Below are positions 1 to 64,000 of a stretch of DNA of 64,000 nt, piece by piece; positions within the stretch are counted from its first letter, which is position 1, and each line of letters starts with the position of its first letter. The stretch comes from a virus: IMG/VR virus record IMGVR_UViG_3300021233_000290, positions 1 through 64,000 of that record, one strand, 5' to 3'. The position numbers and the translations under genes were made by a program. The notes under the pieces are model-generated. The model had not been told where the DNA came from and ran no database searches. It saw only the letters and a list, made by a program, of their open reading frames with translations.

Positions 1-468
1 ATGCCAGGTGGTAAAGCAGCAGTGTATCTACCATCCGTTACAGTGCAACTCGCTAGAAAATTGGTGAAAGATGCTGATAATAAGCAAGTAACTGATAAAT
101 TGGCAGCTTCGCAGAAGAACTACTCTGGTGTTGTTATCCGCGCCTTGACAGTTAAGAATCGCTTTATCAAGCAATACCTTGAAGGTGAATTCTATTTGTC
201 ATTCAGTAAAGGTCTGGACAAGTATTATGGGCTACTTGATATCATGAAAGGCATGGGAGTAGTTGATAATTCAGGTTCTTCTTACACCGATTGGACTGGG
301 GAGAAACTTGGATACTACAAAGTCTGGAGTAAAGACGTTGACCTTTGGGAAAATAAATTACTCCCAGAACTTGAGAAGCGCATCAAAGAGCATTGGGCTT
401 ATGGTTCATCTCCTGATGATGATAATCTGGTTGAATTGGAAGAAGTTGATAGTGATACGGACGAATGA
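1..468 (+). CDS. uvsX: UvsX-like recombinase, C-terminal part (cut by left edge)
   Basis: C-terminal part of the phage RecA-like recombinase (T4 UvsX family), which coats single-stranded DNA and drives strand exchange in recombination-dependent replication. The first codon here is ATG, but MPGGKAAVYLPSVTV lines up with an internal stretch of T4 UvsX (MTGGTGVMYSADTV), so the Walker A/B ATPase core lies left of base 1. Visible are the last core strands, the segment GLDKYYGLLDIMKGMG (T4 GIDPYSGLLDMALELG) and an acidic tail ending DSDTDE, as usual for this family. The stop overlaps the next start (ATGA), so it is cotranscribed with the methyltransferases. The family call is by recall of the T4 sequence, not a search. 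Confidence 0.85.
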   Translation: MPGGKAAVYLPSVTVQLARKLVKDADNKQVTDKLAASQKNYSGVVIRALTVKNRFIKQYLEGEFYLSFSKGLDKYYGLLDIMKGMGVVDNSGSSYTDWTGEKLGYYKVWSKDVDLWENKLLPELEKRIKEHWAYGSSPDDDNLVELEEVDSDTDE

Positions 469-1076
469 TCGAAGATATCATTAAAACAGGTAAAAAATAT
501 CAAGTGATCTATGCTGATCCTCCTTGGTCATATTATAACGACATGTCGGTTACACCCGAACATGTCGGTAAAAATGTGTTGATCAATCCCCCATACCCTG
601 TTTTATCATCCAAGGATATTAAAAGTATTCCTGTTGCAGAGATAGCAGATGAACATTGTTTATTATTCCTTTGGACAACTGATTATCATTTAAAAAAAGC
701 TATTGAAGTTATTGATTCTTGGGGTTTTGAATATAAAACAGTGGGATTTGCTTGGCAGAAACTTAATAAAAAAAATCAACCAGTCGTTTCAACTGGAGGA
801 GCATACACCATGAAGAGTGGTATTGAGTTATGTCTATTGGCAACTAAAGGAAGATGTCCAACATTAGTCAAAAAACGTAACGTTAGATCATTTTTAAGTT
901 CACAAAGACAACATCACTCTAAAAAACCAGATGAAGTTAGAGAAAGAATTGATGATATGTTAAAAGAAAATCTCAACAAAATTGAATTATTCGCTAGAGA
1001 TAAATTTGATGGTTGGGATTGTTGGGGTAATGAAGTTTATGCAGATCGAAAAAGGAATACATTTGTTTCATGGTGA
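465..1076 (+). CDS. MT-A70 family N6-adenine methyltransferase
   Basis: Predicted adenine-N6 methyltransferase of the MT-A70 class, 203 aa, using S-adenosylmethionine. The catalytic DPPW sits at residues 18-21 in the context VIYADPPWSYY, followed by LFLWTTDYH and, further on, the GFAWQKL strand typical of the class. Phage members usually methylate DNA, protecting it from restriction; an RNA substrate cannot be excluded. It starts on an ATG that overlaps the uvsX stop, and its 3' end overlaps the next methyltransferase by about 38 nt, so the two are translationally linked. Full length for a compact phage member. The target sequence cannot be read from the protein. Confidence 0.85.
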   Translation: MIEDIIKTGKKYQVIYADPPWSYYNDMSVTPEHVGKNVLINPPYPVLSSKDIKSIPVAEIADEHCLLFLWTTDYHLKKAIEVIDSWGFEYKTVGFAWQKLNKKNQPVVSTGGAYTMKSGIELCLLATKGRCPTLVKKRNVRSFLSSQRQHHSKKPDEVRERIDDMLKENLNKIELFARDKFDGWDCWGNEVYADRKRNTFVSW

Positions 1077-1785
1077 TTGTCTGGAGGTATTGAAAAAAAT
1101 TCCAGACAATTCAGTCGATTTAGTGTTATCTGATCCACCATACGAGCAAAATGCTAGGTTGGAGTGGGATAAAATTATAAATTTTGATAAATTATGGGTA
1201 GAATTGAATAGGATTATTAAAAATAAAACACCTATCGTTTTGATGGGCAACCAACCATTTACAACCGATTTAATTAATTCAAAAAGAGATTGGTTCCGTT
1301 ATGAATGGGTATGGGATAAACATATCCCAAGAGGAATGCATCAAGCCAAATATCAACCCATGAGAAAACATGAAAACATTATAGTGTTTTCGAGAGAATA
1401 TCCCATGAATTATTATCCAATAATGGAAGAACGCGACAAACCAATTAGGAGAAAGAATTATAATAAGAATTCAAAGGGTATTGATGGTAATTATAAAGAA
1501 GATCAAACTAATAAATGGTTCACTTATACCCACAAAAATCCTAATACCATCATTACAGATTGTTGGGAAAAAAATAAAGGTAAAATACACCCAACTCAAA
1601 AACCAGTATCTTTAATGAAATATCTAATTCAAACTTATACCAAAGAAAATGATATAGTATTAGATTTTTGCTTTGGTTCTAACTCTACAGGAGTAGCCGC
1701 GAAAGAGTTGGGTAGACGATATATTGGGATTGAAAAGGAAGAAAAATACTTTAATATTGGTAAAGATAGATTAATGACCATTTAA
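1039..1785 (+). CDS. DNA methyltransferase, DPPY class (N6-adenine/N4-cytosine)
   Basis: Site-specific DNA amino-methyltransferase, 248 aa from the start chosen. DPPY at residues 32-35 (VDLVLSDPPYEQN) is the catalytic motif, and the C-terminal DIVLDFCFGSNSTGVAAKELGRRYIGIE region is the SAM-binding FxGxG-type motif plus the conserved RRYIGIE strand, so the motif order is the beta class (catalytic first). HPTQKP just before it is also characteristic. An in-frame reading extends up to base 982, but the family normally begins only about 30 residues before DPPY, which favours ATG 1039 (MQIEKG); ATG 1030 is possible. The 3' end overlaps the convergent minus-strand gene by 15 nt. No partner restriction enzyme is visible. 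Confidence 0.85.
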   Translation: MQIEKGIHLFHGDCLEVLKKIPDNSVDLVLSDPPYEQNARLEWDKIINFDKLWVELNRIIKNKTPIVLMGNQPFTTDLINSKRDWFRYEWVWDKHIPRGMHQAKYQPMRKHENIIVFSREYPMNYYPIMEERDKPIRRKNYNKNSKGIDGNYKEDQTNKWFTYTHKNPNTIITDCWEKNKGKIHPTQKPVSLMKYLIQTYTKENDIVLDFCFGSNSTGVAAKELGRRYIGIEKEEKYFNIGKDRLMTI

Positions 1786-3465
1786 CCATAACCAATGCGC
1801 GTAATTTTTCGGTTTTTTGAAACCACGATCTTTAAACTCACCTTTATTATTGGTGAGTTTATCTTTTTGAATTTGTTCAGAAAAATAATTCATTATGTAA
1901 CTTTCGTTTATACCACTTTTCAATGCTGCAATTTCTTCCTCTAAGCGATCAATTTCATCATAATCAGGATCATCGGAATTCTTCAATTCTTTCAATTGTT
2001 TTACGAGTTCTTTTATTTCATTTGAAGAATTATCAGTTTTTTGATTATTTTTTTCAGCTTTTTTATTTTTATCGAATTGTGCTTTCATCATTGATCCACT
2101 CTTTTTACTGAATATTTCCGCTCTACGAGCAATTTCTTTTCTTGAAAGTCTATACCATGTTTTAAATATCTCTTTCTTTTCAGGAGTATCCAACACTTCA
2201 TCTAAAACCGCATCTTCATATCCATCGTACAAATTTGATTCGTTTTCCATATTTTCAGATACATCATCTTTAGCCTTTTTAATAATATAATCACCAAAAG
2301 CTTTTATATCATTACCATATGACGCTGTTTTATCGGAAAATGCTTCCTTGGTGGTTCCTTCTTTATTAGAAGCGAAGGCTACCAATTCATCCATAATGTC
2401 ATCAGATAATTGTTTATTTGTAGCTAATATTTGTTCTACTTTATCATGTGGTTTGGTTTTACCAGAACGCAGCATTTTAATACGCTTCAATTCGTCCAAG
2501 ATATTTTCAGCAAACTCTTTTTCTGGCGAATGTTTAGCAGATAATGATATTTCACCTTTTTTAAGAGAAGCGTTTAGTTTTCTTATTTGAGCTAAAAGAG
2601 GAGCAGCTTGACTGTAGATATTATCTCGATCTTCTCTAGAAAAACCAGTTCGTTCTTTGAGCCTTTCATTTGCAATTAAAGCAGCATGGGATGTTTTAGG
2701 AATTCTTCTACCCATACTGGATTTTTTCTCGACTTTCTTTTCGTTTCCGCTCAATAATTCTTTAATTTGAAATTCGTCAAGCCATTCAACTCCATCCAGA
2801 CTGAATCCTCTTGGTTTACTCTTGATGTATTGGGAATCTTCAGGTGAAATTTCTGTTCTATTTTTTAGAAATAAATTCAATCTCTGTTTAGCCACATCAT
2901 TCTGATTTTTATAAAACTTTTCCCCTTTTTTCAGAATATATTCAATTTCTTCTGGTGTATAAACTTCGTCATCACTGATTATCGATTTTTTAGTTCCTTG
3001 ATCCGATGGTGCATCTAAGTATTCGAGGATATTATTTTTATCTAAAAATTTATTTTTTATTTCAGGTGATAAGATTTCATCTTCATGTTTTTTAACAATT
3101 GTGAAAAGGGCATATTCTTTTTCTTTTTGTGTTGACCAAGACCATTTACCCATATCCATCCACTTATTGAATCCGTCTGTAAAAGATTCTCTTCTTTGAC
3201 CAGGTGCAACTTTACAAACTTTTTTAGTGTATTCTGAAAAATTAGACTCATATTTGAATATATCTAATAAATTCATCATCAAATATTCGATTGTTTTTTC
3301 TCTTAAATGACCAGGTGACGTTACACCACCATCTTTTTTTATTTTTCCACTGACTTCTTTATAAAATTCGCTAAATTTAGGAAAATATGTTTTCCAAACG
3401 CTGGTTCTCTCTTCATTTATTAGATGAACTTTTTCTACCAAATAATCAAATCCGTAATTTCTCAT
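1771..3465 (-). CDS. Late protein of unknown function, 564 aa
   Basis: Not recognised. A 564-residue, charged, largely helical protein with no signal peptide or membrane segment. The C-terminal third has a long coiled-coil-like Lys/Glu/Asn stretch (residues about 460-525) ending in GINESYIMNYF, which matches the (I/L)-x-E consensus of the T4 prohead protease at I-N-E followed by S. The middle holds a basic RxIPKTSHAA segment. It is transcribed against its neighbours from its own TAAATA box, back to back with the box of the 3499 gene. The promoter type argues for a late, probably virion, protein; the function is unknown. The stop lies inside the end of the methyltransferase. Confidence 0.75.
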   Translation of the reverse strand: MRNYGFDYLVEKVHLINEERTSVWKTYFPKFSEFYKEVSGKIKKDGGVTSPGHLREKTIEYLMMNLLDIFKYESNFSEYTKKVCKVAPGQRRESFTDGFNKWMDMGKWSWSTQKEKEYALFTIVKKHEDEILSPEIKNKFLDKNNILEYLDAPSDQGTKKSIISDDEVYTPEEIEYILKKGEKFYKNQNDVAKQRLNLFLKNRTEISPEDSQYIKSKPRGFSLDGVEWLDEFQIKELLSGNEKKVEKKSSMGRRIPKTSHAALIANERLKERTGFSREDRDNIYSQAAPLLAQIRKLNASLKKGEISLSAKHSPEKEFAENILDELKRIKMLRSGKTKPHDKVEQILATNKQLSDDIMDELVAFASNKEGTTKEAFSDKTASYGNDIKAFGDYIIKKAKDDVSENMENESNLYDGYEDAVLDEVLDTPEKKEIFKTWYRLSRKEIARRAEIFSKKSGSMMKAQFDKNKKAEKNNQKTDNSSNEIKELVKQLKELKNSDDPDYDEIDRLEEEIAALKSGINESYIMNYFSEQIQKDKLTNNKGEFKDRGFKKPKNYAHWLWLNGH

Positions 3466-3470
3466 ACTCT

Positions 3471-3477
3471 TATTTAG
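3471..3477 (-). promoter_or_regulatory. Late promoter box for the 564-aa gene
   Basis: CTAAATA on the minus strand, then the 5-nt spacer AGAGT, then ATG at 3465. Nine bases separate it from the divergent box at 3487. Confidence 0.65.
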
Positions 3478-3486
3478 TGGAAATAA

Positions 3487-3493
3487 CTAAATA
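3487..3493 (+). promoter_or_regulatory. Late promoter box for the 37-aa gene
   Basis: CTAAATA, spacer AAATA (5 nt), ATG at 3499. Its presence is the main reason for accepting such a short gene. Confidence 0.65.
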
Positions 3494-3498
3494 AAATA

Positions 3499-3612
3499 AT
3501 GATTCCCTTTTCTCAATTCTTTCTAATCAAAGAAGCTTTCGATACTGTATCAGAATTTATGTTAAATCCTGAGCATTCCGATAAAACATACTCCTATCAT
3601 AATATTAAATAA
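3499..3612 (+). CDS. 37-residue late peptide with capsid-targeting-like N-terminus
   Basis: A short gene of 37 codons. Its product begins MIPFSQFFLIKEAFDTVSEF and has no recognised domain. Two things support it: a perfect CTAAATA box with the standard 5-nt spacer, and an N-terminus resembling T4 capsid-targeting sequences (aromatic residues, then I-K-E followed by A, matching the prohead-protease consensus). Its TAA stop lies inside the TTAAATA box of the next gene, so the two are arranged in tandem with individual promoters. It could be a free packaged peptide or a detached targeting leader of the downstream protein. Coding status is inferred, with no homologue recalled. Confidence 0.5.
   Translation: MIPFSQFFLIKEAFDTVSEFMLNPEHSDKTYSYHNIK
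3605..3611 (+). promoter_or_regulatory. Late promoter box for the ADP-ribosyltransferase-like gene
   Basis: TTAAATA with a longer than usual 7-nt spacer before ATG 3619. It overlaps the stop codon of the 37-aa gene. Confidence 0.5.
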
Positions 3613-3618
3613 AATTAT

Positions 3619-5355
3619 ATGGAATTTGATAAAGAATATCGTAGATTAATAATGGAGTTCTCCGAAGGAGCAATTCGTAAGATCGTGCAAAAATTCCAAA
3701 ACGATGCTTCAGAACAGGAAATCCGTAGGGAAGTTCAGGATTTTGAGAAATATAAACAATCTTTACAAAAGAAAGACCCATTCCAATACAAATCATGGAT
3801 AGAGTTCACAGAGGCTATCCATGCTGCCAAGGGTAAATCAGAATTTAAGAAAAAGAAAGCACCTACTAAAGATGTAGTCGCTAATCAAGAGGATATTATC
3901 GCTGATGATGAGAACGTGACAATCTATCGTGGAGATTCTCAGGATAAATGTGTAATGTATGGAAAAGGATACACATTCTGTATTTCTAGACCAGGTGCTG
4001 GAAATTTATATTCGATGTATAGATTAAACGATAATTCCACTTTCTATTTCATATTTTTTAAGAAAAAATCAAAGTCTGAAAAAGATCACATTATGGTCTT
4101 AGATCATACTAGCAGTGGATATCAATGGACTTTTGCCGATAATGACACTCAACCAGTTGAGGGTGGTTGGGATGCAATAGTTAGTGAATATCCAGAATTA
4201 AAGAAATATAAAAAAATATTGGTTAATAAAGAATTAGATGATGTTGAAAAGGGATTTTTAGAGAGAAAGAGAGAATTTAAACGACAATTACCTGCTTACA
4301 CTAACGACCCGAATGTAGATTTGGAAAAGGCTGTGGTTTTGTGGAATAATTTTTCCCATAAAGAAAAAGCAGCAGTTTTAACGAGTTATTATCGAGATAC
4401 TTTACATGATGTAATTTGGAAACAACTGGATAGTAGTCTTAGGAATGAGTATATAAACATGATACCTGATTTATCCCCCTATCAAATGGATAATTTAACT
4501 CCGAAAGAAGTTGCTAGGTATAAAAAATTGAGAGATACGTTATTCGATGATGAATATCCCGATCAATATCCAGAATTTGAAGCAAATAAACTTGATGATA
4601 TCGAAAATGTCTTAAAACATCCGTATTTTGCTATGACATATGCGATGTCTTGGAATAATGATTGGGATAGTATTCCTGATGAAGTGTTTGAATTGTTGGC
4701 GGACTACCCTGATTTTTCTTTGGAATATGCTGAATGGGTTGCTAAGGAAGTTCCTAATACGTTCATACCAGCAGATATCTATGAATCAATAATGGATTCT
4801 GGTGTGTTTGAAGACATGTCCGATGAATTGAGAGAATATTTTAGAAAAAATTGGGGAAAAGATACTTTCTCAGAATCCTTCCAATTTGATAAAGAATATC
4901 AAAAATTGATGGAAGCATACCAGAAAGATTTGACAAAATTCCACCGATTCTTTCAAGAATTGGCTCGATATCAATCAAATCATTACGGGACGTACAACTC
5001 TTCCGTTTTAAGAGATGAATATCTTAAATTACCTGAAGATTTTCGTAAAATGATGAGATTACCCAAATCTCAATATAAAAATTGCTTTAGAGGTGATGAC
5101 GGTAAGACTCAAAAAGCAGTAAGTTCTTTTGTATGTAATCCTAATGTTGAAAAAGCGAGGAGAAATGCTTCTTTTTATGGTGTTAATGTTTTTTCTTTAT
5201 TAAAAGATGTCTATTCTTTATCTGATACGATGGTGGTTGATTTTAAAAGGTTGGCTAAATATTTTGGTAAAAAAATTGCTTATAAAATAATGGATGAATA
5301 CGGCATTGGTGATGATGAGAATGAGGTATTAGTGTTCGATATTGTTTTTAAATAG
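3619..5355 (+). CDS. Candidate Alt-like ADP-ribosyltransferase, late/virion protein
   Basis: 578 aa in two recognisable parts. Residues about 95-220 form a module seen in phage and giant-virus proteins of unknown role (IYRGDSQDKCVMYGKGYTFC, then STFYFIFFKKK and IMVLDH). The C-terminal 100 residues carry an R-S-E signature of mono-ADP-ribosyltransferases: R491 in CFRGDD, S502-S503-F504, and E567-x-E569 in DDENEVLVF. T4 Alt and ModA use the same R-S-ExE layout, and Alt is packaged and injected to modify host RNA polymerase. An FDKEY motif occurs at residues 3-7 and 423-427, the latter followed by L-M-E-A, a prohead-protease-type site. The late promoter fits a packaged enzyme. The NAD fold is inferred from the motif pattern only. 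Confidence 0.5.
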   Translation: MEFDKEYRRLIMEFSEGAIRKIVQKFQNDASEQEIRREVQDFEKYKQSLQKKDPFQYKSWIEFTEAIHAAKGKSEFKKKKAPTKDVVANQEDIIADDENVTIYRGDSQDKCVMYGKGYTFCISRPGAGNLYSMYRLNDNSTFYFIFFKKKSKSEKDHIMVLDHTSSGYQWTFADNDTQPVEGGWDAIVSEYPELKKYKKILVNKELDDVEKGFLERKREFKRQLPAYTNDPNVDLEKAVVLWNNFSHKEKAAVLTSYYRDTLHDVIWKQLDSSLRNEYINMIPDLSPYQMDNLTPKEVARYKKLRDTLFDDEYPDQYPEFEANKLDDIENVLKHPYFAMTYAMSWNNDWDSIPDEVFELLADYPDFSLEYAEWVAKEVPNTFIPADIYESIMDSGVFEDMSDELREYFRKNWGKDTFSESFQFDKEYQKLMEAYQKDLTKFHRFFQELARYQSNHYGTYNSSVLRDEYLKLPEDFRKMMRLPKSQYKNCFRGDDGKTQKAVSSFVCNPNVEKARRNASFYGVNVFSLLKDVYSLSDTMVVDFKRLAKYFGKKIAYKIMDEYGIGDDENEVLVFDIVFK

Positions 5356-5445
5356 TGGACAGAATTTGATAAAGAATATCAAAGGCTTCTTAAAGATTTG
5401 ACATTACCTAAAGATGTGTTAAGGTATTCCCATGCCAAATCCTAA
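5356..5445 (+). other. In-frame extension after the amber stop, with a third FDKEY motif
   Basis: Directly after the TAG at 5353-5355 the same frame stays open for 29 codons (starting WTEFDKEYQRLLKDLTLPKD) to a TAA at 5443-5445. It holds a third near-identical copy of the GAATTTGATAAAGAATATC segment found at 3622 and, almost exactly, at 4885. It has no start codon of its own and runs into the next gene. It is either the remnant of a longer protein or a stop-codon readthrough tail. Confidence 0.45.
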
Positions 5446-6115
5446 TGTTTCTTCTAATATCGCCATTTTCACGGCAACCAAACGCAATGATTGGCAATTT
5501 CCCTTGACTAAAACTGCGATAGAATTCGATCTGGATGATTTCATGCACACCAGATTGAATAACACTCAAGGACTTCCCAAGGTCTATAATGAATGTCTTG
5601 ACCTAGCGATCAAAGAGAAATTTGATTACGTAATGTTCATTCACGATGATGTTCATCTGGAACATGACCCTCGCCCAAAGCTGGAGAAGCTATTCCAAGA
5701 ATACGATATTGTCGGTGTGGCGGGATGTTCCAAGGCTGAAATCAAGTCTCCTGCACTCTGGCATCTGATGGGTGGAGGATTTGGTGGTGGCAATCTACAT
5801 GGCGCGGTGGCTCATGGTAACGCTGATAAGAAGCATATGACGAGCTTTGGTGTATATCCCCATCGTGTGGTGATGATCGATGGTGTTTTCATGGCATTTA
5901 ATCGAAAGGCGATTGAGACGGTGAGATTTGATGAGGATTGTCCATCAGGCTTTCATTTTTACGATCTTTGCATGTGTGCTAGAGCTTTAGAAAAAGGCTT
6001 GAAAATCGGTGTTGGTGATGTTATGATTACTCACGAATCACCAGGACTGAGAGAATTTACGGAGGACTGGAAATCTGGTGAGTCTTATTATCTCTCCAAA
6101 TATGGAAACGCATGA
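5432..6115 (+). CDS. Glycosyltransferase-like protein (GT2-type, StrF-like)
   Basis: 227 aa, resembling the family-2-like glycosyltransferases that include StrF. The N-terminal strand IAIFTATKR is followed by the conserved GLPKVYNECLDLA helix, the metal-binding FDYVMFIHDDVHL (DDV in place of DxD), a Gly-rich loop (GGGFGGG), VVMIDGVFMAFNRKA, and a C-terminal FHFYDLCMCARALEKG with the acceptor-side Asp. It would transfer a sugar from a nucleotide donor to an unknown acceptor, perhaps modified DNA or a virion protein. The gene looks less AT-rich than its left neighbour, more like gp41 behind it, with which it overlaps by ATGA. Start at the first ATG after the amber-tail region. Confidence 0.7.
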   Translation: MPNPNVSSNIAIFTATKRNDWQFPLTKTAIEFDLDDFMHTRLNNTQGLPKVYNECLDLAIKEKFDYVMFIHDDVHLEHDPRPKLEKLFQEYDIVGVAGCSKAEIKSPALWHLMGGGFGGGNLHGAVAHGNADKKHMTSFGVYPHRVVMIDGVFMAFNRKAIETVRFDEDCPSGFHFYDLCMCARALEKGLKIGVGDVMITHESPGLREFTEDWKSGESYYLSKYGNA

Positions 6116-7428
6116 GTGAAATTGATTTTGATTATTTTGAAAAGGTTCTGGTAAAGAATGCAATTACGAATGGAGCTTACTTAGCTTCCATCGCTGATTA
6201 CGTTCAACCGAAGTATTTCACCGATAAGAATATTGCCAAGTATTTTGAGATTGTTGCGGATTTCTACGAGAAACGGCAATCTCTCCCCACATTTTCAGAG
6301 GTAAAGACCTATCTCACCACCGATGAACTCAAATCCAACTTCAAAAAGCTGATTGAGTCATTTAAGGAGATAGATTCCAACCACAATCAGGACGAATTAT
6401 ATGAGAATACTGAGAGATTCCTCAAAGAAAGAGGAATGTATCACTCCATTTTGGAATCCGCAGAGGCAATTTCCGAAGGAGAAGCTAATACTGCTGAGAT
6501 CGTAGAGAAATTTGAGAAAATTGCTGGTATCAACCTCAATGTTGATAAGGGAATTGAGCTTTACGGGGATATTGAGAAGGTCATTGACGACATTTTGAGC
6601 GATGAAGCTACCATTTCCTCCAAGTGGCCATGGTTGGATGAGGCTCTAGGAGGCGGATTTCAAGAAGCTGGTAAGGCTCTGTATGTGTTTGCTGGTCAAT
6701 CCAACATTGGTAAGAGTATTTTCCTCGGCAATGCGGCTGCAAACATTGCATCACAGGGTAAACATGTGCTTGTAGTGACTTTGGAAATGTCGGAAACGCT
6801 CTATGCAAAGAGAATCGCGTCCAATGTGACGAAGATTCCTATGAAGGAGTTCCGTAATTGTATTCCTACCCTCAGACATGCTCTAGAACAGGAACATAAG
6901 AACACTGATGGTCGCATTTACATCAAAGAATTCCCACCATCTACGATTACACCCAAGCAATTGGGAGCTTTCATTAAGAAAATGAAGGATTCTGGTATCA
7001 GAATTGATGCTGTTGTTCTTGATTATATCACTTTGATGACCGCTGCTGGTAGTAACAGCTATGAAAAAGGTAAAAACATCTGCGAACAGGTTCGGGCGTT
7101 GTCTTATGTCTATAAATGCCCCATAATTAGCGCATGTCAGCTAAATCGATCTGCTGTAGGACAGAATAATCCTAATATGTCAGGTGTTGCTGAGTCTTTG
7201 GCGATTGTTATGACTGCTGACGTTATTACATCCATCTTCCAGAATGAAGAAGATCAGGAATTGGGTGTGATTCGACTCGGTATGATGAAAAATCGCTTTG
7301 GAATGCGGGGAATGACGCAAGCCATGAGAATTGATTACTCCACGCTCACTGTTTATCAATCGGAAGATGATGAAGAAGAGTTGATGAATGATGATGAACT
7401 TTCATTATTAGAGAAATTAAGTGATTGA
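6112..7428 (+). CDS. 41: Replicative DNA helicase, gp41-like (DnaB family)
   Basis: Hexameric 5'-3' replicative helicase that unwinds the fork and works with the gp61 primase; 438 aa (T4 gp41 is 475). The N-terminal helical domain (about 1-150, 'VKNAITNGAYLASIADYVQP') precedes the RecA-like core: Walker A GQSNIGKS at 195-202, then VVTLEMSE, the Walker B strand DAVVLDYITLM and ISACQLNRSAVG with the sensor Gln and arginine finger region. The tail is acidic (DDEEELMNDDELS). ATG overlaps the preceding stop. Primase lies about 9 kb downstream rather than adjacent. Confidence 0.92.
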   Translation: MSEIDFDYFEKVLVKNAITNGAYLASIADYVQPKYFTDKNIAKYFEIVADFYEKRQSLPTFSEVKTYLTTDELKSNFKKLIESFKEIDSNHNQDELYENTERFLKERGMYHSILESAEAISEGEANTAEIVEKFEKIAGINLNVDKGIELYGDIEKVIDDILSDEATISSKWPWLDEALGGGFQEAGKALYVFAGQSNIGKSIFLGNAAANIASQGKHVLVVTLEMSETLYAKRIASNVTKIPMKEFRNCIPTLRHALEQEHKNTDGRIYIKEFPPSTITPKQLGAFIKKMKDSGIRIDAVVLDYITLMTAAGSNSYEKGKNICEQVRALSYVYKCPIISACQLNRSAVGQNNPNMSGVAESLAIVMTADVITSIFQNEEDQELGVIRLGMMKNRFGMRGMTQAMRIDYSTLTVYQSEDDEEELMNDDELSLLEKLSD

Positions 7429-7462
7429 CATAATCGATTGATACTGTAGTGTAATACACAAT

Positions 7463-7792
7463 ATGAACACTAATGATGATTATAAATTTAGAATTTGGTT
7501 TTATGACCAGAAAAAATTTGAGTATGGTGGTTTTGAATATTTTAAAAAATGTTCATTTCCTTTATATTGGTGTAAAATTCAACAATACACTGGACTAAAA
7601 GATTCCAAAGGGAAAGACATATACGAGGGTGATATTATAGAATATACAAATGGTGGTTTTAAATGGGTCAAAAATATATATTTCCATTCAGGATCATTTA
7701 ATCTTAATGGTCATCCTTTAAGAAGTTATAACGAAACTCATATCAACATCATTGGTAACATATTCGAAAATCCAGAATTAAATGAAAATTAA
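7463..7792 (+). CDS. YopX family protein
   Basis: 109 aa with the layout of the YopX family common in phages: N-terminal [15 protein letters not shown], the central [20 protein letters not shown] signature, and C-terminal [11 protein letters not shown]. The family is a small beta-barrel of unknown role. An AT-rich leader with a short palindrome (GTGTA-A-TACAC, 7449-7459) precedes the ATG. The 3' end overlaps the next gene by 11 nt. Confidence 0.8.
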
Positions 7793-8144
7793 AGGTAAAA
7801 TCGCATTACAAAACTTGGGATCGCCTAATAAAAATGGTAGAATCTATTCTGAAGATCTTATAAAAGAAGCCATATTAAATTGTGATTATTTAAAAAATAA
7901 AAGGTTGTTTATAACTCGTAATGCCCCCCAATCTGTTGAAGTTGATTTAGCGGATGTTGTGGGGGTGATTGATGACCTCTACATTAAAGACAATAATTTG
8001 ATTGCGGATGTTTCTTTTATAGTAGAAGATAAAAATTTGGAATATTACGACATTAGACCAAATGGTATTGGTAATGTTGATGAAAATGGTGTTGTATCCA
8101 ACTATGAATTTATATCGTTTTCGTTGACAAACGATCCTGCTTAA
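7782..8144 (+). CDS. Small protein resembling the prohead-protease fold
   Basis: 120 aa. The order [22 protein letters not shown], then [18 protein letters not shown], then a final [10 protein letters not shown] resembles phage prohead proteases of the gp21 type, which start with a NxNGRxYP strand, have a catalytic His-containing loop and end with a catalytic-Ser strand. Here the loop ([14 protein letters not shown]) has no His, so activity as a serine protease is doubtful. It is much shorter than T4 gp21 (about 210 aa). Alternatively it is one of the small uncharacterised 'NKNGRIY' proteins of T4-like phages. It sits among replication genes and has no late promoter. Confidence 0.55.
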
Positions 8145-9041
8145 ATGAATACTCTTGACAAATTTATAGAAATTGGTAATTATAACATGCAGAAAATTTT
8201 CGCATGGGTTAATTCTGATTTGGATGGTATTGGTTCTACCGTCCTCTTGGGTAATTTATTTAAAAATTTCGAGTATCGTCACTGCTTTTTTGGTAAATTT
8301 GAGGAGCAATACCTACCTTGGGTTAAAGAAAATGCAGAAGATTACGATAAAATCTTCGTAGTTGGTATGGTTCTTGATCAAAATCTGGTAAAAAAGATTG
8401 ACGATCACCGTGTTGTGTTCATTTCAGACCGTCCTGATGACTTCAAAACATGGGATTCCACCAAAATTCAGGAAGAATGCTCATCCTGCACCAAACTTTT
8501 ATATAAAAAGTTCAAAGAAAAGGTGGAATTTACTAAGAATTTGAAAAAATTCTTTCTTTACGTGGATGATTACAACTCCTACAACCTAAAACACGAGGAA
8601 ACCAAGTATTTGAATGCTCTTTATCGTAAATCGGGAGGAAATCGTTTCATTAATTTTGTAAATCGCTTCTGGAACGGGTTCGACGGTTTCACCACTGCGG
8701 AAGTTAAGCTTGCGGAAGGATTTTTTAAAGAATTAGAGAAGGAATTAGAAGAAATCACGCTATATTCAGGTGAATGGGAAAAATTCAAGGTCATTTCCAC
8801 CATTTCCAAGTTCTCTGTGAACGAATTATCTCATTCCATCATGGAAAATTATCCAGCAGATGTGGTGATTGTGATGAATCCAGACACTCAATTCGTTTCC
8901 TTTAGAAAATACAAAGGTTCGGAGGTTGACATTGCTAAAATGGCTGCTAATCTGTGTGACGGTGGTGGTGGCGAATGGGCATCAGGAGGTAAAATCACCA
9001 AGGAATTTTTGAAATTTAGTGAAACACTTACGGAGATATAA
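8145..9041 (+). CDS. DHH/DHHA1-type phosphoesterase-like protein
   Basis: 298 aa. The N-terminal WVNSDLDGIGSTVLLGNL matches the first metal-binding motif of DHH phosphoesterases (NxDxDGxGS), IFVVGMVLD supplies a second Asp region, VDDYNSY a later Asp, and the C-terminal DGGGGEWASGG is the GGGHxxAAG-like substrate loop of DHHA1. Members cut short RNAs, pAp or cyclic dinucleotides. The name-giving DHH triplet is not intact: the expected place reads VVFISDRPDD. The protein is therefore either a divergent active form or a binding-only relative. Starts directly after the preceding TAA. Confidence 0.65.
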   Translation: MNTLDKFIEIGNYNMQKIFAWVNSDLDGIGSTVLLGNLFKNFEYRHCFFGKFEEQYLPWVKENAEDYDKIFVVGMVLDQNLVKKIDDHRVVFISDRPDDFKTWDSTKIQEECSSCTKLLYKKFKEKVEFTKNLKKFFLYVDDYNSYNLKHEETKYLNALYRKSGGNRFINFVNRFWNGFDGFTTAEVKLAEGFFKELEKELEEITLYSGEWEKFKVISTISKFSVNELSHSIMENYPADVVIVMNPDTQFVSFRKYKGSEVDIAKMAANLCDGGGGEWASGGKITKEFLKFSETLTEI

Positions 9042-9727
9042 TGAAATTATACGAAATCCAACATATCAATCAGGATCACAATCCCAATAAACAGATGGGA
9101 GAGGAATTAAGATTTGTTTCTCAAGTATCTAATATTTCTGAAAAATTTTATCCAGCAGAGAAACAACCCAAAGATTACGATCATGTGCGTAGATTGACAC
9201 ACATGTTATTTTTAGCGTGGAATGATAGTAACCCCTTGGAAGGAACTGTTTATCTTGGAGAATTTTATAATCCAGAATCGGAAGATGAAAAATTTTATAG
9301 ATTTTTTGAGGAATTTAATAAATTTCCTATTAATGAGACACAGAAATCTATGTATCACCGTATTAAAAAAGGGTGGCATACTATTGGTGGAAGAAGATGT
9401 GGTGCTACCACATTACTATTGACAATCGCAGCATATGAAGCAGCGATTAATGATAAATTCGTGGTTTATTTAGCACATACTGAATATACAGCTACTCTAT
9501 ATAATATAGAATTTCACAATAAAATGTATCACACACAATTTGTATTCAACCTAAAAAAAGTTCAATTTAGAACATGTATGACTGACATGAATATTTTTAG
9601 AGGACATTCTAATGTGAGAGTCATATTTGATAATATAGGATATTGTAAATTTTTTAAATATGGTCAATATAAAAATATCACTAAACCAATCCGCGACTTT
9701 AAACAATTTTCAATTGATACATTTTAA
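9041..9727 (+). CDS. P-loop ATPase-like protein with degenerate Walker motifs
   Basis: 228 aa. Residues after about 100 resemble the N-terminal ATPase half of a large terminase: a Q-motif-like NETQKSMYHRIKKGW, then TIGGRRCGATTLLLTIAAYE in the Walker A position (terminase reads SRQSGKTT), FVVYLAHTEYTATLYN like the terminase AHKxxxA strand, and VRVIFDNIG in the Walker B position. The Walker A lysine is replaced by Ala and the Walker B Glu by Asn, so ATP hydrolysis looks lost. There is no nuclease domain. It is probably a diverged or truncated relative of SF2/terminase ATPases. A GGAG precedes the start. Confidence 0.6.
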   Translation: MKLYEIQHINQDHNPNKQMGEELRFVSQVSNISEKFYPAEKQPKDYDHVRRLTHMLFLAWNDSNPLEGTVYLGEFYNPESEDEKFYRFFEEFNKFPINETQKSMYHRIKKGWHTIGGRRCGATTLLLTIAAYEAAINDKFVVYLAHTEYTATLYNIEFHNKMYHTQFVFNLKKVQFRTCMTDMNIFRGHSNVRVIFDNIGYCKFFKYGQYKNITKPIRDFKQFSIDTF

Positions 9728-9729
9728 TT

Positions 9730-10014
9730 ATGAACTTTGATCCATCATCAGAAATTGTGGGGGAGGAGACCACACATCTTTTTCTCTGTTATTGCACATT
9801 TATTAATCACCTTAAAGGTAAAAAATTATCCATTCAGAATGTTTTCGTTGCAACTCTCCAAGAAGAAAAGTTGAAAACGATTTTGAAAACAATTTTATCT
9901 CTTGACTCTGATCAAGAACTTGTTAAAGTGTTTCTTGATTATGATCCGACTATTTCGCGTAGTAAGTTCATCACGAAATACATTAACTCGGAACAGAAAA
10001 AGAAAAGAAAATGA
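9730..10014 (+). CDS. Unknown small protein, possible gp33-position gene
   Basis: 94 aa, helical, with a strongly basic end (EQKKKRK) and an N-terminal stretch HLFLCYCTFINHLKG. No domain recognised. In T4 the order is 33-59-32, and this gene lies one small gene upstream of the probable gp59 and gp32 genes, so a late co-activator role like gp33 is conceivable by position alone; the sequence gives no support. It overlaps the next ATG by 4 nt. Confidence 0.65.
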   Translation: MNFDPSSEIVGEETTHLFLCYCTFINHLKGKKLSIQNVFVATLQEEKLKTILKTILSLDSDQELVKVFLDYDPTISRSKFITKYINSEQKKKRK

Positions 10015-10229
10015 CGAAACCAGAAGATATCATTACCTTTGGTAAATACAAAGGTAAATCATTCGAAGAAATTTCTGATATTGAACCATTGTATATTCTG
10101 TGGTTGGATGAAAATGTTGATAGTGTTAAGTTACCTAAAAAATGGGTTGAACTGGTCGAATGGGATGTGAGGGATCAAGAAGAAATACTATTAGATGCTT
10201 GGTGTGATTGGTATGCGAGATATGACTGA
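10011..10229 (+). CDS. ExoX C-terminal-like small protein
   Basis: 72 aa. ITFGKYKGKSFEEISDIEPL followed by YILWLDEN is the short module found at the C-terminus of exodeoxyribonuclease X and as stand-alone phage proteins. The nuclease domain itself is absent, so only a DNA or protein-binding role can be guessed. It overlaps the preceding gene (ATGA) and the following one. Confidence 0.7.
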   Translation: MTKPEDIITFGKYKGKSFEEISDIEPLYILWLDENVDSVKLPKKWVELVEWDVRDQEEILLDAWCDWYARYD

Positions 10230-10851
10230 TTTTCAAAAAAGAATTTACAACTCCCACCTTGCGATTTCTCGTAAGATGCGCGATAAACCATTTCGGATTC
10301 GTAAGGATTTCTCTGATATGGATCAGACTAAAATTGATCAACTTGCCAGTCTGGAGAGATTTTTCAACAGCTATCAAAATGTAAAAATTGATGACTATTT
10401 TTCTGCTCCTTATGTGATTTTCGAGGATGATGACTACTTTGATTTGGATTTTTTCTTGACTTCCAAAGCAAAGAAAGTATACTCTCAATACATGAAGAAA
10501 ATCGAGACGGATGATCCCGATTCGGAAACTTCTCTCAGACGATTAGTGGATAGTCTTAAATTTGTCAGAGACTTTTGTAAAGAAAAGGGCTTGACTTTGG
10601 AGAAATATCCGTTATATATTGAGAACGCTTTACCAAATATTATTGATCATTTGAAGAATCATCGTATAAATATGTATACGCTCCATGCTTTAGGTGTTTC
10701 AAAAATCGAGGTAGAGAGTCGTATTCTGGATTTTATTTTCTCAGACTTTTGGATTACGTTTCAAAAAACGAAAAACAAATTTTATCTGTCGAAAAAAATG
10801 AAGGAATTATCAAAACAAGCATTGACTAAAATACAAAATCAACTACAATAA
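10222..10851 (+). CDS. 59: Probable gp59-like helicase loader
   Basis: 209 aa from ATG 10222 (T4 gp59 is 217). T4 gp59 loads gp41 onto gp32-covered forks and is encoded immediately upstream of gene 32, exactly as here. The sequence is all-helical and basic with a plausible match to the two-domain gp59 layout (YNSHLAISRKMRDKPFRIRK, an N-terminal domain rich in aromatics, and a C-terminal ALPNIIDHLKNHRINMYTLH helix pair), but similarity is weak by eye. Upstream in-frame starts at 10195 and 10213 exist; 10222 leaves the least overlap with the previous gene. The call rests mainly on synteny and size. Confidence 0.55.
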   Translation: MTDFQKRIYNSHLAISRKMRDKPFRIRKDFSDMDQTKIDQLASLERFFNSYQNVKIDDYFSAPYVIFEDDDYFDLDFFLTSKAKKVYSQYMKKIETDDPDSETSLRRLVDSLKFVRDFCKEKGLTLEKYPLYIENALPNIIDHLKNHRINMYTLHALGVSKIEVESRILDFIFSDFWITFQKTKNKFYLSKKMKELSKQALTKIQNQLQ

Positions 10852-10863
10852 CTAAACAACAAT

Positions 10864-11781
10864 ATGGCAACAAAAACAAAAAGCAAATTCGGCGCAGCTA
10901 TGTTCGATTCGATCAAAGCAGCATTAAACAAGAACAGTGAGTCATCTGGTGGACAATTCTCAAATATCATGAGTTTTCCCGCTGGTTATACTTACACTCT
11001 TCGATTGATTCCAAACGTGGAAGACCCTGAAAAGACTCTCTTCCATCATTGGGTACATGGTTGGAATAGTAAGGCGACTGGCTCTTACATGAGTTTCTTA
11101 GGTCTTCAAACATTTGGTGATCGTGATCCGATTTCTGAATTGCGTTGGAAGCTTTGGAAAGCATGGAAAGAAGTTAATCCAAAAGTGGAGAATAAAGAAT
11201 ATAAAGCTGAAATCACCCAAAAAGAACAATGGTTGGTGAATGTTTATGTGATTGATGATCCAGCTAAACCTGAAAACAATGGCACTGTCAAGATTCTTCG
11301 TATGGGTCCTCAACTCAAGAAGATTATTGATGATGCTACTGAAGGTGAGCGTTCCGATGAACTTGGTTGGGATATCTTTGATCCTACTAAAGGACACGAT
11401 TTCAAAATCGTAGTTGAAAAGAAAGGTGATTACACTACATTCGAGCGTTCTTTCATCACTACTAAGTCCAAAACCGTTTTGGATGAGGAGGAAATTGATA
11501 AGATCTGTGAATCTCTTCATGATTTGGAAGCAATTTATTCTGTGAAAACTTATGATGAACTTCAAGAAGTTCTCAATGAACACTTCTTCGTTGGTGAAGA
11601 AAAAGAAGAGCGCAAACCCTTGGCTAAAGCTAAAAAAGAGGTGGTTGTGACTGAAGATGAGGATGAAGATGATGACATTCCCATGTTTCACGAAAAACCC
11701 AAAGCGGTAGCGACAACTAAAAAGAAAGTAGTCGATGATGATGAAGATATTGATGATCTTCTCGCTGGTTTAGACAACTAA
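10864..11781 (+). CDS. 32: Single-stranded DNA-binding protein, gp32-like
   Basis: 305 aa (T4 gp32 is 301). It coats single-stranded DNA at the fork and recruits gp59, UvsX and the polymerase. Visible are a basic N-terminus (MATKTKSKF), the FPAGYTYTLRLIPN strand, the OB-fold signature WLVNVYVIDDPAKPENNGTV followed by KILRMGPQLKKIID, and a long acidic C-terminal tail ending DDEDIDDLLAGLDN. The zinc-binding Cys residues of T4 gp32 are absent: the region after FHHWVHGW has no Cys, and the only Cys is in KICESL. A terminator hairpin follows. Confidence 0.9.
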   Translation: MATKTKSKFGAAMFDSIKAALNKNSESSGGQFSNIMSFPAGYTYTLRLIPNVEDPEKTLFHHWVHGWNSKATGSYMSFLGLQTFGDRDPISELRWKLWKAWKEVNPKVENKEYKAEITQKEQWLVNVYVIDDPAKPENNGTVKILRMGPQLKKIIDDATEGERSDELGWDIFDPTKGHDFKIVVEKKGDYTTFERSFITTKSKTVLDEEEIDKICESLHDLEAIYSVKTYDELQEVLNEHFFVGEEKEERKPLAKAKKEVVVTEDEDEDDDIPMFHEKPKAVATTKKKVVDDDEDIDDLLAGLDN

Positions 11782-11791
11782 TCCTCAACCC

Positions 11792-11828
11792 ACCCTCTCC
11801 ATCAATCAGTGGAGAGGGTTTCCCCTTT
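11792..11828 (+). terminator. Terminator after gene 32
   Basis: A perfect 10-bp stem, ACCCTCTCCA (11792-11801) and TGGAGAGGGT (11810-11819), with an 8-nt loop, followed by a pyrimidine- and T-rich run. It lies directly after the gp32 stop, as in many phages where gene 32 is expressed at high level. Confidence 0.8.
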
Positions 11829-11836
11829 AATAAATT

Positions 11837-12298
11837 ATGAGTAATATTCCCGAAGAAATCGAAGCAATGGCATTTTTGATTGGTCAATCCAAACAGATGG
11901 ATGATCTGTGGGTTGATAGACCTGACACATTAGTGACAGATACCTCAACATTGAAAAGAGGTATGAGTGATTATATCCAACAACAGAGACGGATACAACA
12001 ACCGCAAGTCGCGTTACCAACACATCCTCTCCAATATCCACAAGTTCCACAACCACCCATTGTTCCAATTCCTAATTATGTCCCACCACAGGAATTACCC
12101 CAAGTCCAGCAAAAAGTAGATGATGGACAATTGGAACTGAATTTCGAACCAACTAAAGTGGATGAAATTATTATTTTGTTGAAAGAAATTTCTACAAAAT
12201 TGACAAAACAGAATAATATGCTAGAAAAGCATTATGCAAATAAATCTAAACAGAAAACCCTTTCAGAACCTGTTACTAAGCTTATCCCAAATAAGTGA
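11837..12298 (+). CDS. Pro/Gln-rich protein of unknown function
   Basis: 153 aa. A short helical N-terminus (EEIEAMAFLIGQSKQMDDLW) leads into a disordered Pro/Gln-rich linker (residues about 50-95) and a C-terminal heptad-like helix (VDEIIILLKEISTKLTKQNN). No family recognised. The linker between two interaction helices suggests a tether or adaptor in the replication block. Its last 65 nt overlap the clamp gene in another frame. Confidence 0.7.
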   Translation: MSNIPEEIEAMAFLIGQSKQMDDLWVDRPDTLVTDTSTLKRGMSDYIQQQRRIQQPQVALPTHPLQYPQVPQPPIVPIPNYVPPQELPQVQQKVDDGQLELNFEPTKVDEIIILLKEISTKLTKQNNMLEKHYANKSKQKTLSEPVTKLIPNK

Positions 12299-12941
12299 TA
12301 CATGCGTTTTGGAGATGAAAGATGACGGCATACATGGAATTTCCTCTAGTGAGGACAACTCCATGTATGCTCATGCTTATCTCAAAGGTGATTTTGAGGA
12401 ACAAAATCTAAATTTACCGTCTCTAAAGAAACTTTCCAAAGCACTTGATATGGTATCGTCTGATACTATCAAGTTAAAATTGAATGGTAATCATTTGGAG
12501 TATAAAGATAAGCAAATCAAATTCAAATATCATCTACATGAAGATGGTGTTATCACTAGACCTAAGTTGTCCTTGGAAAAGATTCGTAATTTTGAATACG
12601 GTATCGAATTCGAATTGGATTTTGATTTCCTTTCCAATATTCTCCAGAAATCTTCTATCACTAATACTAAAAAATTGTATATTTCCACAGAAGATGATCA
12701 TCTGGTGTGGAAAGTTGGGGATGAAACTGTCCCTAATAGCGATTGTTTGAGCATCGTGGGAGATGATGTTGATTTTGAATTAAATTCTTTCATTTTGAAG
12801 ATTGATAATTTGAAATTATTATCTAAAGTATCGAAGACTGGTAATCTATTTAAGATCAACTCTAAGTTAGGTGTTGGTTGTATCATCACGAAGAGTGGTG
12901 ATTTTGAAATGGAATATATTTTTAGCTCATTGAAGAATTAA
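12234..12941 (+). CDS. 45: Sliding clamp, gp45-like
   Basis: 235 aa (T4 gp45 is 228). Proposed ring-shaped processivity factor that tethers the DNA polymerase and, in T4, also activates late transcription. Support: the two-domain beta/alpha pattern with an N-terminal FQNLLLSLSQISDTCVLEMK followed by DDGIHGISSSEDNSMYAHAY, the LPSLKKLSKALDMVSSD linker region like gp45 LNGFLGILSLVNDD, a second FLSNILQKSSITNTKKLYIS repeat, and a C-terminal strand. The long overlap with the previous gene is accepted because the first beta strand is needed for the fold. In T4 it is adjacent to gene 44; here gene 44 lies 41 kb away. Confidence 0.7.
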   Translation: MQINLNRKPFQNLLLSLSQISDTCVLEMKDDGIHGISSSEDNSMYAHAYLKGDFEEQNLNLPSLKKLSKALDMVSSDTIKLKLNGNHLEYKDKQIKFKYHLHEDGVITRPKLSLEKIRNFEYGIEFELDFDFLSNILQKSSITNTKKLYISTEDDHLVWKVGDETVPNSDCLSIVGDDVDFELNSFILKIDNLKLLSKVSKTGNLFKINSKLGVGCIITKSGDFEMEYIFSSLKN

Positions 12942-12943
12942 TC

Positions 12944-13150
12944 ATGGACGAAGATACAAAATTACAGATAGAAGATGCGAGAGCGACTATTCAAGCTCTC
13001 GATCATCAGCAACAGGAAATCTACAATAGTATCAAACATTTAGTCGATCCCGATATCGAGGATTATCTGTGGGACTATTGTTTTAATTGTGAATTCGGTA
13101 AAAAAACAGAATTCACCACAAGAATAAAAGAAATTATTTATGGCGATTAA
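12944..13150 (+). CDS. Small conserved-type phage protein
   Basis: 68 aa: a helix with LQIEDARATIQALDHQQQ, then DPDIEDYLWDYCFNCEFGKK containing a CxxC pair. No function known. Short proteins of this layout occur in T4-like phages. GAAG before the start serves as a weak ribosome-binding site. Overlaps the next gene by 11 nt. Confidence 0.65.
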   Translation: MDEDTKLQIEDARATIQALDHQQQEIYNSIKHLVDPDIEDYLWDYCFNCEFGKKTEFTTRIKEIIYGD

Positions 13151-13394
13151 CGAAATTACAGGGAAAGTTATTAAAACATCACCACAGAATTCAGCATATT
13201 CTGATGGATGGGATAAAGTATTTGCTAAAAAATCAGCACACGAGTGGCTCAAAACCATGCCAGATGTCCGAATGATGGACCCTGATGGCTGGAGACAGAA
13301 TGATGGTGTCGATATGGATACACCTATCAAATGGTCTGATTTTCAAAAACGTTTGAATATGTCAACAATTCTTTTTAAGAATCTCAATGTATAA
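13140..13394 (+). CDS. Small protein of unknown function
   Basis: 84 aa, not recognised. It has a Trp-rich middle (HEWLKTMPDVRMMDPDGWR) and a conserved-looking end (TPIKWSDFQKRLNMSTI). No signal peptide or membrane segment. Tightly packed between its neighbours by overlapping ends, so it belongs to the same operon. Confidence 0.6.
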   Translation: MAINEITGKVIKTSPQNSAYSDGWDKVFAKKSAHEWLKTMPDVRMMDPDGWRQNDGVDMDTPIKWSDFQKRLNMSTILFKNLNV

Positions 13395-13785
13395 CTTATT
13401 CTTAGATGATGTTCGTAGACCCAAAGAAGCATTTCTTTATGGGGAAGGTAAAATGTTATGTGAATACTCTGGTGTTCCCAATGGTTGTTGGGAGATCGTG
13501 AGGAATTATGATGATTTCGTGAAAATTCTCAACGAAAAAGGACTACCGAGAGCAATTTCTTTTGATTGTGATTTGGCGAAAGAACATGTGCAACATTACA
13601 TGTCAGAAAGTTTAATAACAGGTGTGTATGAGTGGGAAAATTTTCAAAATAAATGTGGTATCCACTGTGCAAAATATTTGAAATCTATATTGTCCGATAA
13701 AGATGATGTTAGAATATTCATTCACTCTGCTAATGAGTTAGGCAGGGGGATAATTAAAAATATACTATCGCAATGGATATTTTAA
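13387..13785 (+). CDS. Cyclic-phosphate-processing receiver-domain protein (cPPRD-like)
   Basis: 132 aa. NLFLDDVRRPKEA at the N-terminus, WEIVRNYDDFVKIL, PRAISFDCDLAKEH and a C-terminal CGIHCAKYLKS ... IHSANELGRGI match the receiver-like family predicted to process cyclic phosphates and often linked to RNA repair. The acidic DD near the start and the DCD strand resemble the metal pocket of receiver domains. Its biochemical activity is a published prediction of the family, not proven here. It ends next to an antisense homing endonuclease (4-nt overlap), with a HAD phosphatase gene beyond it. Confidence 0.7.
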   Translation: MYNLFLDDVRRPKEAFLYGEGKMLCEYSGVPNGCWEIVRNYDDFVKILNEKGLPRAISFDCDLAKEHVQHYMSESLITGVYEWENFQNKCGIHCAKYLKSILSDKDDVRIFIHSANELGRGIIKNILSQWIF

Positions 13786-14735
13786 TAATGGGGGACTAGT
13801 ATCCATCCTTTATGAATACCCGATTTTGTTGGTTTATTATTCTTTCCTGCTCTTCTCAATACATTTGGATTAAAATTTTTATTTCGACAAAATTCGTTTA
13901 TATCATGTGTTGAATACTCTTCACCAGTTAGAACATTTCTAATGATTCGTTTAGTGTTTTCAAATGCTTTTATATTATCTGTAAATTTCTTATATTTTCT
14001 ATCCAATCTAATTGATTCGGTGGAATCTTTATACACCCATTTTAAAAAATTAAATGCGTCTTTGCATAACCCTATGTTATAAAGATTCACATATTTAGTT
14101 TGTGTTATTTTATGTGTTTGTATTCCGATGGATGAAAGATGATTTCGTATGAAACTTAAACATTCTAAAGTGCTTAAAAAGCTTACCCGATACTTACCAT
14201 CTACTATGGTTAAATTACCATCTCCATCGTACAACCCTCTTATGAAATGAGAATAATAATCTTCTTTTATTTTCGGAAAATGAAAAATTTTAGATTTATA
14301 TTCGTCTACACCATGATTTTTTATATATTGACAAAATTCTTTTGATGATATCTGTATGCTTATTTGTGTGTATGTCTTATCAGTGCGATTATCATAACGA
14401 TCACGAATTCTAACTGGACTACCAGCACCGATAGCATTTTTAAATTTTGGTAATATATCTTCGTCTCTTACATAAAAACTTAATTTGTAACCATTTTTAT
14501 GTATACAACCATCTGCCGTGATAAATCCTAACCAATATGCTTTTGCGGGACTATCAATATTTTCAAAATAATTCACGTTTAATGGTTGTTTTCTACGCGA
14601 AACGACCACTCCATTGGATTCTAAAATTTGTTTTATATTTTTCATACTTGTTTTGAATTGCGATCTAACTTCATATATTTTCCCACATTTTAGATACGCA
14701 TCCACGACTTCTTTTTCCTTTTCAAATATTGACAT
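13782..14735 (-). CDS. Free-standing LAGLIDADG homing endonuclease
   Basis: 317 aa. Two LAGLIDADG motifs are visible, AYWLGFITADGC (about 67-77) and HFIRGLYDGDGN (about 163-174), giving a monomeric two-repeat enzyme that cuts a long asymmetric DNA site and spreads by gene conversion. The N-terminal 50 residues look like a helix-turn-helix (AYLKCGKIYEVRSQFKTSMK) and the C-terminus like a small modular DNA-binding repeat (GEEYSTHDINEFCRNKNF). It is antisense to all neighbours and inserted between two plus-strand genes, as expected for a mobile element. Both Asp of the catalytic motifs are kept, so it is probably active. No intron is seen around it. Confidence 0.85.
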   Translation of the reverse strand: MSIFEKEKEVVDAYLKCGKIYEVRSQFKTSMKNIKQILESNGVVVSRRKQPLNVNYFENIDSPAKAYWLGFITADGCIHKNGYKLSFYVRDEDILPKFKNAIGAGSPVRIRDRYDNRTDKTYTQISIQISSKEFCQYIKNHGVDEYKSKIFHFPKIKEDYYSHFIRGLYDGDGNLTIVDGKYRVSFLSTLECLSFIRNHLSSIGIQTHKITQTKYVNLYNIGLCKDAFNFLKWVYKDSTESIRLDRKYKKFTDNIKAFENTKRIIRNVLTGEEYSTHDINEFCRNKNFNPNVLRRAGKNNKPTKSGIHKGWILVPHY

Positions 14736-14780
14736 AATAATAATTTGGTGTAAATATATTTAACTCCACAATCTAAAAAA

Positions 14781-15305
14781 ATGATAAAAAGAATATTTAT
14801 TGATTGCGACGAGACACTTATATTCGGGGATAGACAATTAAGAGAGAAAAAAGATTGTGATTTCACTATCGTATTGGAATACGGTGGTATTTACGATGTT
14901 AAAGTAAGACCTTCAGCGCACGATGTTATCAATTTAGCACGTAATTACGTTGGAATCGACAATGTTTATCTATTAACAATTGCCACTAGAGAATATGCAA
15001 CAGAAATTTCTGTTCAAGCTAATTTCGGATTCACCTCCGATAATATAATCTCTAGAGAGGACATCAACGAAGCAAGATTTAATACGATGTATGGTGGATA
15101 TCAATACGGAACGAATGTGAATCTGTCTCATTCTGATAATGTGTTAATCGACAATCTCCCAGTAAGAGAGAATGGACAAAAAATGATATACATCGGTATT
15201 AAACCAGATCGTTATCTGAACATCACGCCTTATTATGGATTCGATTTAAAAGATGATGATTTCTATTCATCAGTGGAAAATTTTCTCTTGCAAAAATCCA
15301 AATGA
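14781..15305 (+). CDS. HAD superfamily phosphatase-like protein
   Basis: 174 aa. The first HAD motif is clear: IFIDCDETL with D8 nucleophile and D10. VYLLTIATREYA provides the second motif Thr, and NVLIDNLPVRENG the acidic metal motif. Members remove phosphate from nucleotides, nucleic acid ends or sugars. The order cPPRD-like, homing endonuclease, HAD and the later RlaP-like nucleotidyltransferase suggest an RNA-end function, but dNMP or sugar-phosphate substrates are equally possible. A short AT-rich leader precedes it; the stop overlaps the next ATG. Confidence 0.75.
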   Translation: MIKRIFIDCDETLIFGDRQLREKKDCDFTIVLEYGGIYDVKVRPSAHDVINLARNYVGIDNVYLLTIATREYATEISVQANFGFTSDNIISREDINEARFNTMYGGYQYGTNVNLSHSDNVLIDNLPVRENGQKMIYIGIKPDRYLNITPYYGFDLKDDDFYSSVENFLLQKSK

Positions 15306-15646
15306 CAGTAAATATTTCTATGAAGAATAATATCACCACGCAGGGTTATTTTGTTAAAAGATTGAGAGATTCTGGTTTTGTTGTTGTGAAAATGTTTGAC
15401 CAATATGGTCAACACGATCCTCGTAAATGGACTGTGATGGTAGATCCGAGTAATACATCTGTCATCATTACTTGTTATCAAAATAAAGAATTCAAAGGTG
15501 ATGTGTTATTTGAAATCAATGATGGTGGTAATCGATTTATTAAAAATTTTAATCTGAAAACCCAAAGTATGGAGATTATTATCACCACTTTGATTGAAAA
15601 AGGTATTGGTCAGATCGAAAACGATTCAGTCTATAAAAAAGACTAA
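15302..15646 (+). CDS. Unknown protein, 114 aa
   Basis: Not recognised. A mixed alpha/beta protein with GYFVKRLRDSGFVVVKMFD near the start and a strand-rich middle (KWTVMVDPSNTSVIITCY). A second possible start is ATG 15320 (MKNNITTQ). No targeting signal. Translationally coupled to the HAD gene by ATGA. Confidence 0.6.
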   Translation: MTVNISMKNNITTQGYFVKRLRDSGFVVVKMFDQYGQHDPRKWTVMVDPSNTSVIITCYQNKEFKGDVLFEINDGGNRFIKNFNLKTQSMEIIITTLIEKGIGQIENDSVYKKD

Positions 15647-15649
15647 ATA
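15643..15649 (+). promoter_or_regulatory. Late promoter box before the 103-aa gene
   Basis: CTAAATA, spacer TTATT (5 nt), ATG 15655. It sits among replication genes. It overlaps the stop of the previous gene. Confidence 0.5.
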
Positions 15650-15654
15650 TTATT

Positions 15655-15966
15655 ATGGAAAAGGGTGAAGAACCACCTGATGAGGTGTTTGTGGATGAAA
15701 AAGTTTTAGAAATCCTTCGTGAATCTTTGAAGCAAAAACTTAAAAAAGAAAGAAAGGGTAATAAAAATCATATTAAAAATGCTCTCAAAGCGACAATGCA
15801 AGAATTTTTAGCATGTGGTAAATTGTTTGGGTATGATTTAGACGGTAATATCGTCGAAATATCATTTCATAATAATAAATTAGAGGATAATGCCATGCAA
15901 AATCTTTTCGTTCAGAAATTCGGAGAATTCATGGCTGGAAGAATGAATATTCAAGATGATATTTGA
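15655..15966 (+). CDS. Unknown protein, 103 aa, late-type promoter
   Basis: Acidic N-terminus, then a Lys-rich helix (LKQKLKKERKGNKNHIKNA) and GYDLDGNIVEISFHNNKLED. Not recognised; similar-looking proteins occur in T4-like phages upstream of the primase. The TAAATA box with a 5-nt spacer suggests late expression, or read-through into the primase genes late in infection. Overlaps the next gene by 11 nt. Confidence 0.6.
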   Translation: MEKGEEPPDEVFVDEKVLEILRESLKQKLKKERKGNKNHIKNALKATMQEFLACGKLFGYDLDGNIVEISFHNNKLEDNAMQNLFVQKFGEFMAGRMNIQDDI

Positions 15967-16243
15967 TTTATTAAAATCTAAAATCAAAAAAGGCGATGTC
16001 TATGCTGTGCAAGCGGGGGATTTCGTTGGTCAATTTTTTAATTATGTCACTAAAAGTGATGACTGTTATCATTTTCTTTCTACTCCTTTGATGGAGATAC
16101 AGAAAGTCCCGAAAAAAGAATTTGACTTTGCAAAAGAACAAGGTATTATTGAATACGTTGAAACTCTTCCAAGAAATATCTTCAAAGTTATCCAAGCGGA
16201 ATACGAACACCAATCAAAAAAGAATGGTGGTAATTCCAAGTGA
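15956..16243 (+). CDS. Conserved-type small phage protein
   Basis: 95 aa. KKGDVYAVQAGDFVGQFFNY followed by CYHFLSTPLMEIQKVPKKEF is a beta-rich layout seen in small uncharacterised proteins of T4-like phages. No catalytic motif. Its end overlaps the primase start by 20 nt, so expression is probably coupled with primase. Confidence 0.65.
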   Translation: MIFDLLKSKIKKGDVYAVQAGDFVGQFFNYVTKSDDCYHFLSTPLMEIQKVPKKEFDFAKEQGIIEYVETLPRNIFKVIQAEYEHQSKKNGGNSK

Positions 16244-17240
16244 TTACGTAATTTCTAAATTTTACGAATACGGTTACAAAGTAAATCGTAGTGGTGATGT
16301 TTATAATTGCTGTTGTCCCATATGTAGAGAGGGTAAGAGTTGGGGGCGTAAAAAGAGATGTTTTTACATTCCAGAGAACGATAACATATTTTGCCATAAC
16401 TGTGGCTGGTCATCCAAACCATACAAGTGGATTAAGGAAGTCTCGGGTATGTCTTTCAATCAAATTGTAGATGAAATTGAAAAAGGTAATTATGGGATGA
16501 TAAATGTTATGGATTTAGAAGAAAAGGAAGAAAAACCTAAAATTATATCTTCTTTACCGCTCGATAGTATCAATTTATTCGATAAAAATCAGACAGATTA
16601 TTATAAAAATAATAAAATTGTCCAAAAAGCATTAGATTATATCAAAGAAAGACGATTGGATAAAGCGGTAAATCGTCCTGATGCTTTTTATCTATCTCTA
16701 AAAGATGAGAAGCATGATAAGCGTTTGGTGATCCCGTTCAAAGACGAGTCGGGTAAGATTATTTATTACCAATCGAGAAAGATTTTAGATGATGAATCCT
16801 CAAGTTATCTGTCAAAAGACGGTGGAGATCGAAGTATTTTTGGAATCGAGAGAATTTCATCCGAGTTGGATAAAGTCTTCATCATAGAAGGTCCATTGGA
16901 TGCCTGTTTTGTTAGGAATGGTCTTGGTCTTGGGGGTATTACTAAAGGTGAACAATTGTTTACTTTTAGTCAACAAGAACAAATAGACAGTTTGAACTTT
17001 TTTGAGAGGATTTGGGTGCTTGATAGCCAATGGATTGACAAAACTGCACGAGAAAAGACCCTGAAGCTCATTGAGATGGGAGAGAAAGTCTTTATTTGGC
17101 CTGAATATGACGGAAAACGCTTCAAAGACATAAATGCCGTATGTATGGCTTATGAAATGAATGAATACCCAACAGATTTAATTCTAAAGAACACCCATAA
17201 GGGTTTGGCAGCAACAGTGAAGATGAAATTGATAAAATAA
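16224..17240 (+). CDS. 61: DNA primase, gp61-like
   Basis: 338 aa from ATG 16224 (T4 gp61 is 342), which is why the longer reading from 16122 is rejected. It makes RNA primers at the fork with gp41. The zinc ribbon is C31-x2-C34 and C57-x2-C60 (CCPICREG and FCHNCGWS), as in the T4 enzyme (C37, C40, C65, C68). A TOPRIM-type catalytic region follows with VFIIEGPLDACF (the Glu of motif I) and WVLDSQWID (the acidic DxD region). Strand and operon as the preceding genes. Confidence 0.9.
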   Translation: MVVIPSDYVISKFYEYGYKVNRSGDVYNCCCPICREGKSWGRKKRCFYIPENDNIFCHNCGWSSKPYKWIKEVSGMSFNQIVDEIEKGNYGMINVMDLEEKEEKPKIISSLPLDSINLFDKNQTDYYKNNKIVQKALDYIKERRLDKAVNRPDAFYLSLKDEKHDKRLVIPFKDESGKIIYYQSRKILDDESSSYLSKDGGDRSIFGIERISSELDKVFIIEGPLDACFVRNGLGLGGITKGEQLFTFSQQEQIDSLNFFERIWVLDSQWIDKTAREKTLKLIEMGEKVFIWPEYDGKRFKDINAVCMAYEMNEYPTDLILKNTHKGLAATVKMKLIK

Positions 17241-17241
17241 T

Positions 17242-17676
17242 ATGAGTGAAATGGAAAAATATTTATTTGTAGGTGGAAAAGCGGATGGTCACATGATTAT
17301 GTTGAATCGTAACCATCACCATCACCAAATTCCTTACCTAGATGCAGAATTTAGCGGTGAGTATCACGAACATACTCCAGTTAAAGCGGAATTGTATCGG
17401 AAAATTAAATGGGAGAGCGGAGACAGAGAAATATTTGAATTTTTCGCATTAGAGTCTCTTTCAAACTCTGAGGTTATGAGTATTATATTGAATAATTATA
17501 AACCAAAGCAAGAGGTTAGAGAAAATAAATTAATCAGTGAAATGAAATTTTTATTAAACGAGTGTATATCAATGTTGAATTTTGCTCATCCTTATATAAC
17601 TATATGGTCAGATAGTAATATGATATCAAAACATATTTCAAAAATTCACAAGTTTCTAAATTTGAATAAAAACTAG
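17242..17676 (+). CDS. Unknown phage protein with a GGKADG N-terminus
   Basis: 144 aa. The first 65 residues (EKYLFVGGKADGHMI, then RKIKWESGDREIFEFFAL) look like the small phage proteins beginning 'FVGGPADG'; the rest is helical (KFLLNECISMLNFAHPY). A natural His run (HHHH) occurs at about residue 26. No function known. Starts one base after the primase stop. Confidence 0.6.
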   Translation: MSEMEKYLFVGGKADGHMIMLNRNHHHHQIPYLDAEFSGEYHEHTPVKAELYRKIKWESGDREIFEFFALESLSNSEVMSIILNNYKPKQEVRENKLISEMKFLLNECISMLNFAHPYITIWSDSNMISKHISKIHKFLNLNKN

Positions 17677-17690
17677 AATATACTGAAATT

Positions 17691-17930
17691 ATGATTGATT
17701 ACAAAGAATTATTCGACTGGCTAGATGAAAATGCTAGCGAACTTGTATGTGAAACATGGGCTATCGCTGATACTGGTGAATACGACTCACAGTGGGTGGT
17801 CTATGAGGGATATGGTAAAGAACGAAAAGCCATGGGGTGGGGTTCTACGCCTGATAAAGCAATCCATGATGCAATGAAAGATTCCGAAGATCCGACGAAA
17901 TATAATTACATTCCACCAGAATATAGATAA
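17691..17930 (+). CDS. Small acidic protein of unknown function
   Basis: 79 aa: LFDWLDENASELVCETWAIA, GEYDSQWVVYEGYG, GWGSTPDKAIHDAMK. The alpha-beta-beta-alpha pattern resembles small HicB-like or phage accessory folds, but no family can be named. The leader has AAAAACTAGAATATA ending 8 nt before the ATG, the same segment as before the 18400 gene. Confidence 0.6.
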   Translation: MIDYKELFDWLDENASELVCETWAIADTGEYDSQWVVYEGYGKERKAMGWGSTPDKAIHDAMKDSEDPTKYNYIPPEYR

Positions 17931-17932
17931 TC

Positions 17933-18349
17933 TTACTGAGACTTCTTTGCAGTCAGAAACGCTTGCTGAAGAGCAGCAAGGTCAGAAGCAATTCGACCGA
18001 TTTTAACTTGTTGGTTTTTCAGATTACCTAAAATAGACTCTGGATTTGCCGTGGCAAGGACACTTTGAATACTATTTGGCTGATCGCCGTTGAGATATCC
18101 AAGGAATTTGTCAATATTCGCAGACCATTTATCGATAACGCTAACCATTTGCTCATTTTGTCGAGCTACAGCATCACCAATTTCATCTACCGCATCTGGA
18201 TCAGGTTCAACATCCACATCGTAATCATCCATGGATACATCATCATCCAGTGACATTTCAGCAGCATCACGCTCTAAAGTAGGATCGATATCGAGTTCAG
18301 GAGCTTCTTTGAGTAATTTGAGGAATTTAGCTTTGAATTTGTTCTGCAT
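17933..18349 (-). CDS. Late acidic protein, possible head-packaged protein
   Basis: 138 aa on the minus strand inside a plus-strand early region. The N-terminus MQNKFKAKFLKLLKEAPELD is basic and amphipathic, and L-K-E followed by A fits the prohead-protease consensus, like T4 capsid-targeting leaders. Then comes a very acidic segment (residues 20-55, DDDVSMDDYDVDVEPDPDAVD) and a helical C-terminus. No domain recognised. It has its own CTAAATA late promoter. Confidence 0.7.
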   Translation of the reverse strand: MQNKFKAKFLKLLKEAPELDIDPTLERDAAEMSLDDDVSMDDYDVDVEPDPDAVDEIGDAVARQNEQMVSVIDKWSANIDKFLGYLNGDQPNSIQSVLATANPESILGNLKNQQVKIGRIASDLAALQQAFLTAKKSQ

Positions 18350-18354
18350 ATCTT

Positions 18355-18361
18355 TATTTAG
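18355..18361 (-). promoter_or_regulatory. Late promoter box for the 138-aa gene
   Basis: CTAAATA on the minus strand, spacer AAGAT (5 nt), ATG 18349. Confidence 0.65.
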
Positions 18362-18399
18362 TGGAATTGGTGTTAAAAAACTAGAATATATTAGTAATT

Positions 18400-18618
18400 G
18401 TGAAAAAGAAAGACTTGATTAAAGCATTGGAAAAATTTGAAGATGATGACCGTATCATGATCGGTGATGGAGTATGGTCGTGGGTTCCTAAAATTACTAG
18501 AATATGTGGTGGGAGACAAAAATATATGCCATATTACTGTATCCGTGAGAAAGGACATGAAGGGGATTGTTATTGCGGGTGTAAGTATGTTGATTTTGAA
18601 GCTGAAACATACGATTAA
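18400..18618 (+). CDS. Small Cys-rich protein, GTG start
   Basis: 72 aa from a GTG. Residues MKKKDLIKALEKFEDDDRIM form a helix; the C-terminal half has several Cys/His (ICGG, YYCIREKGHEGDCYCGCKY), probably a small zinc-binding site. No ATG occurs in a sensible place. The leader shares AAAAACTAGAATATA with the 17691 gene, 9 nt before the start. Confidence 0.55.
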   Translation: MKKKDLIKALEKFEDDDRIMIGDGVWSWVPKITRICGGRQKYMPYYCIREKGHEGDCYCGCKYVDFEAETYD

Positions 18619-18621
18619 TTG

Positions 18622-18628
18622 TTAAATA
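18622..18628 (+). promoter_or_regulatory. Late promoter box for the 117-aa gene
   Basis: TTAAATA, spacer ATAAC, ATG 18634. The box lies within a short inverted repeat TGTTA-AATAA-TAACA. Confidence 0.65.
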
Positions 18629-18633
18629 ATAAC

Positions 18634-18987
18634 ATGTCTGCTTCCAATTCTCCATATTCCACCGCTATTGCTTCAGGAGCCATCGATTTCGACTTTGAAA
18701 GTTCACTAAATCCGTCCCAACAAATGAGAAAATATAAAACGGATGAAAAATTGGCAGAAGCACCTCATACTTTACCGTTTGAGTTTGGAGATCTACCACA
18801 ATCGTTGGCAAACATTGTAGATAATGCGTTCGCTGCGTCTTCCAAGTTGGAGAACATCATAAAAATGGAAAAATATCAGAAAAATGGTGATTTGATCAAG
18901 TTGAAAGGTAATCTGGAAAAAATGATCATGTATTTGATGGAAAATGGTGATAAAACTCTTGAAAAATACACCATAGGTAACGAATAA
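18634..18987 (+). CDS. Late protein of unknown function, 117 aa
   Basis: Starts MSASNSPYSTAIASGAIDFD, a low-complexity N-terminus, followed by a helical second half (LANIVDNAFAASSKLENIIK). A TTG-initiated reading from 18619 would add MLNNN, but those codons are the promoter itself. No family recognised. Promoter type suggests a late or virion protein. Confidence 0.65.
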   Translation: MSASNSPYSTAIASGAIDFDFESSLNPSQQMRKYKTDEKLAEAPHTLPFEFGDLPQSLANIVDNAFAASSKLENIIKMEKYQKNGDLIKLKGNLEKMIMYLMENGDKTLEKYTIGNE

Positions 18988-19009
18988 AAAACTAGATTAC
19001 AATCAGGGT

Positions 19010-19201
19010 ATGTTCGAGATACCCGATAAATCAGATTTAACACATATTAACACTTATGAACCACTGGTTCAATTGTTAATCCTTAAAGACATTTGTCATA
19101 AAATTTATATCAATCGCAATATTTCCATGTCTCAGGAGAATATTATTGACAATCTGGAGAAAATTGATATTCTCTTTAGAGATAGAGAAAATTTTAATTA
19201 A
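19010..19201 (+). CDS. Small protein, 63 aa
   Basis: Not recognised; a helical peptide (EPLVQLLILKDICHKIYINR, then ENIIDNLEKIDILFRDRENF). A CAGGG precedes the ATG, and the leader shares an ACTAGATTA segment with its two upstream neighbours. Followed one base later by the next gene. Confidence 0.5.
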   Translation: MFEIPDKSDLTHINTYEPLVQLLILKDICHKIYINRNISMSQENIIDNLEKIDILFRDRENFN

Positions 19202-19202
19202 T

Positions 19203-19601
19203 ATGACCAAGAAAAAGAAAAATCGACAAAAATGGCTTACTGACAAGCTTAAAGGTGACTGGAAAGACAAGGATTATATCATTGAAATTGTTTTATTTGA
19301 GTCTCTAATTCATTATGTGGAAAAGGAAAATGATCTTATTTTCAACGAAAAAGTTTGGGCGGACGAGCTTGACAAAGGCCATATCGATCAAGATACGATT
19401 GATAAAATCAGAAAACGATATGAAGAGTTGAGACAAGCATATCTTTATTTGAAAAATGAACGTCCTGAGCTAGAACGTCAAGTTGATAATTGGGAAGGGG
19501 AGAACATTAAAGAATTTGATGCGTTGGAAAAATCTCTATCGTCTAAAGATACGGAGATTATGAACACAATTGTGAAGTATAGAGAATACATGTGGACATG
19601 A
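19203..19601 (+). CDS. Unknown helical protein, 132 aa
   Basis: Begins MTKKKKNRQKWLTDKLKGDW, a basic N-terminus, then DYIIEIVLFESLIHYVEKEN and a long charged helix (IRKRYEELRQAYLYLKNERP). An upstream ATG at 19146 would overlap the previous gene by 55 nt and is not preferred. Similar 'KWLTxKLK' proteins occur in T4-like phages; the role is unknown. Confidence 0.65.
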   Translation: MTKKKKNRQKWLTDKLKGDWKDKDYIIEIVLFESLIHYVEKENDLIFNEKVWADELDKGHIDQDTIDKIRKRYEELRQAYLYLKNERPELERQVDNWEGENIKEFDALEKSLSSKDTEIMNTIVKYREYMWT

Positions 19602-19831
19602 AAGCAAATTATAGGGGTTTTGAAATAGAATCGAAAAGTGAAAAATCTTTAGGTGGATGGAATGAAGTCTATTGGAGTGCTTATCGAACATCAGATGGTT
19701 ATGAATTAGCTTGTGGATTCGGTGACGGCACTGTTCGAGAGATGTTTTCTTGTATGAAAACAATCGTAGATAGGTTTATTGATGAATATGATGAAAATGT
19801 AGAAGAATATGAAAAACATGAAGGATATTAG
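19598..19831 (+). CDS. Small protein of unknown function, 77 aa
   Basis: MKANYRGFEIESKSEKSLGG with WNEVYWSAYRTSDGYELACG and an acidic helical tail. Beta-rich, no motif. ATG 19598 overlaps the preceding TGA; a GTG at 19592 is an alternative. Overlaps the next gene by 23 nt. Confidence 0.6.
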   Translation: MKANYRGFEIESKSEKSLGGWNEVYWSAYRTSDGYELACGFGDGTVREMFSCMKTIVDRFIDEYDENVEEYEKHEGY

Positions 19832-20576
19832 TATTGAAAATCACGAAGCATATAAAAATTGTGGAGGAAAGTTGATCTGTCAATTGATTGGTGGTTCGAC
19901 TCTGTATGGATTGAATACACCAGAATCGGATGTCGATCATCGTGGTCTATTTGTAGCTAAAAATAAGCGATATTTGGCTAATCTGGACACGATTGAGTCT
20001 ATTGTTCAGACTGGTGATATTGATTCCACTTATTACGAGATTACTCGTTACTTGAAATTGTTGAGAAAGAGTAATACTCAGGTGTTGGAGATTCTATTTG
20101 CACCCGATACAGCATTTACATACAAGCATCCAATTTTTGATGAAATCGTTGCACATGCTTATGACCTTATTGACACGAATACTCTCAAGAATTCGTTGAA
20201 AGGTTATGTATTCAGTGAAATTAAATTGGCAACTGGTCAAAGAAGTGGTCAATTGGGGGGTAAAAGGAAAAAAGCAGTGGAAACCTACGGATTCAGCCCG
20301 AAAAACTTTGTCCAAATCCTTCGATTGTGTAAGGTTGGTATCGAGTTCTTCACTACTGGTAAATACATGGTGAACGTCAAGGAATTTGATGAGAAGTATT
20401 GGGAGAAATTGATGGACTTAAAAACTAGCCCACAATACTACACCTGCGAGCAACTGGAACGAATGGTGAACGAAGAATTCGCCAAATTGGAAGGAGTAAT
20501 GGAGTCATCTAATATCTCTTTCAAATTTAATCCAGATATTGCAGCAGATATCATTTTAAAAGTAAAAAATATATGA
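19809..20576 (+). CDS. Nucleotidyltransferase (RlaP/pol-beta superfamily)
   Basis: 255 aa. The signature QLIGGSTLYGLNTPESDVDH with following RGLFV is the GS-x-D-x-D metal-binding motif of minimal nucleotidyltransferases, in the form typical of the RlaP family found next to RNA ligases. Next come TYYEITRYLKLLRKSNTQVLEILF, a helical domain and a conserved YVFSEIKLATGQRSGQLGGK segment. The predicted reaction adds nucleotides to RNA ends or proteins; RNA repair is the favoured family hypothesis. The start at 19809 or ATG 19818 is uncertain. No ligase gene is visible in this window. Confidence 0.75.
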   Translation: MKNMKDISIENHEAYKNCGGKLICQLIGGSTLYGLNTPESDVDHRGLFVAKNKRYLANLDTIESIVQTGDIDSTYYEITRYLKLLRKSNTQVLEILFAPDTAFTYKHPIFDEIVAHAYDLIDTNTLKNSLKGYVFSEIKLATGQRSGQLGGKRKKAVETYGFSPKNFVQILRLCKVGIEFFTTGKYMVNVKEFDEKYWEKLMDLKTSPQYYTCEQLERMVNEEFAKLEGVMESSNISFKFNPDIAADIILKVKNI

Positions 20577-21076
20577 AATATAGGAAACAAATATTATTGG
20601 GAGTATTAGTATCAAGTGCTATTGCTTATGGTTTATCGAACAATCTACAAGAGTTTTCGCAAAGATTCGTATTGGCGGCTCTAGGATACGCTGTTGTGAC
20701 CTATTGGGTTGATAATAGAACATCAAAAGATAAAAGAGTTGAGGAATTGGAAACACTCTTAGGTAAGAAACAAATTGACGAGAGAGTCGAGACACTTGAA
20801 AATATGCTACAGGAGTCCGATGCTGTTATCGTCGAACAGGAAGAAGTGATTCGCACGTATGAAAGTTTATTAGACGATGCTTCAGTAAAATTCCCATGTA
20901 ACTGTGGTCAAAATATGTTTGATGGTATCTTCAAACCTATGGAAGAATTTGTAGTAGAGTGTGATTATTGTAATAATAAATATGGTGTCACTCTTAAATT
21001 AGATACCGTGTTGATCACAGAACCGATTGAAGATCTTAATATTGATAAATTAATTAAACAAAAAACAAACGAGTGA
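20573..21076 (+). CDS. Membrane-anchored protein with a zinc-ribbon-like end
   Basis: 167 aa. Residues 5-45 hold two hydrophobic segments (QILLGVLVSSAIAYGLS and FVLAALGYAVVTYWV), a likely helical-hairpin or N-terminal anchor. A coiled coil follows (KRVEELETLLGKKQIDERVE, then TLENMLQES), and the C-terminal part has FPCNCGQNMFDG and ECDYCNNKYG, two CxC/CxxC knuckles forming a probable zinc ribbon. It would sit at the inner membrane with the ribbon in the cytoplasm. Function unknown. ATGA overlap with the previous gene. Confidence 0.65.
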   Translation: MKYRKQILLGVLVSSAIAYGLSNNLQEFSQRFVLAALGYAVVTYWVDNRTSKDKRVEELETLLGKKQIDERVETLENMLQESDAVIVEQEEVIRTYESLLDDASVKFPCNCGQNMFDGIFKPMEEFVVECDYCNNKYGVTLKLDTVLITEPIEDLNIDKLIKQKTNE

Positions 21077-21303
21077 TAACGATAAAAACTAAAAAAGGTG
21101 ATGAAAAAATGACTCTGACTGAATTTGCTAGATGGGCATGTTTAGCAGAAGCTTTCATTTTCATCGAAGAGAAAGCTGAAGAATTGAATATCTCTTTGGA
21201 TGGTCTTATGAAACCGATGGCATTGGAGAAATATATTGAAGAGAGATATCATGCCATGTTATCAGATGTTCGATATGAATATGATTTAGGGATTCTCGAA
21301 TAA
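21073..21303 (+). CDS. Small protein of unknown function, GTG start
   Basis: 76 aa from GTG 21073, overlapping the preceding stop. ITIKTKKGDEKMTLTEFARW forms a hairpin plus helix that seems to belong together, so the GTG is preferred; ATG 21109 with AGGTGA upstream is the alternative. Ends in a hairpin shared with the convergent glycosyltransferase. Confidence 0.5.
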   Translation: MITIKTKKGDEKMTLTEFARWACLAEAFIFIEEKAEELNISLDGLMKPMALEKYIEERYHAMLSDVRYEYDLGILE

Positions 21304-22125
21304 TTTCGAGACTTCCTTTTCCATATCTTGTCTTTCTTTTAAAGTCAGGACTCTTGAAAAATGTTTATTCATTTCTTTAGTATCTAAACCTAATTCTTTG
21401 AATCCTATCAAATAATTACGGAAACGTTCTTTCAAACTGTTTGGATATGTTGCTGGATTTGGTCTACCGAAACGGTGCATCCACCTCAAAAACGGTAAAC
21501 ATAATGTTTTTTTACCGTTTTGACGATATTTTTCATGGATATAACCCTCTTCAACACCAAATCCCCTAAATTCTTTATTGAATCCTAACCAAGAGTCCTT
21601 TCTACAAGAGAATAAACCCATTCCTTGAGACGGAATTTCAAATGGTGGGTTGTCTTTTGATTCCCCTCGTTCATCTGTTTGCCATGTCCCCCACATGTAG
21701 CTACTCCAAGTATCATCAAAATGTGTTGAATAGCTTTTGAAATCGTCATATACAATAGGCCCCTGTAGTAAATTGCCTTCATCTAACCCATTATCATAAA
21801 ATTCTATCAATTTTTTAATAGAATTTGGTTCTAAAAGAACATGGGAGTCGATACATAATACGTATGGAGTGTCTGCCAATTCAAAAACCTTATTTTTTAC
21901 AGTAGTTGACTTATATTTGGTGAATGGGAGATATTGAAATGGTTCTTTTATCCAATCTGTTAGCTCTCTAACGGCTTTACCATGTTCCGATGATGGATTA
22001 TTGTCAATTATTACGAACTCGATATCATCCAATACTTCGCTATGATACATTCTTATTGATTGTATGGTGAAATACAGTCCATCGAAATCATCATGGGTTG
22101 CCATGCCGATTGTTAATTTTCTCAT
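21286..22125 (-). CDS. Family 2 glycosyltransferase
   Basis: 279 aa. KLTIGMATHDDFDGLYFTIQ, then FVIIDNNPSS, TPYVLCIDSHVLL (DSH in the DxD position) and FRGFGVEEGYIHEKYRQNGK (the GFGVEE acidic catalytic region and following helix) are the successive motifs of a GT-A fold inverting glycosyltransferase. No signal peptide, so it works in the host cytoplasm. It closes the minus-strand fibre operon, so glycosylation of a fibre or capsid protein is an attractive role; DNA glycosylation is the alternative. No TAAATA box of its own. Confidence 0.75.
   Translation of the reverse strand: MRKLTIGMATHDDFDGLYFTIQSIRMYHSEVLDDIEFVIIDNNPSSEHGKAVRELTDWIKEPFQYLPFTKYKSTTVKNKVFELADTPYVLCIDSHVLLEPNSIKKLIEFYDNGLDEGNLLQGPIVYDDFKSYSTHFDDTWSSYMWGTWQTDERGESKDNPPFEIPSQGMGLFSCRKDSWLGFNKEFRGFGVEEGYIHEKYRQNGKKTLCLPFLRWMHRFGRPNPATYPNSLKERFRNYLIGFKELGLDTKEMNKHFSRVLTLKERQDMEKEVSKLFENP
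21294..21311. terminator. Possible bidirectional hairpin between convergent genes
   Basis: TCTCGAA-TAAT-TTCGAGA, a perfect 7-bp stem placed over the stop of the 21073 gene and just inside the end of the convergent gene. No T run follows on either strand, so the termination role is only suggested by the position. Confidence 0.35.
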
Positions 22126-22136
22126 GGTAATAATTA

Positions 22137-22781
22137 TCAGAATCCTAATATATTACAACTCTTCGGTGGACATTTCACTGTGGTGAAGTCTGGAATATTA
22201 GTAGTTGTCGATGTTCTGATAATTGTAGTAGTCGTCGTAGTATTTATCCCAAAATTTAATGACCCTGATAACGATGCGGGTGGTCTAGGCATAACGAAAA
22301 CGATAGTTGATGTTCTTACAGTAGTAAAATTTGGTAAAGAAGGTGGTTCGGGGACGATAGTTGTCGTCGGAGTTGGAGTGGAAGACGATGATGACGATGA
22401 TGATGATGATGATGATGACATATCAACAACGTTGATATATAAATAGATATCGAAGTAATCTAAAGGATCAATATCACTCGTTAATGTTAATGTACCGTTA
22501 TTAAAAGTTTCTACTTGAAATATTGGACTAATGTAAGATCTTGTTTCCGATGCAAAAATTATCGATATTTGATAATTACCATCTCCAAAATCTGTTAAAT
22601 TGAATGTTTCTATCACTTGATTAAATTCATCAAGTGTTTGACTTTGATAATAATTCTCAATTCCGATAGTATTGATTAATACTAATCCTGGAAAAAGATT
22701 ACTCAGTGTATTTACTAGAGGATTACTACCAGTATATGATATTACCCCTAAAGATACTGTCCTACCAGAGAAATCTATCAT
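22137..22781 (-). CDS. Low-complexity structural or fibre protein with a poly-Ser tract
   Basis: 214 aa. A beta-rich N-terminal half (VSLGVISYTGSN, then DGNYQISIIFASETRS) ends in a run of 13 Ser encoded mainly by TCA repeats, then a Pro/Thr-rich stretch (TPTPTTTIVPEPP) and Thr-rich repeats (NTTTTTTIIRTSTTT) to CPPKSCNILGF. Such Ser/Thr/Pro linkers occur in adhesins and could be glycosylated by the neighbouring transferase. It lies three nt after the preceding fibre gene. No family recognised. Confidence 0.6.
   Translation of the reverse strand: MIDFSGRTVSLGVISYTGSNPLVNTLSNLFPGLVLINTIGIENYYQSQTLDEFNQVIETFNLTDFGDGNYQISIIFASETRSYISPIFQVETFNNGTLTLTSDIDPLDYFDIYLYINVVDMSSSSSSSSSSSSSTPTPTTTIVPEPPSLPNFTTVRTSTIVFVMPRPPASLSGSLNFGINTTTTTTIIRTSTTTNIPDFTTVKCPPKSCNILGF
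22378..22417 (-). repeat. TCA trinucleotide repeat encoding poly-Ser
   Basis: Thirteen consecutive Ser codons, seven of them TCA in a row. Because the unit is three bases, slippage would change the length of the Ser linker without a frameshift. Confidence 0.8.
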
Positions 22782-22783
22782 AA

Positions 22784-23251
22784 TTACACGTTAATATAAT
22801 TTACATCAGATACGATATAAAAACTATTTGGATCTCTACTTGTTGATAAAGAAGCCCAAGTAGTCTTATTAACTCTGACAACATTTTCTATTTGATTACC
22901 AATCACGGATTTGGTTGTATCTGAAGTGACACCCTTACTAGCTACTGCTTCCCAATCACTTAAAACTGAACCACTGTTTGTTTTCAGCCTGTATAACACG
23001 TTATTATCAATATTGAAAGCGAAATCACCAATTTCAGCGGGAGCCAATGTTGTGATGTTTGAAACACTACCTAAAAATTTATTACCTGTCAAAATTCCAC
23101 CAGAAGTTCCACCATCACCAACGAATAAACGTTTAGTATCAGTCGTGAAACCTGGTTCTCCAGAATTTAATACGATATTTTTTCTATCATTATCAGTTCC
23201 TTGACGAAAGAGGATTTTCAGTAAAGTGTTATTGGATATCTCTATGCTCAT
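22784..23251 (-). CDS. Short tail-fibre protein, Mtd-N-like domain
   Basis: 155 aa. The first 55 residues, KILFRQGTDNDRKNIVLNSG followed by EPGFTTDTKRLFVGDG, are the small N-terminal attachment domain seen in phage fibres and in the major tropism determinant. The middle reads GDFAFNIDNNVLYRLKTNSG. It shares the same domain with the next gene. It probably forms a trimeric accessory fibre at the virion surface. Tight spacing on both sides puts it in the fibre operon. Confidence 0.65.
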   Translation of the reverse strand: MSIEISNNTLLKILFRQGTDNDRKNIVLNSGEPGFTTDTKRLFVGDGGTSGGILTGNKFLGSVSNITTLAPAEIGDFAFNIDNNVLYRLKTNSGSVLSDWEAVASKGVTSDTTKSVIGNQIENVVRVNKTTWASLSTSRDPNSFYIVSDVNYINV

Positions 23252-23253
23252 AA

Positions 23254-24321
23254 TTAGTATGCGAAAATTGGGATTGCGAATCTACCGACACGATCACCTG
23301 TTTTAGTGGTTGTATCTCCTTCAAAAGTTAAAAATCCAGCAGAAGACAATCTAATTCTGGTAGTAGAAATTCCGTTCGATGATATAGCTTCAAATTGTGT
23401 GATTCTAAGGTTAGGTATAGCACCGCTCAAAGTGTGGGCAGGTGTTCCACCAAATATTGAAGATAACGAGTTAGCACCAAAACCAACGGCTGACAACCCA
23501 GTTAAAGAACTGAAAATTGAACCTTGGATTGCTCTCCTATCTCTGATTTGTGTCCAAGAATTAATATTTGTATTTGGTGTGGCGGTTAATTGATAAAATG
23601 TTCCGTCCAAGCTAGCTATGTCACCAATATTTGCACTGGACAATAGTAATAATGTTGTAACAGATTGTTGGGGTAAAAATATTTTATTAATAGCACCATA
23701 ATTTAGATTCAATACGCCAGTATCGAACAAGAATTGATTCGGATTTACACGTAATGTGATTTTATTACTATTACCACCACTAAGACCATTACCAAAAGAT
23801 GATGATAAGATCTCTCTTTCAGTTAAAGAATTAGCATTCGGTGTGAATAATCCACTTGAAAGACCGAAATAATTTGTATTATAATTGACTTGTAATTGAT
23901 TATTTCTAATAACTAATCCATTTGAAACTGTATTAGGATTGATTTTGGATGCCGATACCGAACTCATACCAATAGTAAGAGACGAATTTTGATCGTAAAC
24001 AATATCAGTGGCAACTCTAGTAGCAATTCTACCCCAATTGTTGATATTAGTATGAGGTGTTGCTGTTAATTGATACCAAATATTATTAACTGGAACAATA
24101 TCACCAACTTCAGCGAATGTGGATGATAAACTATTAACAATTGATAGGGGGGTGTTGATTTTATTGGTAGCTGGAACCCCTCCTAAAGTCACGCCATTGC
24201 CAACATATAATCTTTGAGTATCTGTTGTAAATGCGATTTCTCCTTGATCCAAACGCACCAACAATCGCTGTGCATTAGTACCTCTACGAATTTTTATTTT
24301 TGAGATTAAAATTTGTGACAT
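23254..24321 (-). CDS. Tail-fibre protein, Mtd-N-like domain
   Basis: 355 aa. It starts with KIKIRRGTNAQRLLVRLDQG followed by EIAFTTDTQRLYVGNG, the same attachment domain as the 22784 gene. Two copies of a GDI....YQLTATPxTNIN-W repeat are seen (around residues 73-95 and 240-265), and the rest is Ser/Asn/Leu-rich beta structure (SSLTIGMSSVSASKI), as in fibres. It probably contributes to receptor binding. No clear late box; transcription likely comes from upstream. Confidence 0.65.
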   Translation of the reverse strand: MSQILISKIKIRRGTNAQRLLVRLDQGEIAFTTDTQRLYVGNGVTLGGVPATNKINTPLSIVNSLSSTFAEVGDIVPVNNIWYQLTATPHTNINNWGRIATRVATDIVYDQNSSLTIGMSSVSASKINPNTVSNGLVIRNNQLQVNYNTNYFGLSSGLFTPNANSLTEREILSSSFGNGLSGGNSNKITLRVNPNQFLFDTGVLNLNYGAINKIFLPQQSVTTLLLLSSANIGDIASLDGTFYQLTATPNTNINSWTQIRDRRAIQGSIFSSLTGLSAVGFGANSLSSIFGGTPAHTLSGAIPNLRITQFEAISSNGISTTRIRLSSAGFLTFEGDTTTKTGDRVGRFAIPIFAY

Positions 24322-24329
24322 ATTTTTAA

Positions 24330-24992
24330 TTATCCAATTCTTCTCCAGACGTAAATACCGTAACTAGGTGGAATATTAGTATGGGAATTACTACCCCCAA
24401 CGTTTGATGTAAAACCTTGCGATGAATTAGCTGTCATATCATCGATATCTATAGATCTTGTAGCGTTTCCAGGAGTGTCTTGCCTACTTATACCATATAC
24501 ACTACCATTAGCTTGATTATCAGCAGATGTTTTAGCGTAAACACCATTTAAATGATTATGTGTTGGGATTTGGTCTGTCGTTAGTTTAACTGAATATACT
24601 CCCCTAATATCATTACCAGAGATAAAAGCGACAGATTCTGAATTAACATCTACCCCCGTCCCAACACCTACTAAAAATCTTCCTTGAGAAATCTGTTCCC
24701 ATGAAGTTCCAGTGAATCTAGATTGTGGATTCGTATCATCGAAACTCAGATATACCGAATTTACTGGATAGAGATAATCAATGATAGTATTGAACCCTTC
24801 AACTGTTAATTTTTCAGTGGAAAGTGTTCCTGAAACATGAACACCATCTTTACCAACGTTTAATGCTGTTTTATTACCCAATCCGTCAAATACTGGAACT
24901 TTATTTGAAGAATCTACTGGGGTATTGGAAGTATGGAGCATACCTTTGTATGAATCCGAAATGAATTGGTCTGTAAGATCTGGAAGTGCCAT
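24330..24992 (-). CDS. Tail collar-type / receptor-binding protein
   Basis: 220 aa. The second half has the layout of phage collar domains as in T4 gp12 and gp10: YPVNSVYLSFDDTNPQSRF, TGTSWEQISQGRFLVGVG, the metal-binding QIPTHNHLNG, then SNSHTNIPPSYGIYVWRRI at the end. The HNH-type histidines suggest a trimer-central metal. The N-terminal 70 residues (GMLHTSNTPVDSSNKVPVFD, then LSTEKLTVEG) attach to the virion. Likely a short fibre or fibre tip. First gene behind its own ATAAATA box. Confidence 0.75.
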   Translation of the reverse strand: MALPDLTDQFISDSYKGMLHTSNTPVDSSNKVPVFDGLGNKTALNVGKDGVHVSGTLSTEKLTVEGFNTIIDYLYPVNSVYLSFDDTNPQSRFTGTSWEQISQGRFLVGVGTGVDVNSESVAFISGNDIRGVYSVKLTTDQIPTHNHLNGVYAKTSADNQANGSVYGISRQDTPGNATRSIDIDDMTANSSQGFTSNVGGSNSHTNIPPSYGIYVWRRIG

Positions 24993-24997
24993 GTTAT

Positions 24998-25004
24998 TAT
25001 TTAT
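24998..25004 (-). promoter_or_regulatory. Late promoter box for the collar-type gene
   Basis: ATAAATA on the minus strand, spacer ATAAC (5 nt), ATG 24992. Confidence 0.6.
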
Positions 25005-26776
25005 TCATTAGTGATCAAATTAGCAATCAATTTTTCTTGTATTTCAACTATTAGAGAAAATATCCTTTGCATGGTGACAGTATTAACACTCTCATTACCA
25101 TTAATTCTTAAATTATTCAAATCAAATTCGATTTGATTGATTCTGTTTAACAAAACATCATCATTTTTTATGATGTAGCAATTAGTAGCTTTGGTGTAAA
25201 GTGTCAACATATCTTTAGTTATATTGAAAAGTTCTTTATTGAACAGAATACCAAACGAATCGTTGCTACATTTTAACCCATTGTAGTATTTTGACATACT
25301 CTTATCAATAGCTGAATAGAAAGTATCTTGAATATCGTGTTTCAGTGCATACAATCTACCTGAATTGTGTAACAAATTATAATTTTTAACCCCTTTTGAT
25401 ATTTCTTTGAAATTTATATTCGTGAATAAATTAGAATCCTCCACATTCCATTTGATCGTATTAGTATTTATTTTTATAAATGCTTCCCCAAATTTCAATC
25501 TAGGTGGATATTTCAAACCAAATTCTCTAAAAGATGCTGCTGTATTAGTGGGGTTAGATATGAATCTGGATTCTACTTTATTTCTTGTTGATAAAAAGAT
25601 AATATTTGAATCAAATGATGAAAATTTTAATGTGTAAACATCAGACTGTTTAACATTGTTTATCGGATAATTGACTATAGTGTTATCAACATCATTTGGA
25701 TCGAAAAAACACATTTGATAATTACCGACATTCCCATGTAAAATACCAACCAAATCGTCAACATCCCTGATATCAATGGAAATAACATTAGCTATATTAT
25801 AGCTGGATAATTTAAAATTGACTAAAGGTTCAGTCTCATTCTTTTTAAACAAAGTTAAAACGTTACTTTCTAAAGTAGTTCTCATTTTGTCGCCAAATTT
25901 CATGAAATCTGTCTCATTTTCATTTTGATTGTAGTATTTGGTATTATAAACACCTTTGGTTTTTGAAAATTCTCGTTTCAAATTCCATTTCAATCCGATA
26001 GTATCCACCGATTTAATTTGAATTGTGTCTGATATTACAAAATTATCACATTCGATAAAATTCAATCCTTCATAAATGTATATCAAATCATTGATCGTCA
26101 CATAAATTTTGTTATCAAATTCATCGTAATATATATCGTATACTTCTCTACCGAAACCTAAAGGCGTTATTTCATATATCAATTCGTCAGTATTATCAAA
26201 TGAACCTTTAACTATGATCAAATCGTTACCTGTTGAACATAGATATTTGAACGATTGGTCAGATTTAACCACGAAATCACCATATTTAATTTCTCCTAAA
26301 AATGCCCATTTCTCCGAATTTTGAAATCGCTCAACACCGATTGAAACTTGTTTCCCAGTCATCACATCGGTTGTTTTTTCATCTAATTCACTGGATGATA
26401 TTGCGTAGTAATGGCAATTATTTTCGTCGAAATCGACAATCTGCGGGTTCTGTAATATCAGAGATTTGAAAACGACCAAATTGTTTCTATTTATGATTTG
26501 GAAAATCTTATCCAACTCGGTTTTATTCAAAACATCGAATGAATTTGAGAAATAAGGCTGAACACCTTCAATTTTTTCAAATTGATTGTCGAATTCTAAA
26601 TTGTTTAGATAAAATTCTGATATGAAATTTTGCTTCGGTGTTAAAATTTCAGATTTCCCCGTTTGATATTGCTTACCAGTATAAGGATTACCATCAGAAA
26701 TCGTGAAAAAACCCTGATAATCTATCCCATTCAGCGTGAATGCTTCTCCAGCAGTGTATTTATAATAAGAAATCAT
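25001..26776 (-). CDS. Large virion structural protein, unknown
   Basis: 591 aa. The N-terminus YYKYTAGEAFTLNGIDYQGF, with FFTISDGNPYTGKQY behind it, looks like a conserved baseplate or tail attachment domain; the rest is beta-rich with a possible propeller-like section (DIYYDEFDNKIYVTINDLIY). The C-terminal end is helical (LNNLRINGNESVNT). No enzymatic motif. Its ATG overlaps the preceding stop, so it is in the gp6-gp25 operon and is probably a baseplate or tail protein. Confidence 0.65.
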   Translation of the reverse strand: MISYYKYTAGEAFTLNGIDYQGFFTISDGNPYTGKQYQTGKSEILTPKQNFISEFYLNNLEFDNQFEKIEGVQPYFSNSFDVLNKTELDKIFQIINRNNLVVFKSLILQNPQIVDFDENNCHYYAISSSELDEKTTDVMTGKQVSIGVERFQNSEKWAFLGEIKYGDFVVKSDQSFKYLCSTGNDLIIVKGSFDNTDELIYEITPLGFGREVYDIYYDEFDNKIYVTINDLIYIYEGLNFIECDNFVISDTIQIKSVDTIGLKWNLKREFSKTKGVYNTKYYNQNENETDFMKFGDKMRTTLESNVLTLFKKNETEPLVNFKLSSYNIANVISIDIRDVDDLVGILHGNVGNYQMCFFDPNDVDNTIVNYPINNVKQSDVYTLKFSSFDSNIIFLSTRNKVESRFISNPTNTAASFREFGLKYPPRLKFGEAFIKINTNTIKWNVEDSNLFTNINFKEISKGVKNYNLLHNSGRLYALKHDIQDTFYSAIDKSMSKYYNGLKCSNDSFGILFNKELFNITKDMLTLYTKATNCYIIKNDDVLLNRINQIEFDLNNLRINGNESVNTVTMQRIFSLIVEIQEKLIANLITNE

Positions 26777-28962
26777 TTGAAGTAGATGATATTATTTAAT
26801 TCGGTAGTTACTGGTGTGAAGTCATCACATGTTTTCTGAATTATTCGCTCCAAATCCGATTTAATACTTTCGGGTAAGGTCGTATTTCTGATTAATATGT
26901 TGATATGATTAGATTTGAATGATTGGTTATTACAAATAGACTGTAGTAAATCAATTTCATCATCATTATTTCTCTGACCACACGGAAGTGTTATCTCAAT
27001 TTTGTCAACTCTTGCATTATCATTGACAAATGGTAATATCAGAGATTCATTGAAGGTTGTGGATTTCAAATATAATGAAAAATTGTTCTCATTATTAAAA
27101 TTCGCAATAAAATTACCGAACAACACTTTCTTACCAAAAAATTGATACTTGTCGAAATTAATATTCAACACAATCTTCCCATTCAGATTCGCATAAGCGA
27201 TTCCTTTCATAACATTTATTGAAAAAACGATATGATTATCCTTCAGAACTTTTATCGGTTGAATAGTATTGAATTTGTTGTATGTATTATCACTTGGATC
27301 AAACGATATATAAGTTAATTCCACGAAATTACCATTTTTAATGATTTCTAGTCCAGCTTCTATATTGTTTCTATTACTTTTGAAAATCCAATTGCTATAA
27401 TCACCCTTAAAGTTTAATAATAAAGTGAATTCTCCTGCATCATTTATCTTTTCGAAATAATTTAGATTGTCTTCATCACATAAATCAATTCTATCATCGG
27501 TAAGGATTGGATCAAAATCACCAATTCTTTCATAAACAAATTTATCATTTGGTTCAATAACAAAATCACTTTTCTTATCAAAAACTTGGAAAGCTGATAA
27601 GCTATCCCTGATAAAAGCATCATTTTTCACTAGATTTTCGACCAAATCTTCATATGTCGGATTGAAAGTGGCTTTGAGTTTTAGTGCTTGTTCTTTTTCG
27701 ATGAAATCAGGATAGTAATAACGATCAACCCAAATCTTTTCATCGCCTAATGGTGAACCCGATAACCAAGTGCATAGATAAACCTGACCATCACTGTAAA
27801 GATTATCATCATCAAGCTTATAAACTTTGTCAGAGTAAATTGGGGTGTCGAATGAGAACGCACCACATTCTACAAATTTAGTATCGTTGATATTTATTTT
27901 TAGAAAAGGGGCGAGACTAGAAGGTGCTTTCAAGTAATTCTTACCACTTTTTATCACATAAGATTTATTGTAAAAGACATAATTCAACGTCAATTCTTCG
28001 TCTTTTTCTTTAGTAATATCGTTGAAAATAGACGTGTAATCTCTCATTTTATCTATAAAGAACGGAGAACCTGATGTTGATAATAGATTGTTACCAGATG
28101 TAAATGTATCATCCTGTGTTAATTGATTTTTCAACACCAACAATTCCACCTCATCATTTTCACTATGTATCAGATAATTATTTTCGATATTTTTCTCTAT
28201 CAAATTGTTTGGTATAGTATTATCAGTATCGTATCCAACAATACTGAAATTTGCCATGTCTTCCACTTTCGAATAAAGTGGTCTATCAATATAGATAGTA
28301 TTAGTCACTGCCAACACCTTATTAAATTCTGAAAATGGTGTTAAATTCAATGAAGTACCGCTTTTCGTCAGCATTTTACAAGTGGAATTACTATTCTCGA
28401 AAAGAGAAATGCTATTATTCGTCGCTGAATAAATGTAATTGAATACAATCGGTGATATACCAATTTTATTTCCGAAAAATGAAATTCTATTATTATCTAT
28501 CCCTAAATAATACTTTTTGTATTGATATAAGAAGTAGATCTTACAGGTGTTATCTTGTCCTATTTCTATGATGAAATTGGAAGCACTGTTTTTATCTGTC
28601 GTGAACCCATAATCACCATATTGATCGTATTTCGAATATTCCTCATTTTCTGTAAAGCGTAACACACCGAAATCTCTAGGTGAAAATGTTAAAAAAGATC
28701 CACCGAAATTCAATGTTGTTAAAATATCATCAGATTTGATTGGATTTGTTTCTGAGGATACTATGTCTGTTAATTTGAAATTTTTAGTGAGATAAAAAGA
28801 ACTGTAATTTTTGAATTTTACATCCCTAACATCGGCAAATGCATCATAAAAATTAAAAGAAAATCCGCCATCATAATATCTTTGATACTTATTCAAAGTA
28901 TTGATGTTGGAAGAATACGTTCTAGGGGAACAAGAAGATAATTTATTTACTGAAACATCCAC
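26773..28962 (-). CDS. Large virion structural protein with a LamG-like region, GTG start
   Basis: 729 aa. GTG 28962 is accepted because it stands exactly 5 nt after TTAAATA. The sequence is Asn/Phe/Tyr-rich and beta-rich throughout. Residues about 530-650 (EFTLLLNFKGDYSNWIFKSN, then GIAYANLNGKIVLNIN) have the strand pattern of concanavalin/LamG-like sugar-binding domains. No transmembrane segment. Probably a baseplate-peripheral or fibre-network component; the specific part is unknown. Confidence 0.65.
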   Translation of the reverse strand: MDVSVNKLSSCSPRTYSSNINTLNKYQRYYDGGFSFNFYDAFADVRDVKFKNYSSFYLTKNFKLTDIVSSETNPIKSDDILTTLNFGGSFLTFSPRDFGVLRFTENEEYSKYDQYGDYGFTTDKNSASNFIIEIGQDNTCKIYFLYQYKKYYLGIDNNRISFFGNKIGISPIVFNYIYSATNNSISLFENSNSTCKMLTKSGTSLNLTPFSEFNKVLAVTNTIYIDRPLYSKVEDMANFSIVGYDTDNTIPNNLIEKNIENNYLIHSENDEVELLVLKNQLTQDDTFTSGNNLLSTSGSPFFIDKMRDYTSIFNDITKEKDEELTLNYVFYNKSYVIKSGKNYLKAPSSLAPFLKININDTKFVECGAFSFDTPIYSDKVYKLDDDNLYSDGQVYLCTWLSGSPLGDEKIWVDRYYYPDFIEKEQALKLKATFNPTYEDLVENLVKNDAFIRDSLSAFQVFDKKSDFVIEPNDKFVYERIGDFDPILTDDRIDLCDEDNLNYFEKINDAGEFTLLLNFKGDYSNWIFKSNRNNIEAGLEIIKNGNFVELTYISFDPSDNTYNKFNTIQPIKVLKDNHIVFSINVMKGIAYANLNGKIVLNINFDKYQFFGKKVLFGNFIANFNNENNFSLYLKSTTFNESLILPFVNDNARVDKIEITLPCGQRNNDDEIDLLQSICNNQSFKSNHINILIRNTTLPESIKSDLERIIQKTCDDFTPVTTELNNIIYFK

Positions 28963-28967
28963 TTTAT

Positions 28968-28974
28968 TATTTAA
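28968..28974 (-). promoter_or_regulatory. Late promoter box for the 729-aa gene
   Basis: TTAAATA on the minus strand, spacer ATAAA (5 nt), start codon GTG 28962. Confidence 0.6.
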
Positions 28975-29474
28975 TCCGATGGTGTCTCAACCTCAATCAC
29001 ATACCCATCTCTTTTTGTCAATAATTGATGAATTTTTTTATTCGAGTTGTAAATGGTGTTCACCAGATAAACATCTTCAATAGTTGAATTGTAATCACCA
29101 TTTTGTATCAATATTGGAATATTGAAAGTAGATACATTATCATCACAATATTTCATCTTACACACAGCGGTTAATCTCTTAGTTAGAGAAGTCCCACTTG
29201 GATAATATGTGTTACTATGTATTTTATAAAAAAATGATGTGTATCTATTCAAAGTTATGAAGTTATTTTTGTAACTATCATCTGAAAAGATATCATTCTC
29301 TTCAAAAGTGGATTTACCATCACCCCATTGTATATTGAGATACAGAGGCAATGTTACTTCAGAAACACTTGATAAATTTACATACAATGTTGTGGTATCA
29401 ATAACCGATAATTCGCGTAAGGTGGTAGTGAAATTCGATGAGTTGGAAGATAATGTGATGTATGCGGTGTTCAT
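28971..29474 (-). CDS. Small structural protein with a PKD-like motif
   Basis: 167 aa. LYLNIQWGDGKSTFEENDIF contains the WGDG turn typical of PKD-type Ig-like domains, and the strand order around it fits. A C-terminal sequence, DGYVIEVETPSD, closes it. Phage PKD-like domains usually sit on the virion surface. Starts on an ATG overlapping the stop of the upstream gene. No late box. Confidence 0.55.
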   Translation of the reverse strand: MNTAYITLSSNSSNFTTTLRELSVIDTTTLYVNLSSVSEVTLPLYLNIQWGDGKSTFEENDIFSDDSYKNNFITLNRYTSFFYKIHSNTYYPSGTSLTKRLTAVCKMKYCDDNVSTFNIPILIQNGDYNSTIEDVYLVNTIYNSNKKIHQLLTKRDGYVIEVETPSD

Positions 29475-32017
29475 TTTTGATCGTATTGGTTTAATTTTAA
29501 CAATTTGAACGGATTGTTTCTATATTCGATATCAACAATACTGAATTGTTTCGAATCGTCCTTCAATAAGAAGGATATATTGAAAATATCTTTTCTATGA
29601 TTATATGATAATTTCGGTGTATCAATGTATGTGAAATCGATGTTGCCGACACTAATATCTGAAATATCACCAGTGTAAGTTGATATTCTATATTTTTCTA
29701 AATCCATCTCGTAAATTGTCGGAGATATTCTGATATTATTTGCGGATATAGGATCAATTTGATTCAAAATTGAGAAATATATAAAGTTATCTTTCTTGTA
29801 AGTATTCGTTATTTTGTTAAAAGGTGTTTTATTGAAACTGAAATTGAAAGTTTGTTTAGAAGGTATGTTGAAAACACCGTCTTCAAACTCAATAGGAGCG
29901 AATACTATGTTATTTTCAGTCTTGATGATCATCAAATCTTCATTCAAATCGAACGATTCCACTGCGCTCAGGCATTCAGCGTATGCCGACAGTGGTAATA
30001 CACCTGACAAGTAACTCATTTCGTTTTCAATTTTAGAAACCTTCATTGTATAGGAGTTTCTGACATACAATCCACCCTTCAACGTCAATCTATCATAAAG
30101 ATTATTGGTCGGAGATGCTGATAAGATGTATTCACTATTGTTGAAAACAGTATCATCATATCTTATGACAGGTATAGACGGTAATAAATCTTCATAATCG
30201 CTGTAGAAAAATTGCCCATCCACCATAAACGATGATAAACCGTTGGGTAATAAATTTAGATTCAAATTAGCAGTTAAAGAAGGGAACAACGGGTCTAATA
30301 AAGCTCTTTGCGGTTTAGTTAGATTATTCACACCACCTTCCACTAAAGTAGAATAGTAATATGATCCCGAATACTCGAAAGCACTCAAATCAGACGAAAC
30401 AGTATCAATATAAGGAGTATTCCCATTAGCAAAAAATGCACCATCAAAGGTTTGAAAGTCGGGTAGATATTCACCAGAATAGTAAAAATAATCATCTGTG
30501 AAATTTCCACCGAATACTTGATAATATTGATTTATGAAACTGAAATTACTAGTGTAAGAACTCAAACCAGATCTAACAGTGCTTTCATAAGTGGTATTAT
30601 CGTAAGTGGAATAATTGAAATTATACCCCTCATCATATAGAAAATCATAAAAAGTATGTCCGTTTAAAATTTGGTAATATCGAATCGGTGTATTGTTATT
30701 GATTATGGTTTTAGTGAAACTTCCATCATTTTTAAACAATCCGAATAAATTATTGTAGATGTCCGACTTAGAATCTTGGATATATCCAGATGAAAACACA
30801 TCTTCGAGATATTTGGCAACTCTAGGTTCTATTCTAGAAGTATAACCATAGTATTTTGTATCATCTTTTTTACTCCATGGGATATTTTTGGATTTACCAG
30901 ATGTGAAATTCCTTCTAACATAATCATCGTTGTTGACAAATGTTAAAATTTCACCATTATTTCCCCTAATATTTGGATCTGGAAAATAATATATAGTATT
31001 GGGTTCGACATTCTCTAGATTATAAGAAAATGTTGATATTTCTCCGTCGATATTGATAATCGAGGTTTTATGTGGTCTAAAATAACCAATTTCTTCTGGT
31101 GTGAGTAGAATTTTTCTATCTGTGGATGCAGTAGTTGGATTATCAATATTGAAAAAGTTTCTCGATGGATTATCTGCTGTGAATAAAATACCCGAAATAA
31201 AATCCGTAACCGTTGAGCCAGTCAAAAGAAAATAGTAATCACTTCCAATGTATTTTTTGGTCAATTTTCTCTTATTTTCCAATAAATCATCTATTTCTTT
31301 TAACTCCAACTGCTCTGTTGTGAAATCCGTAAAATCTTGTGCGATGATATCGGAATTATCTCTGAGGAATAGATTCAATTCATAATCCAAATCTTTATTA
31401 TCATATATTCTCTCATTTGCCTCTTGGTTGAAGTATGATGGATACCCATCATACAATTCTTCAACTTCGATACTCAAATCTTGTTTAACATTATCAATAT
31501 TGAAAGAATAATTACCATCTGGTAAACTTTCCAAGTAATTTATGATATTCTTCCTAATTTCAGATTTTAACAAATCTGAGGTCCCTATCATTTTTTTCTT
31601 TATTACTTGATATTTCAGTTCTTCTCTTTTTTGATTGTAGAAATTGGTGATTTCTATCAATTTTCTACTGTAAAATGGAATCACTAACTCCAAATCCAAA
31701 GGATCATTGAAATCGATCTGTGATAAGAATCTTTTTTCTTCATCATCTGTAAAATTCAAAGAAACATCTTTGATGAAATTCCTACAATTTTCGATGATAG
31801 TCTTATCACTATCTTCAGCATTCACATCTTTTATCTGATTCCAATTTCTCAGATATTCGATATAGTAATTTTGACTGACTTCTGCCGATATGATATTATC
31901 AATATTTTTGATAAAATCTAAAAAAGAGAGGGGTTCTCTAACATCCAATGCGTAACGAACATCCACATCAGGATTCGTTATCGATTTAGATATCTTGAAG
32001 TTCAAATTACCAGCCAT
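29471..32017 (-). CDS. Large structural protein, unknown (848 aa)
   Basis: The N-terminal 250 residues are helical and charged, with a coiled-coil-like centre (ITNFYNQKREELKYQVIKKK); the rest is Tyr/Ser/Asn-rich beta structure (GLSSYTSNFSFINQYYQVFG). The C-terminus ends FKLLKLNQYDQK. Size and place between gp6 and the fibre genes would suit a wedge protein such as T4 gp7, but no alignment can be claimed. It has a TAAATA box with a 6-nt spacer. Confidence 0.6.
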   Translation of the reverse strand: MAGNLNFKISKSITNPDVDVRYALDVREPLSFLDFIKNIDNIISAEVSQNYYIEYLRNWNQIKDVNAEDSDKTIIENCRNFIKDVSLNFTDDEEKRFLSQIDFNDPLDLELVIPFYSRKLIEITNFYNQKREELKYQVIKKKMIGTSDLLKSEIRKNIINYLESLPDGNYSFNIDNVKQDLSIEVEELYDGYPSYFNQEANERIYDNKDLDYELNLFLRDNSDIIAQDFTDFTTEQLELKEIDDLLENKRKLTKKYIGSDYYFLLTGSTVTDFISGILFTADNPSRNFFNIDNPTTASTDRKILLTPEEIGYFRPHKTSIINIDGEISTFSYNLENVEPNTIYYFPDPNIRGNNGEILTFVNNDDYVRRNFTSGKSKNIPWSKKDDTKYYGYTSRIEPRVAKYLEDVFSSGYIQDSKSDIYNNLFGLFKNDGSFTKTIINNNTPIRYYQILNGHTFYDFLYDEGYNFNYSTYDNTTYESTVRSGLSSYTSNFSFINQYYQVFGGNFTDDYFYYSGEYLPDFQTFDGAFFANGNTPYIDTVSSDLSAFEYSGSYYYSTLVEGGVNNLTKPQRALLDPLFPSLTANLNLNLLPNGLSSFMVDGQFFYSDYEDLLPSIPVIRYDDTVFNNSEYILSASPTNNLYDRLTLKGGLYVRNSYTMKVSKIENEMSYLSGVLPLSAYAECLSAVESFDLNEDLMIIKTENNIVFAPIEFEDGVFNIPSKQTFNFSFNKTPFNKITNTYKKDNFIYFSILNQIDPISANNIRISPTIYEMDLEKYRISTYTGDISDISVGNIDFTYIDTPKLSYNHRKDIFNISFLLKDDSKQFSIVDIEYRNNPFKLLKLNQYDQK

Positions 32018-32022
32018 TTTTA

Positions 32023-34056
32023 TTATTTAACCAATGAAAGCGATTGATAAAGAGTATCTCTAAATAAAACATCTATCAAGAATCTTCGATATTCGGGAAC
32101 TTCATCTAATATCACATTTTCATTATCAAGCATGTTGAAAAAAATTTCACTATTGTCTAAAATACTGTTACCATAAAGAGTATTGTCGAAAACATTATTA
32201 TATTCAAAAAATAGGTAAAATTTCTTGATATCGTTGTAACTATATTCCGAAGGAAGAACCAGACCCCATCCCCAATTCTCGTTATAATCAGATAATTTGT
32301 AATAATTCGTATTAGTATCCTCTACAGGTTGTAGAGTGTTCAAGAAAACATATTCATTGCTGAATTTCTCCAAAGCTACAATTGGAATACCTGCCGATAT
32401 CACATATGTGTCGGTATTAATCTGATTTCCTAAATTAATACCGTATGTTTCTCTAGTCGAATAACCTTTTAGGTCGAAATTCTGATTGAATTTGTTCTTG
32501 AATCCAAGTAATTTATTATCAGACAAAGATGCGATATCCATTATCCGTTTAATTTTTGATGGATAAGTGGCAATCAACGAATCGTAGATGTTATCAGGCG
32601 TTACCCCCATCATTTTCATCTGTGATATGAGAGATGTCAGTTCATCCCTATCAACATCTTGAGTGTTTTCCACGAAATTTGTTATTTTTTCATATATCTT
32701 CTTACCCAGTGTATCATAAGATGAATCAATATTACCAAATATTGAACCTATGAAATCATCAAACAACACTTCTTTATCGAATAAAAATTCTTGGAATCTT
32801 AAACCTTTGAACATTTCAGTCGCATCGAAATCTTCATTTTTTTTAGTTATTGTGATGAAATCTTGAGGATATACATCAAAAACGGAAGATACCCCTTCAA
32901 TGTTAAAAACAGAACCGTTTATAGAAGATACTGATCCACTAATTGTTATTTCAACATCATTTATTTTGTAACCATTTCTAAATATGATAGATTTTCTCGT
33001 AGAACCATCGAAATCTTCAATGTTTCTCACGGTGTAATACATGGGAGGAACCACCGCATTAGACGACAACACTACAAAATTGAAATTTGTGGAAGATAAT
33101 GAGCGAATATTCTTCACTGTGTAGTCTTCAGAATCCTTGACCTTTATTACAAAAGGGATTTCAACATTGTTGAATTTCGTATCATCAAGTTCAAAAGAAT
33201 TTGATGGGTAGAATTCACCATCGATACCATTTGAGGTGATCGAAAATCTGTCAATCTCATTATTTACTACTATATTTGCTGATAATTCTATGGCTAAATT
33301 GTTATTGTAAATCTCATTATTTCTTTTATCGAAAAAGAATTTCAATCTGACCTTATCGACAGTATCATTTTTGAAATACACCTTACTTGTTCCAGATAAT
33401 CCAACGTAGAAAGAATCTTCGTCAGTCGAATTTGCTATAACTATCGAATTATTTCGAATTTTAGCGTAAATGGGAGTCGTATCTATTACAATTTTATCAC
33501 TCGCTACAAATTCATCTGAAGATTTTTTGTAATTGAATTTTTTATTGTAAATAGAGTAATTGTTCCTCAAGTGGATGAACTTATCTTTCTCATCTTGGAA
33601 GAAATATTGACTATCACTACCATACACACGATAATAAATATCACTCTTCTCCACATTTGATGGATAAAAAGCATTGAAAATGATAGGTCCTTCAATTTTA
33701 CCAGCTTTCCATGTGATACTGTTATTGTAAGTCGGATTTTCAAAATTCACATTGAATGTGAATGGTAAAAAATCTTTAATATCAACAATTTTCGATGTTC
33801 TCGATACGATAGCATTTGAAAAACAATCATAAATTGTCAAATTTGTCACATATCTACCAGGCTTCTCATAGTATTTTTTAGCTGTCAGAGCGGTTGAATA
33901 AGTATCATCTCCGAAATCCCATAATGTTCTAATATAAAAGAAATTCTCAACATTAGGAATAAATGTTAAAGGTGTTTCTTTCAAAGCATAAGAACTTAAA
34001 GACGGCTGATTCTTGAAGTCTATGATGGAGTATTCTAAATCTGCTAAATTACTCAT
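32023..34056 (-). CDS. Structural protein with an N-terminal PKD domain
   Basis: 677 aa. Residues 35-75 contain YIRTLWDFGDDTYSTALTAK, then KYYEKPGRYVTNLTIYD: the DFGDD turn and YxxPGxYxVxLTxxD strand of a PKD domain. Then comes beta structure and, at 440-560, a helical part (LTSLISQMKMMGVTPDNIYD). Probably a baseplate wedge-peripheral protein; in marine T4-like phages PKD domains occur in such large tail proteins. Overlaps the start of gp6 downstream of the same operon by 8 nt. Confidence 0.6.
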   Translation of the reverse strand: MSNLADLEYSIIDFKNQPSLSSYALKETPLTFIPNVENFFYIRTLWDFGDDTYSTALTAKKYYEKPGRYVTNLTIYDCFSNAIVSRTSKIVDIKDFLPFTFNVNFENPTYNNSITWKAGKIEGPIIFNAFYPSNVEKSDIYYRVYGSDSQYFFQDEKDKFIHLRNNYSIYNKKFNYKKSSDEFVASDKIVIDTTPIYAKIRNNSIVIANSTDEDSFYVGLSGTSKVYFKNDTVDKVRLKFFFDKRNNEIYNNNLAIELSANIVVNNEIDRFSITSNGIDGEFYPSNSFELDDTKFNNVEIPFVIKVKDSEDYTVKNIRSLSSTNFNFVVLSSNAVVPPMYYTVRNIEDFDGSTRKSIIFRNGYKINDVEITISGSVSSINGSVFNIEGVSSVFDVYPQDFITITKKNEDFDATEMFKGLRFQEFLFDKEVLFDDFIGSIFGNIDSSYDTLGKKIYEKITNFVENTQDVDRDELTSLISQMKMMGVTPDNIYDSLIATYPSKIKRIMDIASLSDNKLLGFKNKFNQNFDLKGYSTRETYGINLGNQINTDTYVISAGIPIVALEKFSNEYVFLNTLQPVEDTNTNYYKLSDYNENWGWGLVLPSEYSYNDIKKFYLFFEYNNVFDNTLYGNSILDNSEIFFNMLDNENVILDEVPEYRRFLIDVLFRDTLYQSLSLVK
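32024..32030 (-). promoter_or_regulatory. Late promoter box for the 848-aa gene
   Basis: TTAAATA on the minus strand with a 6-nt spacer, ATG 32017. Confidence 0.55.
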
Positions 34057-35860
34057 CGGATATGATTATTTTCTGATAAATTGATTGAGGGTTGTAAAAA
34101 TAAGGGAATTTGAAAAACGGTAAATTCGTAGTCTGATTAACAATCGAATCATCGGCGTTTTCATAGATAGGATTCCAAGATACAAATGATATACCATTGA
34201 AAATTTCGTTATTATCATTCACTGTTCTGATTCCAGTGACACCTTCTAAAGATAAAATTTCTGATGTTAGCTTGGAAATGTCCAATTTTTGACCTAATTT
34301 GTTATTAGAATTGTCAAAGAAATTTAGAATGACTTCCCCAACTTTCTTTTTCAAATTTTCCGAATTAACTCTAAAATTATTCGTTCTGATAATTTGTAAT
34401 TTACTAATATCTGAAATATCTTTTGAAGCTTGTGATGTTGTGAACCCGATATCAAAAGCCATGTAAACAGGATCTCTGGGGACAACTTCATGACTAATGA
34501 TTTTTCTCTTGGAAGTTTTTTCGACAATCAAGTTTTTCAATGCGTTTGATAAAAATGGTGGATAAGCACCATCTTCAGTTAATTTGAATTTCGGAACACA
34601 GAACACATTGATGTTATTAAAATCACAAGAATCTGCAAAATTGACTTGATTGATAATAACTCTGTTTGTTTTATTGGGATCGACGCATATCTTGTAGAAG
34701 TAATCAATATATTCGTTTATAAATTGTTTGTTTCCGACCGTTTTCACAGAAGTTACAACATTTGCCATCTCTTTATTCAAAAAGGCGTTATCATAGTCTT
34801 CCTCCGTTACCAATTTTAACTGAGAATTGAGATATTTAGGGACATTTTCTTTAATCTGGTCAACACTTTCAGCATTCGAAATTGCTGTGGAATTTTCAGT
34901 GTTGGTGAATGTTAGATAGGAGTTATTGGATAGATTGATGATGTTTTCCGATAAAATACTGCTCGTATCATTGTAAATTTGGTTGAATTTTGAACTATTG
35001 TAATTAAAAATTTTATTACCGTTGATGGTGTTCTTACTGATTAGTCCTTTAGTATTATCACTCAGAATATAATAGATAGCTACCTCATCACCACTTTTCA
35101 ATTTTCTACCGAAAATATCATTTCCAAATTTTACTTCGTAAAAACCATCATCATTGAGACGAACACTGTAATATCTATCACTATCATTCGCCAAAAAGAT
35201 ATTATCCAATTCTCTGTATTGATACCATTTCCCATCATCTACCTCTTTTACATACACGCTGATAGTGCCATCAGCGATGAATCTGGTATCGTTATTATCC
35301 ACTCTATTTACAACGACGATGGGAAGAGTTTCGAATTCAACACCAGTAGCGAAATAGGATGGATATTCACCAATATTACCTTGATAAAGTATCAAATTAT
35401 TTTTAATACTTTCAATATCTTGATCACCCGTGATCGTTTTTTCAAAAGTAAAATCATCTACTAATGTGTATTGAATTTTATCAACTAAAAAATAGCTATA
35501 TTTTCTTAAAGTGTAGCTCCCCACAGGTAAAGATGCTCCTGCAATACAAGAAACAGGTACCAGAGATGTTTGTTTTCCAGTGGGTTTATAACCAATTAGA
35601 TTTACAATTTTGTTAATATTTTCATATAAAGTAGCTTGGGAAAACATACTTTCCGAAGCAGTCTGATTCAAATAAAACAGAAGAACGTGATAACTATATG
35701 CGATAATATCAATGAAAGATGATATGTTACTACCTTCGTAGTTTTGATCTGTAAATTTGGAATTTTCATTCAATCTTTGGATGATGAAATCTTTCAAAGA
35801 GACAGCATCAAAATTGATGTAAGCGTTTTTCGGTAAATTATATTCCAGAGATTCTTTCAT
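34049..35860 (-). CDS. 6: Baseplate wedge protein gp6-like (J-like)
   Basis: 603 aa (T4 gp6 is 660). gp6 dimers make the central ring of the baseplate wedge. The N-terminal part NISSFIDIIAYSYHVLLFYL followed by NQTASESMFSQATLYENINK and IVNLIGYKPTG matches gp6 (T4 DIMAYNTMYNAYYVNTAVNE, then ALTKQLGYKPRS). The middle KFGNDIFGRKLKSGDEVAIY is the typical J-like baseplate motif. Late box with a 6-nt spacer. gp25 lies directly upstream, as wedge genes are grouped in T4. Confidence 0.85.
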   Translation of the reverse strand: MKESLEYNLPKNAYINFDAVSLKDFIIQRLNENSKFTDQNYEGSNISSFIDIIAYSYHVLLFYLNQTASESMFSQATLYENINKIVNLIGYKPTGKQTSLVPVSCIAGASLPVGSYTLRKYSYFLVDKIQYTLVDDFTFEKTITGDQDIESIKNNLILYQGNIGEYPSYFATGVEFETLPIVVVNRVDNNDTRFIADGTISVYVKEVDDGKWYQYRELDNIFLANDSDRYYSVRLNDDGFYEVKFGNDIFGRKLKSGDEVAIYYILSDNTKGLISKNTINGNKIFNYNSSKFNQIYNDTSSILSENIINLSNNSYLTFTNTENSTAISNAESVDQIKENVPKYLNSQLKLVTEEDYDNAFLNKEMANVVTSVKTVGNKQFINEYIDYFYKICVDPNKTNRVIINQVNFADSCDFNNINVFCVPKFKLTEDGAYPPFLSNALKNLIVEKTSKRKIISHEVVPRDPVYMAFDIGFTTSQASKDISDISKLQIIRTNNFRVNSENLKKKVGEVILNFFDNSNNKLGQKLDISKLTSEILSLEGVTGIRTVNDNNEIFNGISFVSWNPIYENADDSIVNQTTNLPFFKFPYFYNPQSIYQKIIISDE

Positions 35861-35866
35861 TTTAAT

Positions 35867-35873
35867 TATTTAG
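35867..35873 (-). promoter_or_regulatory. Late promoter box for gp6
   Basis: CTAAATA on the minus strand with a 6-nt spacer, ATG 35860. It overlaps the gp25 stop. Confidence 0.55.
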
Positions 35874-36355
35874 AGTATCGAATACCCGTTTGTGTTTAAT
35901 TTCGACTTAATAGACAAGTCAGTAATATTCAAACTGGGGACATTTATCTGTAAATAGATTTCATATTCATTATTATCTGGTTCAGCCAAAATTCTTAAAT
36001 CTTTAATAGATATTCTTGGTTCCATTTTTGGAAGCTTGTTGATAATATCATCTTTGATTACTTCGGCTGTATATTTGTTGATAGGTTCGAATAAAAAACG
36101 CCTCAAATCAATACCGAAAGTAGGATTTAATATTTTTTGCCCTGGTGATGTGGTGAAACAATTGGCGATACTATTTTTTATCGACTCAATATCGAAAATA
36201 GCTTGAACATCTTTCAATTTTTCCTTTCTGTTTAATTGATTATTGAAAAAGTATTGAGGTTCTAAATCAAAATTGATATCCTTGTAAAGATAACCGTTTT
36301 CAGTGGATTTTTGATCCATTTCACTTTTTTTAAGAGATGTTATCTTTATGCTCAT
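35870..36355 (-). CDS. 25: Baseplate wedge protein gp25-like
   Basis: 161 aa from ATG 36355 (MSIKIT), against 132 in T4. gp25 has a lysozyme-like fold, sits at the sheath-baseplate contact and joins gp6 and gp53 in the wedge core. IKNSIANCFTTSPGQKILNP followed by TFGIDLRRFLFEP is the family signature. The longer reading beginning at 36388 translates its own promoter and part of the divergent one, so it is rejected. Confidence 0.88.
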   Translation of the reverse strand: MSIKITSLKKSEMDQKSTENGYLYKDINFDLEPQYFFNNQLNRKEKLKDVQAIFDIESIKNSIANCFTTSPGQKILNPTFGIDLRRFLFEPINKYTAEVIKDDIINKLPKMEPRISIKDLRILAEPDNNEYEIYLQINVPSLNITDLSIKSKLNTNGYSIL

Positions 36356-36360
36356 ACAAT

Positions 36361-36367
36361 TATTTAG
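36361..36367 (-). promoter_or_regulatory. Late promoter box for gp25 operon
   Basis: CTAAATA on the minus strand, spacer ATTGT (5 nt), ATG 36355. Seven bases from the divergent box at 36375. Confidence 0.7.
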
Positions 36368-36374
36368 GTAAATG

Positions 36375-36381
36375 TTAAATA
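36375..36381 (+). promoter_or_regulatory. Late promoter box for the repeat fibre gene
   Basis: TTAAATA, spacer ATAAC, ATG 36387, within the short inverted repeat TGTTA-AATAA-TAACA. Confidence 0.7.
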
Positions 36382-36386
36382 ATAAC

Positions 36387-38675
36387 ATGCCAAAGATTTC
36401 TCAATATGTTCCTGCGTCAACACCATTATCTGGTGGTGAAGTCATTATTCTCAATCAAAACGGGACCACATTCAACACCACTCTTAACACGGTTAAAGAT
36501 TATATGGGTCCAAATGGATCTGATGTTTCAACTTTATCAGCTAATTGGGAAAATACCTCAACAACTTTTAGAGCGAATTCGGCTAATTGGGAAAATACCA
36601 CGACAACTTTTAGAGCGAATTCGGCTAATTTTGCTAGAATTGACCAACCTAATACATTTTCTTGTGATCAAATTTTTTCAAGTGGTAATATTTTTTTAGG
36701 AGGTGGATTACCATCAGTGGCAATTAGAAATCGAGGAAATTGTGGAGTCACAATTGGTTATGACGTTGGCGTTCCTTCTAATAATACATTTTTAGTTGGT
36801 AATTGTGCTGGTAATTTGGCTACAAATGCGTGTCACTCTAATTTTTTAGGTAATAATAGTGGTAATTCTGCCACAAACGCTTTCTTTTCTAATTTCTCAG
36901 GTTGTAATGCTGGTCTTTCAGCCACAAATGCTAATAACTCTAATTTCTTAGGTCGAAATGCTGGTCGCCTTGCTACAAATGCGTGTCATTCTAATTTCTC
37001 GGGTTGTAATACTGGGTGTAATGCTAGAAATGCTAGCTTTTCCAATTTCTTTGGTTATAATGCTGGATGTAACGCTACAAACGCCAGCAGTTCTAATTTC
37101 TTAGGTTCTAGTTCTGGTCGAAATTCTACAAATGCTCGTAATTCTAATTTTTTAGGTGCTGGCACTGGTAGAAACGCCATAAATGCTTGTTTTTCCAATT
37201 TCATAGGTAATTATTCTGGTTATGGTGCTACAAATGCTTTTTCTTCTAACTTCTTAGGTGGTAATTCTGGTTATTATGCTAATAACTCATCATATTCAAA
37301 TTTCTTAGGTTATAACACTGGTAGGAGTGCTACAAATGCATGTCATTCTAATTTCTTGGGATTGTATTCTGGTTGTGCTGCTGCAAATGCTTCCTTTTCT
37401 AACTTCTTAGGTAGATGCTCTGGTCGTTCTGCGACAAATGCTAACAACTCCAATTTTTTTGGTAGATACGCTGGTTTTATATCCACAAATGCGTGTCATT
37501 CTAATTTCTCAGGTTATAATGCTGGTCGAAGTGCTGCAAATGCTAATAACTCTAATTTCTTGGGTTCTAATGCTGGATGTAATGCCACGAGTGCTAATAA
37601 TTCTAATTTTTTAGGTAATGGTGCTGGTCAAAATTCTACAAATGCTTGTTTTTCTAATTTCTTAGGTAATAGTGCTGGGCGAAATTCTGCGTGTGCGGTC
37701 AATTCCAATTTCTTAGGTAATAATGCTGGTTTTAGTGCTGCAAGTGCTAATAACTCTAATTTCTTAGGTAATAATGCTGGTTGCGGTGCTGCAAGTGCTA
37801 ATAACTCTAATTTCTTAGGTCAAAGAGCTGGTTATAATGCTGCAAATGCTTGTAGCTCTAATTTCTTAGGTAATAATGCTGGTTGCGGTGCTGTAAGTGC
37901 TAATAACTCTAATTTCTTAGGTAATAATGCTGGTTGCGGTGCAACAAATGCTAATAATTCCAATTTCTTAGGTAATAATGCTGGTTTTAGTGCAACAAAT
38001 TCTAATAACTCTAATTTCTTAGGTAATAATGCTGGTTGCGGTGCTGCAAATGCTTGTAGCTCTAATTTCTTAGGTAATAATGCTGGTTGCGGTGCTGCAA
38101 GTGCTAATAATTCCAATTTCTTAGGTAATAATGCTGGATGTAATGCCACGAGTGCTTGTTTTTCCAATTTCATGGGTAATAATGCTGGATGTAATGCGAC
38201 AAATGCTCGTTATTCCAATTTCATGGGTCGAAATGCTGGATTAAATGCTACAAATGCTTTTTATTCCAATTTCTTTGGAAATAGTGCTGGTGGTAATGCT
38301 GCAAGTGCTAATAACTCCAATTTCTTGGGTCGAAATGCTGGATGTAATGCTAACGCATCATGTGAATCGATTTTCATCGGAAACAATACAGGTAATAACA
38401 GTTGCAATAGTTGCGCTTCTGTCTTTATTGGAAGTTTTGCAAATGAAAATATTTTCAACTCTCAACGTGCAATTGCAATCGGTGCTTGTTCTAGAGCGAG
38501 TAGCTGCGGTGTTGCATTAGGTTGGGGTGCTACGGTCACAACTAATAATTTAGCCTTTGGAAGTACTAACGCGCCATTACAAGTTGCACCTGGACAAACC
38601 CTTTCAACTTCATTGAGTAGCTTATTCACCATCGTGAATGGTGTGTGTTTCAGAATCCCATTGTTAGCTCCTTAA
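36387..38675 (+). CDS. Long tail-fibre protein with thirty 17-residue repeats
   Basis: 762 aa. The N-terminal ~150 residues (PKISQYVPASTPLSGGEVII, then an attachment and helix-like part with two copies of NWENTSTTFRANSA-type repeats) lead into 30 copies of a 17-residue unit (consensus SNFLGNNAGCGATNANN), forming a beta-solenoid or trimeric fibre like the YadA head. The C-terminal part has AIAIGACSRASSCGVALGWG, the AIAIG motif of YadA-type adhesin heads, then a short cap. It probably binds the host surface. Its 3' end overlaps the convergent sulfotransferase by 12 nt. The number of Cys residues is unusual for a fibre. Confidence 0.8.
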   Translation: MPKISQYVPASTPLSGGEVIILNQNGTTFNTTLNTVKDYMGPNGSDVSTLSANWENTSTTFRANSANWENTTTTFRANSANFARIDQPNTFSCDQIFSSGNIFLGGGLPSVAIRNRGNCGVTIGYDVGVPSNNTFLVGNCAGNLATNACHSNFLGNNSGNSATNAFFSNFSGCNAGLSATNANNSNFLGRNAGRLATNACHSNFSGCNTGCNARNASFSNFFGYNAGCNATNASSSNFLGSSSGRNSTNARNSNFLGAGTGRNAINACFSNFIGNYSGYGATNAFSSNFLGGNSGYYANNSSYSNFLGYNTGRSATNACHSNFLGLYSGCAAANASFSNFLGRCSGRSATNANNSNFFGRYAGFISTNACHSNFSGYNAGRSAANANNSNFLGSNAGCNATSANNSNFLGNGAGQNSTNACFSNFLGNSAGRNSACAVNSNFLGNNAGFSAASANNSNFLGNNAGCGAASANNSNFLGQRAGYNAANACSSNFLGNNAGCGAVSANNSNFLGNNAGCGATNANNSNFLGNNAGFSATNSNNSNFLGNNAGCGAANACSSNFLGNNAGCGAASANNSNFLGNNAGCNATSACFSNFMGNNAGCNATNARYSNFMGRNAGLNATNAFYSNFFGNSAGGNAASANNSNFLGRNAGCNANASCESIFIGNNTGNNSCNSCASVFIGSFANENIFNSQRAIAIGACSRASSCGVALGWGATVTTNNLAFGSTNAPLQVAPGQTLSTSLSSLFTIVNGVCFRIPLLAP
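36837..38366 (+). repeat. 30 tandem 51-bp units in the fibre gene
   Basis: The SNF codons start at 36837 and recur to 38316, a distance of 1479 bp or exactly 29 x 51, so no indel interrupts the series. The units from about 37700 to 38130 are nearly identical in DNA (TCTAATTTCTTAGGTAATAA core), while earlier ones have diverged, suggesting recent expansion at the 3' side. Confidence 0.9.
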
Positions 38676-39458
38676 AAAATTGTAATTAATATTTGCAAAT
38701 TGATCATAGAGAGAACCCAACACTTCTCTACTATCATCTTTTTGCGGTTTCACTACTGAGCGGATAGTATGAAGATCTGTAAATCCGTGTTCAGCATCGT
38801 TTTCAATGGTGTATTGTTGAACATTGTGGAAATCGTGATGATAAGATTTTTTTCCTAAAAAGTTATATACTCGATTCATTACGGTTTCAGGTGAACTCGT
38901 CAATTCGACATAATCAACAAAATGGAATTTATGTTTGTGTCCTCTGAAAAAAGCATCTTGAATACTGTTAAAAGTTCCACCGATCAAGCCGTTTGCAGCC
39001 ATCCAATTATTGACTCTATCTTCAATCGTGTTCATACCATCACCTCTAAGCATAGGACTTTCAATATTCTTAATTTCTTTCCGATACAATTTTTCCATTG
39101 ACGAAATTATCTGAACAATTGGTCTGACGGTTGTGATAATTTTAACTTCTTTTTCCAAAGCTAGTTCAATCAATTCGATATTACTAGCCCATCCTCTTGA
39201 TTTATTAAACACGATTGGTCTGTCTGTATCGGAATGATAAGACTGGAATAAATCTTTAATAATTCTTAATTGTTTTTTAGGAGCTTCAGATGCTTTGATA
39301 ATAGGATTCGTCTTCCAAAATTGGTGGATACCAACTATCAATTCTGATAAACCGCTTGTTGGCGTGACATGGAATTCGGGATTTTGTGCTAAAATGTTAC
39401 AAAAAAGTGTCGAACCAGAACGTGGCATACCATTGATGAAGAATATTTCTTTTTCCAT
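38664..39458 (-). CDS. Sulfotransferase-like protein
   Basis: 264 aa from ATG 39458. FFINGMPRSGSTLFCNILAQ (residues 6-25) is the 5'-phosphosulfate loop of PAPS-dependent sulfotransferases, and PIVFNKSRGWASNIELIELA, then KIITTVRPIVQIISSMEKLY supplies the 3'-phosphate Arg/Ser (TVRP...SS). It would move sulfate from PAPS onto a sugar, protein or lipid. It lies between the fibre gene and a glycosyltransferase, which suggests modification of the fibre or of host surface sugars. The longer reading from 39491 includes the promoter and is rejected. Confidence 0.78.
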   Translation of the reverse strand: MEKEIFFINGMPRSGSTLFCNILAQNPEFHVTPTSGLSELIVGIHQFWKTNPIIKASEAPKKQLRIIKDLFQSYHSDTDRPIVFNKSRGWASNIELIELALEKEVKIITTVRPIVQIISSMEKLYRKEIKNIESPMLRGDGMNTIEDRVNNWMAANGLIGGTFNSIQDAFFRGHKHKFHFVDYVELTSSPETVMNRVYNFLGKKSYHHDFHNVQQYTIENDAEHGFTDLHTIRSVVKPQKDDSREVLGSLYDQFANINYNFLRS

Positions 39459-39463
39459 GTAAG

Positions 39464-39470
39464 CATTTAG
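39464..39470 (-). promoter_or_regulatory. Variant late promoter box for the sulfotransferase
   Basis: CTAAATG on the minus strand, spacer CTTAC (5 nt), ATG 39458. The last base departs from consensus. Confidence 0.5.
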
Positions 39471-39493
39471 TATTGCATTTATTTTTTGCAAGT

Positions 39494-39500
39494 GTAAATA
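39494..39500 (+). promoter_or_regulatory. Late promoter box for the GT9 gene
   Basis: GTAAATA, spacer CGATC (5 nt), ATG 39506. Divergent from the sulfotransferase box 23 bp away. Confidence 0.6.
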
Positions 39501-39505
39501 CGATC

Positions 39506-40390
39506 ATGCAAGCTTTATTTCATATTACGGGTGGTTTGGGTAAACACGTTGCCGCAACAAGCGTAATTAATTCTTATAAGTTCAAATTTCCCGACGAAGA
39601 GATTATCGTATCTAGTGCTTATCCTGATGTTTTTGAGAAAAATCCAAATGTTAAAGAATCTTTAGATATCAATAATCTTCAATATTTTTATAAAAATTAC
39701 ATAAACAAAAAAGATGTAAAAATCTTTGCTCAAGAACCATATAGAGAGACCTCGCACATCTCGAAACAAAAACATCTCATTCAAACGTGGTGTGAAATGG
39801 TTGGGACTGAACAATATTTCCAACCATCGTTAAACATTGGTTTCAGGGAACATGAAATTATCTCCAGACAATTTATTAATGAGAAGCCGATTTTAATATT
39901 CCAACCTTTTGGTGGTATTAATTCCAATTTACCTTATAATTGGGCGAGAGATATTCACCCTTCGGTTGCACAATCTATTGTTAATATGTTAGCTGACAAA
40001 TATAATATTCTCTACATTTGCAACCCATATCACCCAGCTCTCAATAATTGCCACAGGATCGATAACAGATTATCATTCGGAGAGTTAGTTTCTTTAGTCG
40101 GTATTTCTGATAAGAGATTTTTAATTGATTCATCAATCCAACATATCGCTGCTGCGATAGGAAAACCATCTATCGTGGTTTGGAATGTGACATCACCAGA
40201 AATATTTGGTTATAATATGCATGATAATATTACCAGTCCTGTTGATTATAGTGATGGTCACAGAAAATCCTATTTATTCGATTATGAAATTGCTGGAATA
40301 CCAGCAGAATGCCCAGTTTCAAATTATATGAACATGTTTGATATGGATCAAATTCTCGATTCGATAAAATATCTTTTAGATGATAAATAA
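39506..40390 (+). CDS. Family 9 (heptosyltransferase-like) glycosyltransferase
   Basis: 294 aa. ALFHITGGLGKHVAATSVIN, then FPDEEIIVSSAYPDVFEKNP is the N-terminal Rossmann half of GT9/heptosyltransferases (the GGLGK loop), and LIFQPFGGINSNLPYNWARD with FLIDSSIQHIAAAIGKPSIV is the donor half, including the D-S-x-x-H-x-A-A motif. It would transfer a sugar in the host cytoplasm. The longer frame from 39473 includes the promoter and is not used. Followed directly by a structural gene. Together with the sulfotransferase it forms a surface-modification pair. Confidence 0.75.
   Translation: MQALFHITGGLGKHVAATSVINSYKFKFPDEEIIVSSAYPDVFEKNPNVKESLDINNLQYFYKNYINKKDVKIFAQEPYRETSHISKQKHLIQTWCEMVGTEQYFQPSLNIGFREHEIISRQFINEKPILIFQPFGGINSNLPYNWARDIHPSVAQSIVNMLADKYNILYICNPYHPALNNCHRIDNRLSFGELVSLVGISDKRFLIDSSIQHIAAAIGKPSIVVWNVTSPEIFGYNMHDNITSPVDYSDGHRKSYLFDYEIAGIPAECPVSNYMNMFDMDQILDSIKYLLDDK
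40383..40389 (+). promoter_or_regulatory. Late promoter box for the 126-aa gene
   Basis: ATAAATA, spacer ATAAT (5 nt), ATG 40395. It lies over the end of the glycosyltransferase gene. Confidence 0.6.
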
Positions 40391-40394
40391 TAAT

Positions 40395-40775
40395 ATGTCA
40401 ATACTAAATGATAATAAATTACCACAATCGGAAGAATTAACTTCTGAACAACTAGAGCAAAGAAAACAAGCTAGATTGAATTACAAAGTCAATTCTATTT
40501 TGAATATTGCTAGAGAAACATACAATAGCTTGGTCAATGTTCAACGAGAAGGTATAGATATGCTATGGCATGATGATATCTTAACACCGCAGGAAATTTG
40601 TGATGGTCTTGGAGAAAATGCTGTTAAAGTTTTCGAATTTCATGGTGCGTTGACACAATTTGTTCAAACTTTAGCAAACAATGCTCAAATCGAAGTTGAT
40701 TTGAAATATCCAACAAATTCTTTCACTGAATTGAGTGGTAATATCGTTGTTAGTGACCAACCATACGAAGTATAA
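40395..40775 (+). CDS. Late protein of unknown function, 126 aa
   Basis: Helical N-terminal two-thirds (LTSEQLEQRKQARLNYKVNS, then EICDGLGENAVKVFEFHGAL) and a short beta end. No family recognised. Promoter and place at the start of the head-neck gene block make it a virion or assembly protein. An ATG reading from 40380 (MINNN) is the promoter. Confidence 0.65.
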   Translation: MSILNDNKLPQSEELTSEQLEQRKQARLNYKVNSILNIARETYNSLVNVQREGIDMLWHDDILTPQEICDGLGENAVKVFEFHGALTQFVQTLANNAQIEVDLKYPTNSFTELSGNIVVSDQPYEV

Positions 40776-40778
40776 TTT

Positions 40779-41834
40779 ATGAAAAAACAACCAACATTAG
40801 GGGATATTTACGGTAGCATGTTGAAAAGTGTTAAGGTGGTAAATGAAAGCGCGGAGGAAAATATTAATAAATCTAAGAAAAAAATTAACACGCCTAAAAA
40901 TGCGTTTTCTGATAAAAATTCTCCGATTAAAGGTGGACCGACATCTGCTGATGGATTCCATAAAGCTCTGAATGATGATTATTGTGGATGTGAAGAAGAA
41001 GATGAAGAACGCTTTGATAGAAAATATGATAGAATCAATGAATTGGAAAAACAAATAAAAGATCCAAATATTTCAGAGAAAAAGAAAGAAGGTTTGGAGA
41101 TGGCATTGAAAAAATTAAAATCTGATTTGCAAAGAGAAGAAGCAGAAGAAAATATTGTGGAAGAATCTAAAAAAATTGCGAGGGAAAGACTAAATACTTT
41201 TATGATGAAAAAATCTACATTTGATAAATTGTTTGAATCTGTGATGGGTGGTAACTTCGATCAACAAGAAGACGCTCAAGAAGATGCTGCTTTGGGTCTC
41301 AGCGATGCACCTACTGATGACGAATTTGGTGATGACGAATTTGGTGATGACGAAGGTGAGCAAATCACAGTTACTTTGGATCGTGCAGTTGCACAACAAT
41401 TATGTGATATTCTTCAAGCTGCTATGGGCGGTGGTGAAGAAGACTTCGGTGATGAAGGCGACGATCTCGATTTCGAAGTTGGAGATGATGAAATGGAAGA
41501 TGAAGAAAGTGACTTGTATGACGATGAAGAGGAATACGATGAAGAGGAATACGATGAAGACGAAGAAAGCACTTTCCCCACTGACAAAGTTGGTAATGAT
41601 GGAACCATCGGTGCTAAAAATTCCAAAGACGGTTTACACCGATTGCAAGGTAAATCCAACAAAGTAGGTGGTCGTCCACAACCAAAAGGTCAAGGAACCA
41701 AAGTAACTGGAACCACTGATAAAGTTGGTAACGATGGTGATTACGGTCATGCTATCCATAGCGGAAAACAACCAGACATGGGTAAACAAAATAAAGTGTC
41801 CGATTTGCGTCCAGCAGAAGATTACTTCCGCTAA
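40779..41834 (+). CDS. Acidic, repeat-containing late protein (candidate core or packaged protein)
   Basis: 351 aa. A basic helical first half has two prohead-protease-like sites (KVVNES at about residue 18, and STFDKLFESVMGG at about 150). A very acidic second half (DDEFGDDEFGDDEGEQITV, then EEYDEEEYDEDEE) is made of short direct repeats, and the end has two copies of DKVGNDG plus GK-rich repeats. This pattern is like scaffold or internal head proteins. No alignment with T4 gp22 can be claimed. A strong terminator follows the gene. Confidence 0.65.
   Translation: MKKQPTLGDIYGSMLKSVKVVNESAEENINKSKKKINTPKNAFSDKNSPIKGGPTSADGFHKALNDDYCGCEEEDEERFDRKYDRINELEKQIKDPNISEKKKEGLEMALKKLKSDLQREEAEENIVEESKKIARERLNTFMMKKSTFDKLFESVMGGNFDQQEDAQEDAALGLSDAPTDDEFGDDEFGDDEGEQITVTLDRAVAQQLCDILQAAMGGGEEDFGDEGDDLDFEVGDDEMEDEESDLYDDEEEYDEEEYDEDEESTFPTDKVGNDGTIGAKNSKDGLHRLQGKSNKVGGRPQPKGQGTKVTGTTDKVGNDGDYGHAIHSGKQPDMGKQNKVSDLRPAEDYFR
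41316..41357 (+). repeat. 15-bp tandem repeat encoding DDEFG
   Basis: GATGACGAATTTGGT is repeated twice plus a partial third copy, in frame. Confidence 0.8.
41523..41565 (+). repeat. 15-bp tandem repeat encoding DEEEY
   Basis: GATGAAGAGGAATAC occurs twice with a partial third copy, in frame in the same gene. Confidence 0.8.
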
Positions 41835-41863
41835 TAATTTCTGACAGAAAAAATAAACTCAAG

Positions 41864-41896
41864 AAGCGGGGATCGTGGTGATTCCCGCTTTTTTTC
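41864..41896 (+). terminator. Rho-independent terminator after the acidic protein gene
   Basis: Stem AAGCGGG (41864-41870) with CCCGCTT (41884-41890), a 13-nt loop, then a T run. It stops transcription just before the next late box at 41898. Confidence 0.85.
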
Positions 41897-41897
41897 G

Positions 41898-41904
41898 TTA
41901 AATA
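41898..41904 (+). promoter_or_regulatory. Late promoter box for the neck gene operon
   Basis: TTAAATA, spacer GTAAT (5 nt), ATG 41910. It lies at the end of the terminator. Confidence 0.7.
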
Positions 41905-41909
41905 GTAAT

Positions 41910-42764
41910 ATGCAGTCCTTTCTTGAATTTTTCAAAAATCATATTTTGAAAGAGAACACATCTTTAGATGATGTGATATATGTAGTAGCGGATATAAAAA
42001 CAAAAGAAGTTGTTTGGAGAGGTCCATACTCTAAGAGAAAATACGGTAAAAGAGTTAGAGATAAAAGAAATATAGAATACGGTGCTGAAAGATATGTTTT
42101 CAGAAAAGAAGAAACATCGCCCATTTTAGAATACCGCCATAAAGATTCTTTTGGTGGTATCAAACAATCATTACATGCGAATAATAAAAAGGGTGGAAAT
42201 ATCACTCGTGATCCTTTGAAGAGAAAAATACCATGGGTTGTAGGACCTTATAAAAAAATTAGAAATGCTGGAGAAGTCTTAATTGGTGATGATTTAATAA
42301 AAGAATTGGGTTCAATGGGTGGTGTGGAATTTGAAGATGGTAAGGAAATTAAAAGAAAAAATTCTAATCAAATTTTGAAATTGTTTACCAATCTCCATGG
42401 TCAACAGTGTGGAAAAATCGTAGAAATTAAAGAATCGGTGCAGGGTGTATTACTCACTAGAGAACTCGCGGATAAAATCGCTACAAATTTAATCGAGGGT
42501 GGTATTACGAGAAAAGGAACGATGAGAATGACTGCTGAGATTTGTGGTGTTCCTGAATCTGCTGTGAGAAGCGTGAAATCTTATTTATTGAACGGTGTCA
42601 AAGGTCATAGCAATCCTGATATGATGATCGACAGAAATGCTGATATGATTATTAAAGGTTGGGATGATGATAAGGTGGGTGTTGGTAAAGTGTTTAAGGG
42701 TGAAATTCCCGATGACATGGCAAAAGGTGAAGAAATATATCGGAAAATGAAAGGAGGATATTGA
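41910..42764 (+). CDS. Late protein before gp14, unknown (gene 13 position)
   Basis: 284 aa. MQSFLEFFKNHILKENTSLD resembles capsid-targeting leaders, with L-K-E followed by N. Then come a basic strand region (EVVWRGPYSKRKYGKRVRDK) and a helical end. T4 gene 13 precedes gene 14, so this is at the place of gp13, but the sequence does not obviously match and the N-terminus looks more like a packaged protein. Its stop is just ahead of the next ATG. No membrane or enzyme motif. Confidence 0.6.
   Translation: MQSFLEFFKNHILKENTSLDDVIYVVADIKTKEVVWRGPYSKRKYGKRVRDKRNIEYGAERYVFRKEETSPILEYRHKDSFGGIKQSLHANNKKGGNITRDPLKRKIPWVVGPYKKIRNAGEVLIGDDLIKELGSMGGVEFEDGKEIKRKNSNQILKLFTNLHGQQCGKIVEIKESVQGVLLTRELADKIATNLIEGGITRKGTMRMTAEICGVPESAVRSVKSYLLNGVKGHSNPDMMIDRNADMIIKGWDDDKVGVGKVFKGEIPDDMAKGEEIYRKMKGGY
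42751..42757 (+). promoter_or_regulatory. Strong Shine-Dalgarno site for gp14
   Basis: AAGGAGG with 9 nt to ATG 42767. It decides the start against the in-frame TTG at 42761. It contrasts with the first genes of late units, which have no room for such a site. Confidence 0.8.
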
Positions 42765-42766
42765 TT

Positions 42767-43636
42767 ATGGCTGGATGTTCTACAATACCTTTATCATGTT
42801 TGAAACCTGAAAACATCTTTGCTGGTGTATATCGTCCTAATTGTGGGGGATTCGCAGATCCATCAAATTTTCAAGCAGAGAGAGCGATTTTTAATTCTCA
42901 GTTTGGTGAACTCATCAATAACTATGGTGTTACGATTGGTTACATGGTCAATACATTCAATCCTGAGAAGATGAATAGTATTTACGGTGAACACACTTTA
43001 ATGTATTGGTTGGAGCCGAAAGAAATCAAAGCATATATGCAAATGGAGAATGGTTCACCCATTTATGCTTTGGCTGGCATGGATTCTCCTGATACTTTAA
43101 CCCTGTATTTACATATTGATGATTTCAAAACAAAATTCTCAACATTGAGTATATTTGACGGAGTTCTTCAAGATGAAAACGGGAATCCCATATTAAATGA
43201 AAGAGGGGAAGAAATCATAATCGATCAAGAAAACGGACCTTTTGCATGTGAACCTAAATCGCAGGATAAAATTATCGTTTATCCATTCGGTTGTGATAGA
43301 CCCAATGGTAGAGGTGCTAAGATATTTGAAGTGACAGAAGTATTAGATGAAGATCAATCAGAACTCAATCCAGCGATGGGTCATTATGTGTGGAGATTGA
43401 AAGCAGTTCGTAGTGAGCATAATTTTACCACGAATGAACCACGGGAAGCAGTTAATCAACAAATTGTTGATAATTCCTATTTCGGTAAGTTATCTTCGGC
43501 ATTATTCCCTGAATTGTCGAGCGTATTAGATAATAATAAAATTTATACTGATAATTCTGACGATATTGTGAGAAATGATATATTCCCACCTTCCACAGGG
43601 GGTAGTAATGGCAGTGTTTACGGTAACTATTTTTAA
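42767..43636 (+). CDS. 14: Neck protein gp14-like
   Basis: 289 aa (T4 gp14 is 256). gp14 closes the head after packaging and makes the neck with gp13. Similarity in order: ERAIFNSQFGELINNYGVTI ... GYMVNTFNPEKMNSIYGEHT (T4 EAIQFRGLNVYYVPREYDNV, LFGED), an IKAYMQMENG strand (T4 AAYLNSFEG), then SQDKIIVYPFG and AKIFEVTEV (T4 GDLIYFPMDNSLFEINWVE). It lies between the probable packaged protein and gp17, as in T4 order 13-14-15-16-17. Confidence 0.7.
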   Translation: MAGCSTIPLSCLKPENIFAGVYRPNCGGFADPSNFQAERAIFNSQFGELINNYGVTIGYMVNTFNPEKMNSIYGEHTLMYWLEPKEIKAYMQMENGSPIYALAGMDSPDTLTLYLHIDDFKTKFSTLSIFDGVLQDENGNPILNERGEEIIIDQENGPFACEPKSQDKIIVYPFGCDRPNGRGAKIFEVTEVLDEDQSELNPAMGHYVWRLKAVRSEHNFTTNEPREAVNQQIVDNSYFGKLSSALFPELSSVLDNNKIYTDNSDDIVRNDIFPPSTGGSNGSVYGNYF

Positions 43637-43638
43637 TT

Positions 43639-45411
43639 ATGGCAGCTAAAAAGAGAAAACAGGAGTATATGGGTAATCCCAATCTCCCAACTGCTGATGC
43701 AGTCTTTGAATACACACCAGAGATGGTGATGGAGATTGAAAAATCCAAAGAATCTCTATTATATTTTGCATCCAATTACTTTTACATCATCGATCCCGAT
43801 GAAGGTAAGAAAGTTATTCCTTTGTTTGATTATCAAGAGAGATTATTAAAAGCTTTTGATGAACACAGATTTAATATCGTTTTGTCCTCTAGACAGAGCG
43901 GTAAGACTACAATTGCAACTGCTTTAGCTTTACATGAGGCATGTTTCAAAGACCATAAAAACATCGTAATCGTTGCTAACAAAGAGGAGACTGCTAAGAA
44001 CATCTTCAAGAGAGTTCGACTCGCTTATTTGGAATTACCGAATTGGTTAAAGCCAGGTATTAAAAAATGGGGTGATACTGGACTTGAATTGGCAAACGGT
44101 AGTAGTATCGAAATTTCAACCACTACTGGTAACGCTGCAAGGGGTAAAACTATTAACCTTCTCCTTCTCGATGAGTTAGCGTTCATTGAACCAGAAAGCA
44201 TCGTTGAAGATTTCTGGCGATCCGTATACCCCACAATTTCTCGTGCTAAAACATCTAGGATTCTCATCACATCAACTCCAAATGGTGTTGGTAATCTATT
44301 CCACCGTTTGTATGTCGGTGCGACTAAAAAAGAAAACAGATTCCACTATGAGAGAATTGACTGGTGGGAAGTTCCAGGTCGTGACGAAGAGTGGAAACAA
44401 GAACAAATCAAAGACTTAGGCTCTTACGAAGCATTCAATCAGGAATACGGCAACGAATTCTTAGACAATAGTCAACAGTCGATTGATGAAGCATTATTTG
44501 ATAGGTTGAAATCGCAATGTTGTGAACCGAAACATGTTCTGAAAGATGGTCATTATAAAATTTGGGAAGAATATGATCAAGAAAAAATATATGCTATCGG
44601 TGGAGACGTGGCAGAAGGTGTCGGATTGGATGCGTCTGTTTTAGAAATCTTTGATATTACAAATCCAAAAGAAATCATTCAAGTTGGGGAATACGTGAAC
44701 AATAAAATTGGACCATCCGAATTTACAAACATGGTTGCTGAAATTTGTGGTCATTGGGGTAATCCTTTATTATTGATTGAAAGAAACAATCAAGGATCAG
44801 GTGTTTGTGATCGAATGGCTAATGAGTTCATGTATCAAAATCTCGTTTCTTGGGGTGCTAAAGAAGCACACAAGAATAAACAGAATGGTATGATTTCCCA
44901 TATCAATACGAAATACAAAGCAGTCCTCAATATGCGTTATTTTGTCAATGAAGCGCAATCCGTGACTTTCCGTTCTCTGGATTGTCTGAAAGAATTCAAA
45001 ACATTCATTCGATATCCTAATGGATCATGGAAAGCAAAAGCAGGGGAACATGACGATAGAGTTATGGCAACTGTCTGGATGCTCATGTCATTATACAATG
45101 ATATCACGGAATTATACTTTGATATTAAGGAAAAAGACGATTGCGACCATCCTCTGGTAATCGAACCTTTTGACATGGGTCTAATCAAATATAAATCAGC
45201 GACTTCTATTTATACTAACGAAGAAGTGGCAAAAATTGAACACTCTAATCTAGCCCCCATGCTTTTTGGTGGTGAAAGTTCTATGGCAGCTAGTGATATG
45301 GCTGAATTAGAAGCTCAGGGTTGGTTCATTCCTGAAGGTGCTATCTACTCTAATCCTGATAGGAACATTTCTTATGAACAATGGGATGCGATGAATAAAT
45401 ATTTCGGTTGA
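43639..45411 (+). CDS. 17: Terminase large subunit gp17-like
   Basis: 590 aa (T4 gp17 is 610). The packaging motor ATPase and headful nuclease. Walker A SRQSGKTT at 84-91, Walker B LLLLDE with D178-E179, the coupling motif TSTPNG, and a C-terminal RNase H-like nuclease domain starting AIGGDVAEG with D323. LERNNQG-type nuclease residues appear as LLIERNNQGSGVCDR. No gp16 small subunit is recognisable upstream. Starts directly after the gp14 stop. No shine-Dalgarno apparent. Confidence 0.95.
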   Translation: MAAKKRKQEYMGNPNLPTADAVFEYTPEMVMEIEKSKESLLYFASNYFYIIDPDEGKKVIPLFDYQERLLKAFDEHRFNIVLSSRQSGKTTIATALALHEACFKDHKNIVIVANKEETAKNIFKRVRLAYLELPNWLKPGIKKWGDTGLELANGSSIEISTTTGNAARGKTINLLLLDELAFIEPESIVEDFWRSVYPTISRAKTSRILITSTPNGVGNLFHRLYVGATKKENRFHYERIDWWEVPGRDEEWKQEQIKDLGSYEAFNQEYGNEFLDNSQQSIDEALFDRLKSQCCEPKHVLKDGHYKIWEEYDQEKIYAIGGDVAEGVGLDASVLEIFDITNPKEIIQVGEYVNNKIGPSEFTNMVAEICGHWGNPLLLIERNNQGSGVCDRMANEFMYQNLVSWGAKEAHKNKQNGMISHINTKYKAVLNMRYFVNEAQSVTFRSLDCLKEFKTFIRYPNGSWKAKAGEHDDRVMATVWMLMSLYNDITELYFDIKEKDDCDHPLVIEPFDMGLIKYKSATSIYTNEEVAKIEHSNLAPMLFGGESSMAASDMAELEAQGWFIPEGAIYSNPDRNISYEQWDAMNKYFG

Positions 45412-45441
45412 CATTGGAGAATTTTGTGATATTTTATTATC

Positions 45442-45651
45442 ATGAACGTTAGAGAAGAACATCTAGTGAAAGAAGAATATTATCAAAAATTTATTTCTGA
45501 TATGCATCAGACGGCATCTGCTTATGAAAAACAGGCTATGAAAATGTTCATAGACAGTGACTTACATAAAGGTCATTGTGCCATGGATAATGCTAGAGCT
45601 TTGAGAGCTGCTGCGAATATTATGGATAATACTGCATGTGACGGTAGCTGA
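45442..45651 (+). CDS. Small helical protein, unknown
   Basis: 69 aa: EEHLVKEEYYQKFISDMHQT, then a Cys/Met/Ala-rich helix (CAMDNARALRAAANIMDNTA). No family recognised. It lies between gp17 and the macrodomain gene, which it nearly touches. TTGACA occurs 28 nt before the start, with a poor -10. Confidence 0.55.
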   Translation: MNVREEHLVKEEYYQKFISDMHQTASAYEKQAMKMFIDSDLHKGHCAMDNARALRAAANIMDNTACDGS

Positions 45652-45652
45652 T

Positions 45653-46033
45653 ATGCGATATACTTCAGATAACATTATAGAATTGAAAGAAAATGAGATT
45701 TTCTGTTTTGGCTCGAATTTGGCGGGGCGACATGGACTTGGAGCCGCTTTAATAGCCCGTAAGAAATTCGGTGCTGTCTATGGGGTTGGAGAAGGTTTGA
45801 CAGGAAGATGTTATGCCATTCCCACGAAAGGACACAATCTGTCCCGAATGTCCTTGGCGGAAATCAAAAAACATGTGGACACTTTTCTGGAATTCGCCAA
45901 GGATAATCCAGATAAGAAATTTCTTGTCACTCAGATTGGTTGTGGTTTGGCTGGACACAGACCAAAAGACATTGCGCCGATGTTTAGGGAAAGAACAGAG
46001 AATGTGATTATTCCAAAAGAGTTTGATATGTAG
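45653..46033 (+). CDS. Macrodomain-like ADP-ribose-binding protein
   Basis: 126 aa from ATG 45653. ENEIFCFGSNLAGRHGLGAA, then KKFGAVYGVGEGLTGRCYAI and PTK is the phage macrodomain-like family (fold binding ADP-ribose or related nucleotides). The FGSNLAGRHG and Gly-rich loop form the ligand pocket. It may remove or read ADP-ribose or bind nucleotide signals. A GTG at 45638 in frame would overlap the previous gene and is not used. Its presence in the same genome as a probable ADP-ribosyltransferase is notable. Confidence 0.72.
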   Translation: MRYTSDNIIELKENEIFCFGSNLAGRHGLGAALIARKKFGAVYGVGEGLTGRCYAIPTKGHNLSRMSLAEIKKHVDTFLEFAKDNPDKKFLVTQIGCGLAGHRPKDIAPMFRERTENVIIPKEFDM

Positions 46034-46043
46034 GTGTTCTTCA

Positions 46044-46050
46044 TTAAATA
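46044..46050 (+). promoter_or_regulatory. Late promoter box for the first tube-like gene
   Basis: TTAAATA with a 6-nt spacer, ATG 46057. CATTAAA-TATT-TTTAATG is a perfect 7-bp inverted repeat over it (46042-46059). Confidence 0.55.
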
Positions 46051-46056
46051 TTTTTA

Positions 46057-46665
46057 ATGAGTAATACAGAAATCAGGCAGTCATATTTGAATAAAGCTAG
46101 AAAAGATAAATTTTTGCTAGTTTTTGATATTCCTCCTATTTTGAAAGGTATCCAATCGAATTATACGAGAAAAGATGATACTATAATTCCTGATAGTGTC
46201 CAATTCAGCGTTTTTGGGACTATGGTTCCAGGTGTTACCGTTAAAGGTGTACCAGTTCGATACACGGGGGACACTTTATATATTTCATCACATAATAAAG
46301 ACCCATATCCACCAGTAAACGTTAAATTCGTTGTAGATAGTGGATATAATAACTATTGGGTGATTTATCAATGGTTGAATTTATTACATGATCAGAAAAC
46401 TGGTCAATACAATGCTTCCAGATTAAAATCTGAATGTAATTTCACTGATTACCAGACAGATATCTCATTGTATGGATTAGATGAATATAATAATAAAGTT
46501 ATCGAATTTAGATACACAAAATGTTTCCCAACCAGTCTAGATGAATTGTCATTTGATGCTAAATCTACGGGAGAAATGGAATTGGAGTCAGGATTCACTT
46601 TCCTATTTTCCCAAATGCATATTAGTTTACTTGGTTGTGATAGAACTGAAAACACATTAATTTGA
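46057..46665 (+). CDS. Tail-tube-fold protein (first of three)
   Basis: 202 aa. The overall beta-strand order and the C-terminal signature EFRYTKCFPTSLDELSFDAK resemble gp19 tail-tube proteins (…FPTSLSPI…). The middle part, VNVKFVVDSGYNNYWVIYQW, agrees with the same fold. It may be a tube subunit, tail terminator or completion protein. It precedes the sheath gene, while the other tube-like genes follow it. In T4 only gp19 (plus gp48 and gp54) has this fold. Confidence 0.65.
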   Translation: MSNTEIRQSYLNKARKDKFLLVFDIPPILKGIQSNYTRKDDTIIPDSVQFSVFGTMVPGVTVKGVPVRYTGDTLYISSHNKDPYPPVNVKFVVDSGYNNYWVIYQWLNLLHDQKTGQYNASRLKSECNFTDYQTDISLYGLDEYNNKVIEFRYTKCFPTSLDELSFDAKSTGEMELESGFTFLFSQMHISLLGCDRTENTLI

Positions 46666-46693
46666 TAGTTGGTAAATTTTTAACAGTAAATTG

Positions 46694-46700
46694 TTAAATA
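46694..46700 (+). promoter_or_regulatory. Late promoter box for the sheath gene
   Basis: TTAAATA, spacer ATTGT (5 nt), ATG 46706. Confidence 0.7.
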
Positions 46701-46705
46701 ATTGT

Positions 46706-49036
46706 ATGCAAAGAACTATCAATAGCCCAGGCGTACAAATTTTCGAGAGAGATCGTAGTATCGTAGCTCAACCAAATGCTGGTACCAATATTTTTGTTGC
46801 GGGTTTTACCCCTCAAGGTCCGACTGACGAAGTCATTAAAATCACCACAAGAGACGAACTCGACAGTATCTATGGAACACCTACTAACAGTGCTGAAAGA
46901 TATTTTTACTATTCTGTCAGAGAACTCTTAAATTCACCTGCAAGTATTTACACTTTCCGTCTTCCTTATGGTGCTGGTAAAGGTGAAGGTTTTAATGACT
47001 CTTATACTGCTCTCGTTTATCCAGTTGTTGCTGCTGAACCAACAGCGGTAACTACTACGAGAAATTTGGATTTATCGGCTGCTACCTATTTCTTAGGTGA
47101 GCCATATCAAGTTTCCTTGACCCCATCGGAATATACCAGCGTAGTGGAAGGTTCACTATTTGATTGGACATCTACAGCAACCCCTCTTTCCACTTTTGAA
47201 ACTGGTGTTAAAAGTGCAGTTTTGAGTGCTTTGGGTGGTGCTGGTTTGATTATTTTGGATAAAGCACAAACATCCATCAATAGCCAATTCGAAGGTTATT
47301 ACATCGGTATTGCTGATAACGTCAACAATGACCCATCTTCTAACTTCGATGCTATCACTAAAGCATTTACTACTAGCTTGACTGGTAATGTAATTGGTAC
47401 GACTACATTGGATTACACTCAGATCCCTGATACAACTTTACAATTTAACTTGTCTGCTACCGTTAACGGTGCATCTAACAGTATTTCTCAAATCATGGAG
47501 AATCTCACGGACTATGATATTTCTGGTAGAGAAGATGATGATTTGCTACATATCGGTGTTTTCAAACTTCGTAAGAGCGTTTATGCAAACGAATCCTTCA
47601 AATTGGACTTTGTTCTGGATGAAGGTATTGTTGGATCTATTGATTCTTTTAGAAAACAATTGAATCCTTTCGGTGGACCTTCTGTACCATTCTTCTTGGA
47701 AGCACAAGATACAAATTCTAAAAATATCGAAGTTTTGGTCAATCCATTCATCTCCAATAAATTTAGACAAAGTTCTCTCAATTCTAATGGTATTCCTTTG
47801 AAAAAAATCAGAGTTGTTACGAACAATTTGCTCACAACATCGTTTTCGAATATTTCCGCAGCGGTTGGAACGACTGTTAACATTCTTTCGACGTTGAATA
47901 CTTCCGTTAAAACCGCTGATGCGTTGTTCCCACTTGGTTCATACAATCCAGTTCTCATTACTCAAAAAATTATCGGCAGTTTGCCTGATAAACTTGATAG
48001 AGCATTGGAGTCTGTTAAGAATGATGAGGTTTACGATATTGATATCGTCGCTGAAGCTGGATTGGGTTCGGTTTACGCCATTTCACAAGCATCTGGTAAT
48101 AGTTATTACGATGATACGGTTTACACAAAAACCTTGAAAGATAAAGTTGATTTACTTAGAACTTCTAGTGAGCTTACTGGTGCTGGTACAACTATTCGCA
48201 ATGATTACAGAGCTATCTTTTCCAAATTTAATAATTTCTGCGATCCATCAAATGGTGGAAGAGGGGATTGTATGTTCATCGCTGACCCAATTCGCCACAT
48301 CGTTGTCACTGGTAAAAACAATAAAATCATGGATGATAAAACAAGAATCTTCCAAAAAGATATTTATTGGGCTATGAGACATCAATTTGAATTGGAAAAC
48401 ACTTCTTACGGTGCTGGTTACGGTAACTGGGTGCAAGTGTATGATGAATTCTCAGGTGAAAAATCTTGGGTTCCTTTCTCAAGTTATCAAGCTGCTATTT
48501 TTGCTAGAAGCGATTTCAGCGATTTCCCATGGTCTGCTGCTGCTGGATATAACAGAGGACTGGTCACAAACGCTTTGGACATCGCTATCAATCCTAATCA
48601 GAAACAACGCGATGAACTTTACAAGATCAATATCAACCCTGTAATCTTCTCACCTTCCCAAGGTATCGTTGTATTTGGTCAAAAGACTCTTAGCCGTAAG
48701 CCTAGTGCTTTTGATAGAATCAATGTTCGTAGATTGTTCTTAGCATTGGAAAGACCTACGAAGAAATCCACACAATTCTTCGTGTTTGAACCCAACAACG
48801 AGTTCACTAGAACTAGATTGGTTAATAACTTGCGTCCTATTTTCGAAACTGCGAAACAGAATTCAGGATGTGCTGATTACTTGATTGTTTGTGACGAAAG
48901 AAACAATACGGATCAAGTCGTTGATAACAACGAATTGAAAGTTGACATCTTAATCAAACCAACGAGAACTGCTGAATTCATCCTGTGTTCATTCACGGCA
49001 ACGAGAACAGATGCAGTATTTGCTGAATTAATCTAA
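46706..49036 (+). CDS. 18: Tail sheath protein gp18-like
   Basis: 776 aa (T4 gp18 is 659). Contractile sheath subunit. The N-terminus RTINSPGVQIFERDRSIVAQ is the typical SPGVxxxExD sheath start. The C-terminal part matches too: KKSTQFFVFEPNNEFTRTRL, then NNLRPIFETAKQNSGCADYL and IVCDERNN are the conserved C-terminal domain. The extra length lies in the middle, outer domains. Late box 5 nt before ATG; a TTG reading from 46691 is the promoter. Confidence 0.92.
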   Translation: MQRTINSPGVQIFERDRSIVAQPNAGTNIFVAGFTPQGPTDEVIKITTRDELDSIYGTPTNSAERYFYYSVRELLNSPASIYTFRLPYGAGKGEGFNDSYTALVYPVVAAEPTAVTTTRNLDLSAATYFLGEPYQVSLTPSEYTSVVEGSLFDWTSTATPLSTFETGVKSAVLSALGGAGLIILDKAQTSINSQFEGYYIGIADNVNNDPSSNFDAITKAFTTSLTGNVIGTTTLDYTQIPDTTLQFNLSATVNGASNSISQIMENLTDYDISGREDDDLLHIGVFKLRKSVYANESFKLDFVLDEGIVGSIDSFRKQLNPFGGPSVPFFLEAQDTNSKNIEVLVNPFISNKFRQSSLNSNGIPLKKIRVVTNNLLTTSFSNISAAVGTTVNILSTLNTSVKTADALFPLGSYNPVLITQKIIGSLPDKLDRALESVKNDEVYDIDIVAEAGLGSVYAISQASGNSYYDDTVYTKTLKDKVDLLRTSSELTGAGTTIRNDYRAIFSKFNNFCDPSNGGRGDCMFIADPIRHIVVTGKNNKIMDDKTRIFQKDIYWAMRHQFELENTSYGAGYGNWVQVYDEFSGEKSWVPFSSYQAAIFARSDFSDFPWSAAAGYNRGLVTNALDIAINPNQKQRDELYKININPVIFSPSQGIVVFGQKTLSRKPSAFDRINVRRLFLALERPTKKSTQFFVFEPNNEFTRTRLVNNLRPIFETAKQNSGCADYLIVCDERNNTDQVVDNNELKVDILIKPTRTAEFILCSFTATRTDAVFAELI

Positions 49037-49050
49037 TTTAAACCAATAGA

Positions 49051-49057
49051 ATAAATA
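49051..49057 (+). promoter_or_regulatory. Late promoter box for gp19
   Basis: ATAAATA, spacer ATAAT (5 nt), ATG 49063. Confidence 0.65.
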
Positions 49058-49062
49058 ATAAT

Positions 49063-49656
49063 ATGCCTACAAATATTGAAAACTTCATGAATACAGCGGC
49101 ACAGAAGCAGTTCTCTAGGGACTTTCTGTTTCGTGTTAAACAAATCGACATCACAGGATTGCAATTGGACGGTGAAAATGAGTTGATTTACGCTAGATCT
49201 GCCACATTTCCTGGTAGAGATATTGAAAATAAACAAGTTAATTACGCTGGTCAAACGTTCAACCTGCCTGGTAAATCATCTTATCCAGGTTCTGATTCTT
49301 GGTCTATCGAATTTTTCGTTGACCAAGATATGGAAATTAGAACTCAGCTAGAGAGAGCTTCTAGAATTCTGTTTAATAATGAAGGTCCTGCTGGTGGTAA
49401 TATTTGTATGCCAGGTCAAGACTCCACTATTACATTGGAAGTATTTAGAATTCCATGTGGTGGTGGTATTATTAATCCCATGCAAGTCGGCACGGTGATT
49501 CAATTGGTCGGTGCTTCTTTAAGAAACATCGGTGAAATTAGTTATGAGATTGCTGATGGAACTGGTGAAGTGAAAACCTTCTCAGCTACATTCGCATATC
49601 ATTTTTATAGAGATTTTAGCAATCCTAACTTTTTGGGTTTCTTTAATACTTTGTAA
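49063..49656 (+). CDS. 19: Tail tube protein gp19-like
   Basis: 197 aa (T4 gp19 is 163). Subunit of the inner tail tube. QFSRDFLFRVKQIDITGLQL, ELIYARSATFPGRDIENKQV, then NLPGKSSYPGSDSWSIEFFV and NIGEISYEIADGTGEVKTFS give the conserved tube sheet. It follows the sheath gene, as 18-19 in T4. It is the best candidate for the main tube protein among the three tube-like genes. Confidence 0.85.
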   Translation: MPTNIENFMNTAAQKQFSRDFLFRVKQIDITGLQLDGENELIYARSATFPGRDIENKQVNYAGQTFNLPGKSSYPGSDSWSIEFFVDQDMEIRTQLERASRILFNNEGPAGGNICMPGQDSTITLEVFRIPCGGGIINPMQVGTVIQLVGASLRNIGEISYEIADGTGEVKTFSATFAYHFYRDFSNPNFLGFFNTL

Positions 49657-49658
49657 TA

Positions 49659-49665
49659 GTAAATA
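49659..49665 (+). promoter_or_regulatory. Late promoter box for the third tube-like gene
   Basis: GTAAATA with a 6-nt spacer, ATG 49672. It lies in the loop of TGTAAT-AGTAAAT-ATTACA. Confidence 0.5.
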
Positions 49666-49671
49666 TTACAT

Positions 49672-50274
49672 ATGTCTAGTCCACAACCGAATGACTTCTT
49701 AGAAGCTTTTTCAGGGGAGAGTCAGTATTGTCTGTCTCTCCCTATCTTATGGACAGTCACGATTGATGGTGTGGAGAATAATGCTATCAATGAAATGTTA
49801 GAATTGTCTGGTGAAAAATGGAGAGCTACCATTACACCCAATTCAATGACTAAAAATGGTAATATTTTACCAGCACAATCAGTTAGTATCCCGAATGAGT
49901 CTTCAAATTTCGTCGCTGGTGAAATAGGACAGTCTTCTGGAAATTTTTTACCAGGATATGCGTTGAACAATAGACAAGATTTCTTATCACGTAGCTTCTC
50001 TATTAATTTTTTAGAAACGAAAGAAGACTTGGAACATGATTACATTAGACCATGGATCATTGCTCTAAGCGTGAAAGGATTGATTGAGTGGGGTAAAAAA
50101 TTAAAAGCTGACATAATTGTCAAGCAATATACCAACGGTGGTGAATTACGTAAAGGATATATTTTTAGAAAAGCTTTCCCGACCGCCGTTGAAGGTTTTC
50201 AATTAGACTATAATAACACAGACTTCACCATCAAGAGCGTTACTTTTGCTTGCCAAAATTACGAACAATTATGA
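49672..50274 (+). CDS. Tail-tube-fold protein (third of three)
   Basis: 200 aa. YCLSLPILWTVTIDGVENNA, the RPWIIALSVKGLIEWGKKLK helix, and KGYIFRKAFPTAVEGFQLDY with DFTIKSVTFACQNYEQL show the same tube-type fold (the FPTAVEG turn and last strand) as its neighbours. A second tube subunit, a tail terminator or a hub-tube adapter are possible. Its own late box. Stop overlaps the next ATG (ATGA). Confidence 0.65.
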   Translation: MSSPQPNDFLEAFSGESQYCLSLPILWTVTIDGVENNAINEMLELSGEKWRATITPNSMTKNGNILPAQSVSIPNESSNFVAGEIGQSSGNFLPGYALNNRQDFLSRSFSINFLETKEDLEHDYIRPWIIALSVKGLIEWGKKLKADIIVKQYTNGGELRKGYIFRKAFPTAVEGFQLDYNNTDFTIKSVTFACQNYEQL

Positions 50275-50972
50275 TAACATTTCAAGATTTGAAGAGTTGT
50301 AATGAAAATGGTGAAGATTTTTTATTACAATATTTTAATAGTTTCGAAGGTGAAAACATTTATCACAAATTTGTCAATCTGATAGGAGATTGGGAGAGAA
50401 ACGTATCATACACTATAAACCTTAAAAACGAAGATAAAAATATAAAATTATCTTTGCAATATGTATTGAATGAATTGGAAAAATATTCAGATGATATGGT
50501 TTTTTATGAAAAAGATGGCGTGGAAGTTAGTATTAACACCCCACCTATTTTCAAAAAAGATTGTAACATATTATCAATATCCGATTTTATTTATGATCTA
50601 AAATATTTGGGGAGAACAATAAAATTTTCAGAATTGAATGATTATGAGAAAAATATAATTCTTCAGAACCTACCTGCGAAATTATACAATGAATTAGCAC
50701 TTTTTGTTACCAACATAAAAACAAAAACAGTAATAATCAATAATCAATCTCTATCTAATTTAGAATTTAATTTTCTATCTCAACAACCCTATGAGATGCT
50801 GAAAGGATTATTTTTATCTTTTGATAAGGATTACTTCAGAGACATCATATATATTTTATCTAAAAAAATAGATGGTAATATATTGATGAAATCTAGTCTT
50901 ATGGATATTGAATATTACATAGAAAAAATGAAAAATGATAATAATTCGAATATTGATGCGAATTTGTATTGA
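50271..50972 (+). CDS. Baseplate hub/chaperone candidate, unknown
   Basis: 233 aa. Helical, with MITFQDLKSCNENGEDFLLQ and SELNDYEKNIILQNLPAKLY. The 'xEKxxIxxNLPxxxxxxI' segment resembles the T4 baseplate hub assembly (gp26/gp51-like) proteins and also its neighbour (IKDRILVVENLPISVNKSI), so the two may be related. No function claimed beyond hub assembly, by position between tube and replication genes. Confidence 0.5.
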   Translation: MITFQDLKSCNENGEDFLLQYFNSFEGENIYHKFVNLIGDWERNVSYTINLKNEDKNIKLSLQYVLNELEKYSDDMVFYEKDGVEVSINTPPIFKKDCNILSISDFIYDLKYLGRTIKFSELNDYEKNIILQNLPAKLYNELALFVTNIKTKTVIINNQSLSNLEFNFLSQQPYEMLKGLFLSFDKDYFRDIIYILSKKIDGNILMKSSLMDIEYYIEKMKNDNNSNIDANLY

Positions 50973-50988
50973 CAATATGGTTTAACAG

Positions 50989-50995
50989 GTAAATA
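50989..50995 (+). promoter_or_regulatory. Late promoter box inside a palindrome
   Basis: GTAAATA, spacer CCTGC (5 nt), ATG 51001, inside CAGGTA-AA-TACCTG (50986-50999). Confidence 0.6.
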
Positions 50996-51000
50996 CCTGC

Positions 51001-51732
51001 ATGGAAAACGATATTAAGAAGTTTTTAGAATCTATTCAGGAATTAAAAGAAGAAAAGTTTGATGTTAATCAAATTACTACTGGTAATAAAGTTAAATGTA
51101 AAAAAATTTCATTCAAGCAACAGAAAAACATCATTTCCACCATCACCGATGGTGCATCAGGTGTAATGAAGTTTCAAAAAATTCTGAATGACATCATTAT
51201 GGAAAACACAGAGACCAATGATTGGTTGGTTGTTGATAAAATTCCAGTCATTGTTAAAATGAGAATTGAGAGCTTGGGTAATCTTTTGAAGAACAAAGAT
51301 ACTGAAATTGATCTCAATCAACTTAAATTACTTGAGAAATTTAATACACCTACAACCACCAAAATTAAAGGTAGCGTGGATGTAAATTTGAGAATTCCCA
51401 CATTATCAGAAGAGAATAAAGTTCTCAATTACGCTGTTGATTTTCTTAAAAATAGTAAAGAATCGGACATTGGTAAAGATATTACAAATATCTTTACTTT
51501 TGAAATTGTTAAATACATCGAATCGGTTGTTTTTAATGGGCAAGTTCTAAATTTTAGTGATATGCCTATCAAGGATAGAATTTTGGTTGTTGAAAATCTA
51601 CCAATCAGCGTGAACAAATCTATCGTTGAATACATTGAAACGATTAAGAACGAAGAAAACGAACAATTAAAATTGGTGGTAGATGGGGAAACTAAAGTAA
51701 TCGAAATCGATGTAACATTTTTTGATAATTAA
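51001..51732 (+). CDS. 26: Baseplate hub protein gp26-like
   Basis: 243 aa (T4 gp26 is 208). FKQQKNIISTITDGASGVMK with NDIIMENT and VVDKIPVIVKMRIESLGNLL follows the pattern of the T4-type hub protein family (start of the cell's 'KQQK' motif, then a VDK..I.V.LR segment). The last third has FSDMPIKDRILVVENLPISV. T4 gp26 is a minor hub assembly component. Late box 5 nt before ATG. Confidence 0.55.
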   Translation: MENDIKKFLESIQELKEEKFDVNQITTGNKVKCKKISFKQQKNIISTITDGASGVMKFQKILNDIIMENTETNDWLVVDKIPVIVKMRIESLGNLLKNKDTEIDLNQLKLLEKFNTPTTTKIKGSVDVNLRIPTLSEENKVLNYAVDFLKNSKESDIGKDITNIFTFEIVKYIESVVFNGQVLNFSDMPIKDRILVVENLPISVNKSIVEYIETIKNEENEQLKLVVDGETKVIEIDVTFFDN

Positions 51733-51733
51733 T

Positions 51734-51958
51734 ATGAAAAAAAGCACTATCTTAAAAAAGTTGGATAATTACGAAGAACGTATTATTAAAATTATTGATG
51801 AAATGCAGGATTTTCTGGATTCTGTCGATGACTCTGATGTTTCAGTCATGACTGAAGATTTTTGTCAAGGAATGCTTGACTATGTTCAAGAGAATGGTAT
51901 TTGTAATTTGAATGACATCAGAGAATTTATTGAAAATGATTATGAAACCGAATTATAA
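51734..51958 (+). CDS. Small acidic helical protein
   Basis: 74 aa: KKSTILKKLDNYEERIIKII, then DEMQDFLDSVDDSDVSVMTE. No family. Overlaps the epimerase/reductase gene by 17 nt, so coupling is likely. Function unknown. Confidence 0.55.
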   Translation: MKKSTILKKLDNYEERIIKIIDEMQDFLDSVDDSDVSVMTEDFCQGMLDYVQENGICNLNDIREFIENDYETEL

Positions 51959-52823
51959 TATTTTAATTTTAGGTAAAGGTTATGTTGGTAAATACCTATC
52001 AGACCATTTGAGTTTGGTTGGTTATAGAAATTTTCTAAAATCTAGAGAAGAATTAGATTACCATGATTCGAGAGAGCTTAATAAGTTCATTTTGAACAAT
52101 GGCATCAATCATGTGATCAATTGTTCAGGATTTACTGGTAGACCAAATGTTGATCAAGGAGAATTGGAAAAAGAAGATTGTTGGAATTTGAATGTTGTAG
52201 TTCCGCTGAATATCAATAAAATCTGTGAGAAATTGAATGTTAATTACTTACACATTTCAACTGGTTGTTTATACGATGGATATGATAAACAATGGTCCGA
52301 GCAAGATGCTCCTAACTTTGGATTATTTCAGAATCACAGCTCATTCTATTCCAAATCTAAACACGCTTTTGAAAATCTTTCCCAAGACTTGAAGGGAGTT
52401 GTTTTGAGAATTAGAATGCCATTCGGTAAAGATTTCTCCAATAGAAATTATTTCACTAAAATTAAACAATATCCAAAATTGTTGAATTTGGTAAATTCTA
52501 AGACATACATTCCCGATCTTTGTGTTTTTGTTGAGAAATTATTAGGTGAAGATTTCTATTTCTGGACTGATAGACAGATTTACAATGTGGTCAATCCTGA
52601 TGCTCTTAAAACTGAGGAGGTTTGTGAAATTCTTAAAAAGTATGGTTTACACAATTCTAATTGGAAATTTGTTGATAGATCAGAACTGAAAACTTACGCT
52701 AATAGATCTAATTGTGTGTTGAATACGAGCAAATCAAGTGTCATTCATAATATGATGACGGAAAAACAAGCACTCGTAGATTATTGCGAATTTGTAGTAA
52801 ACTCTTCCAAAAATTATGAATAA
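51942..52823 (+). CDS. NAD(P)-dependent sugar reductase (RmlD/epimerase family)
   Basis: 293 aa from ATG 51942. Short-chain dehydrogenase of the extended type: nucleotide loop ILGKGYVGKYL (G11-x-G13-x2-G16), the HVINCSGFTG strand, LHISTGCLYDG (catalytic Ser/Thr near 106-107) and Y136-x3-K140 (FYSKSK). It would reduce or epimerise a nucleotide-bound keto sugar, like dTDP-4-keto-rhamnose reductase. It is followed by an RmlA-like gene, which supports a dTDP-sugar substrate. RmlB and RmlC are not seen. Alternative: other NDP-sugar epimerase. Confidence 0.72.
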   Translation: MKPNYNILILGKGYVGKYLSDHLSLVGYRNFLKSREELDYHDSRELNKFILNNGINHVINCSGFTGRPNVDQGELEKEDCWNLNVVVPLNINKICEKLNVNYLHISTGCLYDGYDKQWSEQDAPNFGLFQNHSSFYSKSKHAFENLSQDLKGVVLRIRMPFGKDFSNRNYFTKIKQYPKLLNLVNSKTYIPDLCVFVEKLLGEDFYFWTDRQIYNVVNPDALKTEEVCEILKKYGLHNSNWKFVDRSELKTYANRSNCVLNTSKSSVIHNMMTEKQALVDYCEFVVNSSKNYE

Positions 52824-53559
52824 CAGAAAAGCTATTTGTCTTGCAGGTGGAAAAGGAACTCGTCTCCATCCTTTGACGAAGACGAGTAGTAAACAACTTT
52901 TACCGATTTATAAAAAACCAGTCATAGCATTCCCTCTTCAAACTTTGAAGGAAATGGGTTATGTTGACATTTTGATCATTAATGCTGATGAAGAGCAGCA
53001 AATCCAATTTAAAAAATTATTAGGGAACGGTGAGAAGTTTGATTTGAATTTTTCATATATAATTCAAGATTCTCCTAGAGGACTTGCTGATGCGTTTATT
53101 GTTGGTGAGGAATTTATTAAGGATGCTGATGATATTTGTCTTATCCTTGGTGACAATATTATCATTGGTAATTCGCCAATCCACCCTCAACCAAACACTA
53201 TCTTCACATACAAAGTCAAAGACCCATCTGCTTATGGTGTCGTGAAAACGGATGATAATGGGTGGATCAAACAAATTGTGGAGAAACCAAAAGAATTTAT
53301 TTCTGATGATGCTGTAATTGGTCTTTATATATTTTCCAATGAAGTGGTGGAAATGGCTAAAAAGGTCACTCCATCTGCGAGAGGGGAGCTTGAAATCGTA
53401 GATCTAATTCGCATGATGAATGATAAAGAAGGTGTCAATGTTGAAAAATTGGATGGATTTTGGTTCGATGTGGGTGATTATGATAGTCTATTAGACTGTG
53501 CAAATCTTGTCCGAACTATTGACAAACGATCAAACCATGCTATTGGTTTAGATGTATGA
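52816..53559 (+). CDS. Glucose-1-phosphate thymidylyltransferase-like (RmlA family)
   Basis: 247 aa. KAICLAGGKGTRLHPLTKTS, then SKQLLPIYKKPVIAFPLQTL are the nucleotide-binding and catalytic loops of the RmlA family. ICLILGDNIIIG is the metal Asp strand, DPSAYGVVKTDDNGWIKQIV, EKPKEFISDDAVIGLYIFSN the sugar-binding strands, and FWFDVGDYDSLLDCANLVRT the typical C-terminal end. It makes dTDP-glucose (or a related NDP-sugar) from sugar-1-phosphate and a nucleoside triphosphate. Overlaps its neighbours on both sides (8 and 4 nt). Confidence 0.85.
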   Translation: MNNRKAICLAGGKGTRLHPLTKTSSKQLLPIYKKPVIAFPLQTLKEMGYVDILIINADEEQQIQFKKLLGNGEKFDLNFSYIIQDSPRGLADAFIVGEEFIKDADDICLILGDNIIIGNSPIHPQPNTIFTYKVKDPSAYGVVKTDDNGWIKQIVEKPKEFISDDAVIGLYIFSNEVVEMAKKVTPSARGELEIVDLIRMMNDKEGVNVEKLDGFWFDVGDYDSLLDCANLVRTIDKRSNHAIGLDV

Positions 53560-54473
53560 GCGACTTATGGGTAGAACGGTATAGACCACAGACTTTAGAT
53601 GATTTGATGGTGGATGATAAAACAAAACAAATCATCCAGAACTTTGGTAAAGATATTCCGAATTTGTTACTAACTGGTGTTGCAGGAAGTGGTAAGACGA
53701 GCCTTGCAAGAATCATTGCTAAAGATATTTTAGATTGTGATTATCTTTATATCAATGCTTCCGATGAAAACGGTGTAGATACGATTCGGGAGAAAGTTAT
53801 TGGGTTTGCTCAAACTATGAGCTTCGATGGTGGGTTAAAAATTGTAATTCTAGATGAAGCAGATGGTATCTCTAAACAGGCACAGGGAATTCTGCGTAAT
53901 GTCATGGAGTCCTATTCATCTACCACACGGTTTATCCTCACGGGTAATTACAAACACCGTATCATCCCTGCCCTACAATCCCGTTGCCAAAGTCTCATTC
54001 TCCACACATCTCTAAAAGATGTTACTCGTCGATGTGTCGAAATTCTACGAAAAGAGAATATTGAGATTCCTGATGATCAGAAGAAGAATTTGGTGAACTT
54101 GATCAAAAATCATTTTCCTGACATCAGGAAATGCATCAATGAGTTGGAGAAGTTCTCCAAGTCTGGCATTCTCGCTATTGAATCAAAAAAGGATACGAAT
54201 GAGACATTAGAATTAATTTATAATAATCTCAAGTCAGGTAAGACATTAGATACAAGAAAGTTTCTTATTGAGAATGAGGAATTATTTGATTCCGATCATG
54301 AAGCTCTTTTGAAAGATTTGTTGAATTATTTTTATGATTTGCGAATCGATGACACTATAAAAAAACAAGCTATCCTGATTATTGCGGATAGCTTGTTCAA
54401 AATGATGTCTGTTACTGACAGAGAGATATGTTGTATCGCTTGTCTATTACAGTTGGAAGAATTATTGCTTTAA
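53556..54473 (+). CDS. 44: Clamp-loader large subunit gp44-like
   Basis: 305 aa (T4 gp44 is 319). AAA+ ATPase that loads gp45 onto primed DNA. LWVERYRPQTLDDLMVDDKT start, Walker A GVAGSGKTS (residues 41-49), Walker B VILDEAD (D100, E101), and sensor SRCQSL. The small subunit gp62 does not follow; the next gene is convergent. An ATGA overlap with the RmlA-like gene links a replication gene to a sugar operon. Its 3' end contains a long hairpin. Confidence 0.92.
   Translation: MSDLWVERYRPQTLDDLMVDDKTKQIIQNFGKDIPNLLLTGVAGSGKTSLARIIAKDILDCDYLYINASDENGVDTIREKVIGFAQTMSFDGGLKIVILDEADGISKQAQGILRNVMESYSSTTRFILTGNYKHRIIPALQSRCQSLILHTSLKDVTRRCVEILRKENIEIPDDQKKNLVNLIKNHFPDIRKCINELEKFSKSGILAIESKKDTNETLELIYNNLKSGKTLDTRKFLIENEELFDSDHEALLKDLLNYFYDLRIDDTIKKQAILIIADSLFKMMSVTDREICCIACLLQLEELLL
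54364..54397. other. 12-bp hairpin within the end of gene 44
   Basis: AACAAGCTATCC (54364-54375) and GGATAGCTTGTT (54386-54397) pair perfectly around a 10-nt loop. It is in the coding sequence, near the end, so it could slow transcription or protect mRNA 3' ends. No T run follows. Confidence 0.5.
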
Positions 54474-54938
54474 ATTTTGCAAAACGTTTAATAAATGTTT
54501 TTTCAAACTCTTCGAAGCACCTGCGATAAGACCCTTTTTATTACCTGGAACTGGAATCCCCAGTTTAGACAAATCGTTGTTGATATCGTTCATAAGCTCT
54601 TCAACTTTTCTTTCGATTGTCTTAGAGTAAGAATCTAATTTGGCATTTGTGCTTTTATTACCACCAGCAGTAACATTTTCTTGACCTTTTGCTTGCAGTC
54701 CTTGTCCTTTTTGTGCTAACCCACCTTGAGAAGCATCGACACCTAGCATCTTACCTCCTAATTCAGCGGTTTTATTCAAAGCACCGCCATAAGCTTGTTG
54801 TGCTTTACCTTTTAATTGTTGTCCTGCCCCTTTTACTGCGCCCAATGCTTGTGCGCCACGAGCTTTGAAACGGTCCAAGAATTTTTCTTCTAAAAGTTCT
54901 TCCAAATTACGTTGATCTTCATTATTATATCTAGCCAT
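54462..54938 (-). CDS. Late Ala/Gly/Gln-rich protein, possible packaged protein
   Basis: 158 aa. N-terminal MARYNNEDQRNLEELLEEKF contains L-L-E followed by E, then a low-complexity AGQQLKGKAQQAYGGALNK segment, a helix and a basic end. Unknown family. Its convergent end overlaps gp44 by 12 nt. The late box and position in a group of small basic/acidic genes suggest a virion-internal protein. Confidence 0.65.
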   Translation of the reverse strand: MARYNNEDQRNLEELLEEKFLDRFKARGAQALGAVKGAGQQLKGKAQQAYGGALNKTAELGGKMLGVDASQGGLAQKGQGLQAKGQENVTAGGNKSTNAKLDSYSKTIERKVEELMNDINNDLSKLGIPVPGNKKGLIAGASKSLKKHLLNVLQNLKQ

Positions 54939-54942
54939 GATA

Positions 54943-55203
54943 TTATTTATCTTTTTTATTCTTTTTTTCCCAACTTACTCTCTTAGAGCTTTTCTTTTTA
55001 TACATTCTACCTTTAATACTTTTACAATCTGCCTTTGTAGCTCTACATGCAGGGTAAGAACCTTTTGATGTATCTTTTCTACCACAAGGTCCGCCTGTCT
55101 TACAGTTGATCCAACCTTTGAATTTTTTACCTTTCTTATCTACATGAGGAGCGAACCAATCATGTAAACTTTCCAGTATTTCTCTTTGAGACATCTGTTC
55201 CAT
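54943..55203 (-). CDS. Small basic Cys-rich late protein
   Basis: 86 aa. N-terminal helix MEQMSQREILESLHDWF (I-L-E followed by S). Then GWINCKTGGPCGRKDTSKGS, YPACRATKADCKSIKG form a module with five Cys, met in phages and some giant viruses, followed by a Lys-rich tail (KKKSSKRVSWEKKNKKDK). Probable zinc-binding, DNA-associated protein. ATG 55203 overlaps the preceding stop (TGATG); a GTG at 55206 is possible. No late box. Confidence 0.65.
   Translation of the reverse strand: MEQMSQREILESLHDWFAPHVDKKGKKFKGWINCKTGGPCGRKDTSKGSYPACRATKADCKSIKGRMYKKKSSKRVSWEKKNKKDK
54944..54950 (-). promoter_or_regulatory. Late promoter box for the 158-aa gene
   Basis: ATAAATA on the minus strand, spacer ATATC (5 nt), ATG 54938. 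Confidence 0.6.
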
Positions 55204-55541
55204 CACTTTTTACTATTCCCCCAATTTTTTGCTCCCACTTTTCTACATTTAACTAATGCGCCAGAAGCATATGCACTAGGCCATACTTTATATCTAGATT
55301 TTACTTTTTTATAACAAGCATCTTGTTCTTCTTCCTCACCGCAATCCTCATTATCTTCGTCTTCTTCTCTATCATCTCCGAAGATTTTTTCACCTATTTC
55401 TTCTTCCCAATCTTCTAATTTATTATTTTTATTTCTATCAGCTTTTTTGGGATCAAATTTTTCTCTTAATGTCTCCTCATAGATCATGGTCAATTCATTC
55501 ATGGACTCCCAATCTCTTGATGTATTTTGTTGATTATTCAT
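55203..55541 (-). CDS. Late acidic-basic protein with a conserved C-terminal module
   Basis: 112 aa from ATG 55541. The first half (RDWESMNELTMIYEETLREK) has I-Y-E followed by E, then a long acidic stretch (GDDREEDEDNEDCGEEEEQD), then the C-terminal CYKKVKSRYKVWPSAYASGA, LVKCRKVGAKNWG module that is conserved in many phages. The acidic plus basic arrangement suggests a packaged nucleic-acid-binding protein. A start at 55565 would include the promoter-like region. Confidence 0.65.
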   Translation of the reverse strand: MNNQQNTSRDWESMNELTMIYEETLREKFDPKKADRNKNNKLEDWEEEIGEKIFGDDREEDEDNEDCGEEEEQDACYKKVKSRYKVWPSAYASGALVKCRKVGAKNWGNSKK

Positions 55542-55546
55542 ATTAT

Positions 55547-55553
55547 TATTTTT
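55547..55553 (-). promoter_or_regulatory. Degenerate late promoter box
   Basis: AAAAATA on the minus strand, spacer ATAAT (5 nt), ATG 55541. It departs from consensus in two positions. Confidence 0.35.
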
Positions 55554-55554
55554 A

Positions 55555-56472
55555 TTAGGACGCATAAGCTACGACTTCAAATGACGCATCTTCACCAGTT
55601 CCACCCAAGTTTTCCCAATTGAAACTGATTCTGCTATTTTCAATTTCAGGTTCTTCATTAAAGGGATCTTCACTCTCGTTTTTTCTACGGAATGTCAATA
55701 GATTTTGACCTTTGAAACCACCATTTTCTGGAGTTCCATAATGAGCTTTAGATATTCTTTCATCAAATACTGAATCTAAGGAATATCCTAAATCATCTAA
55801 TACTTCTACTAATTTACTGATAGCTTTACCAACAGTTGGAAATCTACCATTACCATCCAAACCAACTTCAGTCAAAGCTTGTGTAATAGCTTGTCTGTCA
55901 CGATCCGTAATTGTATCAGAACCACGCATCATGCTTTCATAAAGCATTCCAAGTTCTTGTGTAGATTCCCAAGATTTTGACTCACCTGCCAATTTGAGGT
56001 TTGTTGGAGTATTTTTTCCATTCCCTTTGTCCGTCACATTAGTAATAAGATTTGGATCAATTTTTAATTTTTTGGGTTTAATGATGACAGTATCCTTTTT
56101 TCTAAATTGATCAGGAATGGGAATACCAGCACTGATGTCTGCGATATCCACCATATCGAGAGTTACAGGAACTCTACCATAGGTTCTACCACCACCATGA
56201 TCAGCAGCAATTGTCAATACAGCAGTAGATGCTGATTTGTATTGGTTTCCAGCAGAAAATCCAGATTGTTTATCACCAACTTGACAGACTTTAATATTCA
56301 ACCCACAAGTAGCCAATTCATCAACAGCTTTTTGAAGATCTGTTGGCATATGTTTATAGGTTTCGGTGTTTTTATAACCACTGCGAAATTTTACATAATC
56401 ACCTGGAAGATAACCACCAGCTTCTGTTCTGGAGATAACTGTCTCGAAAATAGCATCAAATTTTTTTCCCAT
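55555..56472 (-). CDS. Late virion protein, unknown (305 aa)
   Basis: N-terminal MGKKFDAIFETVISRTEAGG (I-F-E followed by T, a leader-like site). The first half is beta-rich (AGGYLPGDYVKFRSGYKNTE). The centre has KSWESTQELGMLYESMMRGS, nearly the same W-E-S-x-x-E-L-x-x-x-Y-E motif as the next gene, with L-Y-E followed by S. The C-terminal part is helical then beta. No family recognised. Late box divergent from that of the 56506 gene. Confidence 0.65.
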   Translation of the reverse strand: MGKKFDAIFETVISRTEAGGYLPGDYVKFRSGYKNTETYKHMPTDLQKAVDELATCGLNIKVCQVGDKQSGFSAGNQYKSASTAVLTIAADHGGGRTYGRVPVTLDMVDIADISAGIPIPDQFRKKDTVIIKPKKLKIDPNLITNVTDKGNGKNTPTNLKLAGESKSWESTQELGMLYESMMRGSDTITDRDRQAITQALTEVGLDGNGRFPTVGKAISKLVEVLDDLGYSLDSVFDERISKAHYGTPENGGFKGQNLLTFRRKNESEDPFNEEPEIENSRISFNWENLGGTGEDASFEVVAYAS

Positions 56473-56477
56473 AATGT

Positions 56478-56484
56478 TATTTAG
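56478..56484 (-). promoter_or_regulatory. Late promoter box for the 305-aa gene
   Basis: CTAAATA on the minus strand, spacer ACATT (5 nt), ATG 56472. Confidence 0.65.
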
Positions 56485-56493
56485 TCAAAAATG

Positions 56494-56500
56494 CTAAATA
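56494..56500 (+). promoter_or_regulatory. Late promoter box for the 713-aa gene
   Basis: CTAAATA, spacer ATAAT (5 nt), ATG 56506; nine bases from the divergent box. Confidence 0.7.
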
Positions 56501-56505
56501 ATAAT

Positions 56506-58647
56506 ATGAATTTTGATGATTTATATACATTGGCGTTGGAAGCAGCTAAAAATTTTGGAAGTCCGAAAAATATCGGTGGTGGTAGGTTGAATAGCGTAAA
56601 ACTATCTCAAGGTCCTTCTGGTTTCGTTTCTAGTTCTGTCGGTAAAAATGATAACCATCAAGAAAGAGTTCCAATCGATCAAAAAAACAAAAAAGGTTTT
56701 GACCCGAAAAGATCTTATAAACAACAAAAATCACAAATCGAAATTTCCGATGATTCGGGTAACACTCAAGTTAGAAAAAAAACAGAAAACGAATTACAAA
56801 ATGTTTTTGCGATTATTGGTGATCAGAAAAAAGCGTTATATAATTCTTTTGCTCTGTTGAATAACAGTGGATATTATAAACAAGAAATTGATAAAATTTT
56901 TGACATTTTTTCAAAAGTCCAATCTATTAAATTTGAGGATGAGAAAAAATTAAAAACCCTTAGATTTAATATCGATCAAAATAATAGTATTGCGACTAAA
57001 ATGATTGATAAAATCCGTCAATACGAAACAGTTTATAATAATTATAACGATCCTGAAGAAGTTAAAATTCAAACTGCAAACGATCTAAAAGAAGCTGAAG
57101 CTTTGTATGATGTTAATTTTAAAAATTTGAAAAAAATTAAAGGTGGTTCTGGATTAGTAACAGTTTTGAATAATTTGGAGACATTGAATATGCGTAAGAC
57201 AGTTCTTTTGAAGAACTTCGCTTCTAAAACCGCGCCATATGAAATCGAGAAATTAAATTCTGAAATATTCAATGTTGAAAGAAAAATTAAAGAGATGGTT
57301 ATGGAAAATCCGTCATATAGTCAATATGTCGAAAAATTTAAAAAATTGTCAAGGGATATAGAACGTCTCACTATCAAACATTCACACCACGAACTTAAAG
57401 CTTCGGATATCAGTGGTGTCGAGCGTAAATCCAAAGGTATTTTAAATATTTTAAGAGACAGTGAAGAAAAGTTAAAAGCTGTTGAAGCAAAGGCCAAAGA
57501 AGATAGTGAAGAGTATAATAATCTCGTTGATTACGTTTCAAAAATTTCCACACACAATGAAAACATTAATAATACATGTATTGAGAAATTTAAGAAAGCT
57601 GTTGTCACTGGTGCTGAAAATATTTTAAATTTAAAATTTGAAAATTTTAATCCTGAATCTTCGGAGGCTAAACAGATTAATTGGGATTCAGACGTGCCAA
57701 CTAAAGGGGATGTTTACAAAATGCTGGTTGCTTTGACAACACCTAATAACCCAATTTTCCGACTTATTGATAAATTAGACATGCCTTTCTTAGATGAAAA
57801 AGAATCGGAAGATGAGACTAGAGGCGCAGTTCGTTATGACATCGGTAGAGCTATGAGCGATAATGAGAATATCACTAATGTCAGAGACATAAACGATTTA
57901 CCTTTTTCTAAAATTGTAGTATATTTAAAAAATGTTGCCATCGCAACAATGCCTATTAAAGATGATCCTTTTAATGACGAATCTTTTAGAAAAGCTTATC
58001 GTCAGTTCGCTGATATTTGCTTGAATGATGAAAATGGTGAAGAAGAATGGAATAATGTTTTAATTAAAGAGCGTTTGAAAAAATTGTTAGGTATCGAGTT
58101 ACCTCCAAATTTTCAAACAAAGATTAAAGTTGACATGGGTAACGCATTAAAACCTGCTAGAAAATTTGAATATGAGAAAATAATCAATGGTCGATATGAT
58201 AATAGAGGCGTTGGATCTTTTAAAAAATTGTTATCTATGGTAGATGGAGATTTAAGAGGCGCATATCCTAGAAGGTTTGAAAGTATTAAAAATAAATTGA
58301 GAAAAGGTGAACCAATCAATGAATCCTTCGATCAATTGGCAGCTACATATGCATCTTCTTTCAATTTAGATATCAATGATTTTATGATCGACTTACAAGA
58401 GGTTCATTCTTTACTTGAAAAGAAATGCACGGGTCCGACAAAGAAAGCATCTAGTGATAGAAAAGGTAAAAAATGGACTAAATGCGCGAAACAACCAGAT
58501 GGTTCTTATAAAAGAATTCATTGGGGGCAAGCTGGCGTGAGAGTTGGTAAAGATAATCCGAAACGAAGAAAATCTTTTAGATCTAGACATAAATGTTCTT
58601 CTGCAAAACCAGGTTCACCCAAAGCAGCCGCTTGCAGTGATTGGTAG
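56506..58647 (+). CDS. Late protein with coiled coils and a basic Cys C-terminus
   Basis: 713 aa. MNFDDLYTLALEAAKNF begins it. Residues 80-350 are long charged helices (IDKIRQYETVYNNYNDPEEV, then FKKLSRDIERLTIKHSHHEL). The middle is globular. EPINESFDQLAATYASSFN has I-N-E followed by S. The last 70 residues are a separate Cys/Lys/Arg module (KWTKCAKQPDGSYKRIHWGQ, VRVGKDNPKRRKSFRSRHKC) like that of small phage and giant-virus basic proteins. Likely head-internal; function unknown. Confidence 0.65.
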   Translation: MNFDDLYTLALEAAKNFGSPKNIGGGRLNSVKLSQGPSGFVSSSVGKNDNHQERVPIDQKNKKGFDPKRSYKQQKSQIEISDDSGNTQVRKKTENELQNVFAIIGDQKKALYNSFALLNNSGYYKQEIDKIFDIFSKVQSIKFEDEKKLKTLRFNIDQNNSIATKMIDKIRQYETVYNNYNDPEEVKIQTANDLKEAEALYDVNFKNLKKIKGGSGLVTVLNNLETLNMRKTVLLKNFASKTAPYEIEKLNSEIFNVERKIKEMVMENPSYSQYVEKFKKLSRDIERLTIKHSHHELKASDISGVERKSKGILNILRDSEEKLKAVEAKAKEDSEEYNNLVDYVSKISTHNENINNTCIEKFKKAVVTGAENILNLKFENFNPESSEAKQINWDSDVPTKGDVYKMLVALTTPNNPIFRLIDKLDMPFLDEKESEDETRGAVRYDIGRAMSDNENITNVRDINDLPFSKIVVYLKNVAIATMPIKDDPFNDESFRKAYRQFADICLNDENGEEEWNNVLIKERLKKLLGIELPPNFQTKIKVDMGNALKPARKFEYEKIINGRYDNRGVGSFKKLLSMVDGDLRGAYPRRFESIKNKLRKGEPINESFDQLAATYASSFNLDINDFMIDLQEVHSLLEKKCTGPTKKASSDRKGKKWTKCAKQPDGSYKRIHWGQAGVRVGKDNPKRRKSFRSRHKCSSAKPGSPKAAACSDW

Positions 58648-58655
58648 TCGCCTGA

Positions 58656-58662
58656 TTAAATA
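58656..58662 (+). promoter_or_regulatory. Late promoter box for the tape-measure gene
   Basis: TTAAATA, spacer ATTAG (5 nt), start GTG 58668. It is inside an imperfect palindrome CCTGATTA-AA-TAATTAGG. Confidence 0.6.
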
Positions 58663-58667
58663 ATTAG

Positions 58668-60617
58668 GTGAACACGGATCAAATATTATTAGATTTACTT
58701 GACCACCTAAGAAAAACAGATGAACAAAAAGGTGTTCAGGGTGAAACATTGTCTGAGAAGAATATAATTCAAAATGACAACGCCGATCCTAATAAAAAAA
58801 TCTCTTCAACTCTATCTTCAGTTGAAGAGAGAAGAACTATTTCGATAGCTAAAATCTTAGCTAAAACTTTTTTCGAAGTAAAGAAAAAAAATACCAAAGA
58901 CACTGCCTTAAAAACTTCCTTTCAAAGAATAACACCTTCTTCTAAAACACCTTCTTCTAAAATAGAAAAAGTTAAAAATTTTGTTGATGAGAAAAAGGAA
59001 CAATCCATATGGTGGTTACTTTTCGGTACTATAGGAACTCTTTTAACTGGATTAATAACCGATGGACCTTTCAAAGGTATTTTGAAAATTTTATCAAAAA
59101 TGGGTTTTAAAATTCTTGGTGGTTTTACGAAAATAATTTCAAAAATTTTCGGTAAAATTACAAATTTTGGTAAAATCTTTAAAGGTGGTAAGATAGCTGA
59201 TTTTTTTGGTGATATTGTTAAAAATTTTAGCGATGATTTCCTCAAAGGTTTTAAATCTGTTGCTTCAAAACCTTTTAGTAATATTGGAAAAATTTTCAAA
59301 GGTGGTGGTATGCTTGCTAAAATGGGTAAATTTTTGAAACCATTACTTCCCGCATTGAAAAAAGCACCATTGTTGGGTAATATCATTTCCATAGGATTTG
59401 CAATTTCAAGATTCATGCAAGGGGATATAACTGGTGGTGTTATCGACACTTTGAGCGCATTGAGTGGATTATTATACCCTGTTGCTCCACCATTGGCTTA
59501 TGGTCTAGGTATTGGTCTTGATGTGTTGAATGCTTTTCTAGATGTGAAACAAGCATCTCCTGAAAATAAAGGAAAGGGTAAAGGACAAATTCTTTGGGAA
59601 ATGACAAAATCATTGAGTTCTTACATATGGAAAAAATCTTATAATATTCCAATATTAGGTGGAGTTAGAAGATTTATGGATGCTTATGACATGTTCAAGT
59701 CTGGAAACATAGTAGGTGGTCTTAAAAAGATGGCAACTGGTATGATAGCTTTTACTGGTTTAGCACCTGTAGCAACTGGAATGGAAATGTTGGGAGATTT
59801 TTTAGTAGGTAAAACACCAGAGGAGAAAGCAAATAGTAAAATAAAAAGCTTATGGGGAATGACTAAATCATTGGGTTCTTACATATGGAAAAAATCTTAT
59901 AATATTCCAATATTAGGTGGAGTTAGAAGATTTATGGATGCTTATGATCTTTTTAAATCTGGAGATATCGTAGGTGGTCTTAAAAAGATGGGAACTGGTA
60001 TGATAGCTTTAACTGGTTTAGCACCTGTAGCAACTGGAATGGAAATGTTGGCTGGGATGTTTTCCAATAATGATAAAAAAGAAACTAAAATAAAACCAAA
60101 TACTTCTTGGATTAAAAATGTTAAAAAATTTATTAAAGGGAAAATGAGCGAATTACCATACATTTTGAGAAAACCTTTGGAATGGATGGGTATTTTAGAT
60201 GGTAATGGAGCGGAGAATGAAAAAAATCTCAAAATGTTAAGTTCCCCTAAAAATAAATCTGGTGAATTTGCAAATGGAAAAATTCCTGTTAAAAAACAAG
60301 ATATTCTTGTTAAAAAACAAGATATTAAAGTTACTAATGATAATCCTAAACCAATTGCTAATATATCAAATAATATTAAAGGTTTGGAAGAAATGACGGA
60401 TGTGAATTATGGACAATTAAAAGTTTTAGAAGAATTACGCAATATCAACGCTCAAACTTTGAAAGTGATAGCTGACATTTCTAGACAAAATGGTAAACCA
60501 CAAAATGTCAATATCCCAAATCCTACATCTTCCGATAGAATTTCTAAAGGTGGTAATCCAGTGAAAATGAAAATTAGTAGAGATGATTATGGATATTCAC
60601 CATATGCTTTAGTTTAA
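58668..60617 (+). CDS. 29: Tape-measure protein gp29-like, GTG start
   Basis: 649 aa (T4 gp29 is 590). The tape measure sets tail length and is expelled ahead of DNA. It has a helical N-terminus (QILLDLLDHLRKTDEQKGVQ), hydrophobic Gly-rich membrane-active parts (WWLLFGTIGTLLTGLITDGP), and a duplicated 86-residue segment (SYIWKKSYNIPILGGVRRFM, then GLAPVATGMEML). Position before gp48/54-like, gp53 and gp27 genes mirrors T4 29-48-54. No direct alignment with T4 gp29 is claimed. GTG is fixed by the promoter spacing; no ATG is near. Confidence 0.7.
   Translation: MNTDQILLDLLDHLRKTDEQKGVQGETLSEKNIIQNDNADPNKKISSTLSSVEERRTISIAKILAKTFFEVKKKNTKDTALKTSFQRITPSSKTPSSKIEKVKNFVDEKKEQSIWWLLFGTIGTLLTGLITDGPFKGILKILSKMGFKILGGFTKIISKIFGKITNFGKIFKGGKIADFFGDIVKNFSDDFLKGFKSVASKPFSNIGKIFKGGGMLAKMGKFLKPLLPALKKAPLLGNIISIGFAISRFMQGDITGGVIDTLSALSGLLYPVAPPLAYGLGIGLDVLNAFLDVKQASPENKGKGKGQILWEMTKSLSSYIWKKSYNIPILGGVRRFMDAYDMFKSGNIVGGLKKMATGMIAFTGLAPVATGMEMLGDFLVGKTPEEKANSKIKSLWGMTKSLGSYIWKKSYNIPILGGVRRFMDAYDLFKSGDIVGGLKKMGTGMIALTGLAPVATGMEMLAGMFSNNDKKETKIKPNTSWIKNVKKFIKGKMSELPYILRKPLEWMGILDGNGAENEKNLKMLSSPKNKSGEFANGKIPVKKQDILVKKQDIKVTNDNPKPIANISNNIKGLEEMTDVNYGQLKVLEELRNINAQTLKVIADISRQNGKPQNVNIPNPTSSDRISKGGNPVKMKISRDDYGYSPYALV
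59594..60051 (+). repeat. Direct duplication inside the tape-measure gene
   Basis: Two near-identical copies of about 200 bp (59594-59793 and 59852-60051), offset by exactly 258 bp or 86 codons, so the frame is kept. Few differences separate the copies, which points to a recent event. Confidence 0.9.
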
Positions 60618-60618
60618 G

Positions 60619-60625
60619 TTAAATA
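60619..60625 (+). promoter_or_regulatory. Possible late promoter box with longer spacer
   Basis: TTAAATA with 8 nt to ATG 60634, the longest spacer in the set. Confidence 0.45.
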
Positions 60626-60633
60626 ATTTTATA

Positions 60634-61578
60634 ATGGCGATATACAATATACAAACCGATTACGATTGGACGAGCGTTCCTAGAAAAAGTCCTTATAGAG
60701 ATATTGCGCCATATATAAAAATAAAAAGTTATAAGATAACCTCAAGTGCTGCGCTCAATAGAATTGCCAGTTACGCTAATTTATTGAATCAAAATGTGGA
60801 AGAATTTTATGATGAATTGTATTCGAATGCTATGATTGAAGATACATTTTTCATTCCTTATTTCGATGATAATGTTCGTAGCTTCTCGAATGAATTCGGT
60901 GATACCTTCCAACAGTCTATGTTCGGAGGTATTGATTCGACTCTAAACACATTAGCAAATGAAGCGGCGATTTTCGGCGAAATGAGAGTCGGTGATAATT
61001 CGACAAAAATTGGTAAAGACATCGCAGGAATCGCGAATGCCGTAAAGACAGAAGGTTTTGGAGCAGCGAAGAATATTAACAATATTGGTAAAGGTGTATC
61101 TACTGCCCCTGGTTCATACATCGAAACACCAAAACTTTATGCTTATGCTCAAAATGACTCAGCAATTGAAGTTGGGTTTCCATTATTCAATACTATCAAT
61201 CAGAATGCTTATATTGAAAATGCTAAATTGATTAAGCATTTGACAATTATTAATAGACCCAGAAGGTTGACACCTGTTACAATGGAACCACCTCGTTTGT
61301 ACGAAATTGTTTTACCAGGGGTTCGTTACATGCGATGGGCTTTTTGTAGTTCATTTTCAGTAAGTTTTCTGGGTAGTAGAAGAATGGTTGACAACACGAT
61401 CATTCCAGATGGGTATCAAGTAAAAATGTCATTCACATCACTTGTCACTGAAGTTAATAACTTTTTGGATTCTTCGAAAATTTATTCTGATGGTGAAGGA
61501 ATTCCAGATTGGGCTGAAATTGAAGTTCCTTTTGATACTGGTCCAACACAAATCCCAAATAACACTAGAATGGCTTAA
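60634..61578 (+). CDS. Tail tube-baseplate junction protein, gp48/gp54-like
   Basis: 314 aa (T4 gp48 364, gp54 320). These proteins cap the baseplate hub and start tube assembly. Its last 120 residues have a tube-type fold: RRLTPVTMEPPRLYEIVLPG, VRYMRWAFCSSFSVSFLGSR, then DNTIIPDGYQVKMSFTSLV, matching the 'PPxxYxIxIPGxR ... VPDAYxIxMxxxxL' of gp48. The call as gp48 rather than gp54 is preferred. Position after the tape measure agrees with T4. Confidence 0.7.
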   Translation: MAIYNIQTDYDWTSVPRKSPYRDIAPYIKIKSYKITSSAALNRIASYANLLNQNVEEFYDELYSNAMIEDTFFIPYFDDNVRSFSNEFGDTFQQSMFGGIDSTLNTLANEAAIFGEMRVGDNSTKIGKDIAGIANAVKTEGFGAAKNINNIGKGVSTAPGSYIETPKLYAYAQNDSAIEVGFPLFNTINQNAYIENAKLIKHLTIINRPRRLTPVTMEPPRLYEIVLPGVRYMRWAFCSSFSVSFLGSRRMVDNTIIPDGYQVKMSFTSLVTEVNNFLDSSKIYSDGEGIPDWAEIEVPFDTGPTQIPNNTRMA

Positions 61579-61588
61579 AATATAAATT

Positions 61589-61969
61589 ATGGATGATACA
61601 GGAACATACCGCAAAGATTTGAAATCAGAAAATTACGATAGAATATTCAAAATGTATTCTGAAAAATTGGATGATAAAGAATTTCAATATTACAATATTT
61701 TGAGAAAAATAGATATCTCAAATATAGATTCTGAATATTTGGATTTTTATAACGTAAAATCGAAAATACCGATGACAACTTTATCGTTTAATATCTATGG
61801 TGATATTAAATTATGGTGGATTTTATATTTGGTCAATAAAGAAATTTTCAATGGACCACCGTTATGGGTTGAGGGTGGAAACACTATTAAATACATCAAA
61901 AAGTCTTACTTGAATTTATTGTATCAAGATATAAATAAAAATACTGTTCTTGGAGGAAGACACTATTAA
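61589..61969 (+). CDS. 53: Baseplate wedge protein gp53-like
   Basis: 126 aa (T4 gp53 is 196). The segment IPMTTLSFNIYGDIKLWWIL, then YLVNKEIFNGPPLWVEGGNT is the family signature (T4 'NIYGNPDYHWVILLLNN'), a LysM-like fold that clamps gp6 and gp25 in the wedge. Its stop overlaps the gp27 start (TAATG). The 3' part (KYIKKSYLNLLYQDINKN) is shorter than in T4. Confidence 0.78.
   Translation: MDDTGTYRKDLKSENYDRIFKMYSEKLDDKEFQYYNILRKIDISNIDSEYLDFYNVKSKIPMTTLSFNIYGDIKLWWILYLVNKEIFNGPPLWVEGGNTIKYIKKSYLNLLYQDINKNTVLGGRHY
61952..61956 (+). promoter_or_regulatory. Shine-Dalgarno site for gp27
   Basis: GGAGG, 12 nt before ATG 61969, at the end of the gp53 gene. Confidence 0.6.
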
Positions 61970-63282
61970 TGGAAAATATTTGTAAAATTAATGATGTTGA
62001 ATACAGATACGAATATCTCTTCAAGAATTCTGATAATGAAGAGGTTCGTATGACGAGTTCTGCGGTGAGAAACCTGACTATCGTGGATAATATCTATAAT
62101 CCATTTTTGAGAGGTTCTGTGTCAATAGCAAACCCATATGATATTTTTGAAGAGAAGTATATTATCCGTGGTGATGGTAGAGACGAATTCAAAGTCTTTC
62201 TAAAACCAGTTGATGACATAGATGGTTTGAGCATCGATGAAACTTTTATATTATTAAAAGAAGAAAACATGGGGGATTTAGAAGTTCGTTCGGAAAATAT
62301 GAAGAATTTTAAAATTCTTCATAAAGATATCTTACCTTTCCTAGACACTTTACCATACAATAAAAAATTTGAAGGAAAAGTCGGTGACATTTTGAAAGAT
62401 ATTTTCATCGAATTGTTGGGTGAAGACAAAGTAGATTCTGATAATTGGGAAAGCGGTGATTTTGAAATAGAATACATCCCACCAGTCAATTTTAAATATA
62501 GGGATTTGGTATATCATCTTTTGAAATTTTTCTTCGGTAAACATGACGACCTTTATGTGAAAGGTTTCATATTGAGAAATAGTGATAAAAAATACTATCT
62601 TTCATACTTGTCGAATATATTTCAAAATAACGATTCCAATATGATGGACGTTTTTCTCGTTGCGGATTTAGCAGATGATAATATAGCGAACAATGAAAAT
62701 AATCCACAAGGTAATCACGAGTTGAAAAAATACGCTAATGGTGTGAAAAATTTTTGTTACGATACTCCTTCTTACGAACATAATAATAGTCATTTCATCA
62801 ACTCCATAGTACATGGATATGATAAATTTTCTGGAACTCATTGTATGAAAATTCTTAGAATTCAAGATATTGAAGATAAATGGAAAACCAAATTTGTGGA
62901 TTCGTTTAAATGTTTATACAAAACACCAATTCCCTTCGTAATTAAGAATCAGAAAACGGCTAAAAAATTCAAACATTATAGATTACCATATGATATTGAA
63001 GATAGTGTCAAAATGGTGGAAGCTGAGATGTATAACATATTAACTTTTTATAATCTGAATTGTTCTTTCACCAATTTGGGAGATATTAAACGCTCTTCGG
63101 GAACCTTTATAGATTTGATAAAAATAGGCAACATAGAGTTCAAGGGTGATCAAAAAATGTTTGGTAGATGGTTCACGACTGAAGTGCGCCATGTCATTTC
63201 CAATGATTCATTTTACAACGATTTTAAATGTTGTAAAACTTATGTTGGACCGTCTAATACAACAAATAATGATGTAGAATAA
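61969..63282 (+). CDS. 27: Baseplate hub protein gp27-like
   Basis: 437 aa (T4 gp27 is 391). gp27 trimer forms the central hub cylinder between tube and spike. VRNLTIVDNIYNPFLRGSVS (T4 [20 protein letters not shown]), then GDIKRSSGTFIDLIKIGNIE and GRWFTTEVRHVISNDSFYND (T4 GNFNLTPGVKIIFND, FYVDEVIHELSNNNSVTH) are good fits at both ends. The middle PPVNFKYRDLVYHLLKFFFG fits the central domain. Next gene begins on its stop (TAATG). Confidence 0.75.
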   Translation: MENICKINDVEYRYEYLFKNSDNEEVRMTSSAVRNLTIVDNIYNPFLRGSVSIANPYDIFEEKYIIRGDGRDEFKVFLKPVDDIDGLSIDETFILLKEENMGDLEVRSENMKNFKILHKDILPFLDTLPYNKKFEGKVGDILKDIFIELLGEDKVDSDNWESGDFEIEYIPPVNFKYRDLVYHLLKFFFGKHDDLYVKGFILRNSDKKYYLSYLSNIFQNNDSNMMDVFLVADLADDNIANNENNPQGNHELKKYANGVKNFCYDTPSYEHNNSHFINSIVHGYDKFSGTHCMKILRIQDIEDKWKTKFVDSFKCLYKTPIPFVIKNQKTAKKFKHYRLPYDIEDSVKMVEAEMYNILTFYNLNCSFTNLGDIKRSSGTFIDLIKIGNIEFKGDQKMFGRWFTTEVRHVISNDSFYNDFKCCKTYVGPSNTTNNDVE

Positions 63283-64000
63283 TGAGAAACAGAATCGAAA
63301 TATTAAGAGCAATTTGTTTCAGTAAGGAAGATATTAGCACCTACACTGATCTACCAGTTGATTTCACCGAAATTGAAATAGAATTCATGATCGAATTTAA
63401 AAAAGTTTATGAATTGGGAGTGAAACAGTTGGAAAAGTTTATGAAAAAATTGGATTCTGAGGGTTTTAACTTAGAACCATACGATATTCAATATTACGTC
63501 AAACAATTATTAAATGGTCCTTATTCAAAATATGTTAAAATATTAGGAAGAGATAAAAAATACTTTTCAAATACACCAGATTCGTTGGGTGTTTTATGTA
63601 ATCATGAAGTAACCAACGCCAATACTACATTATATCAAGATGATGAGTATCCTGTGAATGTTCCTTCCGATGCTTACAATAAAGCTCCGTTGATGGTTAA
63701 AAATATTGTCGATATTTCAAATAAAACAGTTGAAGATATCTTCAGGTCATCTCTACATTCAAGCTTAATATACGATAACACCTTACCTATTGTCGATAAA
63801 AAGAGTCAGACTAGATATTCTGACGAGAGAACTGGTTCTTGGCAGCAACAAGCACACGGTAGCTACAATGTCAGAGATTCGTATTATCGCAAAAACATGG
63901 AGAATGTGAGGGAGAAAGTCGTCGATGCTGTTAAAAATGATATCGGAGATGAGAATTTCCGCATTTATGGTGACAAAAAATTATATTCACCTTATGATCC
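63282..64000 (+). CDS. Late baseplate-region protein, truncated by right edge
   Basis: Open from ATG 63282, which overlaps the gp27 stop, to the end of the window (239 codons, no stop). It starts MRNRIEILRAICFSKEDIST and continues with PVDFTEIEIEFMIEFKKVYE, helical; later SLIYDNTLPIVDKKSQTRYS. No family recognised. By position it is likely a baseplate hub protein, for example gp5-like or another small hub part, but no lysozyme or OB signature was seen. Confidence 0.6.
   Translation, partial: MRNRIEILRAICFSKEDISTYTDLPVDFTEIEIEFMIEFKKVYELGVKQLEKFMKKLDSEGFNLEPYDIQYYVKQLLNGPYSKYVKILGRDKKYFSNTPDSLGVLCNHEVTNANTTLYQDDEYPVNVPSDAYNKAPLMVKNIVDISNKTVEDIFRSSLHSSLIYDNTLPIVDKKSQTRYSDERTGSWQQQAHGSYNVRDSYYRKNMENVREKVVDAVKNDIGDENFRIYGDKKLYSPYD

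Follow-up and report, generated by a model that had tools for sequence, protein, structure and literature searches.

Results

In the present study, the window is the whole stretch of DNA that was analysed, namely the first 64 kb (64,000 nucleotides) of an IMG/VR contig of 81,016 bases (IMGVR_UViG_3300021233_000290). This 81-kb fragment is incomplete in comparison with its relatives of 150-207 kb. The genome is 66% A+T, and the start regions are richer still. From PHROG matches the window is assigned to the T4 superfamily, and matches to the core genes gp17, gp18, gp19, gp25, gp6, gp41, gp61, gp44, gp45, gp32 and UvsX all lie inside it. Among the structural and packaging genes, the terminase large subunit, the tail sheath, three tail-tube genes and the gp25- and gp6-like baseplate wedge genes were matched; among the replication genes, a DnaB-type helicase, a primase, a clamp loader, a sliding clamp, a single-strand binding protein and UvsX. 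The best-matching named phages, among the matches listed, have a sheath identity of about 40% or less and a terminase identity of 36% or less, while IMG/VR relatives are numerous, with 53-96% identity. The phage collection searched contains none of the clade. In the sheath tree the clade is separate from T4, the cyanophages and HTVC008M; the deep branches are long and uncertain. The Rfam scan gave no matches, and there are no tRNAs in the window, two relatives carrying many. In addition, an NLI-interacting-factor-like phosphatase domain and a cyclic-phosphate processing receiver domain were seen in the replication region (14781-15305 and 13387-13785).

The sequence-only reading had counted 27 pairs of a TAAATA box and a start codon, and all of them exist at the spacings it gave: 21 at 5 nt, four at 6 nt (starts 32017 and 35860 on the minus strand, 46057 and 49672 on the plus strand), one at 7 nt (3619, plus) and one at 8 nt (60634, plus). 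The GTG starts that it named, 28962 (minus) and 58668 (plus), both open genuine frames. TAAATA-N5-RTG occurs exactly 21 times in the window, and the TAAATA core stands ahead of the structural genes. Two of the 27 pairs are unlike ordinary gene starts, one opening a frame of 37 codons (3499, plus) and the other lying in frame inside a gene of 351 codons (41202, plus; gene 40779-41834). The late boxes are as follows.

3471..3476, minus strand: late box, spacer 5, start 3465, 564 aa
3488..3493, plus strand: late box, spacer 5, 37-codon frame from 3499; divergent to box 3471-3476
3606..3611, plus strand: late box, spacer 7, start 3619, 578 aa
15309..15314, plus strand: late box, spacer 5, start 15320
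15644..15649, plus strand: late box, spacer 5, start 15655
18355..18360, minus strand: late box, spacer 5, start 18349
18623..18628, plus strand: late box, spacer 5, start 18634
24998..25003, minus strand: late box, spacer 5, start 24992, tail protein PHROG 5717
28968..28973, minus strand: late box, spacer 5, GTG start 28962, 729 aa
32024..32029, minus strand: late box, spacer 6, start 32017, 848 aa
35867..35872, minus strand: late box, spacer 6, start 35860, baseplate wedge gp6-like
36361..36366, minus strand: late box, spacer 5, start 36355, baseplate wedge gp25-like; back to back with box 36376
36376..36381, plus strand: late box, spacer 5, start 36387, 762 aa
39495..39500, plus strand: late box, spacer 5, start 39506
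40384..40389, plus strand: late box, spacer 5, start 40395
41191..41196, plus strand: late box, spacer 5, in-frame ATG 41202 inside gene 40779-41834
41899..41904, plus strand: late box, spacer 5, start 41910
46045..46050, plus strand: late box, spacer 6, start 46057, tail tube
46695..46700, plus strand: late box, spacer 5, start 46706, tail sheath gp18
49052..49057, plus strand: late box, spacer 5, start 49063, tail tube
49660..49665, plus strand: late box, spacer 6, start 49672, tail tube
50990..50995, plus strand: late box, spacer 5, start 51001; predicted +1 common with an upstream TTGACA
54944..54949, minus strand: late box, spacer 5, start 54938
56478..56483, minus strand: late box, spacer 5, start 56472; back to back with box 56495
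56495..56500, plus strand: late box, spacer 5, start 56506, 713 aa
58657..58662, plus strand: late box, spacer 5, GTG start 58668, 649 aa
60620..60625, plus strand: late box, spacer 8, start 60634

Two further box labels, for the gene 25001-26776 (TTG, spacer 8) and for the TTG at 62506, were rejected as probably due to chance, arising from automatic start-codon choice. At five places (18619, 36372, 40380, 46691 and 56491) an in-frame ATG or TTG lies 15 nt before the likely start, the sequence reading [AT]TG-N-TAAATA; this codon overlaps the box region, and longest-frame gene calling would add five residues to the protein.

The 21 occurrences of TAAATA-N5-RTG were compared with 100 dinucleotide-preserving shuffles of the window, in which the mean was 3.72 +/- 1.94 and the maximum 9. 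In the full 81-kb contig there are 22 occurrences of TAAATA-N5-ATG and none of the reversed control pattern. Control hexamers gave no comparable peak; for ATAAAT there was a smaller one at 6 nt, which reflects the TAAATA box itself, read from one base earlier. The distances to the start, whose survey had been proposed together with the original observation, were counted in related loci from TAAATA to an ATG opening at least 60 codons, and they have a sharp lower limit of 5 nt throughout the clade. Over 102 related loci the counts were 1 at 4 nt, 522 at 5 nt, 118 at 6 nt, 58 at 7 nt, 37 at 8 nt and 29 at 9 nt, and then near background; in the 11 larger contigs they were 2, 394, 70, 27 and 17 at 4 to 8 nt, respectively. 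Upstream of the sheath gene, for which 45 distinct sequences with diverged flanks were available, the box lies at 5 nt in 37, at 6 nt in five and at 7 nt in two, never closer than 5 nt, and the remaining sequence has a variant box. Related phages had been suggested as a further check; the 5-nt spacing is clade-wide, while T4 and the cyanophages are without it: in T4, S-PM2, P-HM1, RM378, AG-345-F15, XG4 and RHph_I1_18, TAAATA is mostly 14-40 nt from the ATG. T4 and AG-345-F15, which do not have the 5-nt pattern, are comparably AT-rich.

T4 late promoters span -13 to -6 relative to the transcription start (PMC1524935). With the box at these positions, +1 is the sixth base after the box, so that a spacer of 5 nt places +1 on the start codon. 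The bases around this position are in agreement with an initiator. In the related loci, spacer-5 genes have C or T just ahead of the start codon in 94% of cases and G in 1%; in the 11 contigs, a pyrimidine at -1 was found in 346 of 395 spacer-5 genes against 487 of 804 internal cistrons (p = 2e-23). Boxed starts (n=399) are 343 ATG, 53 GTG and 3 TTG; common use of GTG with near absence of TTG is what one would expect from a requirement for a purine initiator at the first codon base. The pyrimidine-purine step (YR) of the spacer-5 genes has its +1 at box+6 in 345/395 and at box+5 in 9/395. With late spacers of 7 and 8 nt, YR was kept at box+6 in 18/27 and 12/18, respectively. The spacer of 6 nt is ambiguous, YR being at box+6 in 21/67 and at box+7 in 23/67; the initiator is not fixed at box+6 in this group, and leaders of 1 nt or a slip of one base are therefore possible there. 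The sharp fall from 5 to 4 nt fits a start codon that is unable to precede +1. Furthermore, the back-to-back divergent boxes leave no space for other promoters between the genes. Both marks of TA-led leaderless genes were found, the lack of a Shine-Dalgarno sequence and a -10 element some 10-12 nt ahead of the start codon. The proposal that T4-type late promoters start transcription at the start codon and are selected phage-wide was supported by every available sequence test.

The leaderless layout had been predicted for late mRNAs. It is seen beyond the late genes as well, in two other promoter classes. An early/middle element was found by k-mer enrichment upstream of genes without a late box. 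This class reads TTAAAAACTA-N3-TAnAAT-N5-Y-ATG, with +1 predicted on the start codon and the end of TAnAAT 6 nt before the ATG. AAAACTA is 15 nt from the start codon in 182 cases and 18 nt in 34. When lineage variants are included in the counts, YR is exactly at the start codon in 242 of 245 genes of the 15-nt class. For the 18-nt class, 44 of 50 genes keep it at element+16, and leaders of 3 nt are predicted there. Variants at the same 15-nt distance are AAACACTA in two relatives and AAAACCA in one; in early and tRNA regions, TTAAAAACTA drifts between lineages with its distance to the start codon kept. The other class is of the sigma70 type, TTGACA-N16-TAnnnT-N6-ATG, again with +1 predicted on the start codon. 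The distance from TTGACA to the ATG is 26-29 nt in 104 cases and never 25 nt, and the -10-like hexamer that follows TTGACA most often ends 6 nt before the ATG (48 versus 9 in shuffles). In the window these classes are represented by the following sites.

5398..5403, plus strand: TTGACA-N16-TAAGGT-N6-ATG, sigma70-type, predicted +1 on start codon 5432
12200..12205, plus strand: TTGACA-N16-TAGAAA-N6-ATG, ahead of the sliding-clamp (gp45-like) gene 12234
17669..17675, plus strand: AAAACTA early/middle element, 15 nt before start codon 17691
18377..18383, plus strand: AAAACTA element, 16 nt before GTG 18400
45408..45413, plus strand: TTGACA, 28 nt before start codon 45442
50969..50974, plus strand: TTGACA (-35 type) upstream of late box 50990, composite early/late promoter

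In the composite promoter (50969-51001), the +1 predicted from TTGACA and that predicted from TAAATA coincide on the ATG, and several relatives are alike in this. As to a -35-like element, the late class itself shows no more than a slight A/T preference between -29 and -25 (0.3-0.4 bit). Of the 102 genes in the contig, 17 belong to no class among the three and do not adjoin an upstream gene.

Shine-Dalgarno 5-mers were not enriched next to any of the promoters: 2/516 in the late class (4.0 by the null), 1/322 in the early class (3.6) and 1/115 in the sigma70-type class (2.8). In adjacent internal cistrons they are slightly above chance, with 40/804 against 27.9 by shuffling. Internal cistrons had been said to carry such a site; the example of gp14 (gene at 42761) is real but an exception, and the claim does not hold in general. 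Their junctions are ATGA overlaps in 257 cases, TAATG in 79 and gaps of 1-4 nt in 233, so that most overlap or abut the preceding stop, which fits coupling. Phage-encoded bS21, IF3 or IF1 as a cause of leaderless initiation was rejected, as none of them was found in the 15 contigs.

The box and ATG at 41191-41204, in frame within 40779-41834, were kept in 10 of 10 related genomes examined, down to 34% protein identity. This conservation shows a unit under selection that is independent of gene-start calling. The gene thus probably yields a second, shorter late product, predicted to be about 210 aa long, from an acidic protein of unknown function.

Of 15 related contigs, 10 carry a gp55 homologue with the conserved YYVNSKEF...SYFNRIAWNAF motifs (E 3e-11 to 7e-17); the contig that is nearest in the sheath tree is one of them. 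In the 81-kb fragment, which is itself shorter than most gp55-bearing relatives, no gp55 homologue was found; a gp45-like clamp gene is present in the window. The full TATAAATA, with T or A at -13 and A at -12, does not describe the boxes of the clade: -13 is A in 46% and G in 31%, and -12 is C in 36%, T in 32% and A in 25%. Bacteroidota-type promoters (TAnnTTTG) were considered as a host clue and rejected, as they are not enriched, and the canonical form of TTGACA speaks against a host sigma of the Bacteroidota type. One distant sheath relative (32%) is on a 375-kb contig that is binned as a Paludibacteraceae MAG and is probably a large phage. It was the one match obtained when the host was sought through genome contigs, and it gives no host assignment.

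Discussion

We consider it very probable that the window carries late promoters of the gp55 type with +1 on the start codon, that their mRNAs are leaderless, and that two other promoter classes obey the same rule. We infer both the transcription start at these positions and the mode of ribosome initiation from sequence. According to this reading, late genes would be transcribed from gp55-type promoters, NTAAATA at -12 to -6, at a fixed position that would make the first base of the start codon the first to be transcribed. A minority of late mRNAs would have leaders of 1-4 nt. With +1 on the start codon, the mRNAs would be leaderless and their translation would involve no Shine-Dalgarno interaction; initiation would most likely proceed through direct recognition of an AUG or GUG at the 5' end, and downstream cistrons would be reached through stop-start coupling. 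The early/middle and the host sigma70-type classes would follow the same +1-on-start rule.

Three other explanations were weighed. Transcription could start 1-5 nt before most start codons, the mRNAs being near-leaderless and the 5-nt spacing a very short leader. Spacers of 6 to 9 nt in 122 of 517 boxed genes with spacers of 5-9 nt, and the 3-nt leader predicted for the 18-nt early class, are what this would lead one to expect, but the YR counts of the spacer-5 genes favour box+6 over box+5 by far, those of the 15-nt early class fall exactly on the start codon, and the near absence of 4-nt spacers beside the many of 5 nt is in keeping with a start codon that never precedes +1. We regard this explanation as improbable. 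It is also quite improbable that TAAATA is an AU-rich translation signal near the start, with the true promoters further upstream and ordinary leaders. Shine-Dalgarno sequences at or near chance in the clade, as in Bacteroidota with their start regions free of them, and the distant sheath relative in the Paludibacteraceae MAG contig are in its favour. The hexamer, however, is the core of the T4 late promoter and relatives carry gp55; two unrelated promoter sequences share the promoter-to-start geometry; the initiator dinucleotide is tied to the promoter and not to the ATG; the back-to-back divergent boxes leave other promoters no space; and Bacteroidota-type TAnnTTTG promoters are not enriched. 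Finally, that the spacing arises by chance from AT-rich start regions and from gene calling, which the base composition could suggest and which had been named among the refuting outcomes, is excluded for practical purposes by the shuffles (21 against 3.7 expected), the reversed control (0 against 22), the control hexamers, a spacing common to 102 loci and its lack in the comparably AT-rich T4 and AG-345-F15.

The leaderless reading with +1 on the start codon may be extended, tentatively and with considerable doubt, to a lytic lineage that has lost leaders and ribosome-binding sites in nearly all of its units and in every temporal class, with promoter position alone defining the start codons. 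If this were true, the lineage could favour its own mRNAs by altering host initiation, for example away from the leadered, IF3-dependent mode. On the main reading, with +1 on the start codon in all three classes, gene starts in the clade would be readable from the promoters, if it is true; longest-frame callers begin 15 nt early in several genes. Furthermore, a phage with hardly any Shine-Dalgarno sequences and a leaderless programme would be a natural system for the question of leaderless initiation in bacteria.

Clamp-activated transcription has its model in the late genes of T4, whose mRNAs have leaders. The clade is like the gp55/gp33/gp45-dependent late promoters of T4 (TATAAATA) in the TAAATA core, in the expected +1 six bases past the last A, in the gp55 homologue of relatives, in the boxes of structural genes on both strands and in mostly having no late -35 hexamer. 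It is unlike T4 in that the boxes of T4 are mostly 14-40 nt from the ATG, which leaves space for a leader, whereas in the clade the start codon is at the predicted +1. The purine followed by C or T at -13/-12 is nearer to the Aeh1 form (a/gC) than to TA, and Aeh1, of the same superfamily, deviates from TATAAATA at these positions likewise.

Among other phages, most middle and late mRNAs of the large Thermus phage phiYS40 have been reported to be leaderless (review PMC3594737). Its host, Thermus, has many leaderless genes; the clade differs by its T4-type late box and by extending the predicted layout to all three promoter classes. In bacteria, both for TA-led leaderless genes (Zheng 2011) and for the -10-adjacent ORFs of Deinococcus-Thermus (2025), a -10 element some 10-12 nt ahead of the start codon has been taken as the mark of a leaderless gene (PMC3160421, PMC12340547). 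Those genes use the host sigma; in the clade the elements are a phage late box and an early/middle element, and the distance differs between the two.

No account of T4-type late promoters fused to start codons, or of all temporal classes being so, came up in the open-access literature searched. A likeness is seen in the cultured Pelagibacter phage HTVC008M (NC_020484.1), which has 14 occurrences of TAAATA-N5-ATG against 4 of the reversed control; 12 of the 14 precede open frames of 50 codons or more, several of them annotated structural genes, and the genes at 19456, 31132 and 75830 are examples of such sites. Unlike the clade, HTVC008M has a mixed layout, with many other boxes 16-38 nt from the ATG and longer leaders predicted for those genes, and has no AAAACTA or TTGACA class at a fixed distance; its sheath is on the cyanophage/T4 side of the tree. 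Standard methods found no middle or late promoters in pelagimyophages (PMC7029224), and promoter-start fusion, if true, may bear on this. Overall, the present clade would represent a T4 promoter type fused to the start codon across a widespread environmental group, which departs from the textbook layout of T4 genes.

Follow-up and report, generated by a model that had tools for sequence, protein, structure and literature searches.

Background

Phage T4 packages internal proteins, which are diverse cargo with a conserved capsid-targeting sequence (CTS; PMC3012670) and are trimmed by the prohead protease gp21 (PMC9958956). The passages on Alt in PMC5694885 place gp21 cuts in that protein at I/L-x-E type sites, ITE-6 and LTE-619, and in the notes to the T4 genome (NC_000866), alt.-1 and alt.-2, beside alt, are described as an ancient copy of the 5' part of alt that carries a stop codon. 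In phages phiKZ and SPN3US, head ejection proteins are packaged, and a phage protease cleaves their propeptides at a motif, according to the relevant parts of PMC5694885 and PMC10052503.

Here, we discuss an open reading frame (ORF 3619–5355, +) in a 64,000-nucleotide stretch of DNA (the window), which comprises positions 1 to 64,000 of the 81,016-bp IMG/VR phage record IMGVR_UViG_3300021233_000290. By analogy, the T4 internal proteins appear to be the closest kind to its product. Like IPI, IPII, and IPIII, it would be expressed late, begin with a short leader that has a site of the I/L-x-E type, reuse that leader in front of cargo that varies, and probably be cleaved by an S77 protease. Conversely, its leader is not homologous to theirs by eye and recurs inside one ORF between modules, and the protein is much larger and known here from its sequence, from which we infer packaging. 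A putative leader repeated between fused cargo modules is the point that sets it apart from the T4 internal proteins. T4 Alt is likewise a large late protein, with possible N-terminal and internal I/L-x-E cuts and duplicated 5' gene parts nearby, but it has no detectable similarity to ORF 3619–5355 in the N-terminal module or the catalytic profile. The SPN3US propeptides are N-terminal, and the passages of the two papers cited above do not describe a leader that recurs between cargo modules fused together.

Gene and late-gene motif

The ORF was confirmed as real and encodes 578 aa. The record contains genes for a DnaB-type helicase, a terminase, and a contractile-tail sheath, and probably derives from a large myovirus-type phage. 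A preliminary description of the locus had named several residues, and all of them are present (R491, S502, S503, F504, E567, E569, YGKGYTFCISRPG, and LMEA with E432). The stop codon is TAG (5353..5355, +), which ends only 3 of the 59 genes counted (TAA/TGA/TAG = 39/17/3). A recoded stop was considered and set aside on this tally and on a gene order consistent with table 11. Elsewhere in the window, the gene at 36372–38675 (+) probably specifies a fibre or adhesin: its 767-aa product is built of repeats of ~20 residues (SNFLGNNAGxxATNAxx).

The hexamer TAAATA was found ≤25 nt upstream of 14 of 32 virion genes versus 1 of 24 early genes (Fisher P = 8e-4), with the two classes assigned by position and a few recognisable genes. 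ORF 3619–5355 has the motif at 3606..3611 (+), within 25 nt 5' of its start, and the late promoter proposed in the preliminary description thus holds as a late-gene signal, by motif. In a genome that is AT-rich and lacks obvious ribosome sites, TAAATA may serve as a late promoter or as the context for translation starts; in either case, the ORF groups with the virion genes. Should the hexamer be a late promoter of the T4 type, the late mRNAs would have almost no leader. Many virion gene starts in the window have TAAATA 5–15 nt ahead of them.

Repeated leader

We found an 18-bp DNA repeat, AATTTGATAAAGAATATC, in exactly three identical copies in the window (at 3623, 4883, and 5363). They stand at the start of the ORF (MEFDKEYRRLIMEF), inside it (QFDKEYQKLMEAY, residues 422–434), and in frame past the TAG (TEFDKEYQRLLKDL). 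This identical repeat at the N-terminus, at a module junction, and past the stop is new here. The first copy lies in leader 1 (3619..3657, +; MEFDKEYRRLIME, residues 1–13), a candidate capsid-targeting sequence with a predicted cut after E13, and the second in leader 2 (4879..4914, +; FQFDKEYQKLME, residues 421–432), at the module junction, with a predicted cut after E432. At the protein level, FDKEYRRLIME (within residues 1–13) recurs as FDKEYQKLME (423–432), and the score of this internal repeat was reached by 1 of 60 shuffles. The ORF thus contains an internal copy of its own N-terminal leader, missed by the first reading, and LMEA lies within this copy. That reading had taken LMEA for a prohead-protease-like site; the sequence is indeed present at E432, as the I/L-x-E of the second leader copy. 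The motif [IL]xE is short and has five occurrences across the protein's 578 aa, two of which stand at nearly the same place in the two translated leader copies (IME13 and LME432). Judged by its sequence, the N-terminus carries a short putative leader with an I/L-x-E site of the CTS type.

The third copy lies in an in-frame remnant past the stop, without a start codon (leader 3; 5356..5445, +; WTEFDKEYQRLLKDL...), which overlaps the start of a glycosyltransferase gene at 5432 and is probably a relic of a lost third unit. Immediately 5' of the main ORF, and in the same frame, is a 37-aa ORF (3499..3612, +; MIPFSQFFLIKEAFD...) that has a AACTAAATA motif of its own at 3485. By eye, it resembles the start (MISFKQFFMEK) of gene L057 (1482–1919) in the related phage record G007, which encodes a full 146-aa protein directly upstream of the homologue there; from this resemblance, the 37-aa ORF is probably a leader relic. 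With the leader 3 remnant and this upstream ORF, the locus resembles a series of units, each a leader plus a module, with only leader relics left of two.

When IMG/VR was scanned with the leader FDKEYQ[KR]L, only unrelated proteins were returned besides the phage itself. Comparison of the leaders of different genes across the proteome was borderline at the protein level (best pair 47 versus shuffled maxima of 38–47) and is uninformative on FDKEY, as that scan left out ORF 3619–5355. The best pair in the scan, 55206/55558, merely equalled the best shuffled pair. Two neighbouring genes at 55203–56472 (−) have a leader-like sequence in common, again N-terminal in one (RDWESMNELTMIYE, residue 17) and internal in the other (KSWESTQELGMLYES, residue 166), a similarity that is borderline by shuffling.

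N-terminal module and its family

The N-terminal module spans residues 35–322 (3721..4584, +; YGxGYxFCISR...HIMVLD) and is followed by an acidic linker region, predicted to be probably helical (residues 330–415; 4606..4863, +). Residues ~39–305 have relatives in IMG/VR at 31–50% identity (L003–L011 and L015–L020), and C121, N129, and Y134 are invariant across 11 module sequences. The downstream parts of the relatives differ: RHS/YD-like repeats follow the module in L003 and L015, leucine-rich-type repeats in L009 and L010, and a lysozyme domain in L010 (Phage_lysozyme PF00959, E = 4.7e-7). L010 has a 17-aa leader, SFDSxVREILNEGKRES, at its N-terminus and a further copy preceding the lysozyme domain, the sequences diverging past the leader (0 of 60 shuffles), and in L009 this leader appears again before a second module copy (0 of 60 shuffles). 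L003 has an LLTE/G (LTE/G) site between its parts, without a copy of its own leader, and the other relatives had no significant second leader. In L018 (1954–3719), the homologue occupies two frames of 242 and 330 aa that overlap, owing to an assembly error or a frameshift.

A distant homologue of the module is EST35_0205 of Pseudomonas phage PA5oct, for which the GenBank note reads 'structural protein, ESI-MS/MS'. The two were linked by profile (hhalign 94.6%, E = 6e-8; ~25% identity over the module only) and, separately, by fold: the AF2 model of the module (pLDDT 77) matched the PA5oct structural protein in BFVD (Foldseek rank 6, E = 1.4e-3). On both grounds, the N-terminal module belongs to the EST35_0205 virion-protein family, although the link is distant. 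This 'structural protein' family, which includes the type found in Pseudomonas phage MIJ3, has the module in common (FGxGTxWCTA / YGxGYxFCIS). In addition, EST35_0205 begins with a leader-like MKLFEVFTLYE and, per its GenBank note, was detected in the virion by ESI-MS/MS, whereas its C-terminal part is unrelated to that of ORF 3619–5355. The AF2 model had no fold match in the PDB, and no match to T4 Alt was obtained with the module (hhalign probability 0.1%). The module represents a conserved, undescribed phage family without a named function, in jumbo phages and T4-like environmental phages.

C-terminal module

The C-terminal module (4915..5352, +; 146 aa) is an orphan, with no relative but the phage itself among IMG/VR, GTDB genomes, INPHARED, PLSDB, and 12 related records. 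It had been described as carrying the R-S-E residues of mono-ADP-ribosyltransferases (ARTs) in the right order and spacing. The order, R491/S502-S503-F504/E567-x-E569, is present as a candidate ART-like pattern, but the spacing is unlike that of T4 ARTs: R and S are 11 residues apart versus ~26 in Alt, ModA, ModB, and JS10, and 9 residues follow E-x-E versus ~35 in ModA. A loose R..S-S/F..E-x-E pattern turned up in 22 of 321 phage proteins, hardly more than the 16 expected in shuffled ones. A stricter one ([FY]RG...SSF...ExE plus two hydrophobics), defined after seeing the sequence, was unique to ORF 3619–5355, and the quality of the motifs (FRG, SSF, and ENEVLV) is suggestive of an ART.

Profile searches against ART families gave no support to the earlier assignment. 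The module had no ART or other family match in Pfam or NCBIfam and no ART match in PHROGs; PF03496 and PF18760 did not match it, and no Pfam ART family was found in its own or the related genomes. T4-type ART profiles ranked the C-terminal part at 129 of 508 and 385 of 479 (Alt catalytic HMM), at chance level, as for random sequence. In the control, most real ARTs ranked 6–21 with the profile of the other T4 subfamily, but three ranked lower, so this test has moderate power only. Single-sequence AF2 of the C-terminal part, run without homologues, gave no usable fold (pLDDT 42). The proposal that the protein is a type of Alt is thus unsupported, since the N-terminal module is unlike T4 Alt and no match was obtained between the Alt catalytic profile and the C-terminal part. 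As a fold class, a divergent ART is a tentative assignment from the motifs, one that we regard with some doubt, and the module could be another effector.

Proposed packaging model and alternatives

On balance, we lean towards reading ORF 3619–5355 as a late, T4-like, head-packaged modular precursor that is probably cut between its modules by a prohead protease. The preliminary description had already proposed a late, packaged, and protease-cut protein, and several observations agree with it: the repeats, with a leader and I/L-x-E at the junction, the late motif, the module family with its swapped partners, the virion presence of a distant homologue in PA5oct, and the S77 genes of relatives. 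Packaging of this protein, both cuts, injection, and any enzyme activity are what we infer. The short leader FDKEY...[IL]xE would direct the protein into the prohead core, as the capsid-targeting sequences of T4 do, and a T4-type (S77) prohead protease would remove the N-terminal leader after E13. A second cut after E432, inside the second leader copy, would free the N-terminal module and the 146-aa C-terminal module, and both would enter the host together with the DNA. The repeated leaders may be points of module gain, loss, and swap; relatives carry lysozyme or leucine-rich-type repeats downstream.

One alternative is an Alt-type enzyme, packaged and injected, that ADP-ribosylates host proteins via a C-terminal R-S-E domain. 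R491 (in FRG), S502-S503-F504, and E567-x-E569 followed by VLV do occur in the right order, and the TAAATA motif and the candidate prohead-protease sites would fit such a protein; however, the absence of an HMM match to ART profiles, the ranks obtained with the T4 ART profiles, the short R-S distance, the 9 aa beyond ExE, the near-chance loose motif, and an N-terminal module unrelated to Alt make it unlikely, and AF2 without homologues is uninformative here. Another is that the protein simply forms part of the virion structure (the neck, tail, or baseplate) and has accessory domains, and that the repeats are only recent DNA duplications without a role in targeting or cleavage. This is consistent with the PA5oct homologue, which lies in a virion gene cluster adjoining the terminase, with the placement of the L017 relative among large virion-type genes, and with the three 18-bp copies, which are probably recent given that they are identical at the DNA level. 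We nevertheless consider it rather improbable, as the repeats coincide precisely with the N-terminus and the module junctions, I/L-x-E follows in both translated copies, L009 and L010 have unrelated leader sequences in an equivalent role, and the L018 relative is close to a prohead-protease-like gene.

It is also conceivable that ribosomes read through the rare TAG into leader 3 and thereby add a C-terminal tail, which by analogy would recall the C-terminal propeptide of Alt described in passages of PMC5694885. Leader 3 is in frame directly past this seldom used stop, but it reads RLLKD, without I/L-x-E, no suppressor tRNA was found in the window, and the next gene begins inside it; readthrough therefore seems very improbable.

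Extending the modular-precursor reading from this locus to its relatives, we cautiously suggest that phages of this group could package polyproteins, with several cargo modules per ORF, each following a capsid-targeting leader of its own and separated within the prohead by the prohead protease. With similar caution, the leaders could serve as swap points for cargo (lysozyme, repeat proteins, and perhaps an ART). If this is right, packaged phage effectors could be found in raw sequence via a short N-terminal leader recurring before other domains, and this would also show how injected cargo passes between phages.

Prohead protease genes

PF03420 (S77, the T4 gp21 family) was above the cut-off in 6 of the 12 records of related phages searched, and in L018 the module gene is ~2.2 kb from a prohead-protease-like gene. 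A true S77 protease was not found in the 81-kb record of the window, where the only match, weak or degenerate, was at 7782–8144; the record, a fragment, appears to be missing the head genes. The 7782–8144 (+) gene encodes a 120-aa protein similar to head maturation proteases, with a match to phrog_207 at E = 1e-6 and a weak one to PF03420. Inspected by eye, it has N-A-P where true S77 enzymes have N-H-P, which probably makes it an inactive paralogue. Record G007 contains a similar match of 133 aa, and a diverged paralogue of the prohead protease is also reported for SPN3US in PMC5694885.
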